From: Pocillopora verrucosa
Taxonomy: Eukaryota > Cnidaria > Anthozoa > Scleractinia > Pocilloporidae
Direction of reading: 5' to 3'
Assembly: GCF_036669915.1 (NCBI RefSeq)
Contig: NC_089317.1
Span: 4,930,571 to 4,994,570, forward strand
Length of the DNA: 64,000 nt
Position 1 is the first letter of the stretch, and every line of letters starts with the position of its first letter. Shown one piece after another: positions 1 to 64,000 of the stretch. Position numbers and translations under genes: made by a program. The notes under the pieces are model-generated. The model had not been told where the DNA came from. It saw only the letters and a program-made list of their open reading frames with translations, and did no database searches.

Positions 1-89
1 TCTTTAGAGTTCCAGAGCCTCGACTTTAACTGCGGTCACGAAAACAAGACTGACCATTCACATCATAAGTCAGACTAGAGCAATTTTCC

Positions 90-375
90 ATTGAGTACCG
101 CAAGAAATCTGGGATTGCTTTGTTTTTTCTTCATTTCGCTCTGTGATTAGTTTAGAAAACTCGCATCACTTTCTCAACCAATTCCGTGTGCAAAACTAAA
201 ACCAATCATGACTTGGTTGCTCGCGTTTTCCCGCGCTTTGGGCAGACTGCTTATTTTTTCCTTGAGTTCTCATTGGCTCTTAAATGCATTTTCGTTTTTC
301 AGTGATTGACCATTGTTATTAATTTGGTTTTTATTCTATGACACTCTATCGAAAAGCGCGTTAAATTCAGCTTTT
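90..375. repeat. Dispersed MITE-like repeat copy
   Basis: About 285 bp lying 3' of ZPR1. It resembles the element at 12.16-12.63 kb: shared phrases include 'gctctgtgattagtttag', 'aaaactcgcatcac' and 'gcaaaactaaaaccaatca', with a terminus 'gacactctatcgaaaa' that is a degraded inverted match of 'ttttccattgagtacc'. Terminal inversion plus internal conservation suggests a non-autonomous DNA element. No coding potential is seen. Confidence 0.5.
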
Positions 376-377
376 CC

Positions 378-545
378 AGTGGTATCTGGAGGTTTCGTCC
401 CATTGCAGGTTCGCTCTCAACCAGTTCGCCTCGACCTCGGAGAGTGGTGGTAGAGACGACCATGTTAATTTTGATGAGGCTAACTCATCGTCATAGGGGC
501 GAACTTGCAGTGGGAAGAAGCTTCCATAAACCCTACCAGTTGGTG
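378..545. repeat. Imperfect inverted repeat (about 165 bp)
   Basis: The left arm from 'ccagtggtatctggaggttt' to 'cattgcaggttcgc' pairs imperfectly with the right arm ending 'aaaccctaccagttgg' (containing 'gcgaacttgcagtggga'). The arms are about 45 bases each. It looks like a decayed foldback or MITE copy downstream of ZPR1. The small reading frame across it has no recognisable product. Confidence 0.4.
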
Positions 546-716
546 CTTAGGACCGAAATAGGCATTGATGACAAAGATGACAGGGCCCATTCATCTCTTG
601 TTTCCTGTAAACTGATTGGTCAGTTTTGAGTACAGAACTCCTGTAATAGAAGTCGTACTGTGATAGAGAAGTTTTCATCTTCGAAAAACTGGAATGTAAG
701 AACTTCAATATCAGCT

Positions 717-3700
717 TTAATTGTCTTCCTCGTATCCTTCTGTTTTCATGTCTGATATTCCAAGATCGTCTTCTTGTTCCTTTGTTCTTGGGTAATGAAC
801 GATTTCCAGTTCAGGGTCTGGATCTGGAGCATACAAATTCTGTAAAGAGGAAAGGGTTCTGTCTTGAGTCATGATGATAAAATCAAAAGACTTCTGTTTT
901 CCACGACTTTTTTCCCCACAATTTGATTGAGACCAGTCAGCGGGAATACGTATTAACTTATGGAAACAGCTCCGCAAAAGTTATAATACTGCCAAGTTCT
1001 AGGGCTAGATGTTGAAAACTAACAAAGATATGAGTCTAAACACATCGCGGAGAGCAAAAAGTACCTCTGCACGTGAGTAACTTGCCTTTCTACTTCACCT
1101 CGTAGTTGCTTCCCCTTACTTGAGGCACAGGCCAGTGCGAGTCGGGCGCGAAGGAAGAAAAAGACTCGTTCCCTTGCGCATAACTCACACTCACGCTCAT
1201 CTCGCGCATGACTCGCCTTGCAAGTTCGCCTCGCGCTTACTTCCACTTGTTTTAGGCGGAGAAAGTGTGTGTTAAGGGCGAAGGTAGTAGCGCAAAGTGA
1301 AAAAAAAACTTCTCCCATGGCTTACCACTCGCCTATCGAGTTCGCCTTGCACTGTTTCCACTTGCATGACGCGAAGAAAAGGGCGGGTCACGCTAATGGG
1401 TACGAGCGCGAAAAGAAAAGCCCTCTCGCGCGCGTGTAACTCGCCGTTCGAGTTCGCCTTGTGCTTGCCTCTACTCGCTTAAATATGCTGACTGAGGCTA
1501 AATTTTCAAAAATGGACAATATATTACTTACTCCATGGGCTTAAGAAAAATTACCTGAATATAGCTATTTCCAGCCGGGTCATCCAGTGTTATCAGAACA
1601 TTCATTTCCTCGCCATTAATTACCTGCGCAATTAAATTGAGTAGAGCGGGCTTAAAATAGACACAAAGAAAGAGTCAGGAAAGAGTTGATGCACGCACGC
1701 ATTGATGAAGTCTCCATAAAAGACTTGGGCAGGAAAGAAGAAACGAACGAGAAGATGGTGACGTTAGTAAAGGCAAAAGTAAAAGGGGAGGAAGGAGAGA
1801 AGAGGACTGGAGACTAGAAAGGAGAGGGAAAAGAACGAAAAGAGAGAGGAACCAGTTAGAAAAATCAGTAAAACGGGGAAGGTGGGTAACTTAGCCCTTC
1901 AGCTCCCGGAAGTGATTAACACGTAACTTCTCCTTCTAATATCCATACCCAATCCAGCAAATAGGTAATGAGAATATTCAAACTTATCAAGTGGAAGTTG
2001 CTATCTTGATCTAACACTAAATTCTCGTAACAAATTTACAAGGAAATGTATAGCAGCTAGAGGGGAGAATTAATGATCAGATCTTGGAAGTTGAACGGTT
2101 AAGGGATGAGATAACAACACAGGAAAGGGAAAAGGAAGAGGAGATAAGAGAGCAGGGGGGGGGGGGGAGGGGGGGTTGGGGAATAACAGTCTTTACCTTG
2201 TCCAAGTTGGTGATAAATGTTTTCATCTTTGCACTGAATTCAGCCGGGCTGTCTCCAAAGCCAAAAGGATTCAGCGACTTTAGCTGTTACAAGAGGAAAA
2301 CAAATGAAGCGATCAGTTCTGACTGGTAGAAAACGATGCGTGGTGACCGGCTTAACCCCTGATTAATTAATTTACTTTCGCAATACTTCAGCATTTGGTC
2401 CAATTGTGTTCACCCGTACCCCGATCTCACGCGCGATATAAAATATATTTAATGTAAGATGAGTATCACGTACCTGGTCCTTGATATTACACAAAAGGCC
2501 CTCTAATGTCGTGAATCGTCCACCCAGTGTGCCGGCTGCGATGTGGAAATCCAATGATGGCATGTATACTTCACACGTTTCTGACTGCAATAAAGATAGA
2601 CGTAAGATCACGGTGGAATCCGTTAAAACAGCCATCTCTCGGCAGACAAAAGGACAAAAGACGACTTTTCCAAAACAAAATCTGTCTTTAATATACTTAG
2701 TAAATACATTCCATGTTGCCGTGCGTCTGTTCTTGTAACAGATTGCAGTTGACATGAAAATAAGGTAAAAACAAAAAAGAATCACTCGAGGCGCAGCATA
2801 TATAACTCGCCGTATTCTATAAAAAGCTTTTTTAAATCCTTACACCCTGACATCAATATGCATATTCTCCATACTGTTTTTTATACATTTCCTAAGGAGC
2901 TGACAAGGAGAATGTGTTTAACAATCAAGAGCTTCTTTAGTTGGTGATCAGTTCCTTTATTCTCCTGACTTAAATGTTTGATTCAGGGGTGATATGGTAA
3001 GGAGAAATCAGATGCCAGTCACTCTTAGGGGCTAAAGCGTTAAGCGAGCGGATTCTTCTATGAAACTTTTTTGCCACTTTTCCCTTCCGTCCTTTAAAAT
3101 TTTCTTCAACAATTTTTATCTGTCATATCACCAGCACAAGCAAATTGCACTCCGGACAAGTTTCTCCTCCACCAAATCTCTATCGAAAAAACTAGCATGG
3201 AAGACTTTAACCAAGGAGATTGCCGAGGAAAATAAAAAATTGTTAAATCGCCAAGGAAAAGTTTAACATAAGCTATAATCCAGTTCTCGCGAGCATTCCG
3301 GAAAAATTTGTCATATTCTTCGCTGAAAATCGCCACGAAAAACTTAAAACCTCAGCTCCCGTTCTTACGATTTCAGAATAAGATTTTAGGATCCAATATT
3401 GCAAACAAAAGTTGAAGCTGTACCTTCAGCACATCTCTGTTGAGATCCAAAGGATCTGTTATCCTGAGAGTGAGTCTCGTTCCATGAGGTTCCATACCAG
3501 CTAAAACAAATATTGATCAGAAAGTTAAATTGACTGTAAACTGAGGACCAATTCATATTACGCCGTCAACAACGCTGGTTCAGAGAACACGCCTCGCTAC
3601 TCGTCCCCAGTCCTTTCCCCACTCTTGACTATGAATGGGGGAGACACGAGAGGTGTGCGCGTACGCGGAGTAGATGTTATTGTCTTCTTCGTCGTGGCAG

Positions 3701-6700
3701 TGCTAGTCTCCGAGCCCCGCAGGCGCGCATTAAGCGTAAAAGAAGACTAAACGGGTCAGGCGAACCACAAACCGAAAAGCATATAGAAAAACGCAACTGC
3801 AACAACAGAAACGAACCAAGAACCAGTTACTTACCGCCAGACTTGACTTCATTTGACCTATGCCCGCAAGCATCGCAATTGGTCGCCATAATCACCACCT
3901 CTTTAAAATGCGGTATAGCTGACATACTAGTTAAGGTGAATCCGGTTTAATAAGTGATGGACAGTGAATAAAATTTCATGAACGGTGAACGTTGATGACT
4001 GTGCGTATATATTACGTAGGTACAACGGAAAAATCAAAGACAAAATGACAAAGAGACAGACGTAAGTACCAGCGCACGTACGTACGGACGGACAGACAAA
4101 AAAACACAGGGGCGTACGGACGCAGAGGGATACCCGTGGAGAGATCAACGAACGGAGAGACAAACGAGGGGACAGAATGACACACACACAGTCACACATT
4201 AATCGAGCAGTTGAGGTATGTAAACGAACTACCTTGATTTGAAAGTACTAACAATAGCATTAAACTGAAAACAAATAAAACGGCAGTAAGAAAAGAGGAT
4301 ACCAACAAGCTTCATTCTGGTTTCTGTAGGTGCATTACACGAAGGACAATTTGTTGGAAAATTTAACACCTGCAAAAAAAGCAACGAAAGAGGAGAGAGA
4401 AAGTTAACCTGGAAGCTAACGGACCTGACCTTCGTTGGTGCTTATTCCGGTAGAAATTAACGTCATTGTTCGTCCTATTGGGCTACTTAACCATACTGGG
4501 GCAACAGAACATGCAAAATATGTCACGGTATTACATTGTAAAACAGGGCACAAGGAACCGAAACAATTCTTACCTCGTCATTTACATTTGTTTGCTCTTC
4601 CTCTGTGTGTGGGAACGTGGAAAAGAACAGAGTCAAACTTTGCATACTAACAAATGATATCAAGGTGAATACTAATAAATGATATCAAGCTGTAAGAGAG
4701 AAACTGTTACATGATCATGTTCAGTTTTCAAGCTTTAATTTAAGATTGTCAAAACAACAAATCTGAAATGAGTTAACGACTCGTGCTCTGGAGGGGAGGA
4801 GAGCGATAAGTGGGGCACATTTAACTCTACGATACACGGTTGCTGAACAGTCGGGACACGCCTTTTTCCGCCCGCGAGAAGATTTGAGACGAGAAAGGAA
4901 GAGGCTGGTCGGAAGTCTGGCACTAATAATCAGTGTTAGACTGTTTACAGACCTTTCGCCAGCTCGCATCACTCATACTTTCCCAAGGGCAAAAAAACGC
5001 TGCTACCAAAGCCCTGATAATGAGGGCCTGCTCGCAAGTTGATAATCAGCAATTTTAGGGGTGGGAGGGTGGGGGAAATTCTCAAGGGACACACTCGCGA
5101 CGCTCTTGCATTTATTTATGTTTCCTGCTCTGAGAACCTAACCTATTTCAATGACATGCTTAGGAATTATTTGTATGGGGGTAAGGCTACTCAATTTTAC
5201 AACTGCTTCATTTAATATGCATTTCTCATGAGGCGGGAGAAGCTAAGCAAATAGAGAAGCGGTTTGTGACAGGTCTTACATAACACTCGCTTTTTTTTTC
5301 TAGTACAAAATAACCAACAGTCCAAATAAACAGAGGATTTTTGCACGGAATTCGCGCGTTATCTGTGCACTTCTACGTACAGTTGGATATCAATCTCCTG
5401 TGACTTTTCTACTGATATTTCTCAATGAAAACCTTGTTATCTGACCTTCTTCCTCTTCCTGTTTCTCCTCGGTTTGACTGGCTGGCTGAAGTCCTAGTTG
5501 GGCGTTCTGTTCTGCGTTTCTGCGATAATACACCATGGTCATCTGTGGATCTTCTTTAGGGGCATGTGGATTTTCGATGAAACTGTTGCCAGATGAATCA
5601 TCCAGGTGAAGGGTGAACTTCCGGTTTCCATCGCGGCATTTTGTCAACTGCGCCACAAAATCATCAATTTTCACTGCATTGTCAGGATCCATGATCTGTT
5701 CACAATTCAAATGGAAATACAAAAATCAATCGGTGACTTGACGTACAGTAACAACTTATAATTATTGTATTGTACAACAGAACCCCACTGATTCGAACGC
5801 TGTTACCTCGAAACCCTAGTAGCTCGAAAGAGGTCCGATCTCTCTGGGAGATCAGCCAACTCAAACCCCTGCTAAAGCAAACCTCTTTTTCGGTTTCCTC
5901 TGAGAGTTCAAGTTAGCGGGGTGCTATTGTGTTTAGGAAAAAAAATTGGATCTACATCTACAAGGCAATGTTTCAGAGTGTTGTTTGATGTAGAGCAATA
6001 GATTTTCTCTCTTTGCTTCAACTTAACTACTGGTAGGCAGACCATGCTTCACACAATCTTTGCTTTTAAAGGCCAATAAAAACAGATTGTACATAAACAT
6101 TGTGAATAAACATAGAGTTTAAAAACTCCTATCTGGCAGGAGGCAGACAAGTTTGCTGTATGGAGATTGCTGCCAAGGTGTTTATTGCAGGGCAATGGAA
6201 AACAAATCCAGCTAGTAGCAGGATGGAGGGCTTGAACCTAAAACCAACAGTGCCTTAACTACTTGGCCATACTCTGATTCACATGATTTGGATCATGTTA
6301 AGCTCAGTTTAATTTGCATCAAATTAATCCAGGTAAAGCCCACGATTACATGTATAGAATTGTCAATGATTTTATCAATAATTTACCCTCCTAACTGGCT
6401 GATCTTGCTCCAAAGCAGTGATGGCACGTCCTAAAAGTCCTTCGATGGTGGTAAGTTCTATGCAAAAAAAGAAAAATCAGTTCACAAGCAGACTTAGAGA
6501 TTACAAAACAAAAGGGCAAGTCTGTACACTGCTTTCTGTCAATAGCCAGCTAATAAAAGCATTTAACATGTTTTGATAAGATCAGTAATCACAGCAAAGT
6601 TCATCTATAAAAAAAATGTAAAAATTAAATGTAACTTGAATCAAAGCTCAAATGGGAGAAAAAAAAAACCAGCCCCCCCTCAATTGGTAGAATAATTCTA

Positions 6701-9700
6701 CTACAGTCTGTACCTCTTAAGTACTGCCTAAACAATTTCCAGCAAGTCACTGATTACACAGTTATAAAAAAAAATTAACAAAGGCAATGATATCATTGCT
6801 ACCTCCTTTCTGGGAAAAAGCAGGACTCTCAAACTCCAACTCTGGAATGGTAAATGATGCAGAATCTGATTTGACTACCTGTCTGTTCAAATCCTGTTGA
6901 CACAGAAATTAAAAAATACACACATTACTACTCAGTCAACTGACTATCTCGAAATCTAATGTACAGTACTGATAACTTATCATCACCTTTTACTGCAATA
7001 CTAACAATACGCACATTTTGGGCAATGCTACATCTGCTATTCCATTAAAAGTATGTTCTTTAGGTGTACAATTAACTTTTAAAATATATTTTAGATGTGT
7101 GCTGCCTTTGGTTGTGTTGTGGAAAAAATTGACAAGCGCAAAGAGTGAGTGTCCACGAAAGAGTTTAAAGAGGTTCTAGAACCAGTTCCGAATTCTCAAA
7201 ACCAGTTTTTCCTTTGTCTCAGATTATGGTTAATCCTTTAACCCCTGAGAATGATAAGCATCTAATTTCTCCCAACAGTACCAGCCTTGGATCAAATATT
7301 ACGGTGGTAAGAATAAAGGAAATGATCAGAAACTTAACAAGCTTTTGGTTACCATCAAAACTGTATAGAGAGCAGTATGGATAACTTGTAGACTGATGTT
7401 AGGGTGTAAATTGCGAATTGTCACAGATCTGAGAAAAATTGAACTGAAGATCAAACTGATTTGCAAATTCTTCAACTAGTGAAAAATTTCACATAGTTTA
7501 TAAGCTTAACCCTTTAACTCCCAAGATCTCATCAGTAATTCTCCTTACTGTCTGCCATATATTTCTTGTGATGTTAGTTTGGAGAATTTGGTATTGGATC
7601 AACTAATAATCCCCTTTTTAAGACTTTCCTTTATTCCCATCACTTATCTGCTTGATATTGTATTGATATTGTAAGGAGAAATTCTGTCTTGGTCACTTGT
7701 GGGAGTTAAAGGGTTAACCCCTGAGAGAGACTAACATCTAATTTCTCCTTAGAAAATCACCCCTGAATGAAACCATTAAGGTCATGAGAATAAAAGTAAT
7801 GATCACCAACTAAAGAAACTCTTGATTTTCCAACAAATTCTCCTTGTCATCACCCTTGGAAATGTATAGAGAACAGTATGGAGAATATGCATACTGATGT
7901 TAGGGTGTAAAGTGTCAAGCAGATTTTTTGTTATCACTTTGGGTTTTCATTGGCTAATGTGAAAGTTAACTATTGTTCTGACTGTTCCCAGGGATGACTT
8001 TAGTTTTGGCCTTTTTTTAACTCTCAGTTGAAAACTGCTCTCAAGTCTGTACCTAGTCAATGGTTACAAGAAAATAAGTGGGTTCAAGAAAGTACAGGTA
8101 AGGTCTAATTTCTGGCCAGTGGAGACAACCAAAGAGGTGGGCAGGCACAAAATAACAAGGGTCTGTTTGTTTATGATGAGGACTGGTAATGAAAGACAGA
8201 AGATTTAAGAACTACAAAAAAAATTGAAAGGGTCTTCATTTTGTAGGAAGCCCTCCTCAAACTACAAAAGGAAGACCCTCACTAATTTGTTTTGTTCAAC
8301 TATCAGAGAAACAAAGTTGGATCAATATCAGTATCTGGGTAACTGCCCACCTGCCCCTCCCTTAACTCAACAACAGTCAATTGACAACAAGTTAAGGTTA
8401 ATGTTGGGTTAGGGGAGGGGAAGGTGGGCAGTTGCCCAGATACTGATATTGATCCACAAAGTCTTCATTTTCACAAGTTTGAGTTTTTGGTCTCTGGTCC
8501 TTGGTATGTGTTTTAAAGACATTCCATGGGTCAGGTAAAAAAAAATGAGGATAACTTTGCCTTTTCACCCACCCAATCATCCACTTGTCACTGCTTTTTG
8601 AGACCTTGGAGCTGACTACATTGACTATGTAGAACTTAATCTATTCACAACCCTTTAACTCCCAGATCAAATTTGTCATTCTCCTTACTGCCAACCATAT
8701 AATTCTTATAATGTTAGTTCAGAGAATTTAGTATTGGATCAACTAGTTATCCCAAAATTGATATTTTTATTTATTCTCATCACTTATCTAGTTGATATTG
8801 AATTGATATTGTAAGGAGAAATTATGTCTTGGTCACTCATGGGAGTTAAAGGGTTAACTTGACAGATCACCTTTGGAGAGGACACCAACAGTTTAATGTT
8901 GCATCCCATATCTTGAATTCTTCCTGCAGACTGGATTTCATTGTTGGCGTAACCACAGTGAGGACATTCAAATGACATCAGAACAACTTCTCTAAAGAAT
9001 GGTATTCTTGTGAGAAGTATTCGAGTTGTTCCCTAATGAAGATAGATTATTTTGCATCAGGACAATTGTAATTAAGAGATGGAGAAATGCTGATGAAAAG
9101 GGAGTGGTTTGGTTCACTCAATTCCAGTTATCAGCTCATATTCTGAGTTGTCTTAGGTAGAAATGCATTAGGCTAACTGTTGCAGAGCTGAAAACAAGGC
9201 TCCATATATCCAAATGTTCAGGATTGGTTATGGCCAGCTTGGGGCTAAGTGCATTGTTGGCTATTTATTTACCAGCTCATATCCAATGTGCAATGGAATA
9301 ACTGTTGAATAAGTACACGTAATTGCTATCATCTCAAACTAGGCATATCTTTCACCACCCTTTTCCCTCTCCACCCACCCCCTCCCCCCACCCTGTCCCC
9401 ATTATATTAAAATTTAGTCACTGTAGTAGGCTTGTAAGAGTTTATCACCTCAATTTTAAACACAGATGTTTGAACTCCAAACTCTCACACATCATTTCAG
9501 TCCAAGACTGCATGTATCATTTGGAGATGATTTCCTCCTTTTTTCTCACAATAAAGCGACAGTACTTCCAATTCTTAATGAGAAAACTAAAATGAAACTT
9601 AGATTACAAGCAAGATGACGGCAAATCAAGAACATCCACGTTTCACAAGCTAATTAGGAAACACTTTTTCAGTTATGTTTTCGAATCCTAGCATTGATCT

Positions 9701-10089
9701 TTGTTAACTCCCATATATCTCGCATTTTTAAAGGCAGAATTTTTACTGAGATCTAGCTTGTTAATCAATGAAGAGTGTGTACCTTAAAACAGAGCTGTAC
9801 TGTACAAAATTTGATCAAAACTACGTAAAGGAGACAAACCAATTGTATACTAATCATACAGCGATAAATCAAATTTTAATGCTTTTGAAAGAAAACCATT
9901 TTAAGTTTTAACTGGTGAGTAAAATATATTAACCCTATTTTTATTTTATTTTATCTATTTCATTTTAGTGGAAATTTTTAGACTCACGTTTTCATGGCAA
10001 TTCATGCACAAACTTTCCACTGCATTGGTTTGTGGTTCGTCATCTGCATCGATGTCTTTAAAAAGCAGTTCATTTGTTTTTTCTTCCAT
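717..10089 (-). CDS. ZPR1: ZPR1 zinc-finger protein, 11 recognised exons
   Basis: ZPR1 is a conserved eukaryotic protein that binds translation elongation factor eEF1A and moves between cytoplasm and nucleus. Exons in transcript order (minus strand): 10089-9988, 9032-8871, 6893-6803, 6457-6387, 5695-about 5446, 4369-4303, 3918-3835, 3500-3424, 2584-2474, 2283-2197, 1623-1555, 839-717. The third and fourth share one phase-1 intron. The first C4 zinc finger is split over the first two exons (CMNC and CPHC, then [12 protein letters not shown]); the second has CPSC and CDAC followed by NEVKSG. The two ZPR1 homology domains each keep a D(D/S)xxGNS motif ([27 protein letters not shown]). The protein ends in [10 protein letters not shown] and is about 430 aa, against 459 in human. 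Checked splice frames agree everywhere except between the 5446 donor (phase 1) and the 4369 acceptor (phase 0), where a microexon or other donor is needed. The first exon is 34 codons from the only suitable ATG. Confidence 0.93.
1060..1485. repeat. Degenerate GC-rich tandem repeat in last ZPR1 intron
   Basis: Phrases such as 'gttcgcctcgcgcttac', 'gagttcgccttgcactg' and 'gagttcgccttgtgcttg', each followed by 'tccactt(g/c)' or similar, recur at roughly 100-130 bp spacing. This DNA is richer in CG than its surroundings and is open in several frames only by chance. It lies inside the intron between the 1623-1555 and 839-717 exons. Confidence 0.5.
2846..3041 (-). repeat. Palindrome-ended dispersed repeat, family A (inverted copy)
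   Basis: Reverse-strand copy of the approximately 205 bp family A, recognised by 'gcatattctccatactg', 'gacaaggagaat', 'agttggtgatca' and 'taaggagaaatcagatg'. It lies in a ZPR1 intron. Other copies in the window are at about 7.2, 7.7, 12.3 and 13.2 kb. Confidence 0.6.
6220..6285 (-). repeat. tRNA-like fragment (SINE head)
   Basis: On the minus strand an A-box-like TGGCCAAGTAGTTAAGG is followed about 14 bases later by a B-box-like AGGTTCAAGCCC. This is the layout of a tRNA-derived RNA polymerase III promoter. Flanks do not form a clean cloverleaf, so it reads as a SINE remnant, not a functional tRNA gene. It sits in a ZPR1 intron. Confidence 0.45.
7235..7410 (+). repeat. Dispersed repeat family A copy
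   Basis: Begins 'cctttaacccctgagaatg' and ends 'gatgttagggtgtaaa'. Internal marks are 'aataaaggaaatgatca' and 'agagagcagtatgg'. It is a diverged family A copy in the large ZPR1 intron. Confidence 0.6.
7507..7717. repeat. Dispersed repeat family B copy
   Basis: Begins 'aaccctttaactcccaagat' and ends 'gggagttaaagggttaa', so its ends are inverted repeats of each other. The interior has 'attctccttactg' and 'attggatcaactaataat'. Its last bases merge directly into the next family A copy, the two sharing 'gggttaaccc'. Confidence 0.65.
7712..7915 (+). repeat. Dispersed repeat family A copy, abutting family B
   Basis: Starts 'gggttaacccctgagagag', carries 'aataaaagtaatgatcac' and 'gagaacagtatggagaat', and ends 'gttagggtgtaaagtg'. 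It is followed at once by the right half of the MITE seen at 12.5-12.6 kb, which suggests insertion into that older element. Confidence 0.65.
8318..8456. mobile_element. Hairpin MITE (TGGATCAATATCAG family), full copy
   Basis: This 139 bp element is a long imperfect palindrome running from TGGATCAATATCAG to CTGATATTGATCCA, with pyrimidine- and purine-rich arms ('cccacctgcccctccc' and 'ggggaggggaaggtggg'). A 6 bp direct repeat CAAAGT flanks it exactly (8312-8317 and 8457-8462), a target-site duplication. It has no coding capacity. Two further copies lie at 13.4 and 14.95 kb. Confidence 0.8.
8650..8856. repeat. Dispersed repeat family B copy
   Basis: About 207 bp with inverted ends 'aaccctttaactccca' and 'tgggagttaaagggttaa'. 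It lies a few bases from the 3' end of the second ZPR1 exon (donor at 8870), so it is very close to a splice site. Confidence 0.7.
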
Positions 10090-10336
10090 AATTTCAAACA
10101 AACATCTGTAAAATTTAAAGTACGACCCCCAAACTTTCTAAAAATTTCAACAACACTTGCAATAATCTCTGAAAGGTCGAGTACACGTTTTCTCGGCGAT
10201 AATGTAGCTGCAGTGCCAATACTGCAGGCTCACTAAAACTAGACCTAGTCTCTCCCGTTCCAATGCGGACGCTAATATATCGAAGAGCCAATCAGAGCCT
10301 TACATCAGCATTTGCACATGGTTCACACGATCAAAG
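10090..10336. promoter_or_regulatory. Candidate bidirectional promoter ZPR1/TOMM40
   Basis: The 247 bp between the divergent ATGs must hold both 5' UTRs and both start sites. A CCAAT box in strong NF-Y-like context (gagCCAATcagag) is at 10288-10292, and another 'gccaat' is near 10215. No clear TATA box is placed for either gene, as expected for housekeeping divergent promoters. The assignment is inferred from gene order; start sites are unknown. Confidence 0.65.
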
Positions 10337-13300
10337 ATGGGGAATGTACTCGCGGCTTCACCGTCAAAACCCTCATCTCCCAGCAATGTTGCATCGATGC
10401 CGCCGCCGCCACCGCTTACGGCAGCTCCCCCTGTTGAACCAAAGCCGCAGCCGGATGAAAAACCATCCAATAGCAACCCTGGAACGTATGAAGATCTACA
10501 CAAGTCGTGTAAAGGTAGGGTAAAGATCGTCAGGCTTCGTAAAATTTCACCGGCTTCATGGCGCATTTGGATTGTCTGATTATGTAATTTATCGTAAATC
10601 TAGACTAGGCAATCTTAAAGCTTATTTATTCGTTTTTACATTCGTTTGTTTCCCGCGATTTCTATAGATTTTTCTGGGAGTTTGTGCAAGTTTGCTCTTA
10701 ATATTCCTTACTACGTGGAAATTAGCGGTCAGAATGGATTTACAATCACAGCGATCTTTACTGAATTCTGTTTCACTAAAATCGAACATACTTTGCAAAT
10801 GAGATATTTTGAAAAAATTGCTGTTTTACTCGCTCTAAACATTTAATGTTGAAGGGCATGAAGAATTTTCAGGTACACAAAAGTACATGGATTAAAAATT
10901 CCTACATAGTTTCGACAATGTCCTCACCCCACCCCCTTCCGTTCTTACCCCACCAGGAAGAGTAAGTAGAGTTCTTACTGAAACTGACCACACGAATATG
11001 TTTACAACACCACTTGATTGGCCAGTTTCAGTGGTCTCTGATTTACATTACATTCTGTGGTACCTAAACAAAAATATTACTATGGATATCAAGCTAAATG
11101 GTCAAATATACTGGATCCTCTGCCTCACCTACTATCATCTGCCACATGAAAGATTAACCCTTTAACTCCCATGAATGACAAAGACATAATTTTTCCTAAC
11201 CATATTAATTCAAAATCAAGCAGACAAGTGGTGAGAGTAGAGAAAAATATCACCTAGGGGATTTTTAGATGATCCAATACTAACGTCTCCAAAACTAACG
11301 TTATAAGAATTGTATGGCAGAATGTGAGGAGAATTTCTTATGAGATCTTGCAAATGGAAAGGTTAGATGTGATTTTTCATCAAAGAAGAAATTAGAGGGA
11401 GACACTCCCTCTACAAAATTCTTAGAAAGCTTGGTGACCAAACTTAACCCTCCACTACGAAAATCTTCCTCTTGCATAACCCTTTACTCTCGAAATCTAG
11501 ATTGAATTTCTCCTCCCTGTATGCAGTACATTTCTTATAGTTTTAGTTCTGAGAATTTTGTGATTAATCAGAATAATTTCCTTGTAGACATTTTCTTCCC
11601 CCTCACTGCATTTCATCCTGAAATTTTTCTTCATTTTGTTAGGAGCAATTATATTTTTGGTCCCTCCATTTCATAGTTTGAAATTACAGACTCATTTGAG
11701 TAACTTTGTTTTGAAAATACAACTGTACTAATGTGGTGTTGGCTTTCTTGATATCTGAACTTTCATTGTGATTTTCAGTGTGATCACAGTATTCTGAGTT
11801 TCTCAGGTTCTGTTTTGTAACTCAACAATGTCAATGATAAATCCATTGTAATTTCCAAAGTATTCACAGTATTCTTAGTTTCCCAGTTCATGTTTTTTAA
11901 CTCAACATTGTCAATGATAAATCTTTTATTGTGCTAATTTATGTTCTTTCTAATTTGAATTTTTCAGACGTCTTCCCTCAGCCATTTGAGGGCTGTAAAC
12001 TAGCTATCAATAAAGGCCTAAGCAATCACTTTCAAGTCAGCCACACCCTTCAGCTCAGTAGTATGGGACCAGGAGCATATCATTTTGGAGCCACCTATGT
12101 AGGAAATAAGCAGACAGGGCCTAATGAGGTGATGATGATGATGAAGGGCTAATAGAGAAACTTTCAATTGAGTGTTGAAAATAATCAGGGACTGTTTTTT
12201 TTTACTTTACTTTGCTCTGTGGTTGGTCCAGAAAACTTGCATCATCCTCTCAACTTATCAGATGCAAAACTAAAAACAACTGAAACCTGATCATTTGTAT
12301 TTTCCCATGCTTTAATCCTTTAACCCCTAAGAGTGACTAACATCCAATTTCTCCTTACAATATCACCACTGAATTACACATTATTGTCATGAGAATAAAG
12401 GAAATGATCACCAACTAAAGAAGCTTTTGATTGTTAGAAAAATTCTCCTTGTCAGCATCTTAGCCAATGTACAGAGAACAGTATGGAGAATATGAATACT
12501 GATGTTCAGGTGTAAAGTGTGAAACAGATTTTTCATTGGTTAATGTTTAAGGTAACCATTGTTTTGACTGTTTGGAGGGATGACTTCAGTTTTGGCTTTT
12601 TTCAACACTCAGTTGAAAACTGCTCTTAAAAATGATTTTGCTAATGTTGATTTATTTCTCTGACTTTTTTTTTTTTTTTTTTTCAATAAGTTTGGTCTGA
12701 AACCTCTGTATTTCCTTTATTGGGTAACATTGATATGGGGTATGTGCTTTCTTGGGAGTTGAGGTAGCTTTGTATCGAGCATGCTGATCTTGATGGGGGA
12801 AGGTCTGGATTAAATCCCTGGCCATAAGGTGGTTTTCCCAGGAAAGTCACTTTACTGTAATAGTGTCTCTCTCCAACCAGGTATATAAAATGGTATTGGT
12901 TAACTTTCAGGGAAGCCCTATGAAATGCTGGGGGAGGCTACCTGCTATTGGACTAGTCTACCATCCCTTGACTTTTAATTCTATGGTTAAGGAGTTTAAA
13001 TCCATACTTGAGACAAGTTACCCATCCAGCTGGAGTTAATATTAGTTTTCATTGCATGAAGCAACTAGGAGTCTTACTACTCCTCCTTCTCTCCCTGAAT
13101 AGGATGCCAGTGTGTTGCAAGGTCCCCCCCCCCCCCCAAGCATTTCAAAAAACTTCCTCAACCCTTTAAACCCTGAGAGTGACCAGTGTCTAATTTATCT
13201 GTACAGTAATACTGCTAGATCATCATGAGAATAAAGGAAATGATCGTCAACCAAAGAAGCTTTGATCTTCAAATGAATTCTCCTTGTCAGTACCACTAGA

Positions 13301-14946
13301 AACATTATGGAAAAGAGTATGGAGAATATAGATACTGATGTTAGGGTGTAAAGGGTTAAAAATTTGCCACTACTTATTTATACTCCTGGGCGGAGAAAGA
13401 CACTGTGTGAGTGAAGTGTTTGGATCAATATCAGTATCTGGGCAAATGCTTAGGGTTAGTTAGGGTTAATGTATGGTTAGGGGAGGGGTAGGTGGGCAGT
13501 TGCCCAGATACTGATATTGATCCAAGTGTGTTTCCCAAGAACAAAACACATTGACCTGACCAGGTTCAAACCTGGACCTTTCAAAATGCAGTCCAGTATA
13601 CCAGCTATCAGGCCTCAGCATTGCACATCTTGTGTTTTGACTGTTAATAAATATCTCATACTTTTCTGTTCTGTTCATAATTTTAGGCATTTCCTGTGTT
13701 GCTTGGAGACATTGACACGAACGGTAGCCTTAATGCTCAAATGATCCATCAGTTTACCAACAGACTCAGAGGAAAAATGGTGATACAGGTAATCGTTTTG
13801 AACTTTCTTTCAATTTTTTAATAGATGTTAAAAAGCCATAACACAATCGAGCTAATCTTTAGAGTTACAGTCGCCATTAAACTCCACACCTTACAAGGTA
13901 GCAATAGAATTCCAAATACCCTCACGAAATATTGGCAAAGTTTCAAAAAAGACCCTACTTTTCAGATCAAGACAGTCGTTAACTGTTTTGTTGTATTAAA
14001 GTAGCTAGTGCTTGGGAAATAAGTAGCCAGCAAAAAAGGCAGCTATTGGTGCTTCTATAGTTAAGACTTTTTCCATAAGTGGTTGTATATGATGTAATAG
14101 CAACTGTGCCTGGGAAAGGGGCTGTAAGGCGAACCCCAAACAGAGGAGCCTGCTGTAGGCTAAATTATAGACTGCGGTTAGAGGTCTTATACAGTTTAGG
14201 CAGAGGTAGATTGACTTTCAACAAAACCCTAGAGAAAACCTCGTGTACTGACCTTCTCATCTGCTACGTGTATGTATGTATAAGAAAACGGAGATCAGCA
14301 ACAATTTTTTCAGTTGGAGTGGCACTCAGAGTGTAAACAGTCACAGGTGAACAGTAATTAAATCAAAGGGACTTTTTCTTTTTTTTTTTTTGTGCAGACT
14401 CAAAAATCAGTTTGGGTTCTTGTCCAAAGTGATGCTGAATACCGTGGAGATGACTTCACCGCAAGTCTGACGGCTGGTAATGTAGATATACTCAATAGTT
14501 CTGGCATCCTTGTGGCTCATTATCTTCAACGGATGGCTCCACGTGTTGATGTAGGAGGAGAACTTCTCTACCACTATGGCTCTGGCCAGGAAGTGGCCAT
14601 GATGTCCTGCGCGGGTCGATACACAGCAGATGATTGGATCGCCTCAGCGACAGTTGGTCAAACAGGATGGCATTTAAGTTACTGGCACAAGGGCAATGAG
14701 AATGTAAAGGTTGGCGTAGAGTATGAGTATAACACAAGGGCCCGCGATAGTTCGGTTAGCGCAGGGTATCTAATTGATGTACCCAAAGCTAATTTTACAT
14801 TTCGCGGAATGCTGGATACAAATTGGACAGTGGCGGCTGTTATGGAAAAGAGACTTCCTCCATTGCCATTCACGTTTTTGTTGAGTGGTATGGTAAATCA
14901 TACCAAGAATCAAGCGCGATTTGGGTTTGGTCTAAATATAGGTTGA
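10337..14946 (+). CDS. TOMM40: TOM40, mitochondrial import pore, 4 exons
   Basis: TOM40 is the beta-barrel channel of the TOM complex in the mitochondrial outer membrane, through which nuclear-encoded precursors enter. Coding exons: 10337-10514, 11968-12128, 13687-13788 and 14398-14946, all bounded by ag/gt with matching phases (1, 0, 0), giving about 329 aa against 361 in human. The start MGNVLAAS matches the vertebrate N-terminus, followed by a Pro-rich stretch near residues 20-45 and [13 protein letters not shown]. Exon 2 has [11 protein letters not shown] and [12 protein letters not shown]; exon 3 has [16 protein letters not shown]; the single last exon holds most of the barrel ([58 protein letters not shown]) and ends FGFGLNIG before TGA. 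It is divergent from ZPR1; a MITE begins within a few bases of its stop codon. Confidence 0.96.
11156..11368. repeat. Dispersed repeat family B copy (TOMM40 intron 1)
   Basis: Starts 'aaccctttaactcccatg' with 'gtgagagtagag', 'gatgatccaatactaacg' and a decayed terminus near 'atgagatcttgc'. It lies in the first TOMM40 intron. Confidence 0.65.
11479..11690. repeat. Diverged family B copy (TOMM40 intron 1)
   Basis: Begins 'aaccctttactctcgaaat' and keeps 'gaatttctcctccctgta' and 'gagaattttgtgattaatc', with a poor right end. It is an older copy than its neighbour at 11.2 kb. Confidence 0.45.
12160..12632. mobile_element. MITE with tttcaattgagtg ends, split by a nested repeat
   Basis: The left end 'actttcaattgagtgttgaa' and right end 'caacactcagttgaaaac' are inverted repeats. 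The middle carries 'gctctgtggttggtccag' and 'cattggttaatg'. A complete family A element (12317-12520) interrupts it, so this MITE is the older insertion. It lies in TOMM40 intron 2, just 3' of exon 2. Confidence 0.65.
12317..12520 (+). repeat. Dispersed repeat family A copy, nested in MITE
   Basis: Starts 'cctttaacccctaagagtg', has 'aataaaggaaatgatcac' and 'gagaacagtatggagaat', and ends 'gttcaggtgtaaagtg'. MITE sequence continues on both sides. Confidence 0.65.
12770..13115 (+). repeat. SINE-like element in TOMM40 intron 2
   Basis: A B-box-like 'ctggattaaatccc' near 12808 is followed by a SINE-type body ('caaccaggtatataaaatgg', 'gaaatgctgggggaggc', 'ggactagtctaccatccc') that resembles a tRNA-derived SINE body widespread in marine invertebrates. 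The proposed 3' part is 'gaataggatgccagtgtg'. The family name is from memory and was not checked. Confidence 0.5.
13159..13358 (+). repeat. Dispersed repeat family A copy
   Basis: Runs from 'accctttaaaccctgagagt' to 'gttagggtgtaaagggtt', with 'aataaaggaaatgatcgt' inside. Both termini are preserved. It lies in TOMM40 intron 2. Confidence 0.65.
13421..13524. mobile_element. Hairpin MITE, copy with shortened left arm
   Basis: Same termini as the 8.3 kb copy (TGGATCAATATCAG and CTGATATTGATCCA) but the left arm lacks its C-rich segment, giving 104 bp. Flanks are 'agtgtt' on the left and 'agtgtg' on the right, a 5-of-6 match to a target duplication. It is 163 bp before TOMM40 exon 3. Confidence 0.7.
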
Positions 14947-14951
14947 CTGTT

Positions 14952-15093
14952 GAGTTCAATGTCAGTATCTGAGTAGCTCTGTGCCTACCCCTCCCTCAGC
15001 CTAACAACATTCAACTGATACCAAGTTAGGGTTAATGTGGGACAAGGGGAGGGGTAGGTGAGTTGTTGCTTGGATATCGACATTGATACAAAT
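14952..15093. mobile_element. Hairpin MITE, diverged copy in TOMM40 3' end
   Basis: Degraded copy beginning 'gagttcaatgtcagtatctg' and ending 'tatcgacattgatacaa', with 'ggggaggggtaggtgag' in the right arm. It starts within ten bases of the TOMM40 stop codon, so it must form part of the 3' UTR or its processing region. Confidence 0.7.
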
Positions 15094-16450
15094 ATTGTTG
15101 CTAAGAGCAATGAGATTTTTTGTTATTACTTTTAACGGCTTTGTGTGGATCAATCAGATTGTGGAAGCAAACTCTCTCCAGATTTGGCTTTTTCAGTGCC
15201 TACAGCACTGTCACCTTGAAGACCAGCGGGCAGGGTGTTTTTATTTTACTGGGGACTGGAGTAGGAACTGTTTATAAATGGAATGGCGCATGTATAGATG
15301 AAAGATCCGATATATGTGTGGGGCAAGACTGAAATTCATGGTTGCAAAGAACAGATCTGAATGAATTGCTTTCTGATAATCTCTGAATTTCCTTCCTTCG
15401 GTGGAAGAGTACAGCTTGATTAGAAGCTTAATAAACAGCTCTCATGTGGTCTTTCTATATTTGAATGAGGTGTCACTTTTACTGATTTCCATCGGCTCCT
15501 TTGTCCTTTATGACTGTCTGTAGACCTGTGTAGGTAAACTCTGTGAACAAGCCCACGGATACCACACGCTTCCTATGTGTTCTACTCGAAACACACGCAT
15601 GTAACATGCTGCCCTGATAGTTTCCGCTTAAGATTGCCAACAAATGAATGTGCTTAATGTCTTTGCAACATAACGCGCGAAGCGCGTGGGCCATAAATCG
15701 AGCTGAAGAAACGAGGTTCCGTAACTTACAGTACGGACCGAGAAAAACGAGGTTAGTTAGATGTTTATTGTAAGTCTTGGTTCAGATAGAAGTGGGAAAG
15801 ACTTCAATTCAAGCTGAACGGCCATCGATGATTTACGCGCGTCAAATCCTAAGTAGGGTAGTATTTTACTGGCTTCCACTAAAAACTGAACTTGGAGTCG
15901 TCAAAAGTTCAAAATATTCGTTTAATATTCATGGTTCTCAATAGTGCAAACTTACATGCAAAGAACGTTAAAGTATACAAAGCCTGCAAGAACTGTGATA
16001 AAACGTTGTGCAAGTAACTCGTTTGTCGAGTTTTTTTTTTCTAATGCCCGAAATCTGCAACGCACAACGTGTTTCTTCGTAATAATCATAAGGATAAAAA
16101 ACTTCTGATGTGTTCAAAATATATTAAAACTTACAAGAAAATATTTTAAATACTTTGGTATGATTTCGAGTTCATTGATTTGTCCAGCACTAATTTTGAT
16201 GCGAAGTTAGGAGCTTGAAAAATGAGAAGAGGAGAACGGGCAGCCTCTTCAATTTCAATTAAATACAACGTGACACTGCACGGCAAAGTTACAATGACTA
16301 ATTCAGGAAGATATTATAGAAATAGGATATATATATACTTATACCAGTCGCTGATGTTATAAATATAAACCCTTACTTACAACAAGGTGAATTTTTACAA
16401 AACTCTAGAGCTTGTTTTGGATATTTACAGGTATACAATTAATGTTCTTG
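15094..16450. other. Gap between TOMM40 and the Ig gene; no gene seen
   Basis: No supported coding region. An AATAAA is at about 15430 and could serve TOMM40. At 15670-15770 there is a segment ('ccataaatcgagctgaag', 'cttacagtacggacc') that reappears inverted and diverged at 49.65-49.76 kb, so it is a dispersed repeat. The rest is AT-rich unique-looking sequence. Confidence 0.5.
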
Positions 16451-16556
16451 GCTCTGTCTTAAGTTTATGGGCACGAATGAAGAAAATTTTTAGCTATCAC
16501 AACAAGCAAAACTTGTAAGTGCAGTTTTCTATACATTTTACACTTCAGCTTTTTGA

Positions 16557-16727
16557 AAAAATCACCGATGACAGTTACTTGCACCTCATAGCTATCATTT
16601 CCTAGTGGATTTTTAGCTGTGCAAATGTAGACTCCTTCGTCATCTTTGGTGATGTTTCTTCGCTCTAAACTTGTAGCTTCATCGTTCGTTCGATTCTGAA
16701 GCATTTGCATGCCAGGAAGTCGAAACC
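16557..16727 (-). pseudogene. Duplicated half of an Ig exon, 3' of the receptor gene
   Basis: About 170 bp are almost identical to the 3' half of the second Ig exon at 17857-18017, including the residues DEGVYICTAKNPLG, but with a changed splice donor (gtgatt instead of gtgagt). The copy lacks the first Cys and the Trp of the fold, so it cannot form a domain alone. It ends two bases before the stop codon of the receptor's last exon, where its reading frame is different. It probably lies in the 3' UTR. A collapsed or misassembled allele is an alternative. Confidence 0.75.
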
Positions 16728-16729
16728 TG

Positions 16730-19700
16730 TTAAACATTTACAGGAATCGGTACTTTGTGCGAATTATTTCCTCGGCTTGAGCGTCCACAAGTTGCACTAC
16801 GCCAGATCAAGACTACACTCCCTACGGTCGCAAGTACCAGGAGTAATAACAACGCAAAAGTGATCACTTTGTAAGCATCGTCTTCTCGACTTTCATGTTT
16901 ATCTGTGACACAAAAATGCAATTAATTCACATCGATTCATCTTTAGAGCGATAAAAGGCAGGAAACTGACTTGGTTTCAAATTTTCAAGAAGTTTATTGT
17001 TTTCTTAACCACAAAACGTCTTTACAATAGCCTGAAGTGAGGGAATAAACTTGGTTTACATATTTCTTTTTCAAGTCTTTGGGACGAAGCAGGAAAACCA
17101 AAATGAAAACCAAAATTAGGACTTTAAGAGCGCTTAACGAATTACGACCAAGAAAACGAGAAAAAAAGATACAAACTCAAAAGCAGAAACCAGAAGAAAC
17201 AAAACAAAGTGAACCAAAATCGAAAGAAATTAAAAAACAACAACAACAACGAAAATAAACAAAATTTTGAAATTGAGACGCACCCATAATAATTCTGCGA
17301 GTAGTACTTGTTGGAGTTGACACTGTTGAACTTGGGAAATCTATAAATGAACACGCACACAAAGAGAGAGATCAAATGAAGGATGTTAACTTGATTTGTA
17401 ACGCAGCATTCAATGACTGTGCTTGGCCTTTTTGCAGTACTAACATATCAAAAACACCGCACACTAACCATGTGTCAGTATATAATAATCTTGTAAATTA
17501 GATTGGAACAAGAAACTTACGGGAGCTGAATACATACAATGAGCTGTACATGTTCTATCATGAGTCCAAATAATAAACGCCACTTTTATCACGAGTAAAA
17601 CAAAAAAACAAGATTTATTTTAGTGTTTTGAGTTTTTGTTTATTCTTCTGTTTTTTTTCGTCTTGTCAATTCTTGAGGTGGCTTTTCGGTTTTTGATAAC
17701 CAGTTATTTAACCAAATTAATTTAATGAAGTAAAGTGTTGGAAAATCAACTCGCTTGCTAGAATTAAAAAGTTATCTAATGCCATTTCAATTATGACATA
17801 TACCTTTTATCTAAAAGACTATTCGTCTCAGAATTACAGAATTTTAAAAAACTCACCGATGACAGTTACTTGCACCTCATAGCTATCATTTCCTAGTGGA
17901 TTTTTAGCTGTGCAAATGTAGACTCCTTCGTCATCTTTGGTGATGTTTCTTCGCTCTAAACTTGTAGCTTCATCGTTCGTTCGATTCTGAAGCATTTGCA
18001 TGCCAGGAAGTCGAAACCAGATCACCCGGGGAGAAGGAAAACCAATTGCTTCGCAGTCTAGGTGCAGATTCATTCCTTCGACCACCAAGAATGGTTGTGG
18101 ACTTGTTATCCTAATTTTGGGCCTCTCTGACAAATATAAAACAAAGTTTTGGAAGCCTTAATCAATATGAAAAAAAAAGAAAAGATTTTTTTATCAACCT
18201 GCGTTCTACTTATTTGTCTTCTACGTGCAATTGCGAATGAAAAAAGGAAGAAAGGGATTTAGTAGTCGAAGAGTAATTTTTCATGATAAGAACTTTATGC
18301 TTATGATCAAATCCCATCCCCTAAACAAACTCGTACCTCTCGCTATTTGAATAAGAGTGGTGTTTTCTCGCACTCCCTGGTACCGAATTTGTCCAATGCA
18401 CCAGACCACCATTCCGTCATACTTTGATGATATCTTCCGTACAATCAATGTTCCATTTAAGGTAAGTTTGTACTCCTCAGGGTCATAATTAAAGACGGTT
18501 CTTTTTTCTATCCGAGCGATTATGAATCTGTCCCTATCACTTCTGCATTGTGCCATCGTCGGGCACAAATACAAACCAAGGTCCGACTGGGGCTGACCTT
18601 CCGTGTTTATTGAGCAAGGTATGTGTACGTCCCTTGCATCGTTTTTAACAACGATCTGGTTCTCTGCATCATTGATATCAGATCCTGTCGAGGGAGTGTA
18701 GAGATAACAAAGGAAATTAGCAACTGAAATTTCACCGAGAACTCTTGCGATTTCAATGGGAGAGGTCATAATTTTTCCTCGGGGGGAGGGGGGGGGGATT
18801 TTGGTTGTGTCAAAATAAAACTTACCTGATCCCCCGTAGGTCAATTTGCTACAGTAAACCTATAAACTCTGTTAGAGACGACTGATCCCCCACTATCTTC
18901 CCCATGAACACCATGTGATTCTCCTCAAAACATTCCCTTCCCCCAATGACAGGTTTCTAGAAACTGATAGAGGGCCAATTCTCTGTGGCTGGGAATCGTC
19001 TGTAGAATTTGTGTTATTTGATTAGCAAGCGATTGTTATATTTACTTTTAATGGCAATGAGGGGAAACCCCTTTCACGTAATCAGATCATCAGAAATCAA
19101 TGTGAATTACCAGAATTTGTATTTCACAGATGATCAAGAAAATCAAGAACAGGATGCTTACAAAGTGAGAGAGCTCGCGGGGTATTTAGGGAACAAATTA
19201 AGCCTGTCTATGAACCTGTATTAATCGGCACCATACTAGCAAGTGAATGCTATATTTGCTTTCAATATATAGTAATGAGGGGAAACCCCTTTCACGGGAT
19301 CAGTTCGTCACTCTTTGCCTTTGTTCGAGTATAATTTGAGAGTGCTATAAGTCTATTATTTTTTTGACTCTTAGCCTTCGGAACCCAATTTATCAGAAAC
19401 GAAGCCCAGCTATGTGGATTGGAAATAGATATATTTGCGTTAGCATTTCATAAACGCCAAAATCAGACAGCGTAACCAAGTTGACAAGGTGCAATTATGT
19501 TCCACAAGACAGTACAAATTATCTTGTATTTGAACAATGCCATCCACTCGAATAAAGAAAGAATCTTTTAATACCCTTTAAGCCAGATTAAATTTGTTGA
19601 TTTCGAAATAAGAGGCTTCAAAGCATTTCTATAGTGAAATGCCAAAATAATGGGAGATGGAAATAGCTGGTTGGCGTGAAGAAACACGAAGGATACAAAA

Positions 19701-20032
19701 TGTAGATCTTAGTATTACTGAGGGCCATTTTAGTGATTTTCCAAGTATATTAATGAACGTAGTTATTCAGAAATTGGTCCTCTTGAGTCCATGCAGAACT
19801 TTAGCTCTCTGAAATGTATCGGTTCTTCTGAAACAATTTCGAGGAATGTAAATCCCGTTGTTTATACGATTTACTTCCGCAAAATCAGTTACTATTTGTT
19901 TGACTTGAAAATGCCATTGTATTACAAAGGTGTAACTATTAGCAATTTGCCTTACTTACCTTCAGAACCGTAAGTTTCTCCTAGATGAGTGACAAACAAA
20001 AAGATACACAGCGAAAACTTCAGGATATCCAT
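16730..20032 (-). CDS. Two-Ig-domain type I membrane protein, 5 exons
   Basis: Predicted surface receptor or adhesion protein; no ortholog is recognised. Exons in transcript order: 20032-19960 (24-residue signal peptide with hydrophobic core FSLCIFLFV), 18684-18337 (V-like Ig domain, Cys in VHIPCS and MVVWCIG, plus an extra pair LCPTMAQC), 18126-17857 (I-set Ig: LHLDCEAIGFPSP, VIWF, DEGVYICTAKNPLG), 17340-17284 (18-residue Ser/Thr-rich stalk) and 16902-16730 (juxtamembrane, about 22-residue TM helix VITFALLLLLVLATVGSVVL, then about 25 cytoplasmic residues and TAA). All four introns are phase 1, the rule for exon-shuffled extracellular modules, and frames agree throughout, giving about 306 aa. 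The tail has no recognisable ITAM or ITIM. A second signal exon at 22.0 kb could also splice to it. Confidence 0.85.
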
Positions 20033-21380
20033 GTCTATGTCTCAAAAAAAGGTACAGTCGAATGAAGATTATGGTTTGTTGTTATCACGAGATTTCTATA
20101 TCATGTCCTTTATTATGACGGAAGGAAAAAAAACCCGCTTCCACTTTAACTTTCACTCTCACCTCTACATTGGAGACGTGACTGCTAGCAATATCAGCAA
20201 GGTAAAGATAAAACAAAGGGTGGAACCCAAGAGTGCTTTTATTTCCACGTGGAATGGCCCACTACAGGTTGATCGCGTAATAGAGAAAAAATGGGGGAAT
20301 CATAAACAACGACGAGAAAAAACTAAATTATATGCCATAATTTACCACTTAATGTCCCAAAACTAGCTGAAAATTTCTACTAACTTTGAGTTCGGGAGAT
20401 AAACAAGGATTAAATTTTGCATCAAAGATTATTCTAAGAACTATTTCAGTGGTTCTGCTAGAAATGATCGTTCAATATATATAAGTGGAGGATAATACAA
20501 GCAGGCCGTTGTGACTCAGTAGAGGATGATCGATCACGTTTGCTTAATAGAGAGGAACGCTGAATTTAGGTCATGTGGGAATTTCGGTATTTTGAAAACT
20601 GCTCGCTAAAAGCAGAGCGACCACATAATGCAAAGCCGCTTAATACAGGCTTAATTTGTTCCCTACATACCCCCTGGGTCCTGGAAATCGATTTTTGTTC
20701 AATAACGAAGTGGCAGAGTACTCTAAATTTCACGCTCAGGCGTGATTTAGGAGGAGGAGGGCGAAAAAGTCGGCAGTAAATTGATTGCTGTCATACGTGA
20801 TAGGGTTTTAAAATAGCCAGAGGCAGCTGTGAACTGTGCGAGGAGAATGTTCATTTAAAAAGACTTGACCTCGTCAATAAAGTCTGCCTTTGTTTGCGTA
20901 ACGAACCATTTCTCTAGTATTTCCGCTTCATTATAATGTAAAAACTTCGATATTCAGAAGATTAAGTGTGTTAGATTTTTTAATAAAATGCCCACCTTCA
21001 AATTCGGGCTTAACTTCCTCCAGTAGGTTTATAGTTACCTCGCCGACAAAACTATCACGTTGTCGGAAAAAGTTGACTTTACGCTTTTTATTCTACCATA
21101 GGTCAGTAACTTTGCCATCGCAAACCGATTTTCCTATCACACTGAAAATTATGTCAAAAGACGTCTTTATTTTTCTATTGGTTAAGGTTTGGAAAATATC
21201 GTATCAAACCTGTTGAGTTGTCAGTTCCCAGTTTTTTTCTTGATGCAGGGTATCTGCTTGCTGGAACAAAATATGGGTTGAATTGTCCATTTTGAACAGG
21301 AGTGAAGCTAAGTTTGAGCTTGTTATGATACCAACCTTGCTACTTTTCAAATGCAATTTGCTTTGTTATCATGTACGGAA
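18964..21380 (-). repeat. Segmental duplication unit A (with signal exon)
   Basis: This approximately 2.4 kb unit contains the first exon of the Ig gene (20032-19960). It is repeated with high similarity at about 44757-47045 (unit A'), and more distantly as units B (21381-23610) and B' (47046-49640). Shared marks include 'ctgggaatcgtctgt', 'gaaatgccaaaataatggg', 'gatcgatcacg' and 'gacttgacctcgtcaat'. Differences are scattered substitutions and small indels. Confidence 0.75.
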
Positions 21381-23610
21381 CAAATGAGGGAAAACCCCTG
21401 TCACGAAATCAGTTCATCACAATCGTATTTATCTTCTGCAAAAAGCCCAGCCAAGTTGACAAGGTGCAATTATATTCCACAAGAGAGTACAAATTATCTT
21501 GTATTTGAACAATGCCATACACTCGAATAAATAAAGAATCTTTTAATACCCTTTGTGCCAGATGAAATTTGCTGATTTCGAAATAAAAGGCTTTAAAGCA
21601 TTTCTATAGTGAAATGCCAAAATAATGGGAGATGGAAATAGCTGGTTGGCGTAAATACGAAGGATACAAAATGGAGATCTTAGTATTGCTGAGGGCCATT
21701 TCAGTGATTTCCCAAGTATGTTGATGAACGTAGTTATTCAGAAATTGGTTCCCTTGAGTCCATGTAGAACTTAAGCTCTCCGAAATGTATCGGTTCTTCT
21801 GAAACAATTTCGAAGAATTCAAATCTCGTTGTTTATTTAGTAAACTTCCGGCACGACATGATTGTTTGATCGCAAGGTTTGTTTGACTTGAAAATACACA
21901 CTGGCATATATTTTTTTACAAACGGCTACACCTATTAAGTTTCACCCTCTTCATCCGACGTCAACCACACACTCATGAGTTATTTATAAGAGTAGAAAGG
22001 TGTAACTTATAGCAATCTGCCTTACTGACCTTCAGAGCCGTACGTTTCTTCTAGATAAGCGACAAACAATAGGATGTACAGCGAAATCTTCTGCATATCC
22101 ATGTCTACGTCTCAAAATAAGTTACTGTCGAATGAAGATTATGGTTTGTTGGTCTCAAAATTTCATTTCCTTTATTATGACGCAACAAAAAAACCCACTT
22201 TTACTTTCACTTTCACCTCTACTTTAGAGACGTGACATCCTACGTCTGTCAGCAATATCAGCAAGGTCAAGATAAAACAAAGGGTTGAACCCAAAAGAGT
22301 ACTTTCATTTCCATGTGGAATGGCCCACTACAGGTTGACCGCGTAATAGAGGAGAAATGGGGAGATTTACAAACAACGACGAGAGAAAACTCATTTGTAT
22401 GCTATAATTTACCACCTAATGTCCCAAAACTAGCTGAAAAATTCTACTAACTTCGAGTTCGGGAGATAAACAAGGATTAAATTTTGCATCAAAGATTATT
22501 CTTAGAACTATTCCAGTGTTTCTGCTTTGATTGATCGTTCGGTACAAGTAAAGGATAACACAAGCAGGCCGTTGGGACTCAGTAAAGGGTGATCGATCAC
22601 GTCTGCTTAACAGAGATGAACGCTAAATCTAGGCCATGTGGGAATTCGCTATTTTGAAAACCGACCGCTAATAAGAGGGCAACCACATAATACGGTGCCG
22701 CTTAAAACAGGCTTAATTTGTTCCCTAAATATCCTTCTAGCACCTGGGAATCGATTTTTGTTCAATAAAAAAGTAGCAGAGTACTCTAAATTTCACGCAC
22801 AGGCGTGATTTAGGAGAAGGAGGGCGGTCGGCAGTAAATTGACTGCTGTCATACGTGATAGGGTTTTAAAATAGTCAGAGGCAGCTGTGAACTGTGCGAG
22901 GAAAATGTTTGTTTAAAAAGACTTGACCTCGTCGATATAGTTTGCATTTTTTTGTGTGTTTAATGAACCATTCCTTTAGTATTTCCGTTGCGTTGTAATG
23001 TATCCGATATTCAGAAGATTAAGAGTGTTTTTTTAAATGAAATATCCACCTTTAAATTCGGGCTTTACTTCCCTCAGTAGTTTCATAGTTACTTCGCCAA
23101 CAAAACTATCACGTTGTTGAAAAAAAGTTTATTTTACACTTTTTATTCTACCTTGTACCATGGGTCAATAACTTTTCCATCGCAAACCAATTTTCTTACC
23201 ACGCTGAAAATTACGTCAAAAGCCGTCTTTATTTTTCTATCGGTTAAGGTTTGTGGGATATCTCATCAAACGTGTTAAGAGTTGTCAGTTCCCAGTTCCT
23301 TCTTGATGCAGGGTGTCTGCTTGCTAGATCAAGAATACGGGCTCAATTGTCTATTTTGAACTGCAGTGAGGCTAAGGTTGATCTTGTTATGATACAGACC
23401 TTGCTGCTTTTCAAATGCAAATTTGTTATCATGCTAACTAGATACGGATCTGGCACAATATTTCCAAGGTCGACGCCAAAAATGCTGGAATACGTTGCAG
23501 AGTCATTAACTATTCAGTACGGATTAAGTCCATCTCACGTCTCCTTTCAAGATGCAGATACCTCAGAAAGTTTTGGTGGTTTACAACATAAGTACTAACT
23601 GTAAGTACTA
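21381..23610 (-). repeat. Segmental duplication unit B
   Basis: Tandem relative of unit A with its own signal-peptide exon. Its right end contains 'aaaatgctggaatacgt' and 'gatgcagatacctcag', also found at the end of unit B'. The order A-B here equals A'-B' at 44.8-49.6 kb, so a two-unit block was duplicated together. Confidence 0.7.
22030..22102 (-). CDS. Signal-peptide exon, copy B
   Basis: An ATG-to-donor exon of exactly 73 nt (24 codons plus one base), the same length and phase as the first exon of the Ig gene. It encodes MDMQKISLYILLFVAY then LEETYGSE, and the donor is gtcagt. Its phase-1 donor could splice to the Ig exon at 18684, making it an alternative first exon, or it could belong to a gene whose body has been lost. 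Confidence 0.6.
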
Positions 23611-25340
23611 GCCTTGTTTTTGATTGGAAAGTCATACCTCGATTGCGCTGGTATGACATTCCTAGAGGTAAAAGGATACCAGTGATCAATGTATTTGATC
23701 TTAAGTCTGAGTGCCGCTAATACTTTAAAACATTGAAATTAAGGTCTGAGTTCATCACAGAGGACGTCGACATGTGGTAAAAATATTAGTTATGCAATCG
23801 CCTGCAGCTGAAATGACACTTTTTTTGCACACTAACGATCTCACGTCATAAGTGCGCGATGTCTGAACAGACAGACGGATAAATTGAATCTATTTATCAA
23901 GAAACGGCATTTCACTGTATCTCAGCCACTAAAAAGATAGTTTTTTTAAATTTGCTGATTTCCGCGTTATGAGAGTCCAAGGAGTAACCTCTGAAAATTG
24001 TCTTAAAATTTGTTAACGTACTCTACCACATGGTCGCCAGTCTGAATCTTGCGCAGCTACCTTGCCATTTACCTGCAATGTAGAAAAAATTAGAAACCCT
24101 CACCCCTCTTTATCAATCCTCCAGACGATCTGTTTGAATAACTAGGAGCTACAAGACATTCTTGACTCAAATGACCAATTTTTTGAAACAACCAGAGCAT
24201 CAGCTGCTTACGAACCGCGTGCTGTGCAGAAGCGAATATGGCCAGGTTACCAATTTTTTTCAAAATGGCGGCATCAAATTTTGGCACATTTGAGGAATTT
24301 GAATTTTCGGTTTTGCAGTTTTGGTTAATTTAAGATCGGTTTTCGGTTTTGGTGTTCATTGCGGTTTGGGTATTTTCCGTTTGAAAGCATTTGGTTATCA
24401 GTATTCGTAAAAATCACAAATGGGTTTTCAGATTTGGTATCCGATGTGATTTTGGATTTTTCCTATTTTGGTTCCGGTTTTCTTTCGATCTGAGAGGCAA
24501 TTATGATTTTGAATAGCTGCAAAATCTCTGTATGCACCACTTGTCACTGACTGTATCGGATCGATTAGAGTTTTGATAACTGGGATGTGAAAATTCTTTG
24601 GCTTTGACGGTTGTGAACCAATTTTTTGTGGTTTTGCGGTTTTGGATGATTTTTTTTTGCGGCTTTGCGGGTTCTAATAAACCCCACTGCCCCCATCTAT
24701 TTAGAGGGTGGCAAAGGGAAGGTTCCAATGACACATCACGCTGAATTTTTCTATTAAATCACTCATCACGGAGAATTATTTTAAAATAATCACGCGTCAC
24801 GTAAAAAGGAGTAAGTACGCTAAGCTAATACTGTAAGATTTCAACCTATCGAATGTATTTTTAAAAATCATATTGCATCCAACGTTTTTTATTCTGGAAT
24901 GAATTGTGTTCCACCAGTCATATTGCTTTTTGCTAGACAAATAAAGACGACTTACTTGTTGAAACTAGACGCTCTAAGAGCGTTTAATTGGGCTTCGTAT
25001 CGTACAGCCGTTTGGGTCGACATTCTTTCAGATCTTTTATTCCATGGATTCGGTTACTTTCTGGTCTTTCTACATACGATCTGAAGCACCACCACGACCA
25101 CGCAGTCGACAAAAAGAACACTGAAGGTCAGATTCCTTGCGCAAATTTTAACTATACTAACTTAGCCTGATTGTCTCACAATTGTTTGGACCTACCACGA
25201 AGATTAAGGACATCAAAGTCAAGCAAAGGTCAGCAAAGGTCACCTACCACGGAAATCTAATTAGTAAGTCTTGTAAATCACGCGTCATGCGCATGTAAAA
25301 TAGTAAATCACGCATCACATTGTGAATTTTGAGTCATCAC
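23611..25340. other. Intergenic; T/G-rich and 'atcacgcgtcac' repeats, no gene
   Basis: No supportable gene. At 24280-24690 there is T/G-rich sequence with many 'cggttttg'-type phrases, probably a decayed simple repeat. At 24730-24800 and 25270-25345 are clusters of 'atcacgcgtcacgtaa'-like phrases (one family, two patches). Short reading frames here have no recognisable domains. Confidence 0.45.
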
Positions 25341-25351
25341 GTGTCACGTAA

Positions 25352-25740
25352 TTATTTAGTATCTGGCGCAAATATCCCTTTTAAATATAAATAGAGACGT
25401 CTTAATTTGGCACTAAATGTAAGATTCGAGGCATCAGTTGAGTGAGTTTTACGAGTTTCTTCCTCCGTCTCCTCAGGATGTGAAACAATGGACGTGGGTT
25501 CCTGAACTTTATTCGTCAGGGCTAATTGAGAGGTGGTATTTAGTAACTGCGACAACAAAAAAAGAGGGGCTCTGACAGGGAAAGAGAGCAATTTCCCAAT
25601 AAGGCTTAAAAACCGTTGACTCTTGCGAACACAGCGGCCATGTACAACATCCTTTCCGTCCTCTGAAAAGAAAAACTCCCAATCTCCATTTCCAGCTTGA
25701 ATGATAAACTGAAGAATGAGGTTTTGAAATTTGAAGAGTG
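25352..25740 (-). CDS. GDWxYF-family exon, divergent member
   Basis: An open frame of about 130 codons that begins at a possible acceptor (ttgtag, 25741) and ends in a stop at 25352. It carries IIQAGNGDWEFFFSEDGKD and CVRKSQRF, aligning with KSGAGDWEYYFSQDDN and C.RKPW of the copy at 36.6 kb, followed by a hydrophobic stretch (LLSFPVRAPLFLLSQLL) where that copy has its presumed TM helix. A 50-residue tail rich in Glu and Thr is unique to it. Only the second half of the domain is present. Upstream in the same orientation lie a zinc-knuckle-like exon piece (about 27.0 kb) and an intact first exon (29864-29989), so this may be the last exon of a minus-strand gene. Function unknown. Confidence 0.5.
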
Positions 25741-25759
25741 CTACAAAGGGTTTTTTTGT

Positions 25760-26200
25760 TTACAGTATTCAGCTTTCTACGTATTTGTTCAAGCGTGAAA
25801 CACGCAAGTTTGTGTACACACCGTCACATTACCGTGTTTATGTTTCTGCACGTACACACTACCTTTAATCAAGATTTATTTTCCGTCAAATCCTGTTAAA
25901 CATCGTTTGCAAAGCTTTCTCACGCGCTCAAATTAAATTCGATGCTTGACAGTGGTGCGACAGTTTGTCTACTTAAAGTTGTATACTTCACGCGTGAACA
26001 AACAACGAAAAATTGAGCCGTTCACTACGTTTTGTTTGGAAACGAATTGCCGCCACAAAACTTGTTGATCAAATTAAAGATTCTGATCCCGAAATTTAGT
26101 AGTGACAGCCTGGGAAAAAATTAGCCTTAATAAAAGCGTACGAATTTACCCTGAAAGCTGAAAAATTATTTTGAACCCTGATAATTAAAACAGGGAATCT
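25760..26200. other. Intergenic, nothing recognised
   Basis: AT-rich sequence between the divergent GDWxYF exon and the minisatellite. No domain-bearing frame, RNA gene or repeat was recognised, although the upstream part of the GDWxYF domain could be hidden here as a further exon. Confidence 0.35.
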
Positions 26201-26218
26201 TTAAAAGCGGGGAATCTT

Positions 26219-26462
26219 TCCCCCATTCCCCCATTCCCCCATTCCCCCATTCCTCCATTCCTCCATTCCTCCATTCCTCCATTCCCCCATTCCTCCATTC
26301 CCCCATTCCTCCATTCCCCCATTCCTCCATTCCTCCATTCCTCCATTCCCCCATTCCCCCATTCCTCCATTCCTCCATTCCTCCATTCCTCCATTCCTCC
26401 ATTCCTCCATTCCTCCATTCTCCCATTCCCACATTCCCACATTCCCACATTCTCCCATTCCC
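26219..26462. repeat. 8-bp minisatellite (attcctcc / attccccc)
   Basis: About 30 head-to-tail 8 bp units of two main variants, attcctcc and attccccc, with a few attcccac and attctccc units at the right end. The minus strand is open in three frames and reads as Gly-Met-Glu-Trp-Arg-Asn-type repeats, a consequence of the repeat and not evidence of a gene. Length is likely polymorphic. Confidence 0.9.
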
Positions 26463-26479
26463 CGTTCCCTATTTTAAAG

Positions 26480-29345
26480 ATAGAATGCAAATGTTGGTGT
26501 TTCTATCATTTTTGGGTAGTTTTAAATCGTGGAGTTAAGTCAGACAACCGTAACATTACTGAGGCAGCTGACTTTTTTGTCCTTTTTGTGGCTATCAGGG
26601 TTTTTCCCTATCATAATTGACTCTAATTTTGATTGAACCGAAACTCACGTCTCGAGAAAAAGCAAATGATCAATTCATGAAAGCGTCACGCGTTGTGTGA
26701 CTGGGTGTTACGTTACAAGTGGAACAGTTGAGAATTTGAACACGTTATGAGGAATAGTATGGGGAACGGAATATGGTCGATTTACATCGATAAATATTTC
26801 GAAAGTTCGAAGTTCGTCTTTTGACAGGAATGACAGTGATGGAAAAGCAAGCTTTAAACGGCAGAGATCGCCAGAAACCACAGCGAACACACAAGATGAG
26901 AGTACGTGTAAAATGTTTATATTTTGAAATATTTATCGTTGTAAATCGACCATATTGTCCAGGTCCACAGCGATGACAAACGATCGAGATATGACCACTA
27001 CGGTATCTCAGCTTCTCAATTTTAAAACAGCCATGAGAGGTCTAAGGGCTAAGATCATTATATTTTTTATTCCATACGCGGTATGAATAGTACTGCATCT
27101 TGTTAAATATGGAAATGCATTGGGTAGCTGCGGAGCACTCTTTTACGATCTCAACTCTTGACTCGCAAGAAATTACAGTTTACCACAGGTGGCCTAAAGT
27201 CATTTTGCGAGGCGAATCAGCTCGTGCACAAGACTCCTGCTACGAATGATGTTGACTTAAACCTGTTTTAAACTTTGCATTCTGGATATGGGCCAAATAT
27301 AATCCCGACTCGAGTAGGCTCTGGTGAAATAAGAAAACATTCCACTAAATTGTATGATGTCTTTGCATTGTCGGAAATGAGACTAGAGAGTCTGCTATGA
27401 TCCGAAACCTCATGTTTTAATTTGTTATAAATCAACTTGGTTTCCCACTCTCTCACACCTTTCAAGTCTCACGCTCTGGTCTCTCTCATTTTAAATATAT
27501 AATACGATCCTATTGCTCAATCATCTGTCATTCATCGCGAAAAATCAACCGGAAATCAATTAACGCTGATAATCTCTCACAGCAAAGAAAATGACTTTTC
27601 TAGGCTTACTTTGTTATAGAGAAATGTCACAATAAATTAAAGTTATGTTATAAAATTTGTTATTGTTATAAAATGGCGTATAAATATTACAAACGATCCA
27701 TTTACATATGAAAATTTTGAGCACTGGATCACTTATAACAGCTTCAATCTAGGGCTCGATCACTTTAAACGTAGCAGTGATTGTGGGCGTGTCATCTTTT
27801 ATAATTCTTTTGAATCTCACTCGAAAGTTAAAACTACCCAAAAATGATAGAAACACCAACATTTGCATTCTGCACATATGACTAAACATTGCATGAATTG
27901 AGAACTGCACTAGGAGGCCTTCCATTTGATTGTATGATGTTTATCAATGACGTGAAAATGTCAGATGATATAATAGTTGATTCGTGTCCAAATGTTAATA
28001 AATAGAGTGAAAATTTTACAAGACTTTTGATTGATTTCATTTATAAGCTAACTCTTTTATTTTGTCCTCAATTCTATCCTTAATTTGTTTCCAAACAATT
28101 TTTTTGGTTAATTATTAATGTATTTATTTTTAGATAATTCAATACTATTATAATTTCCGACTCTCAACAACTTACAAATTTTTCGAAAAATATAAATTAT
28201 GCTGATTATTCTCTCACGATTTTTATTTTGAATAACATCTTGTCAATCGCTTCAAATATTTGATGAGTTTGCCATTTCTTTTGTTGACTTCATTATATAA
28301 ATTTTGATTTTAAAAATCACCTCATGGATTCTACATGTTTTTTTGATAAATACTCTTCTTTTGAATTTTGTAACCATTTTCATGATAGCCAATATATTTT
28401 GATGCATCTTTACAACCATGACCCAGACCACATCCATTACAAACGTACTAGTCATTATAAAAAATCATCTCCATTTTATAACCACATGGTTCTCTTCTGA
28501 AATTATTGACATAATTTTCTATGCCTTTCAAACAAAACGGACAGTTAATTTATCCATTTTCATTGATTATTTCATCGTCTATTTCAAAATTGCAATTATT
28601 GTAGCTCATATAATATGATGAGATTCTTTTTTAATATATCAAAAAATGAAATGAGATTACAAGATAATCACCATGAATAAAAAAAAAATTTTGGTGATTT
28701 TGGATGAAATCACAAGATGAATTATTTTATGAATACTATAGATTAGGATTTTTCAAAATTGCAATAGATCATATAATATGATGACATTATTTTTTTCATA
28801 CATTATAAAATAAAATGTGATCATGAGATGATCACCTTTGATGAAAAAGTTTTGGAACTAGTTTGGAATTTTTTTCAAATATATAGTTTGACCTCTGAAT
28901 CATCATCGTGGGGGGTGAAATGGGTGATCTGAAATTGGGTGTGAGAGATCGCCACGACAGCCACGCATTGGTAGCTGCTCAGCATTCTTTTACGACCTCA
29001 CTCATGACTTGCAACAAATTACAGTTTGCCGCAGGTGGCCTAGGGTCATTTTACAAGACGAATCAGCCCATGCACACAACTCCTGCTGCGAATGATGTTG
29101 ACTCCAGCTTGTTTTAAACATTGCATTTTGCATATGCACCAAATTTAATCTCTGGTGAAATGAGAAAACATTTTACTAAATCGCATAATGTCTTGGCATG
29201 AAGAAAATGGCTTTCTAGGCTTACTTTTGCAACAGAAGTATTGTTGTTGTTAAAGAGAAATGTCATAATAAAGTCACAGGTAGAGGATCTTAATTCCGAT
29301 TTCCTTCTCATCGCCGATCTCATCAGTATGCTGGACTAGCTTCTA
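26480..29345 (-). repeat. Inverted copy of the duplication mosaic
   Basis: Reading the minus strand from 29.35 to 26.95 kb, blocks occur in the same order as on the plus strand at 39.1-40.5 kb: 'tgttgcaaaagtaagcc' block, 'gtcatgagtgaggtcg' block, AT-rich spacer, zinc-ribbon ORF remnant (28615-28250), 'gatagaaacaccaacatttg' block, 'gatcactttaaacgtag' block, a second copy of the first two blocks, then an exon-like piece encoding RYRSGHISIVCHRCG (about 27.0 kb). Part of the same order is present at 30.4-31.85 kb, plus strand. Together they make a large inverted duplication with diverged arms. Confidence 0.65.
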
Positions 29346-29405
29346 ACGCATTTCCGTGGTTAAGGCACCATGGGAAGGTCTGACGTTCAAATTCTGAACG
29401 AAGTC
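29345..29405 (+). repeat. tRNA-like SINE fragment
   Basis: A-box-like 'ttccgtggttaaggc' and B-box-like 'gacgttcaaattctg' about 20 bases apart. The same piece occurs inverted near 39000-39060 and at 61870-61935, each inside another copy of the duplicated GDWxYF intron sequence, so it was carried along by the duplications. Confidence 0.45.
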
Positions 29406-29568
29406 TCAGATTATTTTTTCAGGTTCCTAGCTTGCTCGTTTTGAAATAAAGTGCATATTTTCTTATGGTATTCTATTGAGGGGTTGCCGAGCTACCCTCG
29501 GAAATCTCCACCACTTACGAGTTTAAGTTTACTCGAAGGATTGGGCATCGATCGCGCATGATGTTGAG

Positions 29569-29760
29569 TTGATGAACTCGGTAAAACTGAAAACTTCCCT
29601 TGACTTTCAAGAAGAGATTGACGACAGTTTGATATCGAAACTCGTATCGACCAAGTCGGCTAAAGGATTCATTGAGACAATGGGGCTTAGTTTAAAGCTC
29701 CTTAGGTCCATATATGTCAATCACAGTTTCGCGAAGACGACGAAAATTTAACTTACTGAA
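29569..29760 (+). other. ORF antisense to the GDWxYF gene intron
   Basis: An open frame of about 60 codons containing LDFQEEIDDSLISKLVSTKS and GFIETMGLSLKLLRSIY. It is helical in appearance and resembles, loosely, a death-fold segment. Diverged copies occur inverted at 34.6-34.8 and 38.7-38.9 kb but carry disruptions. Because it runs opposite to the presumed gene direction of its own copy, it may be meaningless; no function is assigned. Confidence 0.25.
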
Positions 29761-29863
29761 GAGAAGAAGTCCAATTCAAAAGGAACAAATTTCGTTGAAT
29801 TTCATCACTGGATTATTTACAGTTTGATTTCTTAATCGGAGATAAAGAGAGAGTTATACTTAC

Positions 29864-29989
29864 TGGTAACATTCTATTGTTATTAATGATATTTCCCATT
29901 GTGCCGTCTTTGAAAGCTCGAAGAAACTCACGAAGACCAGACGAAATGGCGAACAATAGTGCCATATTCAGCTTGAACACACTAAACAT
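29864..29989 (-). CDS. Candidate first exon of a GDWxYF-family gene
   Basis: An ATG-to-donor frame of exactly 42 codons: MFSVFKLNMALLFAI, then a helical part FLRAFKDGTMGNIINNN and RMLP immediately before gtaagt. It ends in phase 0, and the terminal exon at 36643 starts in phase 0 (GFPEE). Related pieces are on the plus strand near 38.45-38.57 kb (same end ...RMLP and gtaagt) and 34.4-34.5 kb (donor mutated to ataagc). About 200 bp upstream is also conserved among copies, as expected of a duplicated promoter. Confidence 0.5.
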
Positions 29990-30377
29990 GTCATTTATAT
30001 ACAAACGAAATGTCCTTGTATGTTACTTAATTTACATGAAATATCGTTACACCTCTAACCGTTTCCGGCTAACTCAGGACAAACAGCTTGGCTAAATCCC
30101 TGCGTGAATCACAATTTGCAGCTTTTGGTCCAGAAGCGTTTGTGATCGGAGAGGCTGTCTGTAGATCATGTGGTCAAGTCAGACATTGTATCGTCTTTGA
30201 TATCAAAGACTTTTGATATTTAGAATTTTGCCAGTAAGTATAACTCTCTCTTTAGCTCCGATTAAGAGATCAAACTGTAAATAATCTGTTCATGAAATTC
30301 AAGGAAATTTGTCCCTTTCGAATTGGACTTCTGCTTTTCAGTAAGCTAAATTTACAATTAGACAACCTCAATATTAT

Positions 30378-30800
30378 ATGAGCTATTGCAATTTTGAAAT
30401 ACACGATGAAATAATCAATGAATATGGACATATTTACTTTCCGTTTTGTTTGAATGGCATAAACGATTATGTCAGAAATAACAGAGGAGAACCATGTTGT
30501 TATGAAATGGAGATGATTTTTTATAATGACAAGTACGTTTGTAATGGACGTGGCCCGGTTCATGGTTATAAAAATGCATCAGAATATATTGACAATTATG
30601 AAAATGGTTACAAAACTCAAAAGAAGAGTATTAATCAAAGAAAGTATAGAGGCAATGAAGTGATTTTAGAAATCAATATTGTAACTAACAAAGGAAGATG
30701 GAAAACTCATCAAATATTTAAAGAGTTTGACAAGATATTATTAAAAATGGGAATCAAAAGAGAAGAACTAACAATTTTATTCTCTGAAAATCTTTTTTAA
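30378..30800 (+). CDS. Small ORF with zinc-ribbon-like ancestry, 140 aa
   Basis: Intact 140-codon frame starting MSYCNFEIHDEIINEYG. It is rich in Lys, Asn and Tyr, with a Cys pair around CC (residue 39) and single Cys residues nearby. The inverted degenerate copy at 28615-28250 preserves CPFC and CNGCG, so the ancestral domain probably was a four-Cys zinc ribbon that this copy has partly lost. Lysine-rich, AT-biased composition differs from the host exons and hints at a mobile or viral source, but this is conjecture. A 5' fragment of a third copy is at 39.79-39.86 kb. It may be a decaying domain carried by the duplication mosaic. Confidence 0.4.
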   Translation: MSYCNFEIHDEIINEYGHIYFPFCLNGINDYVRNNRGEPCCYEMEMIFYNDKYVCNGRGPVHGYKNASEYIDNYENGYKTQKKSINQRKYRGNEVILEINIVTNKGRWKTHQIFKEFDKILLKMGIKREELTILFSENLF

Positions 30801-31089
30801 AATTTTGAAAATCAAAAATTGTAATAGTATTGAATTATCTAAAAAATAAACACAATAATAAACCAAAAAATTGTTTGGAAACAAATTTTGGATAGAATTG
30901 TGGACAAAATAAAAGAGAGAGCTTATATATGAAATCATTAAAAAAATCTTGTCATATTGTTCATTGTAGTTATCATTATTTGGACATTGATCAACTATTA
31001 TATCGTCTAACATTTTCATGTCATTGATAAACAATATATGATCAAATGGAAGGCCTGTCAGTGTTGCCTTCAATTCATGCAATGTTTTG

Positions 31090-31860
31090 GCATATGCACA
31101 AATGCAAATGTTATTGTTTCTATCATTTTCGGGTAGTTTTTAACTTCCAAATGAAATTTCAAAAGAATTAAAAAAAGATGACACGCTCACGATCACTGCT
31201 ACGTTTAACGTGATCAAGCCTGAAATTGCAGCTGTTATAAGTGATCCAGTGCTCAAATTTGTCATAAGTAAATTTCATTGTTTGTAATATTTATACGCCA
31301 TGTTATATTAGTAACACAATTTATAATATAACTTTATTGTGGCATTTCTCTACAACAACAACAATACTTCTGTTGCAAAAGTAAGCCTAGAAAGCCATTT
31401 TCTTCATGCCAAGACATTATGCGATTTAGTGAAATGTTTTCTCGTTTCATCGGAGCTGACTCAAGTTGGGATTATATTTGGCGCATATATCCAGTATGCA
31501 ATATTTAAAACAGGCTTGATTCAACATTATTAGGAGCATGAGTCATGTGCATGTGCTGATTCACCTTGTAAAATGACTCCTGGCCACCTGTGGTAAATTG
31601 AATTTCTGTGGGTCATGAGTTGAGGTCGTAAAAAAAATGCTCAGCAGCTACCCAATGCATTTCCATATTTAACAAGATGCAGTAATTCAAACCACGTATG
31701 CAATAGAAAATATAATGATCTTAGCCCTCAGACCTCTCATAGCTGTTTTAAAATTGAAGAGCTGAGATATCGCAGTGATCATATCTTGATTGTTTGCCCT
31801 CTTTGTGGACTTGAAGAAATTCGATTCCTGAAAAGACTTGGTACAGCACGTGGGTTGAGT
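31090..31860 (+). repeat. Plus-strand arm of the duplication mosaic
   Basis: Contains in order 'gcaaatgttattgtttc', 'gtgatccagtgctcaa', 'acttctgttgcaaaag', 'cacctgtggtaaattg' and an exon-like piece LRYRSDHILIVCPLCG (31745-31850) before a possible donor gtgggt. The 26.95-27.86 kb segment is its inverted counterpart, and 39.87-40.48 kb a direct one. Confidence 0.6.
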
Positions 31861-32042
31861 GTCTTTCCCCTTTTTTTTCCCTTGGCCGAATGGTTCTCAG
31901 GATGTTTATCTATGATTATTGAAAATTTCAAGGGTTTCCAAAATAATTAAAAATCAGAGTGAAGAAAATAACTGTTTCCCTTTTCATTTCCTTCCCCCCT
32001 GGTTTTCTTAAGACATTTATGTACTATTATTTAAAATTTCAG

Positions 32043-32490
32043 GGATTCCTAGAAGAATTAATAATCAAAGTGAAGAAAATAAACCCACATATTGTTGCAG
32101 AGAAGATTGAATCGCTACAGAAAGGAAATGCATTTTTAAGTCTCAGTGAATTCGATCAGATGCAAGTCAAATTTTTAAAAGAGGCCATCCAATCTCTTTC
32201 CACAAGCATTGGATGATAGAGCCGATCTTGAAAATGAAGCTTTCATATTTGCCCCGCCAGGCACCCAGTTGGTCATCATATCTGGAAAAGGTGATTGGGA
32301 ATACTATTTTTCCCAGCACAATAACAACAAAATAACCGGTAGATGTAACAGCAAGCCTTGGGAGTACTATGTGAGGGACGGGGTCAAATTCACTTTTTGT
32401 AAAATCCCTCAACTCTTGTCAACTGAACTTTCAGTTGTCGAAAGAGTAAAACATTTAGTGAATGCTTTTGAAAATCTTCATAAAACGTAA
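32043..32490 (+). pseudogene. GDWxYF-family terminal exon, frameshifted copy
   Basis: Starts after acceptor aatttcag with GFLEELIIKVKK and has one domain (LSEFDQMQVKFLKEAIQSL; GKGDWEYYFSQHNNNKIT; KPWEYYV) and a hydrophobic C-terminus. One inserted base near 32197, relative to the intact copy at 36.8 kb, breaks the frame within the ...AIQSLP region; the second half is open and ends at TAA 32488-32490. Its 3' flank, with an AATAAA near 32517, is similar to the flank of the intact copy. The upstream acceptor segment is duplicated in tandem (31.87-32.05 kb). Confidence 0.7.
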
Positions 32491-32789
32491 AAGTAATTAG
32501 TTGCATACATAGACGAATAAACATTTCTCATTAGCATATTGGCCTCGTTAATTGAAGTAACCTATTAATTGAATTAATTGAAGTAGAACTATTCAAAGAC
32601 GCATATTTCTTGTTAAAATAATGAAACATTAAAATGCTCTGACTTTGCCCGAAAATGTCAAAAGTTGTATTTCTCAGGTTTTTTTATTTCGAAATTTTCT
32701 GGAAATTTCGTTTGTATATAAATATACAAATTTGTTATGTTTTGTGTGTGGGTTTGCAGCTGATTTTAGATATCTGAATAGAGGGTGTT

Positions 32790-34407
32790 AAGTTTTCAAA
32801 AGAAACTGTGGTGCTGCGTCGGTGGAGAGTATAACAAGTACTTTAGTGTTAACAAATTTTCGGTAAAAAGTAAAAACACGAAGTTCTATGGATATTACAT
32901 CTCTATTACATATTACATTCCCAATGACGAAGGTCTCCGGGCCCTCAGACATTTTTTCGATCATCGCACTGTTAAGGAACCTAGCTCTGAAACACTTCTC
33001 CGTTTTGCAGAACTAGTACTTACACTCAATTGCTTTTCATTCGGTGGTAACTACCACAAAAAAAACTAATGGCGTGGCCATGGGTACTAAAATGGGACCC
33101 AGCTACGCCAAAATGTTTTGGTAAGTTTTATCAAACATCAATTTTTTAGTCAATACCACGGCCCTAAACCTGAACTCTACTGCCGTTACATTGACGACTG
33201 CATCGGCTACTTCCGCTACCAGAGGGGAGCTCACTCAATTTATAGCCGCCGTCAGTTCCTTTCACCCGGCTCTTAAATATACCTGGGAAATTTCTGACAC
33301 TTCTTTGGCTTTTCTAGACAACAAAATTTTAATGGAAGGCAACGGTTTATGCACTAGTGTTTACAGTACTACAAACCTACAGATTCACATAGTTACTTGT
33401 TGTATTCATCTTCACATCCATCACACGTCAAGAACTCCATACCTCTTTCACAGTTTCTCAGACTTCGTCGTTTATGTAATGACGACTCTGATTTTTCCGT
33501 AATGTGTCAGTTTTTCGATTAACGTGGCTATCCTGTTTCTGTCGTTCAAATGGGACACCACCGTGCCCAGCAAATTGATCGACAGGCAGCACTACAAACG
33601 GCTGAGAAGGAAAACACTGATCGCATTCCATTCATTCTCACATTTTACCCTCACAACCACGCAGTTAAATCTGTCATTCTTAAAAAATTTAAATTACTCC
33701 AAAACGATTCAGAGACTGGTACTATCTTTTCGTAACCCCAACTCATTTTCATTCAAACGTGACAAAACATAGGCAACGTTTTAATCAGAAGTTCATTTCA
33801 AAACAATGACTCACCTGGAACTTTCAAATGCACTCGCGATGCAAAACTTGTCCTTTCATTCATAACATAGAGAAAATATCGGGACCCAAGAGATCCATTA
33901 AGATCACTGACCACTTTACGTGTACCTCCGCCAATGTCCTTTACTGCATGACTTGCACTTATTGGAATAATTTATACATTGGTGAAACAGGAAGACGACT
34001 AGGTGACCGATTCCGAGAATACCTTCGCGACGTAGAAAGAAATAACAAGGACGCATCCAAACCAGTCGCTAGACACTTTAATCTCCCTAATCATTCTAAA
34101 CAACACACGGCAGTTCGCGGCCTTTCCTTTCATTTAAGCAGTTCGGAAAGCCGCAAAACACTTGAACAAAAATTTATTTTCCAAATCGGCACTCTAAAAT
34201 CCCCACGGTATCAACTTTATTCAACTAATTTACTCTTGTTTTCTCGTCACCATATCCCCACCAATAGCGTAGTTCCATTTTCTGCATATAAACCCACACA
34301 CAACCCATAATTCGTCCAATCGCTCTGAAGAAGGGGCCACCGCTTGAGACGTAAGCCTTTAAACTCTTTACGGTGGCCAATTTACGTTTTCAACTCTATT
34401 GTAGATA
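32790..34407 (+). mobile_element. Decayed Penelope-like retroelement (RT + GIY-YIG)
   Basis: Fragments of a reverse transcriptase in several frames: LVLTLNCFSFGGNYHKK, GVAMGTKMGPSYAKMF (33070-33120) and YCRYIDDCIG (about 33175-33210, with the catalytic YIDD). They are followed by an open endonuclease frame at 33828-34310 (160 codons) with CKTCPF, YIGETGRRLGDRFREYLRDV and ARHFNLPNHS, the GIY-YIG layout typical of Penelope-like elements. Stops and frameshifts interrupt the RT, so it is inactive. The 3' end 'ctttacggtggccaattt' recurs at 44.45 kb. It appears inserted next to the decayed first exon of the second GDWxYF copy. Confidence 0.85.
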
Positions 34408-35160
34408 TCTTCTGACTTTCTTGAGTTTCTCCAAGCTATGGATACAAAGGAAGATAACAGTGGTGAGAAGGGACTGTTAAAAATAAGCATAACTCTTTCT
34501 TTAGCTCCGATTAACAGATCAAACTGTAAATATTCTGTCGATAAATTCAAGGAAATTTACCCCTTTCGAACTGTACTTCTTCTTTTCAGCAAGTTAAAGC
34601 CTTATTGTCTCAATTGATCCTCGGTTGCTTAAGCTAACTTGGTCGATACGAGTGTCGATATTTGATTTCAAATCTCCTCCTGAAGTCAAGGGAAGTTTTC
34701 CGTTTTACCGAGTTCATGCTATCATGCTATCTATTGCGCGATCGATGCCCGATCCCTCGAGTAAACTTGAACTCGTTAGTGGTGGAGATTTCCAAGGGGA
34801 AACTCGGCAATCCCTCGATAGAATACCACAAGAAAATATGCACTTTATTTAAAAACTAGCAAGCTAGGAACCTGGAAAAATGGCTTACTGTAATTTGTGA
34901 AACGAAACGAAATGAAAAATTTAAAATTTGCGAGATGGAAATATGCTAATGATTTGCAAAATAGAAATCACGAATTACAGAATTTCATTTCGCAAATTAC
35001 ATATTTCTTTCATGGCTGTTTTAAAATTGAAAAGCCGAGATATCGCAGAGATGATATCTCGATCGTTTGCCTTCGTTGTGGACCTGAAGAAGTTCTATTC
35101 CTGAAAGAACTTGGTATTGCACGTGGTTCGAGCGAGTTTCCCTTTTTTAACTCGTGAGTT
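34408..35160 (+). pseudogene. Decayed 5' part of the second GDWxYF gene copy
   Basis: First-exon-like sequence (LEFLQAMDTKED, 34.42-34.48 kb) has lost its donor (ataagc where other copies have gtaagt). It is followed by the duplicated intron parts (34.5-34.9 kb) and an exon-like piece encoding PRYRRDDISIVCLRCG and FLKELGIARG (35035-35135), which is open and has a CxxCG knuckle. Whether this reaches the intact terminal exon at 36643 is uncertain. Confidence 0.45.
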
Positions 35161-36350
35161 GCGCGCATGTGAAAGAGCGAGTTATAGATACGATGTAGGG
35201 AATAGCACTCGCTCGCTCGCTCGATTGGTCGACTCCTGTAAACTTTTTTTCGATTTTAGGCTTTTGAGTGCATTTGATAGTTTTTGGCGAGCAATTAACA
35301 AACGAAATGGCGACCTTTGTTGCTAAGAATAGTGGTGGGGCGAAAAAGAAGCCAATGATAATCTTAAAAGAGTGTTTTTTTTCGTTTTAGCTTCAACAAG
35401 CGGCGCCAGCGACTGGCAGGCATTCAAGGATTCACACTGAAATAACAGAACAACCTTCGTTTTTCATAAAATTGTAATTCACAATCCTTGAACTTGAAAA
35501 CAATCCGAAGATTCATTGAAAATATCACTTACTGCGAAGCGCACGGAGTTTACAGATGTTCAAAAGCTTTTTCTGTTATGGCGTGAGATTAAGGACAAAA
35601 TCGATCATTACGTTTCGTATCGTGTGTTTTTCCTGTGTGAAGCAACAGAAGATGCCGGCGACTGACGAAATTACAAGTTAACACGAAAATCAAATAACAC
35701 CTAAACAAACAATTTTAGCTACAGATTTTCAGTGAATTTTTAACGAACAATTTTCTTTTAAGTTTTAAGGCAATTTGAAGATTCAAAATACATATTACGT
35801 ACTAAAATACGAAAGTTATACACCACAAAATTGATAAATAGGCCTGAAATGAAATTCTATCTTGTTATTGATTATACGTTGCCTAGCACGTGACTAAAAT
35901 CTACCCAGGCGGAGATCCAAAATGACGGTGGCAGTCTTGGCTTATTTATATCACTCAAAACTCGTTCCTTTTTGTCTCATTTGATAAAGAGGGAATCGTT
36001 AATGTTTTCATTAAGACAGTTTTGCCTTGATTTTCTAATATTTACAATGATAGACAGTAAATTTCACTTTTCACCCACATTTACTTCCAACCTTTTCTTT
36101 TGAACCAGAAACAAAAATGATATACGTTTAAAACACATGACATCATCCACCCTTGTCAAATGTAATAGCATTATCATTTCAATTGTAATGCCTTCTTATC
36201 CCAACTTTACTTTGTTTCTTTGCTACATTAGCGAACACTGAACTACTGCTCGTACTCTAGATACGACAATCAACCATAAAATTTCCTAAACCAGATAACA
36301 TTAAACATAATCCAAAAAATCATGCGTCAATTCACGAGTTTGCTCATAGA
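35160..36350. other. Probable intron or intergenic DNA, no feature
   Basis: AT-rich sequence with a short 'gctcgctcgctcg' run at 35208. No repeat shared with the other duplicated copies and no domain-bearing frame was noticed; the other copies lack this 1.2 kb, so it is an insertion relative to them. Confidence 0.35.
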
Positions 36351-36359
36351 GCACTTTGA

Positions 36360-36660
36360 TTTTTCCTTGGCCCGATGGTTTTCTAAGGATTTTTATCTAC
36401 GATTATTGAAAATTTCAGGGTTTTCCGGAAGAATTGAGAATTAAAGTGAAGAAAATAAGTGTTGCCCTTAGTTTTTCTTCCCCCAATGGTTCTCTTAGGA
36501 TATGTATGTATTAATATTTTAAATGTTCAGGGGTTTCCGTGGGATTAAAAATCAGAGTAAAGAAAATAAGTGTTGCCCTTAGTTTTTCTTCCCCCAATGG
36601 TTTTCTTATGATATTTATGTACTATTTTTTTAAAAATTTCAGGGTTTTCCTGAAGAAGCA
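36360..36660 (+). repeat. Three tandem copies of an acceptor plus exon-start unit
   Basis: A unit of about 100 bp, 'ggttttctta(g/t)gat..tttatgta...aaaatttcag' followed by 'ggttttccggaagaattgag' and 'aaagtgaagaaaata', repeats in tandem three times; the last runs into the intact exon at 36643. The same unit is present twice before the 32.0 kb copy and twice at 40.5-40.7 kb. Each repeat offers a separate splice acceptor. Confidence 0.7.
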
Positions 36661-37413
36661 ATAATCAAAGTGAAGCAAATAGACTCATATATCCTTGGAG
36701 AGAAGATTAATTCCCTGCAGAAAGGAAAAGCATCCTCAAATCTCAGTGAATTTGACCAGACGCAAGTCAAATTTTTAGAAGCAGCCATCCGTTCCATTCC
36801 ACAAGCATTGGATGATGAAGCTAATCTTGAAAATGCAGTTTTCATCTTTGCCCTTCCAGGCCCCCAGTTCGCCCTCAAATCTGGAGCAGGTGATTGGGAA
36901 TACTATTTTTCCCAAGACGACAACAACAAAATCACCATGAAATGTATCAGAAAGCCTTTGGAGTTTCCGGAAGAATCAACAATCGAATTGGAGGAAATAA
37001 CCCCAGATGTCTTTGGAGAGAAGATTTATTTCCTGCAGAAAAAAAAAGCATTCTCAAGTCTCAGTGAATTTGACCAGACACAAGTCAAATTTTTAAGAGA
37101 AGCCATCCATTTTATTCCACAAGCATTGAATGATAGAGCTAATCTTAAAAGTGCAATTTTCATATTTGCCCTTCCAGGCCGCCAGTTCGCCTTCAAATCT
37201 GGAGCAGGTGATTGGAAATACTATTTTTCCCAAGACAACCACAACAAAATCACAGTGCGATGTACCAGAAAGCCTTGGGTGTACTATGTCTGGGACTGGA
37301 TCAAATTCGCTTGTAGTATAATCCCCCGAATCTTGTCAGGTCTACTTTCAGTTTTCATAACAGTTGGAAATTTATCGAACGCTTCTAAAGACATCCTGAG
37401 AAAGAACGAGTAA
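36643..37413 (+). CDS. GDWxYF-family protein, intact two-domain terminal exon
   Basis: A 256-codon open frame from acceptor tttcag to TAA. It consists of two tandem units of about 110 residues: each has I..EKI..LQK.KA, LSEFDQTQVKFL..AI, IPQAL(D/N)D, a hydrophobic FIFALPG, SGAGDW(E/K)YYFSQD and C(I/T)RKP. After the second unit come KPWVYYVWDWIKFACSIIP and ILSGLLSVFITVG, a probable C-terminal membrane helix, then a short basic end. Residue identity between units is high, indicating recent duplication. It is not recognised as any named family. The predicted N-terminal helices look cytosolic and the protein probably is tail-anchored. Related sequences are at 25.4 (minus), 32.0 and 62.2 kb. Its upstream exons are unclear because the nearest first-exon piece has lost its donor. 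Confidence 0.7.
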   Translation, partial: GFPEEAIIKVKQIDSYILGEKINSLQKGKASSNLSEFDQTQVKFLEAAIRSIPQALDDEANLENAVFIFALPGPQFALKSGAGDWEYYFSQDDNNKITMKCIRKPLEFPEESTIELEEITPDVFGEKIYFLQKKKAFSSLSEFDQTQVKFLREAIHFIPQALNDRANLKSAIFIFALPGRQFAFKSGAGDWKYYFSQDNHNKITVRCTRKPWVYYVWDWIKFACSIIPRILSGLLSVFITVGNLSNASKDILRKNE

Positions 37414-38160
37414 CTAGCTGCATACTTAGATGGATAAACATTTCTTATTATCATATTGCCCTGTTAATTGAAGTGTAAATATATTAATTGAATTAATTGA
37501 AGTATAACTATACAAAGATGCACATTTCTAGCTAAAAACATAACTTTTTAAGTGAAAATTTTGGTGAAAAACACAATCTGAAAGAGAGTTCTTTGCCACT
37601 TCAGTATATGCTAGGTATGTACTCTACATTATATATTTTTGACCAGGTCACTTAACAATATTGAAGAATATAGAGATGTGTAAACTAAAAGCAGTAAATA
37701 ATCATGTTACATTTTAGCAAGTTGCCAGCAGATCTATGGAAAATTCCACATACACATATCTGGATCTAATGAAACACTAAAATGCACTGAGTTTGCCCTT
37801 AAATGTCAGAAGTTGTGTTTCTCAGGTTATTAATTTCGAAATTTTCCAAAGAGGAAATGTGTTTCACAACCACCGTACTGACAACCATCTTCATTTACAC
37901 CAAATCTTGGATTTGCCAGTAGATTCGCTATGCATCAGTAAAATGTCAGATTATGTCTTAGTCATATGCAATGATAACTTACATTTTCACAGTTAATATA
38001 CTGTAAACTGGCTTTTAAAGGTCTTTTTACAGGAAAGTTTCCCACATCACAAAGAGTCATCAAAACGAATTTTTCCAAGCCTTGGTCAATCAAATTGGAG
38101 TCAATTATGATAGGGAAAAACCCAGATAGCCACACAAGGGAAAAAATAGCCAGCTGCCTC
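37414..38160. other. 3' flank of the GDWxYF copy, conserved with 32.5-32.8 kb
   Basis: Contains 'gataaacatttctta', 'ttaattgaattaattgaag' and 'gttgtgtttctcaggtta', all found in the same order after the 32.0 kb pseudogene. A likely 3' UTR and downstream flank carried by gene duplication. No other feature seen. Confidence 0.5.
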
Positions 38161-40700
38161 AGTAGTGTTACGGTTGTCCGACTTTACTCCATGATCTACA
38201 GAGAGCCTCTCCTATCACGCTTTTGGACCAAAAGCTGGAAATCGTGATTCTCGCAAGGATTTGGCTAAGCGGTTTGCCATGAGTTAGCCGGAGGCGGTTA
38301 TGGATATAACGATATCTCGTGTAAAGTAAATGATCTCTTAGGATATTTCGTTTGTTTATAAATGACACCTTCAGTTTGATCCAACTGATTGTAGAGTATA
38401 TATTGTATGCCATACATGAAGTCTATGATGTGAATGTTGCTGGCCATTTTGACGTTTACATTATGTATCGATTGTGGAGCTATTGTTAGCCATTTCGTCT
38501 GGCTTTCTTAAGTGTCATCGAGCTATGGAAGACGATATAATAGGACATATGACTAACAGTAGAATGTTACCAGTAAGTATAACTCTCTCTTTAGCTCCGA
38601 TTAAGAGATCAAACTGTAGATAATCCATTGATGAAATTAAAGGAAATGCGTCCCATTCGAATTGGACTTCTTCTCTTCAGTTAGTTAAGTTTTCGTCAAT
38701 TTTGCGAAACTGTGGTTGATAAATATGGACCTAAAGAGGTTTAAACTAAGCCCCATTGTCTCAATGAATCCTCGGTAGCTTAAGCGGACTTGGTCGATAC
38801 GAGTTTCGACATCAAACTGTCATAAATCTCTTCCTGAAAGTCAAGGGAAGTCTTCCGTTTTACCGAGGTCATGCTCTCAACATCATGCGCGATCAATGCC
38901 CGACCCCCCATGTCCTGCGACAGAATACCATAAGAAAATGTGCACTTAATTTAAAAAGAAGCAAGTTGAGAACTTGAAAAATTATCTGAGACTTCGTTCA
39001 GAATTTGAACGTCAGACCTTCCCATGGTACCTTAACCACGGAGCTGCGTTAGAAGCTAATCCAGCATACTGATAAGATCGGCGATGAGAAGAAAATTGGA
39101 ATTAAGATCCTCTAACTGTAACTTTATCCTGACATTTCTCTTAACAACAAAAACACTTCTATTTCAAAAATGAGCCAAGAAAAGCCATTTTCTTTATGCA
39201 AAGACATAAAGCGATTTAGTGGAATGTTTTCTCATTTTATCAGAGCCAACTCAAGTTGGGATTACATTTGGCCCATATTCAGAAAGCAATGGTTAAAACA
39301 GGCCTAAGTCAACAGTTTTCGTAGCATGAGACATGTGCATGCGCTGATTCGCCTCATAAAATGACTAGGCCACCTGTGGTAAACTGTAATTTCTTGCTTA
39401 TCAAGATTTGAGATTGTAAAAGAGTGCTGAGTAGCTATCAAATGCATGGCTGTCATGAAGGTTTCTTACATCCAATTTCAGATCACCCATTTCATGGCTC
39501 ACCATTATGATTCAAAGAAAGGTCAAACTGTATAATAAAAAAAAATTCAAAACTATAGTTCCACAAAAAGTTAAAATATAGTGTCCGAAAAAAAATTCTA
39601 ATCTATAGTTTCTCTAAAAATATTTCTTCCCAAAAAAAAAGATCAAACTACAGTTTCATTAAGAATTCAAAACTGTAGTGGTCAAAACATAATTCATCAT
39701 GTGATTTTATCTTAAAAAATTTCATCAAACTTGATCATCGCATGATCTCATTTAATTTTTTTTAATATATTAAAGAAACATTGTCACCATATTATATGAG
39801 CTATTGCAATTTTGAAATACATGATGAAATAATCAATGAATATGGATATATTATCTGTCTATGCATAAAATGCAAACTTTGTTGTTTCTGTAATTTACGA
39901 GTAGTTTTTAACTTCCGAATGAGATTTGAAAAGAATTCAAAAAGATGACACGCCAACGATCACTGCTACATTTAAAGTGATTGAGCCTGAAACTATAGAT
40001 TTTATTAGTGATCCAGTGCTCAAAATTTTCATAAGTAAATTTAATCGTTTGTAATGTTTATGAGCCATTTTTATAACAAAAACACATTTTATAACATAAC
40101 TTTGTTGTGACATTTCTATTCAACAACAATAATACTTCTGTTGCAAAAGTTAGCCTAGAAAAGCCATTTCTTCATGCAAAGACATTATGCGATTCAGTGG
40201 AATGGTTTCTCATTTCACCAGAGCCGATTCAAGTCAGGAGTACATTTGGCGCATGTATCCAGAATGCAATGTTTAAAATAGGCTTAAGTCAACAGTATTC
40301 GTGGAAGGAGTCATATGCATGTCCTGATTTGCCTCGTAAAATGACTCCGGGCGGCCTGAATCAAAAATATAACAATAAAAAAGCTGAGATACTGCTGTGA
40401 TCATATATCCATCATTTGCCATCGTTGTGGACCCGCACAAGGTCGATTCCTGCAAGAACTTGGTATTGCACGTGGGTTGGGTGTGTTTCCCATTTTTTTC
40501 CTTGCCCTAATGTTGCCCCAATGTTTTCTCAGAATGTTTATGTACGATTACTGAAAATTTCAGGTGCTTCAGGAAGAATCAAAAATCAAAGTGAAGAAAA
40601 TATGTGTTGCCCTTATCTGTCGTTGCCCCAATGGCTTTCTCAGGATATGTATGTACTATTATTTAAAATTTCAGGGGTTTCCAGAAGAAATTAGGGTCAA
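38160..40700 (+). pseudogene. Third GDWxYF gene copy, truncated before its domain
   Basis: A conserved upstream segment (38190-38370), a first-exon-like piece ending AGAATGTTACCA before gtaagt (38572), intron blocks, the zinc-ribbon ORF stub (39.79-39.86 kb), an exon-like piece RYCCDHISIICHRCG (about 40385-40470) and two tandem acceptor units (40.49-40.70 kb). The GDWxYF domain itself is absent: the sequence changes after the second acceptor to the 'tcaattatgatagaggta' block and a new upstream segment (40.7-41.0 kb). The duplication has therefore cut the copy off. Confidence 0.5.
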
Positions 40701-40999
40701 TTATGATAGAGGTAAAAAGACAAAAAGGCTAGCTGTCTCAATAGTGTTACGGTTGTCTGACTATACTTCATTATTTGCAGACAGCTTCTCCCATCACAAA
40801 TGCTTCTGAACCAAAAGCTGTAAATCGTGATTCAGGCAAGGATTTGGCCGAGCTGTTTGTCATGAGTTAGTCGGACACGGTAATGGATATAGCGATTTTT
40901 CGTGTACAGTAAATGATGTATAAGGACATTTGGTTTGCAAATAAATGACCTGTTTAGTGTGTTCCAGCTGTATTTGAACAACAAGAGGCTTCAAGGAGC

Positions 41000-41530
41000 C
41001 TATATTCTAGCCAAATTTGTGATCCAGGGAAACGAATTGAAGGCCTTGTGGTATTTAGCAAAATTGCTGTTGAGGGCTTTTCATTGTTTACTTACTGTGG
41101 AGAGTTATAGAGATTAAGATTTTGGAACAAGTTGATGCCATTTGCTTAAGTTTTTTTTTAATGCAATTATTGGTTTATCCAGCAACTGTTTTTTTCTCTT
41201 GGTATGCCAGAGATGCAGGTTTCTCACATATGTATACAGAGTTCAAAACGGCATTTGCTATGCAATGTGAAGACCCTTTTCTGGGGTGGGGTGGGGGGAG
41301 CTACTATTTCAATACTAATTACCAGACATTATTTTCATTTCTTTTTTTTTAGTATTGACTTGATTAAATTTTGTTTTACGGGTTAAGGGTTGTAGCGGGG
41401 TAAGTCTCTTGCCAAACGAGCTGTCTTCTAATATTTTCTCTCACATAGCTCACAAAAGTTTCAGCTTGGATAGCTTTTAATTATGAATAGCCCCAAGTGC
41501 CAGGGTGATGACAATTAACCAAAAGAAAAC
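41000..41530. other. Intergenic, nothing recognised
   Basis: After a partial upstream segment of a further GDWxYF copy (ending near 41000) the DNA is AT-rich, with a G-run at 41285-41300 and T-runs. Short reading frames have no identifiable domain. Confidence 0.35.
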
Positions 41531-41539
41531 AAAAAGTCA

Positions 41540-43850
41540 CTACCAAAGGTTATTACTAGATGAACTATTAATTTTATGGGGTTCCTCACATAGTTTATCA
41601 GTCATTAGAGACACTGGGTGTTTGTTTTCACCAGGTGCTATATTGTAGACTTCTCTACCACTGGAGTTATCAGATTGATGTTCCTCGGTTAAAATGGGAT
41701 AATCTGGAATGACTGACTGCAAGCATGTCTGACTGGCATTAGTGACCTGTGTTCATTCAAAGGGTCTTCCACATCTTCATTTAGAGGTCTTGTTCTATTA
41801 TTAGGAGTATCTACAGAGCTGTTCAATTCTGAATTCTCAAGAAAACAGTTATCACAAGATTGTCCCATATCAACGGCATTTTCACATGTACTCTCTAAGT
41901 GATTATTAATAGTATTTGTTAGTAATTTGGTGACATCATTATTAGCCTGTGTCATATGTGTCATTTATATATCCTTGTGTAAAGGATTATTGGCTTTTAA
42001 CCAGTTCAGTGCCGAAATTATGAACTCTGGTCTCACAGTTTCAAAATAAACATTTCCTCTGAACTGAGGTTTTCTTTTTAACTTAATGAGAATTATACCA
42101 CACCTTTCTGGAGGACGAGGAAATATTTTACATGTTTGATAACAATTTACTGGTACATTACGTATAGCACATTAAATGTTCCTCTGTTGCCCTTTTGACA
42201 TTACAATTATATTTTCAAATACAATGCGCTGGGTTATTATTATTTGTTCTTGTTTTTTTTAGATCTTCTAACTCAATTGGGATGTCATCCACATATAAGT
42301 TGTTTGCTGTTGGTTGACATGGAAGACTCCTCGATTGGCTTTCGAGTGACAAGCCCTACAGATGTACTCTTTTCCATGAAATGACGATAGTATGTTAAAA
42401 ATGTCCTGAGAAGGGTAATTGGTTGTATTGACAGATTTCTTATAAAGTGTTCAGTTACATATACAACATATAAATTATGGGCCTTCCTTTATTTTTCTGT
42501 GGAACTCTTCAATACATGAATCTACAGTTTTGTTCTTACGAACACATTTTTGTTTGCGTCTCTTAAGTACTTCTTGTTTTATAGCAGCGTCCATTGTTTT
42601 GTATTCTTTTGCTTTCTTCTTTAACAACTCTTTTTTCTCATCAAAATCCATACTTTTGTATTGTCGTGCCATTTTCTTTAGCAGGTCTTGTTTCTTAACA
42701 GTATCCATTGTTTTGTATTTTTGGGACATTTTTTTTCTGTATTTCCTGTTTATTTTTCATATTCCTAAATTGTTTTTTCTCCTTTCTGTCAACTACTTTA
42801 CATGAACATGTAGCAAACAGTATTCTGTATTCCCCTGGAGTATTATATTTCTCTTGTATTTTTCTAATGGCATGGATTTGGATCTTTTTGTGGGTTTAAG
42901 GATACAACTGATGCAGTATGAAGCTGCAGTATGATGAAGTATATCAAAACGCCTGTGCATTAATTATTATATATTATTATGATTCAGTTGACTTGCTTTG
43001 AAGTGAATCAGTTAATAATCCCTCACTCTCAAACAGATTATCCAAATTTACTTCAGTTCCACAAACTTCTATGGTTCTTAGAAGATTAGCTGGTGGTAGC
43101 TGGTTATGTTCTAAACTTGATTTATGACACATCTTTTTGCCTTTGTCAACAATGGTGGGTAAGGATGAGTTGTAATTTCACTAATTAAATGATTTCATCA
43201 TAGGGTAGCAAAGAGAGTATAGAGCTACAGCACAACTTAGATTCAAGTTTATGGTTTCATTCACACTGTTTTGAGAAACCATCCTATTTTGAATATTCTA
43301 AATTTGTATTCCTCTCACTTCAAATATATCATTGTTATGTATACTCTGAAAATAATGCACTAAACTATCAGGAGACAGTACATCGAGAAGAACACATGTA
43401 CCTTGAGGCTACCCTCTACCATACAAATCTCTAGCAAGAGAATCAAATATTTTGAACCCCATATTACTATTACAATATGTTGCAACAGCAATGCACCCTA
43501 TTGTTAATATGAAATTGGTGCAGCTTTCAGACATGAACGACTCAAAGGCTCTTGGTAAAGACGTACAATACCGACATCCCTCTATAACAATTTCTTGGTG
43601 AACAGTACTAGAGTAACTTTCACTGTATTGCAGTTGATAATCAGTATCAAACACATATAAAGCTATTGGTAATTCTGACTGCATTAAATATGCCTGTCTG
43701 GCTAATCGTAACAAACTTGAATAAAGTTGATTTCCAATATTCATTATTTGTAAAAGATCATTTGCAGAGCTGTTCCCTTGAGTGTTACTGTAAATCAAAG
43801 AACAAAAATTCATTGAACACATCGTCGTCCTGCGTTCTGTTCAAAATCTA
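41540..43850 (-). mobile_element. Broken Helitron-type polyprotein
   Basis: Frames on the minus strand fall in the order expected of cnidarian Helitron polyproteins. At 43822-43409, a protease-like region with YCRYCTSLPRAF-type sequence and GFKIFDSLARDLYGRG, similar to 'FDSHxRD' cysteine-protease motifs except that Leu replaces His. At 42729-42475, Lys-rich repeats of the form YK(T/S)MD..KK..LLKK. Near 42160-41980, PPERCGIILIKLKRKPQF and VRPEFIISALNWLKANNPL, a hallmark of the N-terminal Helitron-associated domain. At 41690-41540, YNIAPGENKHPVSLMTDKL, resembling the next conserved block. Frameshifts and stops separate them, and neither Rep nor helicase is present, so it is an old 5' fragment. 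Confidence 0.6.
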
Positions 43851-44329
43851 ACTCGTTACCTTGACTATATGGAGCTACTATTGTTTTGTTAGGGTCAACT
43901 AATGTTGGAGAGCCAGGATTTTTTCCTATGTCTCTACCTTATTTATAATTGCAATAATTAGCTACATGAGCCTCATTCTTGCAAGAACATATCAGTTTGT
44001 TCCAAGAAAATTAAATATCGACTGGCACGATATTTTACCTTTCTTATACTTTGACCAATTCTTTCATTACAGCTTAACTTAAATGTCTTTTTATTTAATA
44101 GCTTTTTTTAAGCATTAACATAACAGCACAATGTAGATGACAAAGGGATACATTAGAGAATACGTGCATAGACAAATTTTCTAACCTTTAATGCTCTTGT
44201 TCCTAAACCTTTTCAAATTCGTATTGGTATTTTGCTTGGTTCACGATCACGTCTAAATACAAGATGAGATTTGCGTCTATGCTTCTCTCGATTAACATTA
44301 CATAACGCAGTTGATATAGCATGTTTCTC

Positions 44330-44490
44330 GATGAACGTTCACTTATAAATGTTCGCTCATAAAGAGATCTCTCATAAGGTTCGCGAACCGACCCGTTCCG
44401 AAAACATTCGCTCTGACGAAGGGCTAACGCTCGAAACGTCAGCTTTTTTACCCTTTACGGTGGCTAATTTACGTTTTCAACTCAGTTGTT
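44330..44490 (+). mobile_element. Penelope-like element 3' terminal fragment
   Basis: Shares 'ctttacggtgg(c)taatttacg' and 'ttttcaactcagttg' with the end of the element at 32.8-34.4 kb. Only the terminal noncoding part with a ribozyme-like core is clear; no RT or endonuclease frame is left upstream. Confidence 0.65.
44410..44443 (+). ncRNA. Hammerhead-ribozyme-like core
   Basis: CTGACGA at 44413-44419, a short stem with a loop (GGGCTAACGCTC), then GAAACGTC at 44433-44440. This matches the conserved CUGANGA...GAAA core with helix II between, arranged as in the ribozymes reported in Penelope-like elements. The matching core in the 34.3 kb element is mutated (CTGAAGA...GAGACGT). Confidence 0.55.
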
Positions 44491-44756
44491 AACACTAAAT
44501 TACCTGCTATCTGTTAGTGTGGGTCTACTGCGAACGATGTCTGCATATCTTGTATGCGTTTTGAGCGTGTTATACACACCACGAAAGCTTCTCTTCGTCC
44601 GCCATTACACCATGTCATGTGCTCATTAGTTAAAACGTCGCGTATGCGTCAGAGTCAAAAAATTGCGCATGCATGATGAGAACTTGACCGCGATTTGTGA
44701 CCGAACAAGAAAAAAACAACCAAGCCGGAATTTCGACTGGGGTCAATTGTCTTGAG

Positions 44757-47045
44757 CTGGGAATCGTCTGTGGAATTTGTGTTATTTGATTAGCAAGCGA
44801 GTGTTATATTTGCTTTTAATAGCAATGAGGGGAAACCCCTTTCACGAAATCAGTTCATCAGAAATCAATGTGAATAAGTTGAATTTGTGTTTAAGAACAG
44901 GATGCTTACAAAGTGAGAGAGCTAGTGGGGTATTTAGGTAACAAACTAAGCCTGTCTATGAACCTGTATCAATCGGCACCGCATTAAGCGCCGATTGTCA
45001 AATACAATTGAGGGCCAATTTTTATTTGAATAGCAAGCAAATGTTATATTTTCTTGTAAGGGTAATGAGGGGAAACCCCTTTCACGAAATCAGTTCGTCA
45101 CTCTTTACCTTTGTTCGAGTATAATTTGAGAGTGCCATAAGTCTATTAGTTTGGTTCTCAGCCCCTGGAACCCAATTTATCTGGACGAAGCTCAGCTATT
45201 TGGATTGAGAATAGATATATTTGCGTTAGAATTTCATTAACGCCAAAATCAGACAGCATAATCAAGTTGACAAGGTGCCATTATATTCCACAAGAGAGTA
45301 CACTTATCTTGTATTTGAACAATACATTCCACTCGAATAAAGAAAGAATCTTTTTTAATACCCTTTGTGCCAGATGAAATTTGTTGATTTCGAAATAAAA
45401 AGCTTTAAAGCATTTCTAAAGTGAAATGCCAAAATGATGGGAGATGGAAATAGCTGGTTGGCGTGAAGAAATACGAAGGATACAAAAATGGAGATCTAAG
45501 TAATACCAAGGGCCATTTCAGTGATTTATAAAGTATATTAATGAACGTAGTTATTCAGAAATTGGTTCCCTTGATTCCATGAAGAACTTTAGCTCTCTGA
45601 AATTTATCGGCTCTTCTGAAACAATTTCGAGGAATGTAAATCCCGTTGTTTATTCAATTTACTTCCGCAAGATCAGTTACTATTTGTTTGACTTGAAAAT
45701 GCCCATTGTATTACAAAGGTGTAACTAATAGCAATTTGCCTTACTTGCCTTCAGAACCGTAAGTTTCTCCTAGATGAACGACAAACAAAAAGATACACAG
45801 CGAAAACTTCTGGATATCCATGTCTATGTCTCAAAATATGCTACTGTCGAATGAAGATTATGGTTTGTTGTTATCACGAGATTTCTATCTCATGTCCTTT
45901 ATTATGACGGAAGGAAAAAACCCACTTCCACTTTTACTTTCACTTTCACCTCTACATCAGAGACGTGACTGCTGGCAATATCAGCAAGGTGAAGATAAAA
46001 CAAAGGGTTGAACCCAAGAGTACTTTTATTTCCACGTGGAATGGCCCACTACAGGTTGACTGCGTAATAGAGAAAAAATGGGGGATTTATAAACAACGAC
46101 GAGGAAAAAACTCAATTATATGCCATAATTTACCACTTAATGTCCCAAAACTAGCTGAAAATTTCTACTAACTTCGAGTTCGGGAGATAAACTAGGATTA
46201 AATTTTGCATCAAAGATTATTCTTAGAACTATTTCAGTGGTTCTGTTAGAAATGATCGTTCAAAATATACAAGTGGAGGATAACACAAGCAGGCCGTTGG
46301 GACTCAGTAAAGGGTGATCGATCACGTCTGCTTAATAGAGATAAACGCTAAATATAGGTCATGTGAGGTTTCGGTATTTTGAAAACTGACCGCTAAAAAC
46401 AGGGTGACCTTTAGGAGAAGGACCGCGAAAAAGTTGGTAGTAAATTGATTGCTGTCATTAGTGATAGGGTTTTAAAATAGTCAGAGGCAGCTGTGAACTG
46501 TGCGAGAAAAATGTTCGTTCAAAAAGACTTGACCTCGTCAATATAGTTTTCCTTTGTTTGCGTAACGAACCATTTCTCAAGTATTACCGCTTCATTGTAA
46601 TGTAAAAACTCCGATATTCAGAAAATTAAGTGTGTTAGATTTTTTAATAAAATGCCCACCTTCAAATTCGGGCTTAACTTCCTCCAGTAGGTTTATAGTT
46701 ACTTCGCCAACAAAACTATCACGTTGTCGAAAAAAGTTGACTTTACACTTTTTATTCTACCTTGTGCCATAGGTCGGTAACTTTGCCATCGCAAACCGAT
46801 TTTCCTATCACGCTGAAAATTATGTCAAAAGACGTCTTTATTTTTCTATTGGTTAAGGTTTGGAAAATATCTTATCAAACGTGTTGAGTTGTCAGTTCCC
46901 AGTTTTTTTCATGATGCAGGGTATCTGCTTGTTGGAACAAAACACGGGTTGAATTGTCCATTTTGAACAGGAGTGAGGCTAAGGTTGACCTTGTTATGAT
47001 ACCAACCTTGCTGCTTTTCAAATGCAAATTACTTTGTTATCATGT
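44757..47045 (-). repeat. Segmental duplication unit A'
   Basis: Close copy of 18964-21380, same orientation. It includes a signal-peptide exon at 45821-45749, but no Ig, stalk or TM exon follows downstream on the minus strand: beyond 44757 there is unrelated transposon DNA. Confidence 0.75.
45749..45821 (-). CDS. Signal-peptide exon, copy A'
   Basis: 73 nt from ATG to donor, encoding MDIQKFSLCIFLFVVH and then LGETYGSE, only two residues different from the Ig-gene first exon. The donor is gcaagt instead of gtaagt, a noncanonical GC donor that is tolerated in other genes but may weaken splicing. No receptor body remains nearby. Confidence 0.5.
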
Positions 47046-49640
47046 ACGGAAAAAATGAGGGAAACCCCCTGTCACGAAATCAGTTCATCACAATCGTATT
47101 TATCTTCTGCAAAAAGCCCAGCCAAGTTGACAAGGTGCAATTATATTCCACAAGAGAGTACAAATTATCTTGTATTTGAACAATGCCATACACTCGAATA
47201 AATAAAGAATCTTTTAATACCCTTTGTGCCAGATGAAATTTGCTGATTTCGAAATAAAAGGCTTTAAAGCATTTCTATAGTGAAATGCCAAAATAATGGG
47301 AGATGGAAATAGCTGGTTGGCGTAAATACGACGGATACAAAATGGAGATCTTAGTATTACTGAGGGCCATTTCAGTGATTTCCCAAGTATGTTGATGAAC
47401 GTAGTTATTCAGAAATTGGTTTCCTTGAGTCCATGTAGAACTTAAGCTCTCTGAAATGTATCGGTTCTTCTGAAACAATTTCGAGGAATGCAAATCTCGT
47501 TGTTTATTTAGTAAACTTCCGGCACGACATGATTGTTTGATCGCAAGGTTTGTTTGACTTGAAAATACACACTTGAGATATATTTTTTTACAACCGCACA
47601 CTTATGAATTATTTAAAAGACTACAAAGGTGTAACTTAAAGCAATCTGCCTTACTTACCTTCAGAGCCGTAAGTTTCTTCTACATAAGCGACAAACAAAA
47701 GTATGAACAGCGAAAACTTCTGGATATCCATGTCTACGTTTTAAAAATATGTTACTAACGAATGTAAGTAACTTGACATCTTACTTCTGTGAGTAATATC
47801 AGCAGTGTCAAGATAGAACAAAGGGGTGAACCCCAAAGAGTACTTTCATTTTTACGGGGAATGGCCCACTACAGGCTGACCACTTAAAACAGGAAAAATA
47901 GGGGTATTATAAACAACGATTTAAAAAAAAACACAATTGTATGCCGTAATTTATCACCAATGTCCCAAAACTAGCTGAAAAATTCTAGTAACTTCGATTT
48001 CGGGAGATAAACATGGATTAATTTTGCATCAAAGATTATTCTTAGAACTATTTCAGTGGTTCTGCCTTGATTGATCATTCGGTACAAGTGGAGGATAATG
48101 CAAGCAGGCCGTAATAGAGATAAACTCTAAATATAGGCCGTCTAGAAATTTCGGTATTTTGAAAACCGACCGCTAAAAACAGGGCGACCACATGATACAG
48201 GTTTAATTTGTTCCCTACATACCCCTAACTCCTGGAAATCGATTTTTGTTCACTAACGAAGTGGCAGAGTACTCTAAATTTCACGCACAGGCGTGATTTA
48301 GGAGGAGGAGCCCGAAAAAGTCGGCAGTAAATTGACTGCTGTCATAAGTGATAGGGTTTTAAAATAGCCAGAGGCAGCTGTGAACTGTGCGAGGAAAAAG
48401 TTCGTTTAAAGAGACCTGACCTCGTCAATATAGTTTGCATTTGTTTGTGTAATGAACCATTCCTTTAGTATTTCCGCTGCATTGTAATGTAAAAACTCCG
48501 ATATTCAGAAGGTTAAGTGTGTTACGTTTTTTTTAATGAAATTTCCACCTTTAAATAAGGGCTTTACTGCCTTCAGTAGTTTCATGGTTAATTCGCCAAC
48601 ATAGAAAAAAAAACAAAGTTGACTTTACACTTTTTATTTTACCTTGTGCCATTGGTCAATAACTTTGCCATCGTAAACCGACTTTCCTATCACGCTGAAA
48701 ATGATGTCAAAAGACGTCGTTATTTTTCTACCGGTTGGGTTTTTAAGATATCTTATTAAACTTGTTAAGAGTTGTCAGTTCCCAGTTCCTTCTTGATGCA
48801 GGGTATCTGCTTTCTGGAACAAGGATACGGGTTCATTTGTCCATTTTGAACATGAGTGAGGCTAAGGTTGACCTTGTTATAATACAAACCTTGCTGCTTT
48901 GTCAAATGCAAATTACTTTGTTATCATGCTAACTAGATACTGATCTCTATCACAACGTTAACAAGGTCACCTTCAACCTCACTCCAAATCAAAGGCTTGG
49001 TAACTAAGTACACAACTGTAAAATTGCCTATTCAAAGGGAAATAGATTGTCTAGAAATCATGAGTGACTGCGAATGTTGTGGAAATGCATAATAAAGTAC
49101 CGTATTGATAAAGTAAATAACAAATTATCAGGTCATTCAATTCAGCATCCCGCTGCATGACCCTCCACGATTAAGTTTTATGGCGAAAAGTGGGTCATTT
49201 CGCTCTGATGCTGGATCATCTCCAATACATAATTTGCGTACTTATATTTATGTTATACAGATACGGCACGTCTCGATGAATCAATTTCTCCCTTTAATAA
49301 TGTTTGGTTAAGTGGCGTGAAATACACGTTTTTTAATAAATTTTGGTGGTTTATCAGTAACATAAACCGCTCATACTGAGTTAGAGCATTGTCACTGTTC
49401 TCGAAATAAACCGTTTTTCGTTGCAGTAAACACCGCCGGTACATGAGAAGTCCTTTAGGAAAGAACCATTTAGCAAATTTATTTCCAAGGCCGTCAAAAA
49501 TGCTGGAATACGTGGCAGAGTCATTAACCACTCTGTACGGATTTCGTCCATCTAACGTCTCCTTTCAATGCAGGATGCAGATACCTCAGAAAATTTTGTT
49601 GGTTTATAACATAAGTACTAACTGTAAGTACTAACCTGGT
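47046..49640 (-). repeat. Segmental duplication unit B'
   Basis: Copy of unit B with a signal exon. It carries about 500 bp (48950-49490) absent from unit B, including 'aatcaatttctcccttta', so it has received an insertion or unit B a deletion. It ends with the same 'aaaatgctggaatacgt...gataacctcag'-type segment as unit B. Confidence 0.7.
47659..47731 (-). CDS. Signal-peptide exon, copy B'
   Basis: 73 nt ATG-to-donor exon encoding MDIQKFSLFILLFVAY and VEETYGSE, with an intact gtaagt donor in phase 1. It is nearer to copy B than to A or A'. Confidence 0.55.
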
Positions 49641-49788
49641 TTTCTGCTCGATTTATGGCCCCTGTGCGCTTTGTCTTTAGGCTATTAATCCGAAAAAAAC
49701 TCGGTCCGTAACATGCAGTGCGGCCCTCGAACTCGGTTAGTAAGAGGTATCTCGTGCTCTCCAAACTTCCCACGTACATCCATACATT

Positions 49789-51357
49789 AGAGTGGTTTAG
49801 CAAGAGGACGGGAACGTCATTTCAGAACGGGAAAGCACGCGGATAATCTGGACACGACTCTATTTCGACTTCCGGTGTTAGCGTTGCCGTTCTCCCCATC
49901 AAGTTCAGGACGTCATTTCGCTGATTTTCCCGTCATGATCAAAACGCCTAGGATTTGCGTTCATTGTGCACTCATAAACGAAATGATGCTGTTTGGAATG
50001 ATTTCAGAACTCATTTCCAAGATAACTAGGTTCCTTTCTTTGTTTTATTCGGTGAATTTGTGAAAGTTTACCGCTACGTTTATTCTGGATTCCCGAAAGG
50101 AAACACTTTCGTCAGCAAGCGATCTAAGATTTTAGGGCTCAGTTACCTTTTGTAATTGAGCGTGGCTTTAAGCAACGTAAGGATGATACATTTCTTAAAC
50201 CATGTATGAAAACTCTAAGAACGGGTGCTGTTAATTTTATCGTGAATTAATTCATCAATAAATTAAACTTGCCTCATGTTGAAGTTTATCAAATTGAAAC
50301 AACACGAAGGTTACCTGCTATATTATTCAGTGTTATTTGTTGTCACTGTCGTTTTAACCGTAATTAAAAAGTGTTCTGCGAATTGAGGTCAGAGATAAAA
50401 AAAATTTGAGAATAGCTCGGGTTGGAACTTTTTTGTCTTTAGTTTTGATCAGCGCCGGTGAAAACTTAGACAAGAAAGTCATCTACGAAAGAAAATAACA
50501 ATCAACTTGATTTCGACACGGCTGTCTAAATCTATTAATTTGATTCAGTCTTGAACGACTTTATGCGTTAAAAAATTAAATTAAACAAAAACAAAATAAA
50601 ACAGGAACGAAGTTTGATTCCTCAGTCTAACCGTTTCGTTGGTGACTAGTTTGAGTGCATTTCATTCGTTCATGGTGAAAAGGGAACTCATTGTAAACAA
50701 TTCCATCGTTGGGTCGCTTAATCTCTACATGTTTTCACCATAACTCCTGATAACTCCGTTCAAAATGCATTGCAACTCTAAGAAGGTGATACTTAAGAGA
50801 GGTGTACTGTCGTGATTGAGAAGAATATTCAGTAAACAAGGGAAAAAACGGCGACGATTTCAATTCCAAATTATACTTTATAAAATTATGAAGAAAAACG
50901 AGTAGTGCTGAAATATAGAAGTACGAAAAGAAATGACAGCGATACAAATCATAGAAAAAAAAATGTTTAGTGGGCTTCAAAATTTGATAGATGAATCTGC
51001 AGACTCGAAACTAAACTGGAATGAAATAATTTCAAAGTTTAATCGCCCATGTGGATTCATATCAACAACTCACTTGTAGTAAACTATCCTCGGTTTGTGC
51101 TGGTTACACTCTCAAAGAGGATAATTTCGTTGTCCTTCAAGCGGTCTATGAAACCGAAAATTCAAAGCTGATAATGATCCTAAAGAGCCAAGGTTAGGAT
51201 ATTCAAGAACAAATATAACGTGGACGGTTCGTTGAAACGACTGCTAAGTCACTTTTCAACACAACGCGACGGCGTTTTCGACCCAGTTTTTTCTTGGCAT
51301 TTTTGCTGCGCGCTCCGTTCTGAAAGGACGTTCCCGTCCTCTTGCTAAACCACTCTA
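49789..51357. mobile_element. 1.57-kb non-coding element with 42-bp terminal inverted repeats
   Basis: Left end AGAGTGGTTTAGCAAGAGGA and right end (reverse complement) match over 42 bp with one mismatch. The flanks are 'att' on both sides (49786-49788 and 51358-51360), a possible 3 bp target duplication. The interior has no open frame with a recognisable transposase, so it is a non-autonomous DNA transposon. It lies directly next to another dispersed repeat (49650-49760). Confidence 0.75.
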
Positions 51358-53118
51358 TTCTCTATATAGCGCGTGTGCTTGCCCTATGTAAGTCCTATTG
51401 ACCTGCTATGAACAAAATCTTTATTAACGCACGCCCGTGCGTAAATAAGATGACGTGAGCATTTTTGTTGATTGGGAATTTACCAAAACCCGCCAAAACA
51501 ATCACAATTGCACTCTATCACAGTAAAAGGCTTCTTCGCGCAGATCCTTGTTGTCGCTCTGTTTGTTATAAAAGAATTTTCTCATAACGTCAGAAGAGCG
51601 GTGTTCTTCTAGTTTACTGTTATGTTTTGATCTAGATTGGATGCGCCATAGTGTACTGCACCATTACCTAAAAATAACAATGTGGTCATGATCAACTAGA
51701 ACTGTCATGGTCTCCATTTAGGGCAGCAGAGGTTTCCATATGTCAGACACGTTCACCGAGACTGCAGGCGGAAGATATAATCCTATGATCAACAATCATT
51801 GTCAATATGTGTTTTGGCGTTCGACTTCTCAAAATATTCATTTAGTTTGGGTTTCTTCATTCCTTGTTTAGCTTTGTTTACACCAGGAAAGCGTTATCCA
51901 TCTAAGATGGAAATTTTAAGGAAATGTCTTACTTTGATTTTTTATAAGGAAGAGACTTTTATTATTCTATTTTGTGATCAGCATTTGTCATGTTCTGCTT
52001 GCATTTAAATACTACCCTGAATCAGGTGTAGTCTCCAGAATCACGTTTGAATCTAAACTATGATGGAACTTGTAAAATAACCATCGCAGGCCATCTTAGA
52101 TTAAAAATTTGAAATACGTCTTCGAGTCAGTGAAAATAACGAAATTTTTACATTTGGGATTTATTTGGCAAGGAAATTGGGGATTTAAGATCCAGGACTG
52201 TAAATATTATAAATGAATGAGGAGACAAGATATGGGAGTTTCGTCAGTTGGATTCGAAAAGACAGATCGGAAAAGCTAGAAAAGACACCCACTGTAATCC
52301 GCTGTAACAATAAATTAACCATGTAAACATATTTTCCAAAATTCTGATCACAAGAAAGTCTTAACGAAAACCGTGTTCTCACGCAATACATACGAAATAA
52401 AAAATGATAACAAATTGAACATTTCTCAGTTATCTTGACAACTGATAAGTCTTTAAAAAATATCCACAGTGATAGCGTAGGCATTCTGCACGCAAAAAAA
52501 GTAGCATATAAAAAGTAGACATATTTTCAGTAATTTTTATTAAAAAATAAAAAAAGAGTACGGTATGCAACCACGCAGTCAAAACAAAATAGGAAAAAAG
52601 ATTAAAAATGAAACAATTTGGATTGACGTAATTCGAAATTGAAACTGTGAAAATTTGAAAGAAACATGTCATCAAGGTATTTTGGTTGAATTTTACACAG
52701 CGATCACCATGCTTGAATCTTCTCGCATCGTGGATTTACTGGACGGCCTCTCTTTTTGAAGTAAGAAACATTTAAAAAGTGCAAGAGAAATTAAATACAG
52801 GTTTGTAAAAACATTATGAGTGGAAGACACATTTGATATTAGTAATTTTCATTAATTTATTTAGGATCGTATTTGTGTGATAATTATAACTATCCTGTCA
52901 ATGTTGCCTCATCAGCGCGTAGAAAGTGTCTCGAATCGGAAGATTGTTTAAGGCAGAAGATGTTTTAATTTAGAAATATTTACTTTTCTTTCTCAAGGTA
53001 TTAATTTTCGTCATTTTCCATCACTTGCCGATAGATGACAAACCAGGTTTTAAGAGAAGAGGACAGTAGGATTGATTGCGTACTAAATACAGTCGGCTTT
53101 TCGCTTTTTTGATTAAGC
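51358..53118. other. Intergenic, nothing recognised
   Basis: AT-rich DNA. Reading frames are short and lack domains. No RNA gene or clear repeat was noticed in this stretch. Confidence 0.4.
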
Positions 53119-53120
53119 TG

Positions 53121-53145
53121 AAAAAAAAAAAAAAAAAAAAAAAAA
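53121..53145 (+). repeat. Poly-A tract
   Basis: Twenty-five uninterrupted A residues. No retroposed gene or SINE body is recognisable just 5' of it, so its origin is open. Confidence 0.8.
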
Positions 53146-53301
53146 CGGAAAAACCTGAAGAACTAAGGTTCGAATCCTCACCTGGTTATAATATTATAAT
53201 ATTTCCTTGGCCCCGCCTTTGTGAAAAATGGCTTAAATCTTTTTCCAGAAACGTTTTTGACTGATTTACGCGTCCGATGCAGATGTTATCAGACGTTATT
53301 T

Positions 53302-53490
53302 AACAAATAGAGAAGCCTTGGCTGTGCTCTGTTCTGTTATAAAGCACGCAGGAAGCGGCTAGAGCACGAAAGAAGTGTAGGGAGAAACACGAGACGTAGT
53401 CGAGTGTTTCTCCCCACTTCTTGAGTGCTCTAGCCGCTTCCTAAGTGCTTTATAACAGAACAGAGCACAGCCAAGGCTTCTCTATTTGTT
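53302..53490. repeat. Near-perfect 190-bp hairpin
   Basis: The arms run from 'aacaaatagagaagccttgg' to 'ggagaaacac' and back, about 88 bases each with only five or so differences, around a 13-base centre (gagacgtagtcga). It is probably the terminal part of a foldback element: 'ctctatactctca' and 'aaagcacgct' 3' of it recur near 54580. Confidence 0.85.
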
Positions 53491-54660
53491 TTATAATAAA
53501 GAATCCACTAAATTCCCCGAGCATTACTTTCAATTTTCAAAACAAACTTTATTTCCAAAGCGAACAACAGTGTCGTCAGCATGCTCTATACTCTCACAAA
53601 GCACGCTACAATAAGCCAATCAGAATCCCTGTTAGAATGGTTCAAATAATCTGATTGGCTGTACAAGATTAAAGCTGTCAAAAGTGTCAAACCATCAAAG
53701 TTAAAAAACCATCAAAGTTCACCTTCTGCGACAGTTTATAAACTAAAATAGTTCGGTAGGTCGAATTTAACACTTTTGCTTGAAGTTTTTAAGTCTCTAA
53801 TACAGAATCTTGAAGTGAAATGTTCAGTGAACTTCAGCCGAATTATGGCTCATAAAAACACGCGAGTTTTTTCACATGACAAGGTAGAAAACAAACTGTT
53901 CAGGGCGAGTGTTTTTTGAATGAACGACAGCCGAATTCACCGGAATATGAAGATCGCTCGGGATGACAGCGCCGCAAAACTCGGCTGCAGTGACAGATGT
54001 GACTTTCCACTCAACGCATCGGAAAGGATATCAGAGCAAGCTCTTATTTTTTCACTCGAAGGGCGGTCGATGTAGTTTCTGAGGTTTGCTGTGATGACCG
54101 GAGATCGCCATGATGAGCGAGCCGCGATGGACTTCAGTATGATCATATTCGCTCAGACACCGTCATGATTAGAATGAATTTTAAAAGTTATGCCAGTTTG
54201 ATTATATTTTTCATCATTTCTGTTTTGTTCTGTTTTGTTTTTGAACACTGAACTTTATATACTATATGAGTGTTAGCTGTGTTTGATTTTTATTTCCGTA
54301 CGTAAGCTTGCAATCTAACTGAGCGTGAATCAATCTTTAAAACCTCGAATGTCTATTTTGTTTTTCCTTAGAGGATTTTCGTATCTACTCACGTTTTAAT
54401 AACGTAAGTTACGGGGCCTGGTATGTTTACAAACCTTTCTTTGGTTCTTCTGTTGCTACATGCCGGCTCGCTTGTTCCGAAATTTCACTTTCAATTATCG
54501 GAAAAAAGCTAAAAAGAAGTCCCGGAAAAGGTCGAACATAGTACAGTCTGGCAGATGGCGTGACAGGTTTAGCTCAGCTCTATGCTCTATACTCTCATAG
54601 AGCACGCTCTTTCAACCAATGACACCGCGCGTTATATCCGAACTTTATTATAAAATTTGA
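53491..54660. repeat. Probable body of a foldback-type element
   Basis: Between the hairpin and about 54650 there are repeated phrases 'gctctatactctca(c/t)a', 'agcacgct', 'ccaat(c/g)a' and, at the ends, 'tttataataaag' and 'ctttattataaaat' in opposite orientation. This suggests one element of about 1.35 kb with a hairpin at its left end. Its interior has no recognisable protein. Confidence 0.4.
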
Positions 54661-57600
54661 TAGTCAGTGCCAACAACAGCAATTCGTAATTTCAAGTTTT
54701 CCACATCTTCGTGGAGGAGACGAAAGTTGTAGGAACAAAAACGTGCCACACGAAGCACAGCCTAGTGTAACACTAATGTGAGTTATTACTGAAGAGACCC
54801 ACGGCAACATTTATTTGCTTAAATATTGATAATCTGGACGCCAACGAGGAGTCTCTCCTCAAATTGAACATTAGTAAAAACTAATCAAAATGAGTGTGAT
54901 TCATCTCGTTATACAAAGCTATGGCGGAGTCAGTATAGCGAGTGTTTATCAGGTGTATAACTTTACAGAAAAAGCAGTCAGATATATAAGTTTTTCTCGC
55001 ATTTATGTTTTCTTTTGTACCTATGCCCTCTGGGAAAAGATCACCACGCTGGCTTTACGAAACTGGTCGAATTTATGAAAGAAAAGGAGGTAAATGTTTT
55101 AGCAAAAAATTTCAAATTTAAGTTGTTTCTAATAATTATTACGGAAATGCTAGATGATGGATAAGTTAGGTGAATTTTCTCTAAATCAAAAAGAGTACGA
55201 TAAATGAATGATTTTGAAAGATTTTGATAAAAATCCCGAGTCAATTGATGATAATGAAGGAAAATACCCCGACTTGTCTGACTTGTTTCGTTATTTCTCT
55301 ATCTGAAGTTGAGCAGCGTGAGGAAGTTCATAGGTATTACAGATCAAGCTTTCAGAGCAGGGAATAATTTTGTAAGTATCCGAAATCGGTCGGGTGTTCG
55401 GTCACACTTAAGAGTTTGGCTTGCGGAATCTATAGAGTTAGTTACATCACGTACAACCTCTCCATATAAAAATTACCATTTGAAACCTGTTAATTTTGAT
55501 GGTTTTATTAATTATTATCAGCTTGAAGCGTCTGAAAGTCGTAATAATAAAACTAATTAATCTGTTTTAATTTTTTTTAGCATGAAAAGTAAGACATGTG
55601 AATTGTGTCTGATCACAGTTTCGTTCTTTCATCCACTGCTATGCCAACCGAGCCACCACATATATAGACCTAAGACTAAACACGCACATCCATTATTCCT
55701 CGTTCTTTCATCCTCTGAAAAATCAAACACGCCACTAGCTGTGTAGATGCTCCCATTATTTTATTTAAGCGGCGCTGGTAGATGATTTGGTTTGATGATA
55801 GCCTAGAGTGACAGCTTTGAACCAGTGTGTTTGTCATCGAACTAAACGTTCTACTCCTCAAACCAACGGACACACCAGTCAAACCAATTTGTTTTGTCAA
55901 CTGATCGAAGGAAGACTTCACTCAGCTAACTTGCTTACCTGTGTTGATAAACCTATGTCATTTCAACACTGCACGGCCACAATTTTATGCTATTTTAAAC
56001 CTATTTCTGGTGTCTTTACCATGGCTAGAAGCTCCTCCAGTTTCGTTTCCCATAGCACAGTAAGAACAAAATCCGCGACTCAGAGCAGCCCCTTTGCAAC
56101 AACTTCCGCTAGCTTGCCAATGAACTAACTATACAGTAATAGGGGTATTCTGCTCGAATCTCCAACTAAACGAGTACGCAGATCGCTAAGAGGTGTCTAG
56201 GTCAGTTTTATTATCATCTACGTAGGCATCGTCGCTTGACGCTTTTCGTCGCATGGTTCAACCGTACCTGTACATGCGTCTTTTTCATTTCTGGTTTGCT
56301 CAGCCATCGTGTCAAATGAGATAAGCGTCATTTCATACATCGAGCTCCAGTGACTATCACACGGTATTTTTAAAACTTAAACCTCTCCCCTCTGTGCTCA
56401 TATTTGGTAGCATTTTAAACTGAACGAACAAGGCAGCCACAGGGCTCTATGCCAAAATACACTGAACCTGATTCAGTTGTGGATGGTAAGTGATGTAAGC
56501 CTTATTCGTTTAATGTAATTTGATCCAAACGGAGTCTCATATGCCGTAGGTAAGTCTCTTGACGATTTTCATACCATGAGCTTATCTTTTTTGTGGAAAT
56601 GAAAATGTTGCTGACGATATTTGAAATATGGTTTAGTTTCTCAGCCGGATTTTCTTGTTATGTGGGCTACTTCCTGATGCCGCAATGTTTCCTCAATCAT
56701 ACAAATGTTACGTTCAAGAAAACGATTCATGTGCCGCTTTAACTATGGAGACTTGAAATATTTCGCCTTGGTTAAGCTGAGCTGGTGCTTATGTTCCAAG
56801 TTTATTCCAATGCTTACTCAACCATACGAGTATTAGCGAAGGGCCAAACGGGCGCAATATCTTGTTTACATTTAAATGTCTCTTGTAAGATAGATTATTA
56901 TGCTAAAGATCCTATGTCAATTTGCATCTGAACGAAAGAGTGTTCATGCAGAATTTTTTATACTGAATTAGCTTTCGTTCTCGCCAAGTTTTCTCTTTTG
57001 CGCCTGAACAAAAAGCAAAAGAACTTTCCGTACGTTTTTGTCTTCCAAAAAGCTGAAGATAAATAATTTGGTGGTCCTAGCTGTTCAGCGTCAAATTACC
57101 TCACAGAAGCTGGTTTTGAAGATAATTTTTCACAACAGCATTTCCTATACTTATTGTATAGCGCCACGCAAAAAATATTTATTCTGGCTGCTTCTTTCGA
57201 TATGAATTTGACATGATCTTGACAAAAACGGAAAAAAAAGGCTGTACTCCTAAACTTGAATCATTAGGAATTGATTAGTTCAGGAAATGTAAAGCTGCAA
57301 AGCGCCGCGTCAAAGCGCTATTCCTATCCCCTGTCAATGCACCATCCATCAAACATTGATTGAACTATTTCATTAACAGTCAGGCTGATAGAGACTCTTG
57401 GGGAAATGTAGAAAATGCACCTTTAAACATAAAGGCCAAAGTTGACTACAGATTCTTGAAGTCAAATTAAAGAAATAACGATAGGAAACTATATCAATTA
57501 ATTCATGAGAGAGAGCATTTCGTTTGTGTTCTATTAAACAAGTATTTACTCAGGCACAACGACTACAAGAATTGAGATTTGTTTTGATTTTGTAGGGAAC

Positions 57601-59860
57601 GTTGAAATGTTGGTTTCATTGAGGTAAAATATTGGAAAAGTTCTCGTTTTTAACATTTTAATTTTGACATTAAAGTGATCCGAAATGTGACGTGTGCTTT
57701 CCCATGATTATGCAGGCTATGAAAACACAGTGTAAGGAAACAAATTTATAAGGAATTTGTCTCCACGTTTTGTGCATTGTTACGATCAATCACCGTAGAA
57801 TTCTAAATAACAAAACCTTGCGTTCCAAGACGCCATTGACTTAAAGCTAAATTATCATTTTTTTTTATTAAACTTAATTGCGTGTTATTTGCCCAGTGCA
57901 TTATTTTTTGTCGAACTAATAGAGCCCACTGAAGGTCTGTCATTGATTCACAGCTGCTCATGATCAAGAAAAAACCGACAAATTCACAAAGAACTAGTAC
58001 AATGACATACGTAGAACATAATTTCGCAATTTCCCCAGATTTCCTTCACTTTCCTAGATTACATTGAAATTGTTCATTCCACCGAAGGCAACTTTCTCTT
58101 TGGTTCGTCACACTGTTCGTGAGACCACTTGGCTAATTACCCACTAAAATGAATTTTAAAATACGGAGCACCTGCCTTAAGACTGGCGAGAAAGTACAAA
58201 ATCTTCTTTTCCGCACGTAAAGAGGGTGTCTTTCTTGTTTGTTTGTTTTTCATACACAAGTTTATGAATTAAAATCAACGGGGAGATCTAAGGCAAAAAT
58301 GGGATTATTTATAGGAACGGACTGTAAATGACATGTGACATGTCCTAATTTGATGGTAAATCAATAATTATCCCTATTCAATAAATTATGGGTAACATCC
58401 ATAAAAAATACTCTGCGTCTATGTAACTTAACTCAAATCTATCATATAAGGCTTGCTTTGAAGACAAATAGCTTCTAAACGGTGTTCATAAGTTTGATCT
58501 CTTGACTGAGCTCTAAGTAGTTTTTCTGTGACTTTCAAAGCGGAAGACAAAGCCCGTGTTGTACGTGTCTTGAAAATTGATATGAGGCATGTTGGATTTG
58601 AGATCCATTTGAGGACTCCCACACGCAAACATTTATGTTTGATATTCCTGTCCAGCTTTCAAGAAGAGATGCGACCGAGACCCGCATTGATATTCATAGC
58701 AAATCATTTTGAAATGGTTAAAAAAAGGAAGGGATCAGGAATAACCTCTTTAGTTTATCAGGGTTCATCAGTCTCGGGCCATTGAATTCTCAAACCGTTG
58801 GACAGGGGAAGCAACCTTATCGATCTCCAAAGGTATACCGTTTTTTTTATGTTAGATCAACCTTAAAAAACGCTTGGATCAGTGCGGCTGAGATGTAAAT
58901 TTTTCCTTTTTTTTTAATCTTCCTTTAGTACTAAGAGGCTACAAGTCTATTTGCTGACAGCGGACTTCAGTGAATTCTATCACAGGTGCGTTAAATTGCC
59001 ATGAGACGTTCAACACTTCTTAACTCATAATAACTTGGAGGGAAACAAGTTGACCTTGTGAGGCGAATATATAGGCAGATTGATTTCCTGTTTGCAAACT
59101 AATACTAATAACGTTACAGTCCATCAAAAATAGTTATATACATGCGCCAACGGTGTCTTCAATAAGATATCATACATTATCTTTGGTGTTTATTTTTTAT
59201 TCTACCGGATATTGAACTGAGAATAAAAGGTTACTTATAACGAATATCATGTTATTTTTATCGTTAGTTTCTGATAATTTTCGTTATTGGTATTATGCGA
59301 CATTATGCGACCAAATGTAGGAACCGTCCAGAAAATTTGAAAATACTAATAAGAAAAACTATTTCTGAAAGTTATCTTTATCTATCGGGACGGAAAACGA
59401 CAAATGAGAAGATGAGAAATAAGAAACGCTTTCGTCATAAAGGCAAACCAACAACAAAGACCAGTATTTATATATTTTAAGGATGGGAATACTTAATGCT
59501 TCTATGCAGAAATGCTTAACCATCATTTTAATACTAAGATTTTTTCACTGGGGTTATTTACCGAGAAAATTAAAATGCCCTGCTGCATTCCTTTTCCTGT
59601 TTCCAGTATTTCCGTTCCTCTTCACGGCTTCAGTGACGTCCTGAAATATCATCGACTCAACCAAAGTGAACTTAGTTTAAAATAAAAAAGAAATTAAAAA
59701 AAAAATTTTTTTCCTTTGAATTCACAATCGATTCCTCTCACCACATCCCAGGTTGGTATCGAATAAGATTTTAGGGGGGCCATGGTTGTTCCCTTTACTG
59801 ATTATTTATTCAGTAATAACAGTTTTATCCTATTCAAATTTAGCAACAGAAAAAACAGGA
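54661..59860. other. Gene-poor interval upstream of the GPCR
   Basis: Contains several short frames (for example 55309-55560 and 55808-56128) with no domain or homology that I can name and no supporting splice pattern. No tRNA, transposon coding region or tandem repeat was recognised. Promoter and 5' UTR exons of the GPCR may lie in the last part. Confidence 0.4.
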
Positions 59861-59867
59861 ACTAAAG

Positions 59868-60878
59868 ATGAAACCAGAAACTGAGTGGATTGTTATGACA
59901 GTCCTCTACGCCATCACGATGCTCGTAGCGTTTACAGGGAATAGTTTCCTCATCTACATCGTGTGGAAGAAGCCTGAAGTTAGATCACTGACAAGCTTTA
60001 TGTTCGTCAACATGGCCATCGCTGATTTGCTAGTAACCTTGGTAGTGATGCCCTGGTCAATTTCCGCAATATATACAAGTGGTTTATGGATGATCCCGGG
60101 AGTATTTGGAAAAGTCATGTGCAAAGGTGTTGTATACATTGCTTATGTCACTTTAACAGCATCCATCCTCTGCCTGACGTTCATGGCGATCGACAGGTAC
60201 TATGCCATCGTTCATCCCCTCCGTCGCCATCTTTGGTTTCGAAAGCCTAAACTAACCGTTCCATTTATTTGGATTGGGTCACTGGTCTCCATGTCTATTT
60301 TCCTTGTTATTCAAACCGTGGAGGACTACAATAATTCTTCCTATTGCACGCTATCTGTTTACATCTTGGGTGATCCAGATAGGGCTCTTCGAGGAATATT
60401 CCTCCTCTTTTTCGTCGTCAACTATCTCATCCCCTTGGCCGTTATTTCTTTCCTGTATACCATTACTGCATGGAATTTATGGTTCCATGTTGCACCTGGA
60501 GTGAATACTTTGAGAGGAAATCGAGCGCAGCTAGAAACCTCTAAAAGAAGAGTGGTTCGGATGCTCATTATTGTTACCTGTGCCTTTGCCCTTTGTTGGC
60601 TTCCACCACAAGTGGTCCACATGATGACAGTGATTCACGCATCTAAGGCTTACCTACATATACAGCCGATTGTCAGCTTTGTGTGTTTTTGGTTTGGACA
60701 CGCCAACAGCGCCGTTAACCCATGGCTGTACATTTTTTTGAGCACCAAGATAAATACGGAATTTACTAGGATCGTCAGTAGAAAAAGCAGCCGGTTGCCT
60801 TCAAGTCTCACCATAAAAACATCAGATGCCGTTTTACCACCTGAAGATGAAGCAATCCAGAAAGAATCAAGAATATAA
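59868..60878 (+). CDS. Class A (rhodopsin-like) GPCR, intronless
   Basis: Complete 336-residue seven-helix receptor at the plasma membrane. Visible landmarks: TM1 with GNSFLIYIV, TM2 NMAIADLLVTLVVMPW, ECL1 Trp (SGLWMIPG), Cys at MCKG before TM3, IDRYYAIVHPLRR (DRY variant) at the end of TM3, a Cys in the second extracellular loop (SSYCTLSVY), TM6 CAFALCWLPPQVV and TM7 NSAVNPWLYIF (NPxxY variant NPWLY). The basic loop 3 (TSKRRVVRML) and a Ser-rich tail suggest G-protein coupling and phosphorylation sites. Motifs resemble neuropeptide receptors of the tachykinin, neuropeptide-FF or galanin groups, but the ligand cannot be told. A possible acceptor (aaacag) 20 bases before the ATG means a 5' UTR intron is possible. 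Confidence 0.9.
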   Translation: MKPETEWIVMTVLYAITMLVAFTGNSFLIYIVWKKPEVRSLTSFMFVNMAIADLLVTLVVMPWSISAIYTSGLWMIPGVFGKVMCKGVVYIAYVTLTASILCLTFMAIDRYYAIVHPLRRHLWFRKPKLTVPFIWIGSLVSMSIFLVIQTVEDYNNSSYCTLSVYILGDPDRALRGIFLLFFVVNYLIPLAVISFLYTITAWNLWFHVAPGVNTLRGNRAQLETSKRRVVRMLIIVTCAFALCWLPPQVVHMMTVIHASKAYLHIQPIVSFVCFWFGHANSAVNPWLYIFLSTKINTEFTRIVSRKSSRLPSSLTIKTSDAVLPPEDEAIQKESRI

Positions 60879-61730
60879 TCTCTCTCATAACATGAAACTT
60901 TTATTACTAATTTGGTAACTGTAAGATAAAAATTCGCTTAGAACGGATTTGCGTATTTCTAATTATATAATATAATACAAACACCTATATACGGTTTCAT
61001 AAAAGCTATTGTAATAATCCGAGTAATTGATAATTGCAATTAAATTTCGACAAGAACCGTTCCGTGTGCATACCGTTTTCGCGATAATAATTTAATTTTA
61101 ACTATTTCAGGTTATAATTAGCTGTTTTGAAAGGAGATTTGTAAAAGCCTTCGGTTATGACATACACAATTAAAGCAAAAGAAATACTTATGGACCAAGA
61201 ATCGTCTCATTCCGTTTAGAATGGAGCGCGCCAACCACTTGGCCACCCGATCTCCCTTAAGGTTGTAATATTTGTTCTTTTTTTTGTCTGAATTTGTTCT
61301 GAAATAATACAATCTTGAACAAAAAAAAAAAAGAAAAACAACTGAAAAGGAAAAGAGAAAATGAACCTAATATTCAGCCTTGGACATTTCAGAAGAGTAT
61401 AGAGAAATAGAATTCAATTTTCAGAACTATCCAGCAAATTCTTTTGTTGTTGTTGGTGTCAAACGAGGTATTTCACAGTCATTACCGGCGATCTAGCTAA
61501 TAAGCGAACTAGCTAATTAACGCGCGCGGAAAGCGCAATTCACCTGTCCGCTATCTACTAATTTGGTTTGTTTATTCATAATTTTCTCATTGATACTAAC
61601 CAATCGTTCCTCACAGTTTTCTTTAATTCTGTAGCACACGATGATAGTTTCAGCTGAAATCCAAGTGAGAGCTCTGTGTAATGGGGCGTTAATTTTGTTT
61701 TTTAGGTTTCAAGTGTCATAGGCACAAAAT
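60879..61730. other. GPCR 3' flank; possible SINE remnant
   Basis: AT-rich. Around 61215-61260 the minus strand has TGGCCAAGTGGTTGGCGCG, an A-box-like tRNA fragment, with no convincing B box. An A-run is at 61320-61331. No other gene. Confidence 0.35.
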
Positions 61731-61734
61731 GGGG

Positions 61735-62172
61735 ACAATAAGAAAAAATGAGATTTTCAAGGGGAACTCGGCAATACCTCGACAGAGTACCATAAGAAAT
61801 ATGCACTTTATTTTACAACGAGCAAGCAGCTGAGAACCTGAAAAAATAATCTGAGGCCTCGTTAAGAATTTGAACATCAGACCTTCCCATGGTGCCTTAA
61901 ACTACGGAGCTGCGTTACAAGCCAGTCCAGCATACTGATAAGATCGGAAATCAGTATTTGCTTGAATATTCATCGGAAACTTTCGAAGAGATGGGGGAGA
62001 CTCTGTGACCCTTAGTAGGTGGAGTGGGAACACTCGCCTCCTCATATGTAGTTGTGGCTTGAGTTCGACTCAGCGATTTTGGCGATACTTGTGGGTTGAC
62101 TTGGTTACTGTTTTTTTTTCTTCAGTTATCCTAATTTTTCTCCCAATATTGATAACATCTATATCATTTTAG
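61735..62172 (+). repeat. Duplicated GDWxYF intron segment with tRNA-like piece
   Basis: The block 'caaggggaactcggcaat', 'gaccttcccatggtgcc' and 'agcatactgataagatcgg' matches blocks at 34.8, 38.9-39.07 and (inverted) 29.3-29.48 kb. It precedes the 62.17 kb terminal exon, just as it precedes the family exons elsewhere, so it marks intron sequence of a dispersed gene copy. Confidence 0.55.
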
Positions 62173-62579
62173 GATTATCCAGAAAAAATAAGAATTCCCG
62201 TGAAGAAAATAACCGCGATTGCTCTTGGAGAAGAGGTGGAAAAAAAACAAAACAAGGAACGTCTCAGTGAACACGACGAAACAAGTATCAAATTCCTAGA
62301 AGAGGCCATCAATTGCATACCTCCCGCAATTGAGGATGGAGCTGATTTTGAAAATGCCGCTTTCATTTTTAACCTCCAGCCGGGCAGTTTATTGTTATAG
62401 CAGGAAAGGGGGATTGGCAATATTAATTTTCCGAGGATGGCAGCAACAATATAACCTGTAAATGTGTCCGCAAACCCTGGTTGATGTACCTCTGGAACAA
62501 AGGCACATTTGGTTTTTCTAGTATCACCTTGTTATTGTTTCTTGCTGAAATAGTCATCAAGGCTTTTAGGTCTAATTAA
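62173..62579 (+). pseudogene. GDWxYF-family terminal exon, distant broken copy
   Basis: After acceptor ttttag the frame begins DYPEKIRIPVKKI, then LSEHDETSIKFLEEAINCIP and AAFIFNL. A base loss near 62375 shifts the frame, and in the restored alignment frame a TAA interrupts the GDWQY...FSEDG part. The remaining sequence has KCVRKPWLMYLWN and a hydrophobic end LLLFLAEIVIKAF. It is clearly more diverged from the 32-37 kb copies than they are from each other, so it is an older paralogue. About 60% of residues look shared, judged by eye. Confidence 0.7.
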
Positions 62580-62589
62580 GTGTAATCTT

Positions 62590-63655
62590 GAATAGCTAAA
62601 TGTAGGTTTTATTTCTCATTTAGTTGTGCATTTGAAAGCCTCAAACACTCTAGCCAAAGGTACCGGTTTAGTTAATTTCTTTGCGATACACAGAACGTCA
62701 TTGCCTTCGTAGTTCCCGATTTGTTCTGAAAGCCGCTCTTGTAGACTAAATTGTTGAATAGTAATAAGTAAATACAGGGAGATTTTGGATGCGACCTCCC
62801 TTTGAAAAGGCCTCTATGGAAAAAGAGAGTGTTGTGAAGTGTTCTTACGATGCAAGGTTTTTTAAGGTTAGCATTCAAAGATTGTGCCACTCCTACCCCC
62901 TTACGATAGGTTCCATTTTTGTCTTTCTCCTCTGGTCGTGCAATTACTTGAAATTTTGTCTCTAAACTGGTGGTGTTGAGTACTTTATTTTTAGTTTCCT
63001 AAATGCCACTCGTAAAAGTTTTAGCTGATTATTGTATAGTCGTTGTACGAGTCTCATCAAGTTCAGAAGCCCGCAAGGTCTTTTTCTAATTTTAACATTA
63101 ATAATAGTTGGTGCTGACTCTATTTTTGAGACCCGTTTCTCGAACAAAGACGTTCATCGGTGGTCATGTTTGGATGTGATTAGTGAACTTCTATAAAAAA
63201 TACATTTGTCCGGGTCAGAATTTTGAACAAGGGGTTAAACTCTGCTAAGACAGTCAGCGCTTTACCCACATGTTCACTAATAAGGTACTTTAGAGCGTGC
63301 ACTACAGTGAATAAAAGAGAAAGAGACAGTTTGTTTAGAAATAGAAAATGTAATAAAGAAGAAGAGAACTAAGAGTCTTGGTATCTCCTGTTAGTGTGAG
63401 TCTCCTCAGAAGCTAGTTATCCCTGTCATTGAACCTTATAGAACGTTATACAACGGACAGCTAACGAAGTTACTCAGACACCAAACTACGAGACTGTTGC
63501 CAAAGTCGAAATAAAAATGAGGAAAGTTTTGAAGCAAAAAGGAGAGACGTAAACATATTTTTACATTGTTTACGATACTACATTTCATTATTCATCGTGA
63601 GAAATGTGTAGAAAATCCCTGCATGCAATAATGCATGGTTCTAATATTTTTCTTA
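62590..63655. other. Intergenic, nothing recognised
   Basis: No domain-bearing frame or RNA gene. Short reading frames are not supported by splice signals or homology. Confidence 0.4.
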
Positions 63656-63658
63656 CTT

Positions 63659-63855
63659 AACCCTTTAACTCCCATGAGTGACCAAGACCGAATTTCTCCT
63701 GACCAAATCAATACAATATCAAACAGGCAAGTGATGAGAAACTAGTGGATTATTAGTTGATCCAATGCCAAATTCTCAGAGCTAACATCATAAAGGTTGT
63801 ATCGCAAACGGTAAAGCGAATTACTAATGAGATCTTGGATGAGAAAGGGCTAAGG
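63659..63855. repeat. Dispersed repeat family B copy
   Basis: From 'aaccctttaactcccatgag' to 'gatcttggatgagaaaggg', with 'gttgatccaatgccaaat' inside. Same family as the copies at 7.5, 8.65 and 11.16 kb. Confidence 0.65.
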
Positions 63856-64000
63856 GACACACTGAAGTACCGAGGAATCCCAAACAAAAAATTGTTTCAG
63901 TTGATTCTCTAGCCTCGGTTACCTATTCTGTTCTTTTGACTTTATGTTTTTGATTTTATTTTTGGTATAACAGGAAACGCAAAGTTATTGTGATAGAGAT

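Follow-up and report, generated by a model that had tools for sequence, protein, structure and literature searches.

A domain that recurs within a short stretch of a genome raises the question of what its copies are, members of a working gene family, the debris of an older gene, or passengers of mobile elements. This question is addressed here for one 64-kb window (the whole stretch of DNA that was analysed). On balance we lean towards a small, locally duplicated animal gene family, in which the unit of duplication would be a last exon and one copy would still be open and working.

Copies and identity of the domain

Reading frames, tblastn and profile searches revealed five copies of a 106-residue domain at four loci in the window. 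An earlier note on this DNA had described a repeating unit of about 110 residues at four or more loci; leave-out profiles and tblastn agree on the multi-copy domain and on at least four loci, and the repeating unit stands at the slightly smaller size given above. The copies and the features that belong to them are as follows.

25352 to 25708, minus strand: copy D5, an exon that carries the final third of the domain and then a longer tail peculiar to this copy (profile, tblastn)
31734 to 32699, plus strand: duplicated unit around D3, which aligns to 35007-35148, 36360-37537 and 37767-37846
32046 to 32487, plus strand: domain copy D3 with tail, its frame broken by one frameshift
36409 to 36650, plus strand: 111-bp tandem repeat of 2.2 copies, repeating intron end, acceptor and exon start
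36643 to 37413, plus strand: open last exon, with an acceptor-like AG immediately ahead of 36643, a tandem pair of 106-residue domains, a tail and a stop at 37411-37413
36646 to 36963, plus strand: domain copy D1
36964 to 37281, plus strand: domain copy D2, its DNA 86% identical to D1 and gap-free
37282 to 37410, plus strand: hydrophobic C-terminal tail of the open frame
40379 to 40689, plus strand: truncated copy with upstream flank, repeat and the first exon residues only
62173 to 62576, plus strand: domain copy D4 with tail, carrying a frameshift and an in-frame stop

A profile built from the tandem pair D1/D2 alone detected the pieces at 32.0 kb (E 1.5e-23 and 8.9e-18), two pieces at 62.2 kb (E 7e-16 and 9.3e-4) and the minus-strand exon at 25.4 kb (E 5.4e-7), while a third short piece at 62.2 kb was not significant (E 0.09). 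The 25.4 kb copy was also recovered, at E 3.9e-9, by a profile built without it. In the profile search of the window, no additional domain copy rose above the inclusion threshold. Two minisatellite copies were considered as working small exons and rejected, the one at 36410-36511 by its profile values (E 0.34 and 0.32) and the one before 31950 because it runs into a stop.

The state of the copies largely agrees with what the earlier note had read from the letters. The copy with two tandem domains is indeed open over 256 codons, and both copies said to be frameshifted are broken: the one at 32.0 kb has a frameshift, and the one at 62.2 kb has an in-frame stop in addition to its frameshift. The 25.4 kb copy is divergent with its own tail, as claimed, but holds only about 32 of the 106 positions (the last third) rather than a full domain. 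It begins after an acceptor-like AG at a position different from that of the other copies, and neither tblastn nor the profile gave anything above chance for its upstream part on the minus strand. A sixth place, at 40379-40689, adds a truncated, flank-only copy to the four loci noted earlier.

Pfam, searched with six pieces of the family, gave no match that passed its curated cut-off, and neither did NCBIfam. The best Pfam match was PTEN2_C2 (E 0.03, below its cut-off), and the Pfam matches included no Ig-type, TIR, NACHT/NB-ARC or lectin domain. Transposase, integrase and reverse transcriptase families gave no convincing Pfam match to the exon; a known transposon protein, which the earlier note had held up as the identity that would speak against its reading, was represented only by Tnp_DNA_bind (E 0.069 over 22 residues, 13.3 bits against a cut-off of 24). 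The best values elsewhere were chance-like (NCBIfam 0.023, PHROGs 0.03, PADLOC 0.014, phages 2). PDB sequences gave no match with the open frame, the best profile value being E 0.99, scans of viral contigs and prokaryote genome contigs yielded no close relative, and the phage search yielded no relative. The window also contains no tRNA gene and gave no match in Rfam. The claim that the domain belongs to no named family thus holds for Pfam, NCBIfam, PHROGs, PADLOC and PDB. "Undescribed" here means absent from the libraries searched, and animal proteomes are outside their scope; because none of them except Pfam and PDB includes animals, these negatives say little about other animals. The motif GDWEYYF was absent from the literature searched, which is no proof that the family is missing from print.

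It is somewhat more probable than not that the family is annotated elsewhere in animals, for example as uncharacterised proteins, and is just missing from Pfam. This is compatible with the other readings and fits the richness of coral genomes in tandemly duplicated genes, which, according to the available part of one source, make up almost a third of predicted genes in two new coral assemblies (PMC10236652). No counterpoint was found, and such annotation would lower the novelty of the family while leaving the preferred explanation intact. The tandemly duplicated coral gene families in the same part of that source resemble the present case in their local tandem copies and their birth and death (PMC10236652). 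The amplified receptor families named there (PMC10236652) carry TIR, NACHT/NB-ARC or lectin domains or are GPCR-like; none of these matched the domain here in Pfam.

The duplicated last exon

At 36.6, 32.0 and 62.2 kb, an acceptor-like AG precedes the domain at the same place and in the same phase, as read from the sequence. Their alignment shows that the copies at 32.0 and 36.6 kb arose by local duplication together with the intron end and the 3' flank, and that what was duplicated is a last exon, not the whole gene. The unit at 31734-32699 also aligns partly to 40379-40689. The 36.6 kb unit has an extra 1.2 kb upstream (35149-36340), the 13-bp ends of which are 92% inverted complements; this segment resembles an insertion, but visual inspection showed no clear target duplication.

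In the 32.0/36.6 kb pair, four noncoding stretches contain 13 gaps against 70 mismatches, one stretch being gap-free, and the 32.0/40.4 kb pair aligns over 119 bases without gaps. Within the coding part, D3 shows three gaps against D1 and one against D2, of which one frameshift is certain and the remainder depends on scoring. The tails at 32.0 and 36.6 kb (four gaps, 75% identity) align worse than the flanks.

The earlier note had also described a membrane-like C-terminus. By the best 19-residue hydropathy value, which was the sole measure used to assess a tail anchor, this description suits the tails at 36.6 kb (1.86), 62.2 kb (1.88) and 25.4 kb (1.53), in which the hydrophobic stretch lies 15, 6 and 66 residues before the end, respectively, but not the tail at 32.0 kb (0.91).

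Codon changes in the open domains

A less favoured reading takes all copies for the decaying debris of an older gene and the 36.6 kb frame for a young pseudogene that has not yet acquired a stop. Two of the four loci are broken, one is partial and a further place is flank-only, all as expected for debris. The open frame itself spans 36634-37410, 259 codons from stop to stop and 256 when counted from the exon start. Among 60 first-order Markov windows the longest run per window averaged 147 codons, and at least one window had a run as long as the frame (largest 265); such a run is rare by chance but not impossible, which leaves room for a pseudogene. No upstream exon for the frame was found in the window, another point on the side of decay. 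Because no methionine occurs before residue 98 of the first domain, a start ahead of that domain needs an upstream exon, while a start at residue 98 would yield little more than the second domain and the tail.

The distribution of changes between D1 and D2 points the other way. These domains differ at 45 of 318 bases, and the differences fall on codon positions 1, 2 and 3 as 23, 17 and 5 (equal-position chi-square p = 0.0037; third positions, binomial p = 0.0012), whereas neutral change spreads evenly over codon positions. The corresponding counts against D3 are 17, 20 and 22 for D1 and 21, 22 and 22 for D2, and here the positions do not differ. Third positions account for 4 of the 38 changes on D1 and D2 alone and for 19 of 36 on the D3 side (Fisher p = 0.00012), in a count that left out seven sites with three different bases. 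The total lack of gaps beside 45 substitutions also speaks against debris; it serves as supporting evidence only, because gaps are unevenly spread in the noncoding and coding comparisons described above.

In a purpose-written codon model (F3x4 frequencies, gene conversion left out), the D1/D2 pair gave a dN/dS of 3.53 (p = 0.006 against 1). When the pair was simulated under neutrality, 2 of 300 runs reached the value observed, one of them with a ratio above 1, which counts against simple decay. A two-ratio model, for which the split into D1 + D2 branches and the rest was picked after the position and Nei-Gojobori counts were known, gave 2.29 on the D1 and D2 branches and 0.52 elsewhere. It beat a single ratio (p = 0.0029; value reached in 0 of 100 simulated nulls), the other branches fell below 1 (p = 0.011), and the D1/D2 branches exceeded 1 within the tree at p = 0.058 (value reached in 5 of 100). 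In a freer codon model the ratio on the D3 branch ran to its bound and is meaningless. The Nei-Gojobori ratio was 2.05 for D1/D2 (bootstrap 0.92-6.8; Fisher p = 0.17, not significant), 0.60 for D1/D3 and 0.69 for D2/D3, neither of the latter significantly off 1. Two results agree with debris: one ratio over all branches was 0.79 and not different from 1 (p = 0.27), and both domains remained stop-free in 17-20% of neutral simulations with 45 changes. All selection tests draw on one 106-codon alignment, in which two of the four copies are broken, and several tests were made with uncorrected p values.

Taken together, the pattern fits diversifying change in a birth-and-death family, as far as one small alignment can suggest. 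The earlier note had named neutral evolution in all copies as an outcome that would undo its proposal; the amino-acid excess in the open domains and the constraint on other branches argue against it, short of excluding it, since the D1/D2 codon models oppose neutrality while the Nei-Gojobori count does not reach significance. We regard the debris reading as unlikely, if still a serious one. The birth and death that the note had proposed is visible in the broken copies alongside the open one, whose function is putative.

A locally duplicated family with a working open copy would have arisen as follows. The duplicated piece would be a last exon that runs from a splice acceptor through a single 106-residue domain and a hydrophobic tail to a stop, and it would have been copied along with the intron end and the 3' flank. 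At 36.6 kb an in-frame doubling would have given the copy its second domain without closing the frame, while of its sisters two were broken and a further one truncated. The open copy may be expressed from an unseen upstream exon, and its product may be membrane-attached through the hydrophobic tail. Between D1 and D2 there are 35 residue differences, 16 of these differences change charge, and 16 lie within residues 1-33 (Fisher p = 0.028, for a cut chosen after the differences had been viewed). The motifs LSEFDQTQVKF, FIFALPG and GDW..YFSQD may form a fixed domain core, and the changing first third of each domain may be a contact surface, varied under pressure from a foreign, symbiont or self partner. 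Taken alone, this contact-surface step is doubtful. The fuller proposal is of an undescribed, membrane-attached animal recognition family, in which diversifying selection would act on the first third as a variable contact face and in-frame domain doubling would provide two different faces per gene; it is more speculative still, and we consider it improbable. Should the open copy prove to be expressed, and should its relatives in other species show this pattern too, the 106-residue profile would be a way into an animal family that is unnamed and evolves fast, and such families can turn out to act in the recognition of microbes, symbionts or self. Otherwise the locus would be a small, neat example of an exon that was duplicated locally and decayed.

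Repeats and neighbouring genes

Longer repeat blocks stand upstream of the domain copies. Ahead of the exon and in its orientation they occupy 30.2-31.8, 34.4-35.1, 38.1-40.5 and 61.75-61.95 kb, with 26.9-30.2 kb on the minus strand as well, an arrangement that invites the reading of the exon as mobile-element cargo and of its copies as products of transposition rather than of gene duplication. The repeat piece ahead of the 62 kb copy shares 84-86% identity with its relatives, against 68-71% for the exon DNA, and the intervening stretch did not align. The repeat piece probably arrived there separately, because it is much more alike than the exon, and the upstream repeat was rejected as a fixed part of the 62 kb unit on the same ground. 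The blocks were also rejected as hidden first exons, since the 133-bp and 119/142-bp blocks lack clear codon periodicity (p 0.058 to 0.956 in seven comparisons) and show stops or poor residue conservation. Cargo is an improbable explanation, given that repeat and exon hardly travelled as one unit at 62 kb, that the two blocks tested give so little sign of coding, that the block at 40719-40970 has no domain copy downstream and that no mobile-element family in Pfam matched the exon.

The window is animal-like, judged by its neighbour genes, among them the following.

2375 to 2839 (within): ZPR1 fragment
14362 to 14943: porin
59868 to 60875: rhodopsin-type receptor

The cluster had been said to adjoin an Ig receptor. 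A scan of the minus strand from 15 to 25 kb did find Ig domains, at about 17861-18121 and at 16570-16695, some 7 kb from the nearest domain copy. Closeness to an Ig gene is weak evidence for an immune role. An immune or self-recognition role would be compatible with the sequence, as one of several readings, and draws on this position and on a modest selection signal. The Ig neighbour brings to mind the allorecognition receptors of Hydractinia, which are clustered and variable. Those receptors are Ig proteins, whereas the domain here matches no immunoglobulin family in Pfam. Coral tachylectin-2 is a putative immunity gene under positive selection, according to the available part of its description (PMC2880987), and there, as here, an amino-acid excess is read as a sign of positive selection. 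It is a lectin, however, and the domain here matches no lectin family in Pfam.

Several further features of the window were observed. Downstream of the 32.0 kb copy, 33125-34307 on the plus strand holds mobile-element remains, presumably Penelope-like, in which one stretch resembles GIY-YIG (Pfam E 0.0039, short of the curated cut-off). The regions 18972-23471 and 44740-48968 form a large same-orientation duplication, about 80-91% identical in several overlapping pieces. The repeat piece at 61750-61947 is common to 29314-29508, 34785-34881 and 38918-39081 and may belong to a short dispersed element. The repeat blocks at 26944-30185 and 30221-31813 stand head to head around 30.2 kb and recur at 34.4-35.1 and 38.1-40.5 kb. 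An inverted pair of 44 identical bases (26482-26525 and 27828-27871) is far more alike than the surrounding repeats, and an array of the octamer TTCCTCCA occupies 26218-26461 with 30.5 copies.
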